Below, piece by piece: positions 1-30,600 of a stretch of DNA of 30,600 nucleotides (position 1 is the first letter of the stretch; each line of letters opens with the position of its first letter). A program made the position numbers and the translations under genes. Origin of the DNA: a virus; IMG/VR virus record IMGVR_UViG_3300010430_000337, positions 1-30,600 of that record, one strand, 5' to 3'. The notes under the pieces were generated by a model. That model worked only from the letters and a program-made list of their open reading frames with translations, had not been told where the DNA came from and did no database searches.

Positions 1-1318
1 AGACGCGGACTTGATTCGCCGTCGCCTCCCACGATCCGCGCGTCCACGACTTGACCTCGAGCACGTTGTCGACGGTGAACTCGGGTTGCGCTCCGGGCGT
101 GTAGTCGTCGCGGGCGAGCGCGATCTTCCACTTCTTGTCGGACTCGTCGCGGATGAGGACGCCGTCGATCTGCTGTTCCACGCGCTGGACGAGCGCCTCG
201 ATCGCCTCGGGGTTGTCGATCAACATCGAGAACCCGTTCCCCTCGGCCTTGAGCGTGGCCCCCACGGTACGGAAGTTCGCGTCGTCGATCGTCGACGGGT
301 CGAAGCGGAACCCGTCCTTCGCCGTGAGCGCGATGTAGAGGACGTTGACGGGGTTCGCGTCGCCGGAGTTGACGATCTCCCCGCCGGCGGTGAGCGCGAC
401 GGGATTCGGCGTCCGCCGAAGCGTGATCGCCCACGGCTCCGGCGTCGTCGTGTTTCCGACGTAGGCCCGGTTCTCGTAGTTCGTGACGTAGCAGAACCCG
501 CGATAGGCCGGCGTCACGCCGTCTTGACTCTGAAAGCCCGCGCCGAAGGTGAGGTTGAGCGTGCACCCCGAGCCCGGCGAGAGGTCCAGAGTCGCGACCG
601 TCGTCGAGACAGGGTTCGACGGCTTCGTGGAGTAGATCCCGCCAGACAGGAGCGAGACCGTCGCGACGGCATCGGAGACCCCGACCGTATCGACGCGAAA
701 CCGAGCCGCGAATCCGAACGTACCGCCGACGCAGAAGAGCGTGTCCCCGACCGTGTATCCCGTTCCGGCCGCGGCGATCGTTGCGCCGGTGACGATCGCC
801 GAGCCGAGGTAGCTCGACGGGGATTGAGTGTTCGAGCCCGCGAAGAACTGGAACGTCCCCTGGACGCCGCCCGTCCCGCCCTCGTCGGGGTCGCCGAAGA
901 GCTGCGGCTTGTCGATCGTGAACGTGCCGCCGGCGGCCACCGAACCGGAGAATGCCTCCTTCTCGCCGATGCGGACCCGGGTGAGCTCGTCGACCGGGTA
1001 CTCCCCTCCGCCGCACAGGAGGAGCTGGAAGCCCATCGCGTAGCGATAGCCGCGGATGATGTCCTCGTCGGAGAGGAGCGAGACCTGCACGGAGTCGACG
1101 ATCGGGTTCGCGCGAAGGTCGCCCCACCACGCGAAGTTCGGCCCTTTGATCTCGACGGTCCCGAAGAGCCACGGGACGACGCGATCTTCGGTCGCGGTGG
1201 GGAACGAGAAGTCTCCGACGCCGGCCGGCTTGAGCTGCTCACGCTTCGGCTTCGGACGGAAGAGCTCGTTGAGGATCGTCGAGAACGCGAAGAGGAAGAC
1301 CGAGTACCAGAACCCCAC
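1..1318 (-). CDS. Tail tip / host-specificity (J-like) protein, 3' part missing
   Basis: An open frame starts with GTG at 1318 and runs to the window edge without a stop (at least 439 residues). The start overlaps the upstream stop by one base (TAGTG) and lies behind AGGGGA. Residues 4-20 are hydrophobic and followed by RPKPK. Then comes a block with DFSFPTATEDRVVPWLFGT and KGPNFAWWGDLR, which I recognise from phage tail-tip proteins that cap the tube and contact the host. Residues about 177-259 are an inserted beta-rich module (542-790), after which the family-like sequence resumes with VTPAYRGFCYV. Position after Dit-like and hub genes fits a central tail-tip protein. The missing C-terminal part would normally carry receptor-binding or fibre-anchoring regions. 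The family assignment rests on motif recall and gene order, not on a search. Confidence 0.8.
   Translation of the reverse strand, partial: MGFWYSVFLFAFSTILNELFRPKPKREQLKPAGVGDFSFPTATEDRVVPWLFGTVEIKGPNFAWWGDLRANPIVDSVQVSLLSDEDIIRGYRYAMGFQLLLCGGGEYPVDELTRVRIGEKEAFSGSVAAGGTFTIDKPQLFGDPDEGGTGGVQGTFQFFAGSNTQSPSSYLGSAIVTGATIAAAGTGYTVGDTLFCVGGTFGFAARFRVDTVGVSDAVATVSLLSGGIYSTKPSNPVSTTVATLDLSPGSGCTLNLTFGAGFQSQDGVTPAYRGFCYVTNYENRAYVGNTTTPEPWAITLRRTPNPVALTAGGEIVNSGDANPVNVLYIALTAKDGFRFDPSTIDDANFRTVGATLKAEGNGFSMLIDNPEAIEALVQRVEQQIDGVLIRDESDKKWKIALARDDYTPGAQPEFTVDNVLEVKSWTRGSWEATANQVRV
542..790 (-). repeat. GGTGY-type inserted domain, copy in the tail-tip protein
   Basis: Residues about 177-259 of the tail-tip protein read IAAAGTGYTVGDTLFCVGG, then a VDTV strand, then GGIYSTKPSNPVSTT and finally GSGCTLNLTF. 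The same order of motifs occurs in three other places in the window. The flanking sequences YLGS and VTPAYRGF look like the two sides of a single family block split by this insert. The copy is more diverged than the others: it has AAGTGY instead of GGTGY and lacks the TTGGGG run. Confidence 0.75.
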
Positions 1319-2136
1319 TAGACGATCCCCTGCTGGTTCGGGTTGATCTTCGGCACGAAGGCGAAGCCGCCGAAGTTGATCGCGTTGTCGAACTTCGAGG
1401 AGCAGACCGCGATCGTGTGCTCGCACCCGGCGAAGACGTTCACGGACGCCGGCGTCGTGCCGAACGGCAGAAGGAGCTCTAGGTCGTTCCCCGAGTGCGA
1501 CAGGACGAGTCGGTAGTCGGTGCCGCCGAGCACCTCGACCATCCCGCCGTCGAACCACCCGTCGGTATAGGTGCCCGAGAGACCGGGCACCGTGAGCGTC
1601 CTCCCCGACTGCCCGCTCGGCGCGAGGGCCGACGCGCGGTAGGCCGGGTCGGAACTCGAAACCGTGCACTGATCGTCGTAGAGGACGCGGTTGCACGAGG
1701 CGCACTGCTTCTCCCGCGGGTAGACGCGGTCCCCCCCGCCGATGCTCTGCCGGCACGACACTTTCGCGACGCGGAGATCGTCGACGAAGGAGACGGTATC
1801 GACGAACCCCTCGAAGATCCGAATCGTCTCGATCGCCGAGTCCGACCGCTGGAACCGATCCACCTCGACCGAGACCCGATTCCCTGGGACGCTCGACTTC
1901 CAGACGTCGGCGAACGCATCGTCGCCGGGGAGCTGGATCTCGAACTTGTTGTTCCGCTCGGCGGGCCCGAAGCGAACGGGTCCCCGCGAGATCGCGCGCG
2001 GGACGTAGGTGAGCGAGTTCGCGACGACCGAGTCCTCGGACGAGGTGTAGAAGTAGGACGTGGCGCCGGAGGTGAAGCGGTAGACCTCGACCGGCCTGCT
2101 GGCCTCGACGGTCTCCTCGTAAGCCGCGTAGGTCAC
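1318..2136 (-). CDS. Tail hub protein, DUF2163 / phage BR0599 family (gene transfer agent gp13-like)
   Basis: A 272-residue protein. I place the start at GTG 2136, where GTGA overlaps the upstream stop and GAGG lies at a proper distance. It also gives the usual family N-terminus (VTYAAYEETVEASRPVEVYRF). A longer GTG start at 2154 is possible. Six cysteines are present: C128, C145, C148, C157, C238 and C245. The C-terminus has CEHTIAVCSSKFDNAINFGG, a hallmark of this family. In gene transfer agents the homologue forms the baseplate hub below the distal tail protein and, as I recall, coordinates an iron-sulphur cluster through conserved cysteines. Between a Dit-like gene and a tail-tip gene the role fits. 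The peptidase gene that follows the hub in gene transfer agents is absent here. Confidence 0.82.
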   Translation of the reverse strand: MTYAAYEETVEASRPVEVYRFTSGATSYFYTSSEDSVVANSLTYVPRAISRGPVRFGPAERNNKFEIQLPGDDAFADVWKSSVPGNRVSVEVDRFQRSDSAIETIRIFEGFVDTVSFVDDLRVAKVSCRQSIGGGDRVYPREKQCASCNRVLYDDQCTVSSSDPAYRASALAPSGQSGRTLTVPGLSGTYTDGWFDGGMVEVLGGTDYRLVLSHSGNDLELLLPFGTTPASVNVFAGCEHTIAVCSSKFDNAINFGGFAFVPKINPNQQGIV

Positions 2137-3869
2137 TCGAAGACACCTCGGCACCCGACGGTGCAGTATTCATCGACCCCGCCGCGCTGGGTTCGAAGCT
2201 CGATCCGGTCCTGGTCGAAGCGCATCTTCTCGACGAACTCGATCCGATCGACGATCGACTGCGAGTAGGACGCGGCCCAGTTCGAATCGACGGTGAGCGT
2301 CTCCTCCGTCGCGTCGATCTCGACCGAGGAGAGCACGGTCCGCAGGACCGCCGGCGTCCCGTCGTTGAACGAGATCCGGATCACGTTCCGCGGCTGGGCG
2401 GCGCCCACGAACCGCGTGTAGCCGTCGTTCCGGACGTTCATCGTCGCCACGCCGGAGGAGATGTCGTCGGTGAGCGTGAGGTCGCTCTTCTTCGTCGGCA
2501 GGTAGAACGAGACCTGCCGACCGCGGAGCGCGTAGAGCACTTGACGAAGCGCCCAGGACGCCGCGCGCCCCTTCGCGAAGAACGTCTTCGGACGAACGGG
2601 CTTGTGGGTCGGCCAGTCCGACGCGACGTAGACGAGGCCGGCGATCGAGTCGAGGTCCGTGACTTCGATGTCGAAGGCCTCGGGTGACGTCGCCCCCTCC
2701 ATTCCGTTGTCGTCGTCGAAGAGCACCTTCGAATTGAAGGACGAGAAGCCCGACGTGTCCGCGAGGTCGGCCTCGTTGTCCGTCACCCGAAACCGAACGG
2801 TGCCAAGGTCGAGCACCGCGTTCGGATAGCGGGCCCCGGAGACGCGCCCCTCGATGACGCACAGGCGCAACGGTGCGACCGTCACGCCGACGGCGTGCGA
2901 GTTCGACGTCGCGCTCGTGAAGGTGATCGTCGACGACGTGAGCGAGTCCACGACGAGCACGTCGAAGGCTCCGGTCGCCTCGTCGATGATGATCGCGTTC
3001 CCGCCGACCCGGAAGTCCCGGTAGTCGGTCGAGCCGACCGTGATCGTCGTGTCGCCGGCGGTGACGGCCGCGGCGACCTCGGTCTCGTGCTTCCAGAACG
3101 GAACCCCGAAGGTGTTCCCCTGCCACGCGAAGAGGACGTTCTGGATCGTCTGGCGCTCGCCGTCCTCGTAGAGCCGGAAGTCGTACTCGAGGAACTGCCG
3201 CGGGCTCTCGCGCATCGACGGCCGCTTCTCCTTCCCGGAGATGGCCGCGTGGATCTGAGTGACCCACTCGAGCACCTCGACGAGCTCGTCGTCGTTCTCC
3301 GGGCGCACGTCGAAGAGGATGATCCGCGTGATCGAGATCGGGATCGAGATCGTCCCCGACGCGAACGCGAAGTCGAGCGTATCGTCGACGACCCCCGGGC
3401 CGACCGTCGAGATCGTGAGCACGAGGTCGACCGTCTGCATCGGGTCGAGGTCCGACGGAAAGCCGGGGAGCGTCGCGAGGTCGACCCCTGCGCCGGCGTT
3501 GCTCGTGTAACCCGTCCAGGAGTGGGTCGCCGTACGGAACGCGGAGTGGACGTCCACGTCGACGAGCTGCGTCGACAGGAGGTTCGGGTACGCGATCGTC
3601 CGCGGGAGGACGTGCACCCGATCGAACCATGCCGGGATCCCGGTTCCGTCCTTCGTCGTCGACGCGTAGCTCCCGAAGGCCTGCACGACCCGCGCCGGCG
3701 CGGCCGTCTGGAGCTCGCCCACGGAGTTCGGCGCCACCGGGAACGCGACCGGAACGATCTCGGGTTCGGCGGGGTTGAGGTAGGCGTCGGACGAGACGCC
3801 CGACTGCTGCCCGAAGATCAGGACCTCGAGCGGGCCGAGGGTTCCAGACGTGCTCGCGAAGCTCGCCAC
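2133..3869 (-). CDS. Distal-tail (Dit)-like baseplate protein
   Basis: A 578-residue protein with GTG start at 3869 behind TAGGA. The N-terminal 200 residues are beta-rich. A central region with EYDFRLYEDGERQTIQNVLFAW followed by GVPFWKHETEV resembles distal tail proteins that form the ring joining tube to hub. The middle has strands typical of phage tail proteins (TAGDTTITVGSTDYRDF, GGNAIIIDEATGAFDVLVV). No catalytic motif is visible. The stop overlaps the hub start as GTGA, so the two are probably translated in step. Function is inferred mainly from gene order (tape measure, two tail proteins, this gene, hub, tip) and from general resemblance. The protein is larger than a minimal Dit of about 200-300 residues and may include carbohydrate-binding or other extra modules. 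Confidence 0.6.
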   Translation of the reverse strand: MASFASTSGTLGPLEVLIFGQQSGVSSDAYLNPAEPEIVPVAFPVAPNSVGELQTAAPARVVQAFGSYASTTKDGTGIPAWFDRVHVLPRTIAYPNLLSTQLVDVDVHSAFRTATHSWTGYTSNAGAGVDLATLPGFPSDLDPMQTVDLVLTISTVGPGVVDDTLDFAFASGTISIPISITRIILFDVRPENDDELVEVLEWVTQIHAAISGKEKRPSMRESPRQFLEYDFRLYEDGERQTIQNVLFAWQGNTFGVPFWKHETEVAAAVTAGDTTITVGSTDYRDFRVGGNAIIIDEATGAFDVLVVDSLTSSTITFTSATSNSHAVGVTVAPLRLCVIEGRVSGARYPNAVLDLGTVRFRVTDNEADLADTSGFSSFNSKVLFDDDNGMEGATSPEAFDIEVTDLDSIAGLVYVASDWPTHKPVRPKTFFAKGRAASWALRQVLYALRGRQVSFYLPTKKSDLTLTDDISSGVATMNVRNDGYTRFVGAAQPRNVIRISFNDGTPAVLRTVLSSVEIDATEETLTVDSNWAASYSQSIVDRIEFVEKMRFDQDRIELRTQRGGVDEYCTVGCRGVFE

Positions 3870-3878
3870 GGCGGCATC

Positions 3879-4916
3879 CTACGCCGTGACCTTCTTGTAG
3901 GCGATCCCCTGGTAGTACGTCCGCCAGTCGAGGAGCGCGGTCCCCCGGCGGCCCGCGGGGAAGACGACGTAGGTGTCCGCCCCGAGCGTGATCTCCTGCC
4001 CCGGCGTGAGGTTGTGCATCGAGATCCCGAGCACGTCGGGGAGCTGGCCCAGCGGGTAGGCGAACGAGTTCGTCGCGTCGACGTAGACCGGCTCGATCGC
4101 GTACGTCGGGAGGAACCCGGTCGTCGGGTCGACGACGAAGTTCCCGAGGTGGGGCGCCACGATCCCGGCGCGGAACCCGCCGGAGCAAACCTGCTTGTCT
4201 TCGCCGGCGGAATCGGTCCAGTTCGCCGAGTTCGTCATCGACGTCAAGCCGCAGACCTGGAGCCATTTCTCGCTTCCGCCCTGCCCCGGGAGGCTCTCGG
4301 CGTGGATCGTCGCGCACCGTCGCGCCGTCGCGCTGGAGATCGCGTTGAGCCCGTCGAGGAGGACCGAGTGCCCCGTGCTCACGCCGGTCGCGGTGAGCCC
4401 CGACGTCCCCGTCGCGTGGTAATGGCCGTAGCAGTATTCGCCGCCCGTCCAGTCGTTGAACTTGTCGAGCGTCCCGAACCCGAAGTGCCGGTAGACGTCG
4501 GTCTCCTGCTGCACGACGACGTGAATGTAGGCCGGGCTCGAGTCCTTCTCGAAGAAGTGGTAGCTCGGGTAGGGACCGTCGCCCAGGTCGTTGACGCATC
4601 GCTCGTCGTCGAGGCTCGCGTCGGCGTAGGGGCTCGCGCCGTTGTAGCCGTTGCCCGAGTCGTCGGTGTGATCGCCTGGATCGGTGCTCGTGTTGATGAA
4701 GCCGAGCGCCTGATGGAGGCTCATGTGATTCGGCGAGTCGGCGGCGTACTTCATCGAGACGTAAACGTCGCCCTTCGAGAGCGCGAAGATCCCCTCCGTC
4801 GAGACGGTTACGCCGTCGTCGATATGATCCTCCGTCCAGCCGTTCGCGACCGCGAACGTCGAGAGCTTCGACAGGAGATCCCCCATCCCGGAGGCGGTCG
4901 ACGTTTCGTAGGCCAT
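3879..4916 (-). CDS. Tail structural protein, uninterrupted paralogue of its upstream neighbour
   Basis: A 345-residue protein with ATG at 4916 and a strong GGAGG nine bases upstream, inside the end of the preceding gene. The N-terminus (TASGMGDLLSKLSTFAVANGWTEDH in two parts: helix, then NGWT) is common in phage tail-region proteins of unknown function. Three blocks match the upstream protein at 4921-6549: the N-terminal helix; RHFGFGTLDKF...GGEYCYG against NHFQGYLGFLDQ...NDEYAYP; and the C-terminal YVVFPAGRR...DW against YRIFTNGNRTQDW. I infer gene duplication. No enzyme motif or signal peptide is seen. It probably is a virion component near the tail tip, but its exact place is not known. 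Confidence 0.55.
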   Translation of the reverse strand: MAYETSTASGMGDLLSKLSTFAVANGWTEDHIDDGVTVSTEGIFALSKGDVYVSMKYAADSPNHMSLHQALGFINTSTDPGDHTDDSGNGYNGASPYADASLDDERCVNDLGDGPYPSYHFFEKDSSPAYIHVVVQQETDVYRHFGFGTLDKFNDWTGGEYCYGHYHATGTSGLTATGVSTGHSVLLDGLNAISSATARRCATIHAESLPGQGGSEKWLQVCGLTSMTNSANWTDSAGEDKQVCSGGFRAGIVAPHLGNFVVDPTTGFLPTYAIEPVYVDATNSFAYPLGQLPDVLGISMHNLTPGQEITLGADTYVVFPAGRRGTALLDWRTYYQGIAYKKVTA

Positions 4917-4920
4917 CGTC

Positions 4921-6549
4921 TCAGTCCTCCGCGATGCAGAAGTAGGACCAGTCCTGAGTCCGGTTCCCGTTCGTGAAGATGCGGTAGCGGTCGTCGCCGT
5001 CGGTGAGACGATCGAGCGCGACGATCGAACTCCCGCCGCGTGCGAACCAGAAGACGCCGCCGAGCTCGCCGGTGAGGTAGTAGTCGTTCCCCGTGATCGG
5101 GGTTTCCTGGCGGAACGGGATCACCGGACGGCGAAGGTACTCGTCCGCGGTGCCGGGCGACGGCTTGAGCACGAAGGAGGCCGTGCCGGGGACGCCGGAC
5201 GTCGGGACGACGTCCTTCATGCCGAAGCCCGTGTTCGCCACCATCGCGTCGGGTTCCGAGGTGTTCGGGATCGTGAGCGACGCGAGCGGGAAGACCCCGA
5301 ACTCGGTCTCGCTCGTACGCACCGACGCGGAGTTCGAGAGCGCGGCGGCGTGCGCGATCCACGAGCCGTCCGGGTGACGGACGAGGAAGGCGCCGGCCGG
5401 GTCGATCGCCGTCGACTGAGTCGGAATCGGCTCGACGATCCCGCCGAGGAGCACGCTCGACTCGTTGTAGAGCGCGTCGTCCCCCGAGACGCCGGACGCG
5501 ACGCAGAGAGGGTAGGCGTACTCGTCGTTCGTGCCGACCTGATCGAGGAAGCCGAGGTAGCCCTGGAAGTGATTGAACTGGACGCCGTCGTCGACCGCGC
5601 ACGAGAAGACGATCCGGCGGCCGTTGACGTTCGCATACCACGAGATGTCATCGCCGCTCGAGTCCTTGAGCGGGACGAAGGCGCCGTTCCCGTCGTCGGT
5701 CTCGCCTTCGTTGCCGACGGACGTGAGGAGCCCCGGCGAGATGCCGGGCTGCTCCTCGATCGTGAGCCCCGAGTTGAAGCCCGTGAAGCCGAGGAGGCAG
5801 AAGTTCCACGCGGTATCGAACCCGACGGTGAGCTCGTACGCCTTGATCCCGACGTAGATGTCGTCGGTGCCCGACAGGCCCGTCCCGTTGAGGATGAGGA
5901 CGCGCTCCTGGGTCGTCGCGTCCTGCCACGTCACGTTGAGCGTGCACCCCGACCCGCCGCCTCCCGTCGTCGCGATCGGGTTCGGCGTCGGCTCCTCCTC
6001 GTAGTTGCCGGCGGTGTCGACCGAGACGGCCGTCACGACGCCCCCGGAAACGGTGTCGACGTTGAAGATCGTCGCCGTCCCGCCCTCGCCGATGAGCCCA
6101 CCGACGAGCGTGAGCTTGTCGCTCACGGAGTAGCCGGTCCCGCCCGCGCCGATGGTCGCGCTCGCGGCCTCCTGGGACTCGCGCAGGACGCTCCAGTCCG
6201 CCGACGCGATCGTCGTCGTGATCGTGCACCCGGTCCCCGTCACTGAGGCGCCGGTGTCGACGTTCGTCTCGCCGGTGGTCGTCGCGCTCGTGCCCGGGTT
6301 CACCGTGTAGGCGCCGCCCCGGTAGATCCGCACCGTCGAGACGGCGCCGGTCGACACGGTGAGCACCTCGGCGGCTGCCGTGTGCCCCCCGACCGTGGTC
6401 CCGCCGTCGATCGCGAGGACGTCCCCGACCGCGTAGCCCGATCCCCCGGCCGTCACCGCGAGCGAGTCGACCCGCGAGTTCGTCATGACCTGCTTGAGGT
6501 CCTCGAGGAGCGCGAGGTAGCCGGCCGCCGTTCCTTCCTGCCACGTCAT
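4921..6549 (-). CDS. Tail structural protein with two inserted GGTGY domains
   Basis: A 542-residue protein starting at ATG 6549 in an ATGA overlap with the tape-measure stop. Residues 1-27 form a short helix (TAAGYLALLEDLKQVM). Two copies of the GGTGY module follow: residues about 30-114 and 130-208. The short stretch ADWSVLRESQEA stands between them. The remaining 330 residues are paralogous to the downstream 345-residue protein. That paralogue has neither module; its sequence passes directly from the helix through NGWTEDH to GDVYVSMKYA, matching TDDIYVGIKAY here. The core is therefore a tail protein and the modules are later insertions. The core's role is not known; its position right after the tape measure suggests a tail-tip or tail-surface component. 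Confidence 0.6.
   Translation of the reverse strand: MTWQEGTAAGYLALLEDLKQVMTNSRVDSLAVTAGGSGYAVGDVLAIDGGTTVGGHTAAAEVLTVSTGAVSTVRIYRGGAYTVNPGTSATTTGETNVDTGASVTGTGCTITTTIASADWSVLRESQEAASATIGAGGTGYSVSDKLTLVGGLIGEGGTATIFNVDTVSGGVVTAVSVDTAGNYEEEPTPNPIATTGGGGSGCTLNVTWQDATTQERVLILNGTGLSGTDDIYVGIKAYELTVGFDTAWNFCLLGFTGFNSGLTIEEQPGISPGLLTSVGNEGETDDGNGAFVPLKDSSGDDISWYANVNGRRIVFSCAVDDGVQFNHFQGYLGFLDQVGTNDEYAYPLCVASGVSGDDALYNESSVLLGGIVEPIPTQSTAIDPAGAFLVRHPDGSWIAHAAALSNSASVRTSETEFGVFPLASLTIPNTSEPDAMVANTGFGMKDVVPTSGVPGTASFVLKPSPGTADEYLRRPVIPFRQETPITGNDYYLTGELGGVFWFARGGSSIVALDRLTDGDDRYRIFTNGNRTQDWSYFCIAED
5926..6162 (-). repeat. GGTGY-type inserted domain, second copy in the tail protein
   Basis: Residues about 130-208 show the full signature: GAGGTGYSVSDKLTLVGG, then VDTVSGGVVTAVSV, GNYEEEPTPNPIATTGGGG and SGCTLNVTW. 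It is the closest of the copies to the one in the connector gene at 18979-19203, sharing GGTGYxVxDxLTLxGG, VSGGVVTxV and TTGGGGSxCTLxVT. Confidence 0.8.
6208..6462 (-). repeat. GGTGY-type inserted domain, first copy in the tail protein
   Basis: Residues about 30-114 show VTAGGSGYAVGDVLAIDGG, a TVSTGAVSTVRIYRGGAY segment and end with GTGCTITTTI. Relative to copy two it lacks the TTGGGG run but has the same order of glycine turns and strands. Confidence 0.78.
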
Positions 6550-9341
6550 GTCGCCAGAGTACCCCTCAGGGCCTCCCGATTCTCCTGGGCGTTCGAGAGC
6601 TGGGCCTCCTGGCCGTCCCTGGACCGCATGACGTCGAGGACGCGGCTCGGGTCGTCCACGACGACGACCTGCGCCGGCGGGACGGTCACGTTCACTTGCG
6701 GGGCGGGCTGCGGGCCGGCGTTCAGGAGCGCGGCCGTGCGGCCTGCCGGGACGATGGTCCCGGGCTGGTCGGGGACGAAGAGCTCGGCCCCGCCCTCGCC
6801 GACGACGGCCGGCTCGCCGACGGGCGGTCGACCGCCCTCGGCGAAGAATCCCGAAATGAATCCCCCGATGTCGAACCCACCCCCACCCCCTCCGCCTCCG
6901 GGTCCGCCCTGCTCACCGAAGAGCGAAAGGAGGAGTTGGTTCGTCGCGAGCTCGAGGAGCGAGTCGAGGATCGACTCGACGAAACGGTCCGCGTTGAACT
7001 CGCCGGACTTGAAGAAGTCGAGGAGCGCCGCCTTGCCCTCGTTGAACGCGTCGACCGTCGCGCCCTGCACGAAGCCCGAGACGTCCTCGAGCCCGAGGCG
7101 GATCTCGGCGAGCCCGCCCTTCACGCCCCCCGTCTGCGCCGTGAGCTCGAGTTGCGCGCGGTTGTATTCGTCGACCGAGATCGCGCCGGCGGCCCACAGG
7201 GCGTTCAGGTCCGCCTGCAGCGCCATGATCTCCTTCATCGGGTCCTGCACCGCGCGAAGGAGCTCGATCTGGCGCTCGGTGAGCTTGTTCTGCCCGGAGA
7301 GGGCGGAGTCGTCGGACGGGGCGGACGCGGCGGCGACAGCGCCCGCCCCCCCGGCGTCCGACGACCCCGCGAAGGCATCGGCCGGCCCCGCGAGCGAGAC
7401 GCCGACGAGTGCGGCGGCAGCGACGGAGGCGGCCTGCTTCGCGGCGGCGGCGAAGGCCGCGCCGACGCGCTCGCCCTCGATCGCCGCGAGCTTCTCGTTG
7501 AAGTCGCCCTCGAGGTCGAGGAAGGCCCGGAGCGCGTCCCCGCCCTCGAGCCCGCGGAACCCCTCGAAGAGGTTCGCCGCGGCGTCCTTCCCGATGTCGA
7601 GCGCCGCGCCGACGTAGTCCCGTCCGAAGTTCTCGCGGAAGTCGGTCGTCACCCCGTCGAACGCGCTCGAGAGGTCGGCGGACGACGCGAGCAGGAGTCG
7701 GCGCGCGCTCTCGATCGGGCTCGACAGGTCGAAGTCCGCGATCGCCGTGAGCTGGTCCCGGGCGAGCGTGAAGAAGCGCGAGATCGCCTGCCCGATCGAG
7801 AGGAAGAGTCCGATCGTCGAGTTCGCGAAGGCCTTCGTCGCGGCGCCGGCGTCGTCGATCGAGCCGACGTAGTTGTCGAGGAAGAAGCTCGCGAGGACGG
7901 AGACGGCCTCCCCGATCTCGTTGAGCGCAAGCCGCACCCCCGGGCCGAAGACCTGGACGGCGAAGCGGACGCCGTCCCGGAAGAGGTCGAAGAGGAACGA
8001 CACCCGCTCGGAGACGAGGTCGAACGCGGCCTGCAGGACGTCCCCGACCCGGACGCCCCCGACCTCGAGGTTCGCGATCTCCTCCCGGAAGGCGATGAGC
8101 GCCCCGATCGAGCCGGCGAGGAGCGCCGGGAGGAGCGTGATCGGGTTCGTGAGGAGCGCCACGGCGAGCGACCCGAGGGCCGGGATGACGACCCCGACGA
8201 TCGTCCCGATCGCGAGGGCCTGGGCGACCTTCGCCGTCGTGTCGATGTTCTCGGTGAGGAACCGGAGGCCGGAGGCTAGGGAGCGGGCGCCCTCCTCGAG
8301 GAGGTCGAGCCCCCCCGACTTGCCGAGGCTCAGGATGAGCCCCTCGTAGGCGCTGCGGACCGCCAGGAGCGCCCCGTTGAGGTTGTCGTCCATGATGGCC
8401 GCGATCCGGTCCGCGGCCCCCTCGGCGCCCTCCAAGTTCGCCACGAGGCCGGGGAGATCGTCCGCCTGCCCGGTGAGCGCCAGGAACGCCGTAGCGGCCG
8501 AGTTCTCGAGGAGGTCGAAGACGTTGGACGCGTCGACCCCGGCGTCCCGGAGCTCCTGCAGGGCGGGCAGGAGGCCGCCGGCGGCGGTGATCGAGAACTC
8601 GTCCGCATTCCGCCCCGAGAGTTCCAGGACCTCGGCGAGCTTCTCCCCGGGCGACTGGAGCTCCGCGAAGATCGCCCGGAGCCCCCGGCCCGCGAGGCCC
8701 GCCTTGATGCCGGCGTTCGCGAGCCCCTGGACCGCGGCCGCGGTCTCCTCGAGCGAAACTCCCAGGCCAGCGGCGACCGGCGCGACGAACTTGAGCGCCT
8801 CGCCGAAGCCCCGAACGTCGGTGTTCGCCGAGTTCGCGCCGAGGGCGAGCACGTCGACCACCCGCGAGATCTCCGCGACCTCGAGCCCGAAGCCCGTGAG
8901 GACGTTCGTCGCGATGTCGGCGGCCGAGGAGAGCTCCAGAGCGCCGGCCTGCGCGAGCTTGAGCGTCCCCTCGACCGACCCGAAGACCTCGTTCGCGTCG
9001 AAACCCGCACGCGCGAGCTCGACCATCCCCTGCGCGGCCTGAGACGCCGAGAAGCGCGTCGTCGTGCCGAGGTCGAGCGCCCGCTGCTCGAGGGCGGCGA
9101 ACTCGTCCCCCGTCGCCTGGGAGATCGCCTGGACCGTCGACATCTCCTGGGAGAAGTCAGCGAGGAGGCGGACGCTCGAGGTGAGCCCCGCCGTGATCCC
9201 GGCCGCGGCGAAGGCGGCGACGAGCGTCGAGCGGAGGCTGGTCGCCCGCCGCTCGACGCCGCCGAGGCTCCGCTCGACCTTCTGCGCGCCGGCCTGGGCC
9301 TTGCGCGGGTCGACGACGACCTCGATCCGGAACTTCGCCAC
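6546..9341 (-). CDS. Tail tape-measure protein (TP901-type core)
   Basis: A 931-residue protein with GTG at 9341, directly after the TAG of the GT chaperone frame, with GGAGG about 11 bases upstream. The N-terminus MAKFRIEVVVDPRKAQAG and the alanine-rich helical region about 60-330 (ADFSQEMSTVQAISQATG, ALDLGTTTRFSASQAAQGM) match the phage tape-measure TP901 core family. A long hydrophobic stretch at residues about 377-418 could enter the host membrane on DNA ejection. A glycine run (PGGGGGGGGFD) lies near the C-terminus. The protein sets tail length and plugs the tube. By the usual rule of about 0.15 nm per residue it would specify a tail near 140 nm; that figure is only an estimate. Location after G/GT is the classical one. 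Confidence 0.95.
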   Translation of the reverse strand: MAKFRIEVVVDPRKAQAGAQKVERSLGGVERRATSLRSTLVAAFAAAGITAGLTSSVRLLADFSQEMSTVQAISQATGDEFAALEQRALDLGTTTRFSASQAAQGMVELARAGFDANEVFGSVEGTLKLAQAGALELSSAADIATNVLTGFGLEVAEISRVVDVLALGANSANTDVRGFGEALKFVAPVAAGLGVSLEETAAAVQGLANAGIKAGLAGRGLRAIFAELQSPGEKLAEVLELSGRNADEFSITAAGGLLPALQELRDAGVDASNVFDLLENSAATAFLALTGQADDLPGLVANLEGAEGAADRIAAIMDDNLNGALLAVRSAYEGLILSLGKSGGLDLLEEGARSLASGLRFLTENIDTTAKVAQALAIGTIVGVVIPALGSLAVALLTNPITLLPALLAGSIGALIAFREEIANLEVGGVRVGDVLQAAFDLVSERVSFLFDLFRDGVRFAVQVFGPGVRLALNEIGEAVSVLASFFLDNYVGSIDDAGAATKAFANSTIGLFLSIGQAISRFFTLARDQLTAIADFDLSSPIESARRLLLASSADLSSAFDGVTTDFRENFGRDYVGAALDIGKDAAANLFEGFRGLEGGDALRAFLDLEGDFNEKLAAIEGERVGAAFAAAAKQAASVAAAALVGVSLAGPADAFAGSSDAGGAGAVAAASAPSDDSALSGQNKLTERQIELLRAVQDPMKEIMALQADLNALWAAGAISVDEYNRAQLELTAQTGGVKGGLAEIRLGLEDVSGFVQGATVDAFNEGKAALLDFFKSGEFNADRFVESILDSLLELATNQLLLSLFGEQGGPGGGGGGGGFDIGGFISGFFAEGGRPPVGEPAVVGEGGAELFVPDQPGTIVPAGRTAALLNAGPQPAPQVNVTVPPAQVVVVDDPSRVLDVMRSRDGQEAQLSNAQENREALRGTLAT

Positions 9342-10252
9342 CTAGCGCCCCCTCCGTCCGAGGCGCGCCACGCTAGGCCGCGGGCCACCGCGGCGACCGC
9401 CGCTCGACCGCTTCCCGCCGCGCGAACGCTTCGCCTCCGAGGCCTGCCTCGCTCGCTCGGCCTCGAACTCGTCCGCCTGCCACCCCCGATAGCCCGCGTC
9501 CATCTTGAGGATGCAGAGCTCGAAGAGCTCCGCGACGTCGGGGGCGAGCCCGAGGCGGTCGGAGCGGGCCTCGACCTTCGACGCCGGGATCGGGCCGATC
9601 GAGCCGCCGCCCGACTGGCGCTCCGTGTTCAAGCGCCAGAACTCGCGCAGGATGAACGAGAAGCACGTCGGGACGAACGGTCGATCGAGATACCACTTCG
9701 GAAGCTCCCTCCCCTTCGCGATCGCCGACGTGACGGAGTGCCCGTCGCGCTTGTAGCGAAGCTGCCAGAGGAGGAGCTCCCTCAGTTTCCCGCGACGTCC
9801 CCCGCGTTCGCGAGCGCGCCGTACTCGGTGAACTTGTCCGGGTTCTTGGCCGCGATGCGGATCTCCTCGAAGTAGTGATCCGGCATCGACGCGACGAACT
9901 CCCGGATGTTCTCCTCGGTCGACTCGGCGAACGTCCCGTCGTCCATCGGGACGTCGATGAGCTCCTTCACGACGAGCACGGGGAAGATGTCCTTGTCGAT
10001 CTTCCGCTCCGCCGGCGCGCGGGATCGGAAGTCGATCCCGTCGGCGACGTCCTTCGCCTTGAGCTTCGTCCCGCGGCGGCAGAGTTCGTTCCAGTAGCCC
10101 GCGTTCTTCTCGCCCGCGAACGCGAGCCGCAGCTTCGGGACGCGGGGCGCGCCCTCCCCCTCGACGGTGTTCCCGCGCAGCCAGTCGAGCGGGTAGACGA
10201 TCGTGCGCGAGGTGTCGACCTCGTGCTCCTTCATGTACGAGAAGTTCGGCAT
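9342..10252 (-). CDS. GT-like tail assembly chaperone fusion made by -1 frameshift
   Basis: The upstream 156-residue frame (10252-9782) ends in TGA directly after GGGAAAC. A -1 slip there continues for 147 more codons to the TAG at 9344-9342, giving a predicted 303-residue product. The extension has real protein character: ELLLWQLRYKRDGHS, RELPKWYLDRPFVPTC and GYRGWQADEFEAE, then a lysine/arginine/glycine-rich tail. It has no convincing start of its own. The arrangement is the G/GT pair of lambda-like phages, in which both products bind the tape measure during tail assembly. The open frame extends further upstream to 11630, but that part is antisense-like noise over the tube and G genes and is not included. 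Confidence 0.85.
9782..10252 (-). CDS. G-like tail assembly chaperone (unshifted product)
   Basis: A 156-residue protein with ATG at 10252 and AGGAG seven bases upstream. The N-terminus MPNFSYMKEHEVDTSRTIVY leads into a mixed alpha/beta protein with no enzyme motif. It sits between the tail tube and the tape measure, exactly where the first tail-assembly chaperone is found in siphophages, and ends at the slippery site. Most ribosomes are expected to stop here and make this short form, with a minority making the GT fusion. I did not recognise the family from residues alone; identity comes from context and the frameshift signal. Confidence 0.82.
   Translation of the reverse strand: MPNFSYMKEHEVDTSRTIVYPLDWLRGNTVEGEGAPRVPKLRLAFAGEKNAGYWNELCRRGTKLKAKDVADGIDFRSRAPAERKIDKDIFPVLVVKELIDVPMDDGTFAESTEENIREFVASMPDHYFEEIRIAAKNPDKFTEYGALANAGDVAGN
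9785..9791 (-). other. Programmed -1 frameshift slippery site GGGAAAC
   Basis: On the minus strand the heptamer is phased G GGA AAC in the chaperone frame and is followed at once by TGA; slipping back gives GGG AAA and opens the downstream frame. It differs from the lambda site GGGAAAG by one base. A GGGGGAC run (9797-9803) just upstream could act as an internal Shine-Dalgarno stimulator. A small stem GAGG-GAGCT-CCTC (9771-9783) lies just downstream. The site itself is seen directly; the stimulators are inference. Confidence 0.88.
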
Positions 10253-10286
10253 TCGTAGCTCCTTCGGCCGGTTCGCCGGAACGGGT

Positions 10287-10323
10287 GCACGCGGACCCCG
10301 CCACCGTGGAGAGGTCCGCGTGC
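10287..10323 (-). promoter_or_regulatory. Stem-loop between tail tube and chaperone genes
   Basis: The 120-base gap 10253-10372 holds a perfect 11-bp inverted repeat, GCACGCGGACC (10287-10297) and GGTCCGCGTGC (10313-10323), with a 15-base loop. A second short stem CCA-CCG-TGG lies inside the loop. No T-run follows in the direction of transcription, so it is not a standard intrinsic terminator. It could be a partial terminator, or an mRNA 3' stabiliser that lets the highly expressed tube gene be made in excess over the chaperones. Confidence 0.5.
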
Positions 10324-10372
10324 GTCATGATGGCAACCCGGGGCGGGCGAATGGAAGGGGCTGGGCCCCGGA

Positions 10373-11998
10373 TCAGGCGGCCGCGCTCGTCGGCGTGACG
10401 GGGAAGACGCTCAGGCTGAGAGTCTGCGAGAACGTGTCGCCCTCGTAGGCCTCGCCCGTAAGGCTCAGGTTGATCGACTCGTTCACAGGGAAGTCCTTCG
10501 CCCCGTCGCCGAGCGTCATCGACGGCAGGTCCCAGGCGAGCGCGCCGTCCTCGTTCTCGTGGATAAACTCCATCGTGACCTCGGTGTTCCCGCGGATCCG
10601 CGCGACGACCGTCGGACTCGTGAAGAGGACGGTCGCCTCGACGTCGACGAGGAAGTTCCCCGCGTTGAGGTACTTGTTCCCCTCGTAGCACTGGACCTTC
10701 TCGCCGCTGACCTCGTTGTCGATCGTGAGGCTCCAGTCCTTGAAGTCGGTCGTGAGGCCGGTCTCGTCGATGTCCGTGATCCGCAGGCGGGCGCACTGCG
10801 TCGACGTATTGAACGGCGCCGTGAGGAGCGGCGAGATCGGCGTCGTCGCGTTCGTCTTCCGCGACGCGTTGTCGACGATCGTCTCGATCCGCGAGCCGAT
10901 GAGCTCCCACGACTGCGTCACCTTGTCGCCCGTTCCGAAGCTCACGCCCCAGACGTCCGTAAGCCCGTTCGTCAGGTACTCGAACCCGTCGGGGCTCGCG
11001 ACCGGCGTCGGCGGCGTGGTCTCGTAGAGGTTGTCGTAGCCGGCCTCGAACTGGTAGTAGCTCTGGCCGTAGTCGGAGTCGTCGACCGCGACGTTCCGGA
11101 TGTAGCGACCGAAGAGGAGGTCGATCGCGAGGTTCGTGCCGCCGGCGTTGTCGTCCGTTCCGTCGAAGGCGACGAGCGCCGGGCGCAGGCGGTCCGGGTC
11201 GGAGTTGCCCGGGTCGAGCTTGTCGAGCGTGAGGGATCCGGCGGCGATCGCCGTGACGCGCGCGAACCCGTAGGTCGGCGTCGACGCGGCGCTCGCGGGC
11301 TGGTTCGTGCTCGTCGTGCCGCCGACGTGGATCATCTGGCCGACGGTGAGGCCGAGCGTCGTGAAGTCGATGTTGTTCGTCGCCGAGTTGTTTCCCGACG
11401 TGAGGGTCCCGACGCCGGAGGAGACCGTCATCGCGAGATCGCCGTCCTCGGCGCGGATCCCGCAGAGAGAGACCATCGCGTTCGTCGGGGCAGTCTCCGC
11501 GGAGTTGCCCGAGACCGTGATCGTCGTCCCCGAGCTCGCGAGGTCCGCGGTGAGCGCCTTGAGCCCGTTGTTCGCGGTGGTCGCGTAGCCCTTCGCGTAG
11601 ACGAGGGTCGCCATCCCGCCGGAGACCCACTGGAACTTCGCGGCCTGGGCCGCGGTCGCAGCCGGAACCGTGTACCCGGAGCTCGTCGCGTCGACGCCCT
11701 CGAAGACGGTGTCGGCGTTGACGAAGGACGAGAAGAACGCCCCGGGCGCGCGGTCCAGGACCGCGGAGATCGTGTAGTCGTCCTCGAAGGAGACGGCCGG
11801 GTTCGTGTCGACGACCGCGCCCTTCCGGCGCGAGCGGCGCTTCGAGATCGGGTTCCGCGCGACCTTATCGTTCGGCGAGTTGAAGACGATCGAGCCGTTC
11901 GGCTCGACCTCGTACCACGTCGGGGACCCGCCGAGGGTGTCGAGCGAGCTCTGTACCGCGTACTGGAGCCCGAAGTTGTTCGTGAGTGAGCGTCCCAT
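10373..11998 (-). CDS. Major tail tube protein
   Basis: A 541-residue protein. The start is ATG at 11998, overlapping the upstream stop as TAATG, behind a strong GAGGAG. The open frame extends further upstream but that part is out of place. The N-terminus (MGRSLTNNFGLQYAVQSSLD), followed by VARNPISKRRSRRKGAVVD and SFEDDYTISAVLD, matches a siphophage tube family I know from proteobacterial phages. It polymerises into hexameric rings around the tape measure. At 541 residues it is clearly larger than lambda-type tubes (about 250). The middle (LASSGTTITVSGNSAETAPTN and following) and the C-terminal 140 residues are beta-rich and may include Ig-like decorations on the tube surface; that is inference. 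Confidence 0.85.
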   Translation of the reverse strand: MGRSLTNNFGLQYAVQSSLDTLGGSPTWYEVEPNGSIVFNSPNDKVARNPISKRRSRRKGAVVDTNPAVSFEDDYTISAVLDRAPGAFFSSFVNADTVFEGVDATSSGYTVPAATAAQAAKFQWVSGGMATLVYAKGYATTANNGLKALTADLASSGTTITVSGNSAETAPTNAMVSLCGIRAEDGDLAMTVSSGVGTLTSGNNSATNNIDFTTLGLTVGQMIHVGGTTSTNQPASAASTPTYGFARVTAIAAGSLTLDKLDPGNSDPDRLRPALVAFDGTDDNAGGTNLAIDLLFGRYIRNVAVDDSDYGQSYYQFEAGYDNLYETTPPTPVASPDGFEYLTNGLTDVWGVSFGTGDKVTQSWELIGSRIETIVDNASRKTNATTPISPLLTAPFNTSTQCARLRITDIDETGLTTDFKDWSLTIDNEVSGEKVQCYEGNKYLNAGNFLVDVEATVLFTSPTVVARIRGNTEVTMEFIHENEDGALAWDLPSMTLGDGAKDFPVNESINLSLTGEAYEGDTFSQTLSLSVFPVTPTSAAA

Positions 11999-12426
11999 TA
12001 CTTGATCTCCTCGTGGAAGAACTCTGCGCGAACGGCACGCGAGATCCACTCGCCGTCCTCGTCCACCGAAAGAATCTGAATGCCCTTCGTGAAGTGGCAT
12101 CCGGTGATCGTCTTGCCCTCGAAGACCGCGCGGGCTTGGCGAGCCATCTCGACGGCGGGGCGCGCGCCCTGGTCGGCGCCCGAAATCTGCGCCGGGTAGA
12201 AGCACTCGATCAGGAGCACGCGGTCGCGGAGGTAGCGCCGATTCCCGGGCTTGCCCTGCGTGTCCTGGGCCGAGTCGTCTTCGAGCAGGCGAAGCGAGTA
12301 GTACGGAGTGCCCTTCGTCGGCGTGAACTTCTCGCCCTCGAGAACGGTCGCGTAGGCGTCGGCCTTGTTCGCGAGCCAGTAGGCGACGACCGTGTCGTCG
12401 GCCTCGGTGATCGTGCGCGTCGTCAT
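11998..12426 (-). CDS. Tail terminator / tail completion-like protein
   Basis: A 142-residue protein, ATG at 12426 in an ATGA overlap with the upstream gene. It has an N-terminal helix (YWLANKADAYATVLEG) and beta strands (RRYLRDRVLLIECFYPAQ, ISRAVRAEFFHEEIK) in the alpha-beta-beta order typical of gpU-like terminators that cap the tail tube and join it to the neck. It lies between an HK97 gp10-like gene and the tube gene, the usual place of a terminator. No strong sequence motif proves the family; context carries most of the weight. Confidence 0.6.
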   Translation of the reverse strand: MTTRTITEADDTVVAYWLANKADAYATVLEGEKFTPTKGTPYYSLRLLEDDSAQDTQGKPGNRRYLRDRVLLIECFYPAQISGADQGARPAVEMARQARAVFEGKTITGCHFTKGIQILSVDEDGEWISRAVRAEFFHEEIK

Positions 12427-12899
12427 CTGGACTCGATGAACTTCTCGACGTCGCGGAAGTCGCGCGTGAGGGCCTTCTTCACGCCGCGCTCGACGAAGCC
12501 CGCGCGCGGGTGCCGCACGTTGAGCGCCTCGATGTAGTTCGCGTTATTCGTCACGGTGAGGATCCCGCCGGACTGGACCTCGTAGCCGAGCACCTCGGCG
12601 ACTCCCTGCTCCTGCGGGCCGCGCGTGACGGCCTCCGGAGCGCCGACCGCGGCCGTCGGTCCAGGTCCGACCTTCGGGATCCAGTTCGACGAGGCGAAGC
12701 CCGTGTCGATCGGGGTCCCGTCGTCGGACGGCGCCGCGACGAGGTTCGCGTGAATGTCGAGCGTGATCGCCACGGCCGCGAACGACGCGACGAAGAGGAG
12801 GTCGCGGTTGATCGCGCGGGCCTGCTGCTTCGGCGACCCGCGGCCGCTCTTCACGAGGCGCCCGCTCGCGTCCCGCTTCGGCTTCCTGCGCCCGACCAT
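12423..12899 (-). CDS. HK97 gp10-like neck / head-tail joining protein
   Basis: A 158-residue protein from ATG 12899. The N-terminus is strongly basic (MVGRRKPKRDASGRLVKSGRG). The core has the features of HK97 gp10-like proteins: PIDTGFASSNWIPKV early, NNANYIEALNVRHPRAGFVERGV late. In that family the short loop from the DTG motif and the final helix RAGFVERAV are conserved. The family joins the connector to the tail. The ribosome-binding site is poor (only a G-rich stretch). It overlaps the terminator gene by four bases. Confidence 0.78.
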   Translation of the reverse strand: MVGRRKPKRDASGRLVKSGRGSPKQQARAINRDLLFVASFAAVAITLDIHANLVAAPSDDGTPIDTGFASSNWIPKVGPGPTAAVGAPEAVTRGPQEQGVAEVLGYEVQSGGILTVTNNANYIEALNVRHPRAGFVERGVKKALTRDFRDVEKFIESR

Positions 12900-12926
12900 G
12901 CCGCCGCGGGCCCCCGCGCGGGGACC

Positions 12927-13427
12927 CTACTCCCCCGTTCCAGGGACCGCCGGCCGGAGCTCCAGGGGCCCGCGGTTCGGCTCGGAACCCTCGGTCGGGG
13001 GCTCGAGGCCGAGCGGGCGGAGCTTCGCCGCCAGGGCCTTCCGGCCGCGGACGCGCTCGGAGGCCTCGGCGCCGGCGACCCTGACCTCGTACCACGACCC
13101 GCCGACGTACTCGACGACGACGTCGCCGGCCGGCGGGACGTCCCCGCGGGCCTCCGCCCCGTCCCGCGCCTCCGCGGCGAGGCGACGCCGACGCATGTCG
13201 GGCGCCTCCCACTCGGCGAGCTCGATCCACTCGGCGTCCCAGAGCTTCCGCAGGCGCCGAAGCGGGAAGGCCGACTTCTCGACCCGGTCGCCCGGGGCGG
13301 CCGAGCCGCCAGGAACTCGAGCGGCGCGCCGCCAGATGAACTCGGCCTCCGGGTCGAACCGCTGCTTCCAGTGCCGCACCTTGCGGATCTGGCGGCGCGG
13401 CGGCTCGCTCGTGGTGGCTTGGCTCAT
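12927..13427 (-). CDS. Unrecognised protein between capsid and neck genes
   Basis: A 166-residue, arginine- and glutamate-rich protein with ATG at 13427 and GGAG nine bases upstream. Recognisable elements are IRKVRHWKQRFDPEAEF near the N-terminus, AFPLRRLRKLWDAEWIELAEW in the middle and VVVEYVGGSWYEVRV near residue 110, the last likely a small beta hairpin. Small proteins at this position, just after the major capsid gene, are often connectors or capsid-associated proteins, but I do not recognise a family and assign no function. Confidence 0.6.
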   Translation of the reverse strand: MSQATTSEPPRRQIRKVRHWKQRFDPEAEFIWRRAARVPGGSAAPGDRVEKSAFPLRRLRKLWDAEWIELAEWEAPDMRRRRLAAEARDGAEARGDVPPAGDVVVEYVGGSWYEVRVAGAEASERVRGRKALAAKLRPLGLEPPTEGSEPNRGPLELRPAVPGTGE

Positions 13428-13479
13428 CTGGCGGGCTCCGAAGAGAGAGGACGTGAAGAGAGAGAACCGACGGCGCGGC

Positions 13480-14478
13480 CTAGCTGACCGCGTCGAGGAA
13501 GAAGTAGCCGAGGTCGGCCGAGACGAGCTTCTGGTCCCAGGCGCCCTCGATCTCGTGCCGGTCGGAGTTCAGGTGCTCCATCCGGAAGCGGCGGATCCGG
13601 GTGCCGAGCGTGCCGGCGCCGAAGCGGCCCGTCCACGCGAAGGTGTAGCCGGCGGCCGGCGTCATCCGACCGGGCGTCGCCGGGCGGTAGAAGAGGAGCG
13701 CGTTCTTGCCGCCGATGAAGGCGTTCGACTCGGTCGCTCCCTTGTTCGCGGAGTTCTTGATCGCGTCGAGGACGAGCACCTCCTCGACCTCGAAGAGCGC
13801 CGCGAGCTGCTGGCGGTTCGTCATCGCCGGGCCGGACGTCTGGCCGCGGTCGAGGCGCCCGATGATGTCGGGATGGTCGAGGAGCGAGTCGTAGACCTCG
13901 GTCCCGCAGGCGAAGACGTTCGGGCGGAGGCCGCCCGAGAGCTTCGTCGCGGTGCGGCCCGCGCGGACGCGCTCGATGGGATCCGAGTCGGCTCGATCCC
14001 ACCGGCCGAACTGGCCCGCGGTCGGCGACGCGGAGTCGACGCCCGTGACCTCGTTCGTCCAGATGCTCGTCACGAAGAAGTTCGCGGCCCACTCGACGTC
14101 CTTCCGGAGAAGGGCCTTCATCGAGAGGTACTGAGTCGCCTGCTCCTCGAGGTTCTCGACGGCGGGGTCCGCGTTGTCGCGGATCGAGTCCGCGATGTCC
14201 CGGTGGAACGCGTACTCGTCGCAGAAGAAGCTCGGCGAGTTGTCGATGGTGTAGGTGCCGCCCGCGGACTCGGTCCCGGGGGCACGCTTCGCCATCTCGT
14301 CGCGGTTGAACTCGCCGCGCTCGAAGAGGAAGTAGCGGTCCGACCGCTTGCCGGCGCGGACAATGCGGAAGGCTCGATCGGCGACGAAACCCTCCTCCTC
14401 TTGCTGGAACGCGACCGAGAGGTCGGTGAGCGCGGAGTCGACGTGGAGGTCGCCGGCACTCGGTTCGTTGTAGGGCAT
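13480..14478 (-). CDS. Major capsid protein (HK97-fold type)
   Basis: A 332-residue protein, ATG at 14478 with GGGAG eight bases upstream. Blocks I know from a widespread major capsid family are present: SDRYFLFERGEFNRDEMAKR, then CDEYAFHRDIADSIRDNAD, LEEQATQYLSMKALLRKDVEW, FVTSIWT and near the end HEIEGAWDQKLVSADLGYFF. It follows the protease, scaffold and decoration genes, the normal order for head morphogenesis. It assembles into the icosahedral shell. The N-terminal 35 residues contain no obvious cleaved delta domain, which agrees with a separate scaffold gene upstream. Confidence 0.88.
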   Translation of the reverse strand: MPYNEPSAGDLHVDSALTDLSVAFQQEEEGFVADRAFRIVRAGKRSDRYFLFERGEFNRDEMAKRAPGTESAGGTYTIDNSPSFFCDEYAFHRDIADSIRDNADPAVENLEEQATQYLSMKALLRKDVEWAANFFVTSIWTNEVTGVDSASPTAGQFGRWDRADSDPIERVRAGRTATKLSGGLRPNVFACGTEVYDSLLDHPDIIGRLDRGQTSGPAMTNRQQLAALFEVEEVLVLDAIKNSANKGATESNAFIGGKNALLFYRPATPGRMTPAAGYTFAWTGRFGAGTLGTRIRRFRMEHLNSDRHEIEGAWDQKLVSADLGYFFLDAVS

Positions 14479-14541
14479 CTGGTAGCTCCCTGGGTGGTTC
14501 TTGGGTTCGTCGTCGAAGCTGGAATTGGCCGGGGCGATGCC

Positions 14542-14928
14542 CTAGCTGCCGGCGCCGACCTTCCGGTGGCTGAACTGGATCGTCACGACGTCGCCGTCCG
14601 CGGCGGACGCTTGCGCGACGACCTTGCCGAGGCAAGCGTTGCCGGCCGCGTCGACCCACGCGATCGCCTTGCCCGCGTTGTTCGACGCGACGTCCGCGCC
14701 GATGGCGAGGGCGACGCCGGACTCGACCTCGTAGAACCCCCCGTCCGGGATGTTCATGGCGATCTCTCGGCCGGCGGTCGCTTGCGTCTCGGCCGAGATC
14801 CCGTCGGCGGCGGCCTGGGCCGTGCCGACGTGGTCGGCTTGACCGTCGGCGGCGATCGAGATGAAGCGCCGGATCGTGATCGCGGAGCCGGCCTCGACCG
14901 GGACCGCCCTCGTCGTGTTCGTGGACAT
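14542..14928 (-). CDS. Capsid decoration-like protein (DUF2190-type)
   Basis: A 128-residue protein. The start at ATG 14928 (MSTNTTRAVPVEAGSAITIRR) is chosen because it gives a normal N-terminus with AAGG upstream; the open frame upstream is antisense to other content. The sequence is beta-rich with ISIAADGQADHVGTAQAAADG, GFYEVESGVALAIGADVAS and a lysine-free core, similar to small trimeric head-decoration proteins that often precede the major capsid gene. It probably binds the outside of the shell and stabilises it. Family assignment is by resemblance of the VxAGxxI and GIS/AxGDVA pattern and by position. Confidence 0.72.
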   Translation of the reverse strand: MSTNTTRAVPVEAGSAITIRRFISIAADGQADHVGTAQAAADGISAETQATAGREIAMNIPDGGFYEVESGVALAIGADVASNNAGKAIAWVDAAGNACLGKVVAQASAADGDVVTIQFSHRKVGAGS

Positions 14929-14981
14929 CGTGGATTTACCTTCGGGGTCTCGGGTCGGTGGTAGTGGTTCGAGCGGCGGCG

Positions 14982-16076
14982 CTAGGCGCGCTTCGCGATG
15001 TTGACGCGCTGCTCGGCCTCGCGCTCCCGCCAGAGCGAGGCGCCTTCGGGCGTGGACTTGAACGCGAGGTGGGCCTTCGTGGTCGTGACCTCGTGCTCCT
15101 TCGCGTACTTCGCGACGCCGGCCTTCCAGCGGGCGTCGACGTCGCCCGCGTCCTGGCCGCCCGTGCCCGACTCGCCGCCCGAGGCGCCGTTCCGCTTGAA
15201 GGCGCTCGCGACCTGCTCGTTCGCGGCGCGGAAGAGGGCGTCGGCCTCCTTCCGCTCGTCCTCGGTGAGCTCGATCTCGTCGATCGCCTTGAGGACCTTC
15301 GCCTTGACGTCGTCGGAGCCGGGGAGCTTGTCGAGCTCGGCCGACGCGCGGGCCTTGAAGGAGGTCATCCGCTGCTCGGCCTCGGCCTTCTCGGCGCGCT
15401 CGCGGTCCTCGTCGGCCCGCTTCGCCATCGCGACGAGGCGAGCGTCGTCGTCCTCGTAGAAGTGGTCGCCGGTGGACTTGGACGTGTAGACCGGCGTCCG
15501 CTCGCCCGCGGCCTTCGCGGCCTCGACCTTCGCCTCGGCCTCGTCGGCGCGCTTCTTCTCGGCGGCGAGAGAGGCCTCGGCCTCGTCCGCCCGCTTCTTC
15601 TCGGCCTCGATCTGGGCCTGGAGTTCCTTCTCGTCCACGGTGGCTCCTCCGTTGTCGTCGCCGGTCTCGGCGGATTTCCGCGCCTCCACGGCGACGGAGT
15701 GCGAATGGCCCTCGGACTGTCCGACGACCACGGTCCCGTCCGCCGCGACGACGAACGGGTGAGAGTGACCCCGGTCCGAACCGGGGAGCGGTTCCCATGA
15801 CGTCATCCCCTCGGAGACGCCGACGTCGATGAGGTGCGCGTGCCCCTGGTCGCTCGTCGTGAGCGCCCCGGACTCCATCCGCTTCGAGGTCTCGAGGCTC
15901 GACGACGAGGCGGGAGTGGACGGCGTCTCGCCGTCCTCGCGCCGCTTCATGAGCAGGACCGCGGTCGCGTCGGGCTGCGCGGGATCCGCGACGGCGGATC
16001 CGAAGTTGATCTTCATCGTCTTGAAGTCGTGCTTCCGCGTCACGCGCTTCCCCGTCACCGGATCGAAGACCGTCAC
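14982..16076 (-). CDS. Scaffold-like coiled-coil protein with three GHxH motifs
   Basis: A 364-residue protein starting at GTG 16076 in a GTGA overlap with the protease-like gene. Residues 1-45 are beta-like (VTVFDPVTGKRVTRKHDFKT). Residues 79-126 hold three histidine motifs: GHAH (79-82), GHSH (103-106) and GHSH (123-126). Residues about 150-190 and 217-290 are strongly helical with heptads such as EAEKKRADEAEASLAAEKKR. The C-terminus ends in KSTPEGASLWREREAEQ. Position between prohead protease and decoration/capsid genes, high charge and coiled coil fit an internal scaffold. The GHxH segment is also seen in other phage head-assembly proteins; its purpose (metal binding or other) is unknown to me. 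Confidence 0.68.
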   Translation of the reverse strand: MTVFDPVTGKRVTRKHDFKTMKINFGSAVADPAQPDATAVLLMKRREDGETPSTPASSSSLETSKRMESGALTTSDQGHAHLIDVGVSEGMTSWEPLPGSDRGHSHPFVVAADGTVVVGQSEGHSHSVAVEARKSAETGDDNGGATVDEKELQAQIEAEKKRADEAEASLAAEKKRADEAEAKVEAAKAAGERTPVYTSKSTGDHFYEDDDARLVAMAKRADEDRERAEKAEAEQRMTSFKARASAELDKLPGSDDVKAKVLKAIDEIELTEDERKEADALFRAANEQVASAFKRNGASGGESGTGGQDAGDVDARWKAGVAKYAKEHEVTTTKAHLAFKSTPEGASLWREREAEQRVNIAKRA

Positions 16077-16468
16077 GCGAACACCGCCGTCGCTTCGGCG
16101 TCCACGGAGAACGCCTTGAGCTCGCCCGACTCGAAGCGGGCGAACGTTTCCGCGTCGACCTGCTGCCCGACGAGGAGGCCGGTCTTCGGCGGGTTCTCCC
16201 AGCCGATCGCCTTCGCGACCTCGGCCGTCATCGGGAAGAGGAACGGATGCGACCCGACGGGCTTCCGGCTGTGCTCCACGTCGGCGGCCTTGACCGTGCG
16301 CGCCCAATCGAGCGCCCCGTCGAGCATGACGGCGTCCGGGACGTGGGTCTTGTCGGTGTCGCGGTACTTCTTGCCGCCCTTCGTGCACACGATCAGCCAG
16401 CCGAAGACCAGACGCCGGGAGGCGTCGGTCTTGACCACGTCGCACTGAATCAGGGCTCGACCGTCCAC
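16073..16468 (-). CDS. Prohead protease-like protein (XkdF-type)
   Basis: A 131-residue protein from GTG 16468, with AGGA upstream. The order of elements (DASRRLVFGWLIVC, DTDKTHVPDAVMLDGALDWAR, KAADVEHSRKPVGS, TGLLVGQQVDAETFARFESGE, LKAFSVDAEA) follows the XkdF-like putative phage serine protease pattern. In that pattern a histidine after the first helix and a serine in the final FS[VI]xxxA motif would form the active site (His in DVEH, Ser in AFSV here). It would cleave scaffold and head proteins during capsid maturation. It is short for a prohead protease and directly coupled to the scaffold gene. Assignment is from motif recall and gene order. Confidence 0.6.
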   Translation of the reverse strand: MDGRALIQCDVVKTDASRRLVFGWLIVCTKGGKKYRDTDKTHVPDAVMLDGALDWARTVKAADVEHSRKPVGSHPFLFPMTAEVAKAIGWENPPKTGLLVGQQVDAETFARFESGELKAFSVDAEATAVFA

Positions 16469-16476
16469 GGGGCGTC

Positions 16477-17106
16477 CTAGCTCGTGACGTTTCCGACGTC
16501 GACGAAGAAGAGGTCGATCGTGCCCGAGACCGTGAGCGCGTCGTCGGCCGTGATCGAGGCGGCGGCGTTGAGGTAGAGCGCGGCGGACGCGCCGTCGGCC
16601 AGGAGGATCGGGTACGAGAGCGTCCCGTCGGCCGAGGAGTGGATCTGGAACGCCGGCGAAGCGTCGGTCGCGGTGAGCGCGATCCCGGTGATCACGTCGA
16701 CCATCGCCCCGGAGAGCGTCGAGTTCGACGCGACCGCAGTCCCGATCGCGACCGTGACGTCCGTCGCGGCCTCGAGGCCGTTCGTCACCTCGCCCTTCAC
16801 GAGCTCGAGGTCGGCCTCGACGGCGAGGAGGACGAGGTTCTCGTCCGGGAGGTCGCAGAGCTTCGTCCCGCCGTAGTCGTCGGCCTCGGCGACCGAGACC
16901 GTGAAGCCTGAGAGCGTGAGGCGGACGTGCCGCGGCATCCGGACGCGATCGAAGGTCGTCGCGACGTTCGTGTTCGGCGTGACGGTCGAGCCGGCCGCGC
17001 TGGATCCCGCGATCAGGTTCCCGTCGCCGATCGTGAGCGTCGCCGCGTCGCCCGAGAGCTCGACCGGACCCGTGAAAACCTGCTCCTGCCTGTTCTTCTG
17101 CGTCAT
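16477..17106 (-). CDS. Virion structural protein, beta-rich, function unknown
   Basis: A 209-residue protein with ATG at 17106; GGAG occurs both 3 and about 11 bases upstream. It is almost free of helices by eye: GPVELSGDAATLTIGDGNLI, HVRLTLSGFTVSVAEADD, and a conserved-looking C-terminal strand GTIDLFFVDVGNV. Proteins with this end motif occur in head gene clusters of other phages as minor structural proteins. It lies between the MuF gene and the protease gene. The 111-base gap upstream (17107-17217) has no gene; it holds only a short GCGCT-CGA-AGCGC inverted repeat (17133-17145) and a G/C tract. Confidence 0.6.
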   Translation of the reverse strand: MTQKNRQEQVFTGPVELSGDAATLTIGDGNLIAGSSAAGSTVTPNTNVATTFDRVRMPRHVRLTLSGFTVSVAEADDYGGTKLCDLPDENLVLLAVEADLELVKGEVTNGLEAATDVTVAIGTAVASNSTLSGAMVDVITGIALTATDASPAFQIHSSADGTLSYPILLADGASAALYLNAAASITADDALTVSGTIDLFFVDVGNVTS

Positions 17107-17217
17107 GGTCTCCGGATCTCCGTGGGGGGATGGCGCTCGAAGCGCGCTCTCGACGTCGGAATCCTGGAGGCCCCGCGGGGGGCGTTCAACGATTTCTCAA
17201 GTCGAAACCCGGACGCG

Positions 17218-18183
17218 TCACGACGTCACGCGGGTCCCGACGCGGCACCGACACTTGATCCGGTCGTAGGGCGGGGCCGACGGATCGCCGGGAAATCGTA
17301 GCTCGTTGCCCGCTCCGGACGTGAAGGGCTCGTTCGGCTTGCGAATCTGGCCGTGCATCGAGGCGTGCGACGTCGGCCCGTCGTCGAAGTCGCGAACGCG
17401 CTCGTCGTCGGCCGTGTTCCACGTCCGCTCGACCTGCTCCGGTCGGATGGACCCCGTCGCGAGCGACTGGCGGAAGGCCTCGTCGACGCCCTCGTGCACC
17501 GCCGAGAGAGACTCGGTCCGGGCGATCGTCTCCGCCCGGAACTTCCGCCACCGATCCCGGTAGCGGCCGACCATCTTGTCGATCTGGGCGCGAGGGAGCC
17601 CCGACTCGGCCGCGATCGCCCGGCGAACCGTCCGGTCGAACCGCTTGTCCCGGAGCTTCCGGCCGAGCGCCCGCGAATCGAGGGCCTCGAGCTCGCGCCG
17701 GTAGTTCTGGACCCACTTCTCCTGCAGGGGCGTGAGGCCGATCGAGTCCCGGAAGTTCCGAGCCTGGGCGATCGGGTTGAGGCCCCGGCGGAGGCCGTCG
17801 GCGAGGGCAAGCCGCGTCGCCTCCCGCTGCTGCCGGGTGAACGAGCGAATCACCTCGAGCCGCGCGTTCGTCATCTTCGAGACCGCGACCGGGTTCGTCC
17901 CGTCGAACGAGACGACGATCCCGAGCGCCTCGGCGAGCTCGTCGAGCACGCGCTCCCCCGAAGCCGAGAACGTGAGCGTCACCGACGACGCGAGCCGAGC
18001 CGCGGCCGCGGACAGCACGTCGAGCGCGTCGTCGAACCGGCCCGCGACGATGAGCTCCGCGAGCTCCGCGAGCGTCCGCTCCCGCTGGATCTGGAGCACG
18101 ACGTCCGCGAAGCGCCGGCGGATGCGCGACTCCGAGGCGGAGACGAGGAAGCCGATCGTGCCGAGCGAGTCGTAGGACGTCAC
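17218..18183 (-). CDS. Minor head protein, MuF / SPP1 gp7-like head morphogenesis
   Basis: A 321-residue protein from GTG 18183, three bases after the upstream stop, with GGGAG ten bases upstream. The N-terminal 200 residues are helical. The C-terminal domain has ETIARTESLSAVHEGVDEAF, RTWNTADDERVRD, then HASMHGQ and ending PPYDRIKCRCRVGTRV. This is the MuF-type pattern (aromatic/threonine in the WNTADDERVRD block, histidine in the SHASMHGQ block, CRC at the end). The family binds the portal on the inside of the head and may help DNA delivery. It normally follows the portal gene directly, but here lies 7.5 kb further on. Confidence 0.85.
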   Translation of the reverse strand: MTSYDSLGTIGFLVSASESRIRRRFADVVLQIQRERTLAELAELIVAGRFDDALDVLSAAAARLASSVTLTFSASGERVLDELAEALGIVVSFDGTNPVAVSKMTNARLEVIRSFTRQQREATRLALADGLRRGLNPIAQARNFRDSIGLTPLQEKWVQNYRRELEALDSRALGRKLRDKRFDRTVRRAIAAESGLPRAQIDKMVGRYRDRWRKFRAETIARTESLSAVHEGVDEAFRQSLATGSIRPEQVERTWNTADDERVRDFDDGPTSHASMHGQIRKPNEPFTSGAGNELRFPGDPSAPPYDRIKCRCRVGTRVTS

Positions 18184-18186
18184 GCG

Positions 18187-18579
18187 CTACGACTCCCGGC
18201 ACTGGCACACGAAGAGCGCCCGCGCCGGATCCGTCTGGACGCCGCCCTCGACGATCGTGAGGACTTCCGACTCCCCGTCGACGACCTCGACGCGGGCCCC
18301 GGGCTGCGGTGCACCGGCCGGCGAGATGGTCCCGCCGAGGATCGAGACGCGGCGGTCTCCCCGCTGGATCTGGGTCCCGTCGATCTGCCGGTCGGTGTAG
18401 TCGTCGACGAACCCCTTCGCGGTGAACGTCGTCGCGCTGGTCGAGATGCCGGCGGTCGGCTGGGTCGCGCTGCGGGTGCCGCGCGTGTAGTTCGTGAACG
18501 TCACGTCGAGGACGCCGCCGGCCGCGGAGATGCCCGAGGCGACCTCCTTCGCGATGTCGATCCCGAAGAGCTTCACCAC
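18187..18579 (-). CDS. Small head-tail joining-like protein
   Basis: A 130-residue protein starting at one of two adjacent GTG codons (18579 or 18576) with GGAG eight bases before. It contains IDIAKEVASGISAAGGVLDVTF, then a beta-rich part with DDYTDRQIDGTQIQRGDRRVSILGG, a pattern like small stopper or neck proteins that close the portal channel. It stands between the connector gene and the MuF gene. The C-terminus ends in CQCRES. Function is inferred from gene order and size. Confidence 0.55.
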   Translation of the reverse strand: MVKLFGIDIAKEVASGISAAGGVLDVTFTNYTRGTRSATQPTAGISTSATTFTAKGFVDDYTDRQIDGTQIQRGDRRVSILGGTISPAGAPQPGARVEVVDGESEVLTIVEGGVQTDPARALFVCQCRES

Positions 18580-18585
18580 GGCGCG

Positions 18586-19404
18586 CTACTCCGTGATCTC
18601 GTAGGCGTCGCCGTCCGCGAGGCACGACGCGTTGTTCGCGGTCGTGTCGCTCTCGGTCCAGGTCCCGCCCGAACCGATCCCGACGCTCGACTCGTAGAAG
18701 CACCCGACGAGGCGCTCGACGCTCGCCGGGAAGAGCGTGTTCTGCGCGGACGAACTCCCGGCCGTCTGGCGGAAGAACTCCACGCGCGCGGAACCAGCGC
18801 CGACCGCCTTCACGTTGGAGCCGGTCCCGATCGCGGCCTCGACCTCCACGTCGGCGGCGATCTCGGCCGCGTACTCGAACTGCCCCGACTTGAGGTCGGC
18901 CGGGTACTCGTCGCCGGCGACGGCGTCGCCCTGGCAGTCCGTCAACCCGGTCCGCGGGAAGTCGGACGTCTGGTCCTGGAACGTCACCGTGAGCGTGCAC
19001 GAAGACCCGCCGCCCCCGGTCGTGCTCGCCGGCGAACTCGGGGCGACGGAGTAGAGACCGACGTCCGCGATCGTGACGGAGGTCACGACGCCGCCCGAAA
19101 CCGCGGCGACCGTCACCTTCGCCGCCTGGGTCGACGTGCCGCCCGCGAGCGTGAGCTCGTCGTTCACGGCGTATCCCGTGCCGCCGGCGGCGACCGCGAC
19201 CGTCGCGAGCGTGCTCAGGGCTGCATTCGTGCCGCTGGCCGCGCGCTGCTCCATCCGACGGAAGGCGGAGATCAGGGCCCGCCGCTTCGCGTCGTCGCCG
19301 TACCCGACCCATGTGTCGGCCCACCGCGCGCTCTCGTCGAGGTAGGCGTTCGCCTCGGCAAGCGTGCCGTAGGAGTTCGTTCCGACGATGAGGTTGACGG
19401 CCAT
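18586..19404 (-). CDS. Head-tail connector (gp6-like adaptor) with an inserted GGTGY domain
   Basis: A 272-residue protein, ATG at 19404. The N-terminal 55 residues (NSYGTLAEANAYLDESARWA, then KRRALISAFRRMEQRA) match the start of connector or DnaT-like neck proteins, whose usual length is about 150-190. In those the helix is followed closely by a FPRxG motif; here SDFPRTGLTDCQGD comes only at residue 148. Between them residues about 68-142 are the GGTGY module. After it the adaptor sequence continues with YPADLKSGQFEYAAEIA and an ERLVGCFY block. The protein should form the ring below the portal. The insertion would stand out from the neck. The ribosome-binding site is weak, so it may rely on coupling to the gene before it. 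Confidence 0.7.
   Translation of the reverse strand: MAVNLIVGTNSYGTLAEANAYLDESARWADTWVGYGDDAKRRALISAFRRMEQRAASGTNAALSTLATVAVAAGGTGYAVNDELTLAGGTSTQAAKVTVAAVSGGVVTSVTIADVGLYSVAPSSPASTTGGGGSSCTLTVTFQDQTSDFPRTGLTDCQGDAVAGDEYPADLKSGQFEYAAEIAADVEVEAAIGTGSNVKAVGAGSARVEFFRQTAGSSSAQNTLFPASVERLVGCFYESSVGIGSGGTWTESDTTANNASCLADGDAYEITE
18979..19203 (-). repeat. GGTGY-type inserted domain, copy in the connector
   Basis: Residues about 68-142 read VAAGGTGYAVNDELTLAGG, AAVSGGVVTSVTIADVGLYS and TTGGGGSSCTLTVTFQD. Similarity to the second copy in the tail protein (5926-6162) extends over the whole module, in a protein of different fold and location. Confidence 0.8.
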
Positions 19405-19407
19405 CGG

Positions 19408-19818
19408 CTAGACGCTCGTCTCGGCGACGTTGACGTAGAAGGTGAGCTTGCCCTCCGAGATCACCTTCGGGTTCTTGGCCGCGATCCCGCCCTTGAAGTG
19501 CTCGAACTGGTGATACCAGACCGTGTCCTTCGACGGCGCGAAGGTCGCTCCGGGCACGTCGGCCGGGTAGAGCGTCACGGTGCAGACGCCCGGGTCGGTC
19601 GCCGAAGTCGTGAGCGCGACCGTCGACCCCTCGGCCGATGCTGCCGCGTTCGAGAGCTCGAACGTCGGCGAACGCGAAGGCACCCCGCCGGTGATCCGCG
19701 AGAGCGTGAACTTCACGATGTCGGTCGCGTCGTCGAACGTGTCGCCGTCCGGCAGCGTCGCGCGGATCGTGATCCGGGAATCGGTATGGTCGGCGATGTT
19801 CTGGTCCCGCTTGCCCAT
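19408..19818 (-). other. Possible separate 136-residue product from an internal in-frame start
   Basis: ATG at 19818 (MGKRDQNIADHTDSRITIRA) is in frame inside the fibre-like gene and has GAGGGGG about eight bases upstream. The 136 residues that follow form a complete-looking domain. Similar domains are usually independent phage proteins. There is no stop between the repeats and this ATG, so both a fused and a separate form are possible. This may equally be only a domain of the long protein. Confidence 0.35.
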
Positions 19819-21561
19819 GCAAAGGTCCCCCTCGACGTCGTGAATTTCGTCCCTGGCGGCGAGGATTGCAAGCACCCCCCCGCGCTCGGCTAGGACGTCG
19901 ACGATCTCGTCCCGCTGGGCGAGGACGTCGAGGATGCCTCCTCGCTCGGCGAGGACGTCCAGGATCTCGTCCCGCGACGCCTCGACGTCGATGAAGCAGA
20001 CCTCGGGCGTCGGGGCTCCCGTGAGGGTGCCCGTGCCGGACCCCTCGAGCGGGGGGAAGGCCCCGACCCCCGTGCCCGAGACCACGAGCACCGCAACCCC
20101 GGACCCCTCAAGCGGCGGGAACGAGCCCGCGCCGGTGCCCGAGACGATCAGGACGCCGCTCCCGGCTCCCGTGAGCGCAGGGAGGGACCCGGAGCCCGAA
20201 CCCGACACGGAGGCCGTGCCGGCGCCGGTGCCTTCCAGGGGCGGGAGAGAGCCCGTGCCGGACCCGCTCACAGACGCGGTGCCGACGCCGGTCCCCTCGA
20301 GCGGCGGCAGGCTCCCCGCGCCGGTGCCCGCGAGGCTCGCGTCGCCCGTGCCGGTCCCCTCCATCGGCGGGAGCGAGCCGGCTCCCGTGCCGGCGAGCGA
20401 GGCCGCGCCGACGCCTGCCCCCTCGAGCGGGGGCAGGGATCCGGCGCCGGTGCCCGCGAGCGACACGTCGCCCGTGCCGGTCCCGGTGAGGGCCGGGAGG
20501 TCGCCCGATCCCGTCGCGTCCATCGACGCGTCGCCCGATCCCGAACCCGTGAGCTCCGGGAAGGAGCCCGTGCCCGACCCCGAGTAGACCGACGAGTCGT
20601 AGGGCCCGATCTCGACGCCGCTCGAGTCCCCGTCGTGGGCGCGCCCGTCGAAGTCGTTCGGGACCGTCGACGTGAGGTCGACCCCCGCGTCCTCGAGGTC
20701 GCTCGTCCCCGGAGTCGGGTGCCAGTTGCGCCCGGTGTTCGGGTCGTAGTCGACGAAGTCGCTCGAGTCGATCCCGGTGACGGCGCCCGTGCCCGTCGCC
20801 GACGTGTCGCTCGACGCGCAATACTCGAACGTGCCCGAGCTCGCGAACGCGATCGAGAAGTCAGCCGTCCCCCCGTCGATCGACCAGCAGTTCCGGATGT
20901 CGCTCGTCGTCCCGCCGACGGTGGCCCACTGGAATCCGTAGGTGTCGCACTGCACCGCCCCGCACTGGAGCGCGACGATGTTCCGCGCGTTGCCGTCGAC
21001 GTCGAATCCGAACTTCGCCCCGCCGAACGGCGCGGTCCCGTTGTTGTTCGCGATCGCGAGGCAGTTGTAGAAGACGTGCCCGTCGCCGCGGGCGACGCGG
21101 AAGACCGCCTTGTCGCCAGTCGTGCCGGCGATCATGCGGCCGCTCACGTTCTCGGTCACGTTGTCGACGCGCGCCGCGTTGCGGTACGAGATGCAGACGG
21201 TATCCGAGTTGAAGTCTGGCGCCGGGCCCTCCTGGCGGACGTGGAAGCCGCGGAGCTCGACGTAGCTCTCGTTGACGATGATCGCAACGCCGTCGGTGAT
21301 GAAGCCGCCGTTCAGGAAGACGCCGACCTGCTCGGCCTCGTTCCACTCCTCGCCGGATGCCGCCTCGAGGATGCGGAAGTAGGTCGAATCGACCGTCGCG
21401 TCCTTGATCGTGAGCGCGGTCCCCGAGAACTCGGAGTCCGCGTACATCTGACCCGTCTCGCCCTCGGCGGCGGTGACGAGGTCGTCGTCGGTGTCCGCCT
21501 CCCAGAGCTCGGGAGTCGAGTAGTCCCGGCTAGAAGAGCCGATCGTCGAGACGTTCGCCAC
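19408..21561 (-). CDS. Fibre-like protein: beta-helix, two repeat tracts, small C-terminal domain
   Basis: A 717-residue protein. I choose GTG 21561 (VANVSTIGSSSRDYSTPELW) because GAGGGGGAG precedes it and the upstream gene stops at 21581. Residues 1-325 look like a right-handed parallel beta-helix (repeating short strands such as VELRGFHVRQEG, GHVFYNCLAIANN, DIRNCWSIDGG). Residues 329-517 are nine 21-residue glycine/proline-rich units. Residues 530-579 are five 10-residue units beginning RDEI or RGG. Residues 582-717 resemble the stand-alone BppU N-terminal-like or tail-associated beta domain found in other phages, and begin with their own Met. A role as tail fibre or other surface protein is likely from architecture, but the location among head genes is odd. 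No catalytic residues were identified. Confidence 0.65.
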   Translation of the reverse strand: MANVSTIGSSSRDYSTPELWEADTDDDLVTAAEGETGQMYADSEFSGTALTIKDATVDSTYFRILEAASGEEWNEAEQVGVFLNGGFITDGVAIIVNESYVELRGFHVRQEGPAPDFNSDTVCISYRNAARVDNVTENVSGRMIAGTTGDKAVFRVARGDGHVFYNCLAIANNNGTAPFGGAKFGFDVDGNARNIVALQCGAVQCDTYGFQWATVGGTTSDIRNCWSIDGGTADFSIAFASSGTFEYCASSDTSATGTGAVTGIDSSDFVDYDPNTGRNWHPTPGTSDLEDAGVDLTSTVPNDFDGRAHDGDSSGVEIGPYDSSVYSGSGTGSFPELTGSGSGDASMDATGSGDLPALTGTGTGDVSLAGTGAGSLPPLEGAGVGAASLAGTGAGSLPPMEGTGTGDASLAGTGAGSLPPLEGTGVGTASVSGSGTGSLPPLEGTGAGTASVSGSGSGSLPALTGAGSGVLIVSGTGAGSFPPLEGSGVAVLVVSGTGVGAFPPLEGSGTGTLTGAPTPEVCFIDVEASRDEILDVLAERGGILDVLAQRDEIVDVLAERGGVLAILAARDEIHDVEGDLCMGKRDQNIADHTDSRITIRATLPDGDTFDDATDIVKFTLSRITGGVPSRSPTFELSNAAASAEGSTVALTTSATDPGVCTVTLYPADVPGATFAPSKDTVWYHQFEHFKGGIAAKNPKVISEGKLTFYVNVAETSV
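19825..19974 (-). repeat. Five tandem 30-bp units (alternating RDEI / RGG decapeptides)
   Basis: Residues 530-579 of the fibre-like protein consist of RDEILDVLAE, RGGILDVLAQ, RDEIVDVLAE, RGGVLAILAA and RDEIHDVEGD. Period is exactly 10 residues, with a 20-residue super-period of RDEI followed by RGG. The coding DNA also contains short hairpins such as CGAGGA-GGCA-TCCTCG. Confidence 0.85.
20011..20577 (-). repeat. Nine tandem 63-bp units (21-residue Gly/Pro repeats)
   Basis: Residues 329-517 of the fibre-like protein fall into nine units of exactly 21 residues with the consensus [TS]GxGSLPPLEGTGxGxASLxG. Central units (residues 371-454) are nearly identical, the outer ones diverge (for example SFPELTG first, AFPPLEG last). 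Unit length never varies. It reads as a flexible or extended linker or stalk. Confidence 0.92.
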
Positions 21562-21580
21562 GCGCGGCGCTCCCCCTCGA

Positions 21581-22306
21581 TCAGATGGCCGACCCGGCCA
21601 AGCGCGAAAGTCTCGCTTCGAAGCCCGCAAGGGGCTCGACATGATCCGCCAGCCTCACGCTCCCGACGTGAGCCGACGGCGTCCACGGTCGATCCGGGTC
21701 CGTCACCTTCCTCATTGTCGCCGCCGATTGAATGCTCTCGTAACGAATCCGCGCCCATCGCTTCGGGTTGCGACGGTCGTCGACGAAGTCGAGCGCGCGG
21801 TAGGGCTCGGAGCAAAGCCCGTGCAGGAAGTCCTCGGAGGCCTGCACGCGAACGACGTCGAAGCGACGCGCGTCCATGCGGCCCCAGGAGGTATGGAGCC
21901 CCTCGGCCAGGAAGCGGGGAGCGTCGACGCGCAGGCGCCGCGGGATTCGGTGCTCGTCGATGCGGCCGGTCGCGGGGTCGACCGACGAACGCATCTCGCG
22001 GAGGAAGCGGTCGTGCCTCGCGCGCACGAGCGGCGGCAGGTCACCCCATCCGGGCGGGTCCTCGCCGCCCTCGATCCAGCGTCGAAGAGCATCGGGCGGG
22101 ACGAAGATCCCGCGGGGGAGGTAGGTGATCGGAGCGCCGTCCGGGAGCGGGTCGGTGCGCCGGCCGCGCCGCGACCGCGCCCGGACGGCGGACACCGCGA
22201 GGGCGAGCTCGACGTCGACCGGCTCGGTCCGGCTCCGCGTCCCGACGAGCTCGGCCGTCGATGTAGGCCCCGCGCCCCTCGGATCAGTGCTCACCGGGGA
22301 GCTCAC
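21581..22306 (-). CDS. Unrecognised protein next to the subtilase gene
   Basis: A 241-residue protein, probably from GTG 22306 (MSSPVSTDPRG), which overlaps the end of the protease gene by 23 bases; GTG 22294 is an alternative. It is arginine-rich at the N-terminus and has a core with ITYLPRGIFVPPDALRRWIEG, VRARHDRFLREMRSSVDP, APRFLAEGLHTSWGR, FDVVRVQASEDFLHGLCSEP and RYESIQSAATMRKVTDPDR. I recognise no domain, signal peptide or membrane segment. Coupling to the protease on one side and the fibre-like gene on the other suggests a shared function, which is not more than a guess. Confidence 0.6.
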   Translation of the reverse strand: MSSPVSTDPRGAGPTSTAELVGTRSRTEPVDVELALAVSAVRARSRRGRRTDPLPDGAPITYLPRGIFVPPDALRRWIEGGEDPPGWGDLPPLVRARHDRFLREMRSSVDPATGRIDEHRIPRRLRVDAPRFLAEGLHTSWGRMDARRFDVVRVQASEDFLHGLCSEPYRALDFVDDRRNPKRWARIRYESIQSAATMRKVTDPDRPWTPSAHVGSVRLADHVEPLAGFEARLSRLAGSAI

Positions 22307-23219
22307 TCACCGGCGGGGGCGTGGCCTCGACCGCGGCGCGCGCGTCGGGGATCCCCCACCCGAACTCGACGTCCCACCCCGCCGGGCCGAGGTCACGGGC
22401 GGTCGAGTAGACGATCGTCGTCGCCCGCCTCGTGCCGATCCCCGGGTTCTTCGCGAAGACGAGGGCGAAGACGCCCGCGACCGCCGGCATCGCCGAGGAC
22501 GTCTGGTCCCGCTGGGAGAACGTCCCGTCGGGCTCCGTCCCCCAGATGTCGACCGCGGGCGCGACGAGGTCCAGCGGGCGCCCGTAGTTCGAGAGCGGCC
22601 ACCGCTCGAGGTCGCGGTCGACGCCCCCGACCATGACGACGCCGGCGAGGTTCTGGCCCGCGAGCGCGAGACCCTGGTTCCCCGACGCGACGAGGACGAC
22701 GCCCCGGGTCTCCTGGACGAAGTAGTCGATCCCGGTCCGCGTCGCCGGCCCGAGGTGAGACTCGCCGGGCGCGAAGAGGAGCGCCACCCGCGCCCCGTTG
22801 TCGGCCGCCCAGATGAGGCCGTCTCGACGCGCGCCGCCGGGGATGAAGCCCCCGGCGTTCGTGATCCGAACGGGGAGGATGGTCGCGTCCGGCGCCACCC
22901 CCGCACCCCCCAGGCCGTTGCCACCGAAGGCGGCCGCGACGCCGGCCGTCACCGTCCCGTGCCACCCCGAGTCCGCCGTCTGGGCGTTGCCCGAGACGAC
23001 GTTCCACCCCGACGCGAGGCCCGGCAGGTCCGGCACCGGAGAGACGCCCGAGTCGATGACGGCCAGGACCGAACCGCCGCCCCGCTCGAGGCACCACGCC
23101 GCCGGCGCGCGGAGCTCGTCGAGGTGCCAGGAGTCCGCCTCGAGCGGGTCGCCAGTCGAGCACTCCTGCTGCGGAGAGAGAGTGGCGACGAGGGCGACGA
23201 TCGGAACGAGGAGAAGCAT
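22284..23219 (-). CDS. Secreted subtilisin-like serine protease (S8 family)
   Basis: A 311-residue protein from ATG 23219, with GGAG ten bases upstream inside the previous gene. Residues 1-15 (MLLLVPIVALVATLS) are a hydrophobic Sec-type signal or anchor. The catalytic triad of subtilases is intact: Asp56 in VLAVIDSGV, His87 in SGWHGTVTAGVAAA, Ser241 in QTSSAMPAVAG (the family's GTSxAxP, with Gln for the first Gly), plus the oxyanion Asn181 in VLVASGNQG and the C-terminal FGWGIPDARAAV motif. Cys20 and Cys43 could pair. Subtilases cut proteins with little sequence preference, usually outside the cytoplasm. It is a compact enzyme without a clear long propeptide. Such an enzyme is unusual inside a phage structural cluster; it may be a virion or secreted host-surface protease, or a cargo gene. 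Confidence 0.9.
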   Translation of the reverse strand: MLLLVPIVALVATLSPQQECSTGDPLEADSWHLDELRAPAAWCLERGGGSVLAVIDSGVSPVPDLPGLASGWNVVSGNAQTADSGWHGTVTAGVAAAFGGNGLGGAGVAPDATILPVRITNAGGFIPGGARRDGLIWAADNGARVALLFAPGESHLGPATRTGIDYFVQETRGVVLVASGNQGLALAGQNLAGVVMVGGVDRDLERWPLSNYGRPLDLVAPAVDIWGTEPDGTFSQRDQTSSAMPAVAGVFALVFAKNPGIGTRRATTIVYSTARDLGPAGWDVEFGWGIPDARAAVEATPPPVSELPGEH

Positions 23220-23223
23220 CGGA

Positions 23224-23667
23224 TCAGGACTCCGGCTGGTTCGCGGTGAGCGAGGTGACGTCGAGCGTGACGCCGGCGATGAGGTTCGTCGTCGGGAGGA
23301 CGAGTTCCTCGCCGTTGTCGGAGTCGCCCGTCGCGCGGATCCGCCCCTGTATCCGAGGCGTATTGTTCCGATTGAGGATCCGGAAGAAGGTCGCGTCCGA
23401 AACCGTCGTCGCGACGGCCGCGCCCGTGATCGAGTTCGCGGTCGCCGTGGCACCCGGGGTGTCGTCGCTCGCGCTCCCCCACGCCGGGTTCGACATCTGC
23501 AGCGTCGCCGAAAGCGTGTTCCCCGAGAGCGCCGTGTCGACGTTCGTCGGCATCGTCCCGTCGTAGATGAGGAGCGTCGCGTTCGGGTTCGTCGACCCGG
23601 TGTCGCAGGAGTCGAGCACGTTGTCGAGGTTCGTGATCGCCTCGGCGTTCGTCATGGAAAGCGTCAC
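23224..23667 (-). CDS. Small virion-like structural protein
   Basis: A 147-residue protein. The start is GTG 23667, which overlaps the upstream stop as GTGA and has the best ribosome-binding site of the window, AGGAGGTGAC. The sequence (TNAEAITNLDNVLDSCDTG, ATLLIYDGTMPTNVDTALSG, TLSATLQMSNPAWGSASD, DATFFRILNRNNTPRIQGR, LIAGVTLDVTSLTANQPES) follows a pattern common in phage genomes: LxIYxGxxP, a LTLSxPAF-like strand, and an ATFFRIxxxxG block. Such proteins are thought to be minor structural components but have no defined role that I know of. The very strong Shine-Dalgarno predicts abundant synthesis, which would fit a multi-copy virion protein. Confidence 0.68.
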   Translation of the reverse strand: MTLSMTNAEAITNLDNVLDSCDTGSTNPNATLLIYDGTMPTNVDTALSGNTLSATLQMSNPAWGSASDDTPGATATANSITGAAVATTVSDATFFRILNRNNTPRIQGRIRATGDSDNGEELVLPTTNLIAGVTLDVTSLTANQPES

Positions 23668-23945
23668 GTCGTCACCTCCTCGACGAAGTCCGGCGAGATG
23701 CCGTCCTGGCCGCGGTGGCGCTCGGCGATCGCCATGACGGCCGAGACGTGCGCGGGCGTTCCGGCGCCGTGCTTCTTCTCGGCCGCGGCGAGTTCGTCGG
23801 CCATCGCCGAGCGGTTGATCTCCGTCGAGGCGGCGGTCTTCGCCTCTCGGAGCAACGGCTTGAGCGCGTCGCGCAGGTCCCGGAGGCGGTCGTACCACGC
23901 GCGGCCGGATTCACCGTCCGCGCGCTCCAGTTGCTTCGTGTCCAT
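23664..23945 (-). CDS. Small helical protein, unrecognised
   Basis: A 93-residue protein from ATG 23945 with GGAGGGGG about ten bases upstream. It is charged and helical (ERADGESGRAWYDRLRDLRD, ALKPLLREAKTAASTEINRS, MADELAAAEKKHGAGTPAHV) with no membrane segment or signal. Its stop overlaps the next start by four bases. I do not recognise a family. The location in a run of virion-like genes suggests a small structural or assembly protein, without further support. Confidence 0.6.
   Translation of the reverse strand: MDTKQLERADGESGRAWYDRLRDLRDALKPLLREAKTAASTEINRSAMADELAAAEKKHGAGTPAHVSAVMAIAERHRGQDGISPDFVEEVTT
23671..23680 (-). promoter_or_regulatory. Strong Shine-Dalgarno AGGAGGTGAC
   Basis: This ten-base sequence is fully complementary to the usual 16S rRNA 3' end and lies four bases before GTG 23667. 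It decides that start over the ATG at 23655, which is four codons later. Confidence 0.85.
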
Positions 23946-23972
23946 GATGGCCGGCCCCCTCCTTCGGTGGGC

Positions 23973-25745
23973 CTACGGAGTTGCGAGGGGCTGGAAGTCG
24001 GACGCCGGGATCGGCTTGCGCTGCCGGCGAATCGCGTTCCATCCGGAGAAGTTGCCGACGAGGTCGAGCTCGCCGACCGAGCGCGACGCGAGGACGTTCC
24101 CCGCGTCGTCCTGGATCGACCCGACGAAGTCCTTCTCGATCTCGAGGCCGACGCCCATCCCGTCGACGACGGTGCCGGCATCGGAGAAGACCTGGACGCG
24201 GTGCGCCGAGTCGACCGAAACGTGGTGCCGCGTCGAGCGGCCGCGCTGGACCCACGTCGGGACGCCGCGGACGTCGACGAGCTCCGCGTTCGGGTTGCCC
24301 GCACTCGACGCGACGAGGTGCCCGTTCCGCATTCGCGAGCCGCGGAGGTCGAGGTAGACGTGCATCGTGGAGCGCGGGGGATCGTCGACGCTCCCGTTCA
24401 CGTTCATCCCCGGCCCGATCGGCTTCCAGTGGCTCGGCTTGCCGGAGACCTCGAGCTGCTTCACGTCGAGCGCGATCGTGAGCGCGGCCGCGTTCCAGAG
24501 CGTGTCGACGTCGAGGCGGCGAACCATGATACCCCCGGCACCCCACCCCGCGATCGAGACCGCGCTCGACCCGTCCTTCCCGCCGTTGTCGACCGACTTC
24601 ACGTCGTCGACGACGAGGAGGTCGTAGTAGTGCATCCCGCGCATCGGCATCCGCGAGACGAACTCGTTCTCGCGGTGACGCATCACGAGTTGGCAGACGC
24701 CCCGCCCGCCGTTGCGCCCCGAGACCCGACGGACGACGCACCGATTCGGCCCGCCTTCGAGGCCGGGCCCGTACGACAGGTAGCAAACCGCGTACTCGTT
24801 CGCGCCGTCGTCGTTGACGACGTCCTCGATGACGTAGGACGACGCGGCCGCGTTGCCGCGGATCGGAGTCTTCACGACCGACTTCACGCCGCCCGACGTG
24901 CGGATCCGGCACCGGCGCACGCCGAAGTGACCCATCCGCGTATCGACGCCCGTCACGATCGGATATCCGGTCGTGACGTGGCGGAAGTCGAGCTCGAGGT
25001 CCTGGAGCTCGAGGAACTTCACGGCGGGATCGTCGCGGTTGACGTGCCCGTCCTCGTACTTCTCGCCCGTCTGGAGCCCGACGATCGCGGCGGTGGTCGA
25101 GGCGTTCGCGCCGGTCCCTCGCACGATCGCGCAGAGCGGCGTCTTCCGCTCGACGCCGTACCGGCCGCGGTTGCCGAGGCAGATGCGAAGCGGAGCGGGG
25201 ACGCGAATGCCGGCGTCGAGGAGGATGAGGTTCGGGTTCTCGGGCGTGCCGCCTTCGGCGATCTCGAGCGCGTACGCGAGCGGGTGCTTCTTCGACGTGT
25301 CGACGTCGAACCGCTTGGAGCCCAGGTAGACGGCGTCGGACTTGACCACGATCCCCGGCATCGTCCCGCCGACCTCGGCGCCGGCGCCCCACCCCCCGAG
25401 GACGTCGTCGACCTGATCGTCGTCGTCACCGGGCTCGTCGTCGAGGTCGTCGTCGTCCTCGACGAACGGCAGCTCGTCGTCCTCGCCGGGCTCGTCGTCG
25501 ATCGGCTCGTCGTCGACCGGGTCCTCCACGTCCAGATCCTCGTCGATGTCGACCCCGTCGACATCCGCCAGGATCCGCGTCAAGCGGATCGAGCGGTTCG
25601 CCGCGTCGGCCAGGAGGAGCGCGTGGGAGAACATCTCCCCGGGGGAATCGTCCGCGTGCACTCCGTCGCGCAGGAGCGCGGCCGACGCCTGCGCGCGCGC
25701 CGACTGCCGGATGATCCGATTCTCGATCTTGTCTCTACGCTTCAT
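23973..25745 (-). CDS. Beta-helix-like protein with a strongly acidic segment
   Basis: A 590-residue protein, ATG at 25745, 17 bases after the portal stop. Residues 1-58 are helical and basic. Residues 61-115 contain 33 Asp/Glu of 55 and no Lys/Arg. From residue 120 the protein has many short strand-turn segments typical of a right-handed parallel beta-helix: VKSDAVYLGSKRFDVDTS, NLILLDAGIRVPAPLRICLG, AIVRGTGANASTTAAIVGLQ, LELQDLELDFRHVT, VYLDLRGSRMRNG. Beta-helix proteins of phages are often spikes or depolymerases, or cement proteins. No catalytic pair was identified, and no trimerisation or intramolecular chaperone domain is visible. Position directly after the portal is unusual for a spike. 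Confidence 0.6.
   Translation of the reverse strand: MKRRDKIENRIIRQSARAQASAALLRDGVHADDSPGEMFSHALLLADAANRSIRLTRILADVDGVDIDEDLDVEDPVDDEPIDDEPGEDDELPFVEDDDDLDDEPGDDDDQVDDVLGGWGAGAEVGGTMPGIVVKSDAVYLGSKRFDVDTSKKHPLAYALEIAEGGTPENPNLILLDAGIRVPAPLRICLGNRGRYGVERKTPLCAIVRGTGANASTTAAIVGLQTGEKYEDGHVNRDDPAVKFLELQDLELDFRHVTTGYPIVTGVDTRMGHFGVRRCRIRTSGGVKSVVKTPIRGNAAASSYVIEDVVNDDGANEYAVCYLSYGPGLEGGPNRCVVRRVSGRNGGRGVCQLVMRHRENEFVSRMPMRGMHYYDLLVVDDVKSVDNGGKDGSSAVSIAGWGAGGIMVRRLDVDTLWNAAALTIALDVKQLEVSGKPSHWKPIGPGMNVNGSVDDPPRSTMHVYLDLRGSRMRNGHLVASSAGNPNAELVDVRGVPTWVQRGRSTRHHVSVDSAHRVQVFSDAGTVVDGMGVGLEIEKDFVGSIQDDAGNVLASRSVGELDLVGNFSGWNAIRRQRKPIPASDFQPLATP
25401..25565 (-). other. Asp/Glu-rich low-complexity segment
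   Basis: This stretch codes for residues 61-115 of the beta-helix-like protein, mostly Asp and Glu in runs such as VEDPVDDEPIDDEPGEDDE. At DNA level it is a loose GAC/GTC-rich triplet tract. Such a segment could mimic nucleic acid charge, repel packaged DNA or bind cations; the sequence alone does not decide. Confidence 0.85.
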
Positions 25746-25762
25746 CGGGTTCGCCGCCCTTT

Positions 25763-27322
25763 CTAGGTTTCCTCGTCTTCGTCTTCCGCGTCGTCGGCGT
25801 CCCGATCATCGGGGTCGTCGACGTCGTCTTCGTCCTCGCCGTCCTCGTCGTCGCGCCCGCGGAGGGACGCGTCCAGGTCGACCGCCGACAAGTCGACCTC
25901 GGGGAGGCCGATGAGCCTCCGGACCGCGTTGATCGCCGGATCGTCGGGCATGAGAGGGGCGCCAGCCTGCGCGATCGCGCGGAGCGTGTCCGCCACGTCG
26001 ACGAGCTCCGTCTGCTGGAGCTTCTCCGGGAGCGCCTTCGGCCAGAACTCGCGCGGGATCCCGTTGAGCCTGCACAGGACGCCGACGATGTCGCGATTGA
26101 GCGCCGGCGCCACCTCCGAGAGGCACGCGTCCACGATGAGCCCCGAGTTCGAGCTCTTGTCCTTCGACATCGCCAGGGACCCGGCGCCCGAACGGCCGAC
26201 GAGGAGCCCCTCGGTGCCGAACATGATCGCGAGGTGCCAGATGACGCGGTCGATCGCCTTTCCCACCGCATCGGCCGAGGACGTCGAGCTCGACATGAGC
26301 TCCGCGTCCCAGAGCGGCACGTTCGACGGCTTGCCCTCGTCGTCGTCGTAGGTGATCGAGTCGAGCACGAGCCCGGACGCCTCGGAGCGGACGTGCGACT
26401 TCGAGAAGTCCTCGAGGAACTTGACGCGCTCCGCGACCTGGGAGTCGGAGAGCCCGGCGTCCTTCATCTCCGCGTAAGGGGCCCGCACCTTCGGCACGCC
26501 GCGGAGGTCGGTCTCGTAGCCGATGCCCTCGAGCTGCTCGTACCGCTCAAGTCGCTTCGCCGCCGGGTACGCGTGCCGAAGGACGCCGAGCCCCTCGGGC
26601 GAGTCCGTGAACGTGTCGTCGACGACGTAGAGCGACTTCGCGCGAGGGATGTAGAGCTCGTCGGCGCCGTGGTCGATCCGCTGGCCGACGCCGATCACCG
26701 TCCCCGACTCGTCGCAGTCCCAGCGGTCGATCGTCTTCTGGACGCGGGCCTCCACGTCGAGCAGGCCGATCCGGCCGTCGTCGCGACGCTTCGCCGTCCA
26801 CTCCTGCCACGAGAAGCCGTGAGTGAAGAACGTCGCTCCGCGCTTCACGACGCGATGGAACGGCGTCGTCATGTCGTGGAGCGCGTCCTCGACGAAGTCG
26901 GCGACCTCCTGCGCGAGCCGATCGTTCCCGGTGTCCTTCGCCGGGTTGAACGTCCACTCGGCCTTGCCGATCACGTTGAAGAGGTAGCGCACCGAAGCCG
27001 CGACGATCGCGACGTTCCGGAAGAGCTCGTCGAACGTCGTGAACTTCTTCCGACCGCGGAGCGCGGCGTTCGTCTCGACGTCAGAGAGGTATCCGCCGTA
27101 GATCGCGGTCCCGATCCCGCCCGCCGTCGTGAAGGCGCCGACCGATCGGCGGCCGCGGAACTCGCCGCCGGCGCGCGTCGCCTTCGTCGCCTCGACGGGC
27201 TCCTCCTCCGAAGCGCCGGCGCGCGGGCGGTACACCTTCCCGCCCGCGCTCTTCGACCGGCTCTTCGTCGCCTTGCGGGCGCCGGACCGGCTCGCCTTCT
27301 TCTTCGCGACCTTCTTCGCCAT
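25763..27322 (-). CDS. Portal protein, DUF935 / Mu gp29-like
   Basis: A 519-residue protein from ATG 27322. The core shows the DUF935 pattern: SVRYLFNVIGKAEWTFNPA, GFSWQEWTAKR followed by a beta hairpin, IYGGYLSDVETN early, and DRVIWHLAIMFGTEGLLVGR followed by ALNRDIVGVLCRLNGIP. Portal proteins form the dodecameric ring through which DNA enters and leaves the head; this family works with a MuF-type minor protein, also present here. The first 60 residues are very basic (MAKKVAKKKASRSG and following, many Lys/Arg/Ser) and the last 30 or so are almost only Asp/Glu. Neither tail is needed by the family as I know it. It follows terL directly. Confidence 0.9.
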   Translation of the reverse strand: MAKKVAKKKASRSGARKATKSRSKSAGGKVYRPRAGASEEEPVEATKATRAGGEFRGRRSVGAFTTAGGIGTAIYGGYLSDVETNAALRGRKKFTTFDELFRNVAIVAASVRYLFNVIGKAEWTFNPAKDTGNDRLAQEVADFVEDALHDMTTPFHRVVKRGATFFTHGFSWQEWTAKRRDDGRIGLLDVEARVQKTIDRWDCDESGTVIGVGQRIDHGADELYIPRAKSLYVVDDTFTDSPEGLGVLRHAYPAAKRLERYEQLEGIGYETDLRGVPKVRAPYAEMKDAGLSDSQVAERVKFLEDFSKSHVRSEASGLVLDSITYDDDEGKPSNVPLWDAELMSSSTSSADAVGKAIDRVIWHLAIMFGTEGLLVGRSGAGSLAMSKDKSSNSGLIVDACLSEVAPALNRDIVGVLCRLNGIPREFWPKALPEKLQQTELVDVADTLRAIAQAGAPLMPDDPAINAVRRLIGLPEVDLSAVDLDASLRGRDDEDGEDEDDVDDPDDRDADDAEDEDEET

Positions 27323-27355
27323 CGGGAATCCGTAGCCCCTGGGACCGTCGACATC

Positions 27356-28897
27356 CTAGCCGGTGACGGCGTGCGGTCCAGCCGCCACCTTCTGCCGCTT
27401 CCCGCGCCGCGCCTTCTTCACGAGGAACGCATAGGCCCTCGACGCCGCGTCGACCTGATCCTTGAACTCGCCCCGCGGGAAGCTCGTCGCCTCGGTCACG
27501 AAGGCATCGTTCCAGTCCTGGCCCCCCAGGACGTACAGATTCCCGGCCTCGCCCTGGTTCGCGAGCAGGACCGCGCGGGACTCCTTCGACCCCGACTCCG
27601 TCGAGAACTTGACCTGGAACCCGTGGAGCTCGGCCGCGACGTGCCGCTTCTGGTCCTTCCCCGCCGACCCAGGGTCCTGCGGCATCGACTGAGGGATCCC
27701 CGGCCCGTCGAGCTCGACCTGCGACCGGACGAACTCGTACATCTCCCGCGGCTCGAGCTGCGCGCGCGACGCGTGCACGATGACGATCGAGCCGTCGCGA
27801 AGCATCGCCATCCGAACCGACGCCGTGTAGGCCGCGTCCTCGTCCTCGGTCGCCGCGAAGTCCCACCCCCTGCACTCGGCGAGCACGTCCTTCGGATCGG
27901 GCGCGCGCTGCAGCACCTTGAAGTCCGACCGATGAAACATCCCGCCGCCGCGAGGCGTCGGCCGCTGCTGGAGCTGCCCCGCCTCCGCGTACGTCCCGCC
28001 GAACGCGCGGAACGTCTTCTTCAACCCCTCGACGGACTTGCGAGAGAACCGCTCCGGCCACGCGAGCTCGCCCGCCTCGGTCCGGGGATCCTCGAACCGC
28101 GTCGACTTGCGCGGATGGTCCGGCTCGTACTCCATCGGGACGCACAGGTGCTCGTAGCCGAGATCCTTCGCGAGCACGAAGCCCGACACGTCCCGCTCGT
28201 GGACGCGCTGCATAATGATCACGAAGGGCGTGCCCTCCTGGTCGTTGACGCGCGTCGGGAGCGTCTCGGCGAAGTACCGCTGCGCCTCACGAAGCCCGTC
28301 GAGGCTCTCGGCCTTCATGACGTCGTGCGGGTCGTCCAGGATGACGCGGTCCGCGCGCTTGCCCGTGATTCCCTTCCGCATCGCGCCGGCGAAGCGAGAC
28401 CCGCCGCGATCGTTCTCGTAGTAGCCCTTCGCGTTCTGGTCGCTCTTCCATCCGAAGACGTGACCCCACCGATCGCGATACCATTCCGAGTCCATGAGGT
28501 CGCGACCGTAGACGTTGTCGCGCATCGTGTTCTCGGACGAGTGCGAGACCGAGATGTAGGAGAGCGACGGGCGACCGCACGGGCCCCACTCCCACGCCGG
28601 CCAGAAGACGTTCACGACCATCGACTTCGAGAAGCCGGGCGGGACGTTGATCAGGAGCCGCTTGATCTCGCCGCGCGACACCGCCTCGAGGTGCTCGCAG
28701 ATAGCCTCGACGACCCAACCCGAGATGAAGGGGTGCGAGTAGTGCTTCGGGAGGACCTGCCACCCGGCGCGGACGAACTCTAGGAGGGAGCGGCGGGAGA
28801 GCTCGCGGTCAATTGAGACCAGACAACCCGTCGGGTCCGTCTTGAGAGCCAATGCCTCGGGACCCCGCAACCCTGCCCGCTTCGAGAGCTTCTCCAT
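27356..28897 (-). CDS. terL: Terminase large subunit
   Basis: A 513-residue protein. ATG 28897 has AGGGAG eight bases upstream and lies inside the end of terS (89-base overlap). The ATPase domain has a deviant Walker A, VPPGFSKS (residues 85-92), and Walker B with catalytic acid, RVILDDPHD (184-192). A coupling-type motif lies at FVIIMQRVHERD. The nuclease domain has the RNase H-like acidic residues Asp346 (GWDFAATEDED) and Asp480/Asp483 (FKDQVDAASRAY). The enzyme cuts concatemeric DNA and pumps it into the prohead. The C-terminus is basic. Family resemblance is to the phage terminases with the TIGR01630-type C-terminal domain. All active-site elements appear intact. Confidence 0.95.
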   Translation of the reverse strand: MEKLSKRAGLRGPEALALKTDPTGCLVSIDRELSRRSLLEFVRAGWQVLPKHYSHPFISGWVVEAICEHLEAVSRGEIKRLLINVPPGFSKSMVVNVFWPAWEWGPCGRPSLSYISVSHSSENTMRDNVYGRDLMDSEWYRDRWGHVFGWKSDQNAKGYYENDRGGSRFAGAMRKGITGKRADRVILDDPHDVMKAESLDGLREAQRYFAETLPTRVNDQEGTPFVIIMQRVHERDVSGFVLAKDLGYEHLCVPMEYEPDHPRKSTRFEDPRTEAGELAWPERFSRKSVEGLKKTFRAFGGTYAEAGQLQQRPTPRGGGMFHRSDFKVLQRAPDPKDVLAECRGWDFAATEDEDAAYTASVRMAMLRDGSIVIVHASRAQLEPREMYEFVRSQVELDGPGIPQSMPQDPGSAGKDQKRHVAAELHGFQVKFSTESGSKESRAVLLANQGEAGNLYVLGGQDWNDAFVTEATSFPRGEFKDQVDAASRAYAFLVKKARRGKRQKVAAGPHAVTG

Positions 28898-29417
28898 CGT
28901 CCGCTCCCTTGGCGGCGGCCTCCATCGTCGCGGCGATCTTCCGGAGCTGCTTCAACTGCTCGACGTTGAGCGCGCGAAGGTCGCCCATCGGTGACGGCCC
29001 CTCGACGCCGACCGACCCGGAAACCTCGTGCCGGACCGTGCCCTGGACGTGCACCGTCTCCGACCAGCGGGCCTGCGTCTTGAGGAAGAACTTCACCGCC
29101 GCGAGGCTCGGACTCACCGCTTCGCGAACAAGCTTCCCGCGCTTGTATTCCGCGGGCCGCCCGAACATGAAGTCTCGAAGCTGGGCGCCGGCGCGGGCCT
29201 TGAGCTCGGTCTTCCCGCGCGCGATCTCCTCGCCGCACTTGCGGACGAGCGTCCGGCGCGCGACGCCGAAGTAGCGGGCGATCTCGTCGAGCGGGACGAA
29301 GTCGGCCGCCATGAGGAGCACGGCCTTCCGGACCGTCGGGGTCCAGCGGCGCTCCGCGGTCGCGTCATCCGGGGCGGCCTTCGCCCGCCCGTTCCTCTTC
29401 CCGTTCGATGCTGCCAC
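28809..29417 (-). CDS. terS: Terminase small subunit
   Basis: A 202-residue protein from GTG 29417; the ribosome-binding site is weak. Residues about 30-70 form a helix-turn-helix (RKAVLLMAADFVPLDEIARY, then GVARRTLVRKCGEEI), the DNA-recognition part of small terminases. A helical middle with SLAAVKFFLKTQARWSE and a C-terminal helix LNVEQLKQLRKIAATMEAA would build the oligomeric ring and contact TerL. It recognises the packaging site and regulates the large subunit. The 89-base overlap with terL suggests coupled translation. Confidence 0.85.
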   Translation of the reverse strand: MAASNGKRNGRAKAAPDDATAERRWTPTVRKAVLLMAADFVPLDEIARYFGVARRTLVRKCGEEIARGKTELKARAGAQLRDFMFGRPAEYKRGKLVREAVSPSLAAVKFFLKTQARWSETVHVQGTVRHEVSGSVGVEGPSPMGDLRALNVEQLKQLRKIAATMEAAAKGADDGEALEAGRVAGSRGIGSQDGPDGLSGLN

Positions 29418-29450
29418 GCCCCGATCTAGTAGACGAGACGAGGCGCCGAG

Positions 29451-29747
29451 TCAAGTCCGCGGGGGAGGAGCCTCTCTTCCGGCCCGGCAGCGAGCGATCG
29501 CATTTTCCAGGAGCCGCTCGATCCGATTCACCTTCTCGTGCATCCCGGGAAGGGATTCGCCCAGGGCGCGAATCGTCATAGCGGACGCCTTGAGTAGATC
29601 GACGATGAGCGGAATGAGCACCTTCGCGCAATAGGCCATGAATGCCCCCAGCGAGAAGACGATCACGAGCGCGAGCCCCTCGTTCACGAGGAACTCGAGC
29701 CAGAACCCGCCGGGCGCTTGCGAAGCCAAGGCGAACGCCGAGATCAC
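29451..29747 (-). CDS. Small membrane protein, holin-like candidate
   Basis: A 98-residue protein. The start is GTG 29747, overlapping the upstream stop as GTGA, with GGAG eight bases before. Residues about 24-52 (GLALVIVFSLGAFMAYCAKV, LIPLIVDLL) form one long or two tightly packed membrane segments. The C-terminus is an amphipathic helix (MHEKVNRIERLLENAIARC) with heptad spacing, then a short proline tail. Size, membrane segment and coupling to a spanin-like gene suggest a holin or another lysis accessory. No family motif supports this strongly. No endolysin gene is visible in the window. Confidence 0.5.
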   Translation of the reverse strand: MISAFALASQAPGGFWLEFLVNEGLALVIVFSLGAFMAYCAKVLIPLIVDLLKASAMTIRALGESLPGMHEKVNRIERLLENAIARCRAGREAPPPRT

Positions 29748-30247
29748 GCGCGAGACTCCGCGTCCGCACGACGCCGGCGGCGACGCACTTCCCAGGCCCC
29801 GCCCCCGCCCGCGAGCGCGACGATGAGCGCCAGGATGAACTCCTCGCTCTGCCAGAACGGGACCTCGGGCTTGACGGACATCGGGCACGGCGCGGGGCAC
29901 GCGTCGATGTCATCGGGGGGCGGCGGCGTCTGGTCGAACGTCGGGCCCGCGAACGCGAGGGCGGGGAAGGCCGGGTCGACGGCCGGCTCGGTGGGCGGCG
30001 CGGACGGCTCGGGGGGCGGCGTAGCGGAACGTCGGGAGCTCGCGTGCGGCGCCGAGAGATTCCACCCGAGCGTCACGCCGAACGTGTCCGCCTCGACGCG
30101 GGATCCGACGCGATCGCGGAGGCCGAGGTCGCCGTCCGTGCGGGCGTAGCCGAGCTCGAGGTAGTCGGGCGAGGCGTCGGCACCGGGAGAAGCGCAAGAC
30201 GCGACGGCGGTGAGGAGGGCGGCGGCGAGCGTGGTGAGCGGCTTCAT
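29744..30247 (-). CDS. Lipoprotein with C-terminal membrane segment, u-spanin-like
   Basis: A 167-residue protein from ATG 30247. Residues 1-18 are a lipoprotein signal with lipobox VASC (Cys18). Residues 28-65 look like amphipathic strands (YLELGYARTDGD, ADTFGVTLGWNLS). Residues 76-124 are proline-rich (ATPPPEPSAPPTEP, DQTPPPPDD) with CPAPC. Residues about 137-152 (FILALIVALAGGGG) are a membrane segment followed by six arginines. An outer-membrane lipid anchor plus an inner-membrane C-terminal helix is the topology of unimolecular spanins such as T1 gp11, which join the two membranes in the last step of lysis of Gram-negative hosts. The beta-like part is not typical, so an envelope lipoprotein of other function is possible. 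Confidence 0.55.
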   Translation of the reverse strand: MKPLTTLAAALLTAVASCASPGADASPDYLELGYARTDGDLGLRDRVGSRVEADTFGVTLGWNLSAPHASSRRSATPPPEPSAPPTEPAVDPAFPALAFAGPTFDQTPPPPDDIDACPAPCPMSVKPEVPFWQSEEFILALIVALAGGGGAWEVRRRRRRADAESRA

Positions 30248-30299
30248 GCCCGACGGTCGTAGCACCGCCGGGGGAGGGGCTCTACGACTTCCCGATTCG

Positions 30300-30600
30300 T
30301 CACTCGAAGAGCGACCCCTGGCGCCCCTCGACCCCGTCCCCGAGCTCGATCTTCCCCACCGCGCCGACCGCCTCGTCCTCGGCGGCGGCGATCCGACGCA
30401 TCGCGGTCCGCAGGTAGTCCGCGTCGCGCTCGATCCCGACGAAGTCGACGCCCTCGATCGCGCACGCGACGCCCGTCGTGCCGCTGCCGGCGAACGGGTC
30501 GAGGATGCGGGTCCCCTCGGGCATCTTCACGAGGCGGACGAGCCACCTCATGAGGTCGACCGGCTTCACGGTCGGGTGCGGGTTGCGCTCGCCGCGGGAG
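30300..30600 (-). CDS. DNA methyltransferase (N4/N6 type), 5' part outside window
   Basis: The frame is open to the right edge; 99 residues are visible before the TGA. They include NPHPTVKPVDLMRWLVRL, then ILDPFAGSGTTGVACAIEG (S-adenosylmethionine-binding motif I) and VDFVGIERDADYL (acidic residue of motif II). The HPTVKP...DPFAGSGTT order near the C-terminus is that of beta-class-like N4-cytosine or N6-adenine methyltransferases, with the catalytic motif upstream of the window edge. Phages use such enzymes to protect DNA from host restriction. Target sequence and base cannot be told. A GTG at 30569 is not a likely true start because the conserved motif begins before it. Confidence 0.9.
   Translation of the reverse strand, partial: SRGERNPHPTVKPVDLMRWLVRLVKMPEGTRILDPFAGSGTTGVACAIEGVDFVGIERDADYLRTAMRRIAAAEDEAVGAVGKIELGDGVEGRQGSLFE

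Follow-up and report, generated by a model that had tools for sequence, protein, structure and literature searches.

Why should a single phage carry four copies of one short, beta-rich domain in three structural proteins that are otherwise unrelated? The window analyzed here is one complete IMG/VR virus record of 30,600 bases, in which a structural module of siphovirus type is encoded on the minus strand. The module includes genes for the terminase (27356-28897), portal (25763-27322), protease (22284-23453), major head protein (13480-14478), tail terminator (11998-12426), tail tube protein (10373-11998, without a GGTGY domain) and tape measure (6546-9341), together with tail assembly proteins, all on this strand. 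Three further products of the same strand bear the domain. The first is a baseplate hub, or tip attachment protein J-like, protein (2-1318; phrog_1101, E 8e-70), whose ORF begins with a GTG codon at position 1318 and is cut off at its other end by the end of the record; phmmer matched it to 8vjh_A (E 3.5e-14) and to the JBD30 hub 8rk3_o (E 4.8e-12). The second is a tail-fibre subunit (4921-6549; phrog_687 over residues 208-541, E 8e-19), which carries two domains at its N-terminus, and the third is the head-tail adaptor Ad1 (18586-19404; PF20557, E 1.5e-12; phrog_477, E 8.6e-21). The preliminary description of this DNA had named the hosts as a tail-tip protein, a tail protein and a head-tail connector; the first and last of these are borne out, while the "tail protein" can be specified as the fibre subunit, for which profile A4 matches JBD30 8rk3_c (E 3.4e-15). 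We take 8rk3_c to be the fibre subunit because of the gene order and because, in the Lydia paper, JBD30 entry 8rk5 served for comparison with the same pair of fibre proteins.

All four copies lie on the minus strand, at 542..787 in the hub (HMM E 3.7e-24), at 6205..6465 and 5923..6162 in the fibre subunit (first and second of the tandem pair; E 3.1e-19 and 1.5e-28, respectively) and at 18976..19203 in Ad1 (E 1.1e-28). A search of the 30,600-base record with the Ad1 copy as query returned exactly four places, all on the minus strand, comprising the query itself (18979-19203), 5926-6156 (E 1.7e-16, 53% identity), 545-781 (E 3e-10) and 6262-6462 (E 3e-6). The same four were recovered by a family profile of 70 rows, at 18976-19203, 5923-6162, 542-784 and 6208-6465 with E-values from 1e-28 to 3e-19, and both searches thus confirm the positions originally proposed. 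In pairwise comparisons the copies share 41-53% amino-acid identity, with Z-scores of 8-17 versus shuffled sequences; together with the search and profile E-values, these scores rule out chance similarity. The domain is ∼76 residues long (∼80 and 87 in the fibre copies). Its opening motif, first described as a common GGTGY, is so only in part, and varies among the copies between GGTGY, GGSGY and AAGTGY. According to the family profile, conservation is strongest mostly at glycines and in turns, and the remaining positions vary. Contigs from two other metagenomes (L090 and L112) match positions 1-8940 of the record at 99.3% identity, so an assembly artefact can be dismissed for the hub and fibre copies, which these contigs cover; they do not extend to the Ad1 copy.

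The relation of the domain to its hosts is evident from homologues in which the same site is empty. Matches to the hub protein were found in 448 phage records, and the best among the matches listed align in two parts that flank the domain, which they skip. In this phage the junction reads YLGS, followed by ∼88 residues and then by FQSQDGVTPAYRG. The empty site occurs in Birtae, phage 73, Pan1 and VCLv21 (e.g., YLSGKIGAGDVPAYRG) and in the nearer relatives G022 (YLDAFQLEGGDTPAYRG), G024 (YLSTYQQQGGDTPAYRG) and G003 (YLSTYQTPHTSAYRP); since the latter three read straight through the site, the host sequence around the hub insert is complete. Similarly, seven relatives of Ad1 align outside the domain only. 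The adaptor junction in this phage is SGTN, the domain and then FQDQTSDFPRTG, while RDJL Phi 1 and 2 show AGTKTGTEVSQPNKFPRTN, or nearly so, at the empty site, and the Ad1 of S0112 also lacks the domain. The proposal that the domain splits host blocks between YLGS and VTPAYRGF in the hub and between RMEQRA and FPRTG in the adaptor thus proved accurate, as the empty sites of homologues fall at exactly these junctions.

In the fibre subunit the domains occupy an N-terminal position. The subunit of phage TehO (324 residues) has neither an N-terminal extension nor a domain, and those of M6 and VPv64 begin with an N-terminal region of another kind, which in M6 contains an F5/8 type C domain (PF22633, over the cut-off). 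The phage also provides an empty control within its own genome: a second phrog_687 paralogue (3879-4916, minus strand), which matches the PHROG profile from residue 1 (E 1.5e-39) and in which the family profile finds no GGTGY domain. The tail tube proteins extend the pattern further. The domain resides at residues 136-209 in the tube of the related record G003 and at residues 382-457 in that of G010, two proteins with 60% identity outside the domain, and it is lacking in the three tube proteins of G022, G024 and the present phage. The same domain is therefore found in unrelated virion proteins, and the same site is empty in close homologues, the pattern by which a mobile virion domain is recognized. 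A scan of the junctions for repeats revealed nothing beyond short and imperfect repetition within coding sequence, none of it convincingly bracketing the inserts, and the idea of a mobile element that inserts with target repeats was rejected on these grounds.

When the Ad1 copy alone was modelled together with the family alignment (AF2), an eight-strand, all-beta domain was predicted with a pLDDT of 97.1 and a pTM of 0.84. The domain is thus predicted to fold on its own. The whole-fibre model, with a mean pLDDT of 50, was used for its second domain only (residues 120-220), which is still confident and shows the same strand order as the Ad1-copy model. These data bear on the view that each segment belongs integrally to the fold of its host, the resemblance having arisen by convergence on glycine-rich beta-hairpins. 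The composition of the segments is indeed rich in glycine and threonine, and a tblastn search of the phage collection with one copy alone gave no match, probably owing to the low-complexity filter. However, the similarity is collinear over the full length at the Z-scores given above, the empty sites are clean, the domain is predicted with high confidence as a stand-alone fold, and it occupies two sites in one tube family. For these four copies we consider convergence refuted and, as a general explanation, hardly credible. Two patterns had been named at the outset as incompatible with a mobile domain, namely segments integral to each fold without a common topology, or constant presence in homologues of all three proteins, and neither was found. 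The view of a real, all-beta mobile domain in unrelated virion proteins, predicted to fold autonomously, is upheld by the fold model and the empty sites.

The history of the copies was traced in three related records (G003, G022 and G024), in which the genes for tape measure, tube, fibre and hub are still recognizable. All three possess the tandem fibre pair and none the hub insertion, and the Ad1 insertion is missing from G022 and G024, the two with an identified Ad1 homologue. A tree of 61 GGTGY domains groups each fibre copy with its positional counterparts from other phages, with support of 100/98 for the first copies and of 97/83 for the second, the latter from five other phages. Because the fibre copies cluster by position across phages, and because the pair is present in the relatives, the pair is ancestral and vertically inherited. 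The tandem pair is therefore old, whereas the copies in the hub and Ad1 are later, lineage-specific additions, which may have come from other phages.

This order of events does not support the suggestion that the four copies arose by spread between the structural genes of one phage. Some observations do point to recent duplication of all four inside this phage: the copy in Ad1 and the second one of the fibre pair show 69% DNA identity over 246 bases (measured on 99% identical contigs), pairs such as these two, when held together in a tree, are not rejected (p 0.16 for these two), and a within-genome pair does exist in G010, in which sister copies (99/96; 66% identical) reside in the tube protein and in a phrog_15312 protein. 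On the other hand, the fibre copies cluster with their positional counterparts in other phages, and a single clade of the four copies is rejected (AU p = 0.0146). The check on whether the copies are recent at the DNA level was likewise negative; pairwise DNA identity among the four is only 54-66%, and the copies are therefore not recent duplicates. The AU test and the low DNA identity disfavour a burst of four copies, which we regard as improbable.

The domain is by no means confined to this phage and its relatives. It was detected at related loci in over ten further families of phage structural proteins, including head closure Hc3 (phrog_578), tail sheath (phrog_23), tail protein phrog_457, tail tube PF18906, baseplate wedge phrog_17744, nozzle PF25675, Phage_attach PF05354, DUF4815 and others. 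In a library of predicted structures, the same fold (TM 0.89-0.93) was observed in more proteins of uncultured phages, one of them annotated as tip attachment protein J. The domain is included in the profiles of phrog_9703 (head decoration), phrog_32129, phrog_6005 and phrog_26741, to which all or most of the copies match; unlike the GGTGY domain, these are whole-protein clusters. "Head decoration" is consequently not a property of the domain, but a label that passes to unrelated proteins, and domain-only matches to profiles such as phrog_9703 explain a source of wrong annotation. In the open-licence literature we found no paper on a GGTGY domain or on such a family across virion proteins, and the accessible text of Evseev 2022, which deals with the additional domains of sheath proteins, gives no cross-protein link.

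Among solved structures, one candidate relative emerged: domain I of gp18 (PF22639, Gp18_dom_I; PDB 3fo8 and 3foa), which is the outermost domain of the tail sheath in phage T4 and comprises residues 98-188 (PMC3004832). Below an E-value of 0.01, the family profile matched only T4-type tail sheaths in the PDB, at gp18 residues 101-183, with 3fo8 as the best match (hmmsearch, E 3.3e-4). Since the full profile contained at least one sheath copy (L037), the search was repeated with a sheath-free profile of 18 copies from non-sheath proteins. With E-values up to 10 permitted, this gave two matches only, both weak (E 0.43 and 0.51) and both gp18 sheaths at the same residues. In hhalign comparisons with ten gp18 domain-I sequences, the sheath-free profile gave a P-value of 2.2e-6 and the full profile 1.3e-7, versus 0.69 for an unrelated phage profile used as negative control; the alignment spans the first 45-54 columns only. 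The sheath protein L037 itself, which matches T4 gp18 at E 2e-97, contains a strong GGTGY copy collinear with gp18 residues 94-185, i.e., in the slot of domain I; none of the four copies of the present phage is in a sheath protein, where the insertion would correspond to gp18 residues ∼98-188. Foldseek ranked gp18 first in the PDB, with TM 0.45-0.58 and non-significant E-values of 1.9-4. None of 12 records exceeded the PF22639 cut-off of 27 bits, the best reaching 20 bits, and none of this phage's copies scores. As the Pfam cut-off is not reached and the Foldseek E-values are non-significant, the GGTGY domain is designated a probable remote homologue of gp18 domain I, its sole plausible solved relative, rather than a member of PF22639.

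This relation offers a view of what the domain may do. According to PMC3004832, domain I of T4 juts out from the sheath, takes no part in sheath-sheath contacts, and binds both the baseplate and the long tail fibres in their retracted state. Fibre retraction is inhibited by the gp18 mutations G106S, S175F and A178V, which lie in this domain. For the mutated residues to agree with the gp18 sequence, the first methionine must be left uncounted. On this numbering, G106S maps to profile position 8, a glycine in 70 of 70 copies, within the GGTGY turn, while S175F and A178V map to positions 65 and 68 in the GTG-C/A-T turn, this latter mapping resting on one hmmsearch alignment. That the three mutations fall in two conserved turns would suit a purely intravirion role, in which each copy serves as a socket for another part of the virion, as in T4, and not for a host ligand; the fibre, hub and neck are moreover possible places of attachment for fibres or whiskers. 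Most of the host proteins are nonetheless of siphovirus or podovirus type, without retractable fibres like those of T4, and we consider docking of this kind, as a general account, distinctly unlikely.

The explanation we favour, with a probability of about 0.6, is that the copies represent one self-folding, all-beta accessory domain, probably related to gp18 domain I, which has been spread by recombination and is exposed for adhesion or docking. The domain would enter loops or join the ends of unrelated virion proteins, leaving the host fold undisturbed, and long-term recombination among the structural genes of many tailed phages would disperse it. In the present lineage, an old tandem pair on the lateral tail-fibre subunit would have been followed by later single insertions in the hub and the neck adaptor. 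The domains would be displayed on the outside of the fibre, baseplate and neck, an exposure known for T4 domain I (PMC3004832). The conserved turns (GGTGY and GTG-C/A-T), or variable loops beside them, could then make weak contacts with polymers of the host surface or the environment; alternatively, the domains could dock the phage's own fibres, as does gp18 domain I in T4. The fibre of JBD30, to which this fibre subunit is related, binds the type IV pilus (PMC11445458; PMC11946847). The T4 mutant mapping, the JBD30 relation and the F5/8 type C domain in the corresponding slot of M6 together favour an exposed domain, and weak adhesion or fibre docking is its most likely role, both ligand and surface exposure being what we infer from these parallels.

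The pattern of conserved glycines and turns could reflect a structural scaffold just as readily as a binding face. As the conserved positions are mostly glycines, the domain might also be an inert spacer or solubility module, a stable and neutral beta-knob that exposed loops can accommodate and that persists because it folds well and harmlessly, without a specific ligand. The variability of the other positions is in keeping with this, as is the diversity of the hosts (sheath, tube, hub, adaptor, nozzle and wedge), which share no common binding task; furthermore, PMC9230969 describes the additional domains of the T4 sheath as nonessential for sheath formation. In contrast, the tandem fibre pair is retained in every related phage found, and point mutations in T4 domain I inhibit fibre retraction (PMC3004832). 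We therefore regard a neutral spacer as a serious, though unlikely, alternative to an exposed domain for adhesion or docking.

Viewed as a whole, the GGTGY domain gives the impression of a surface knob that is put to use repeatedly as it passes from one phage gene to another. Its clean gain and loss, and its two insertion sites in one tube protein, make such spread measurable. The link to gp18 domain I supplies a solved reference structure, and the old T4 fibre-retraction mutants offer a direct functional test. One may tentatively go further, although we consider it unlikely, and view the T4 sheath knob as one member of a general mobile "socket" domain of tailed phages, whose two conserved turns dock fibres or host polymers. 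If so, transfer of the domain would give any virion protein, from neck to hub, a new attachment point.

The accessory domains of phage virions have been described mostly as Ig-like, and the Ig-like domains of phage structural proteins were reportedly treated by Fraser and colleagues in 2006 (cited in PMC10684548). The logic is shared, in that a promiscuous beta-domain resides on unrelated virion proteins and is present or absent among close relatives, and to this extent the comparison drawn in the preliminary description is apt. As a statement of kinship it finds no support: no Ig family of Pfam scored above its cut-off (Big_6 reached 14.5 bits versus 27.6), and no Ig fold was found among 14 PDB fold matches by Foldseek. 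By these two tests the domain is not Ig-like, and gp18 domain I is the better relative. The GGTGY domain thus constitutes a family separate from the Ig-like accessory domains, with members in more than ten unrelated virion protein families. A second parallel is the F5/8 type C domain of M6, which occupies the same N-terminal slot in the same fibre protein family as the GGTGY pair of this phage; the F5/8 type C family has known galactose-binding members, and this sharing of a slot in M6-type phages is the sole, indirect support for the earlier suggestion that the GGTGY domain may bind glycans. It belongs, however, to another fold family and bears no sequence relation to GGTGY. The closest counterpart is gp18 domain I, the best and almost sole PDB match of the family, a beta-barrel domain of ∼90 residues which is likewise inserted and shares with it the turn G-[ST]-x-Y-x-V-G-D. 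Unlike the GGTGY domain, it includes an extra segment of ∼9-10 residues and a helix. In the literature found, the T4 domain is described for sheath proteins only, whereas the GGTGY family extends to the hub, fibre, adaptor, tube, nozzle and other proteins of the virion.

The inserted GGTGY domain is matched on its own by three PHROG profiles (phrog_9703, phrog_32129 and phrog_6005), and labels such as 'head decoration' can therefore be wrongly transferred, with hub, fibre and adaptor proteins as the recipients. In a giant-phage contig (L072, 518,643 bases, G040), 14 matches to the domain were distributed among at least five proteins, a candidate case of its amplification within one genome.

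The tandem pair of GGTGY domains is flanked on both sides by a 23-base repeat (5914-5936 and 6529-6551; 83%), which codes for TWQ(D/E)- and may reflect chance or a remnant of the joining of the pair. In phage M6, the fibre protein (structural protein PPM6_gp032, positions 274-1803 of L099) bears at its N-terminus a galactose-binding domain of the F5/8 type C family (PF22633, above the cut-off); neither galactose nor carbohydrate turned up in a full-text search of the Lydia paper (PMC11946847).

The head-tail adaptor Ad1 is adjoined by a protein of 744 residues (19408-21642, minus strand), in which about ten degenerate repeats of the GTGAGSLPPLEGTGTGDASLAGTG type are followed by a charged repeat (RDEILDVLAERGG...), and for which searches of Pfam and PHROG gave no match.

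Only one of the two neighboring phrog_687 paralogues (3879-4916 and 4921-6549, both on the minus strand) carries the GGTGY domain. These adjacent paralogues resemble the gp47/gp48 heterodimer in the lateral tail fibre of JBD30.
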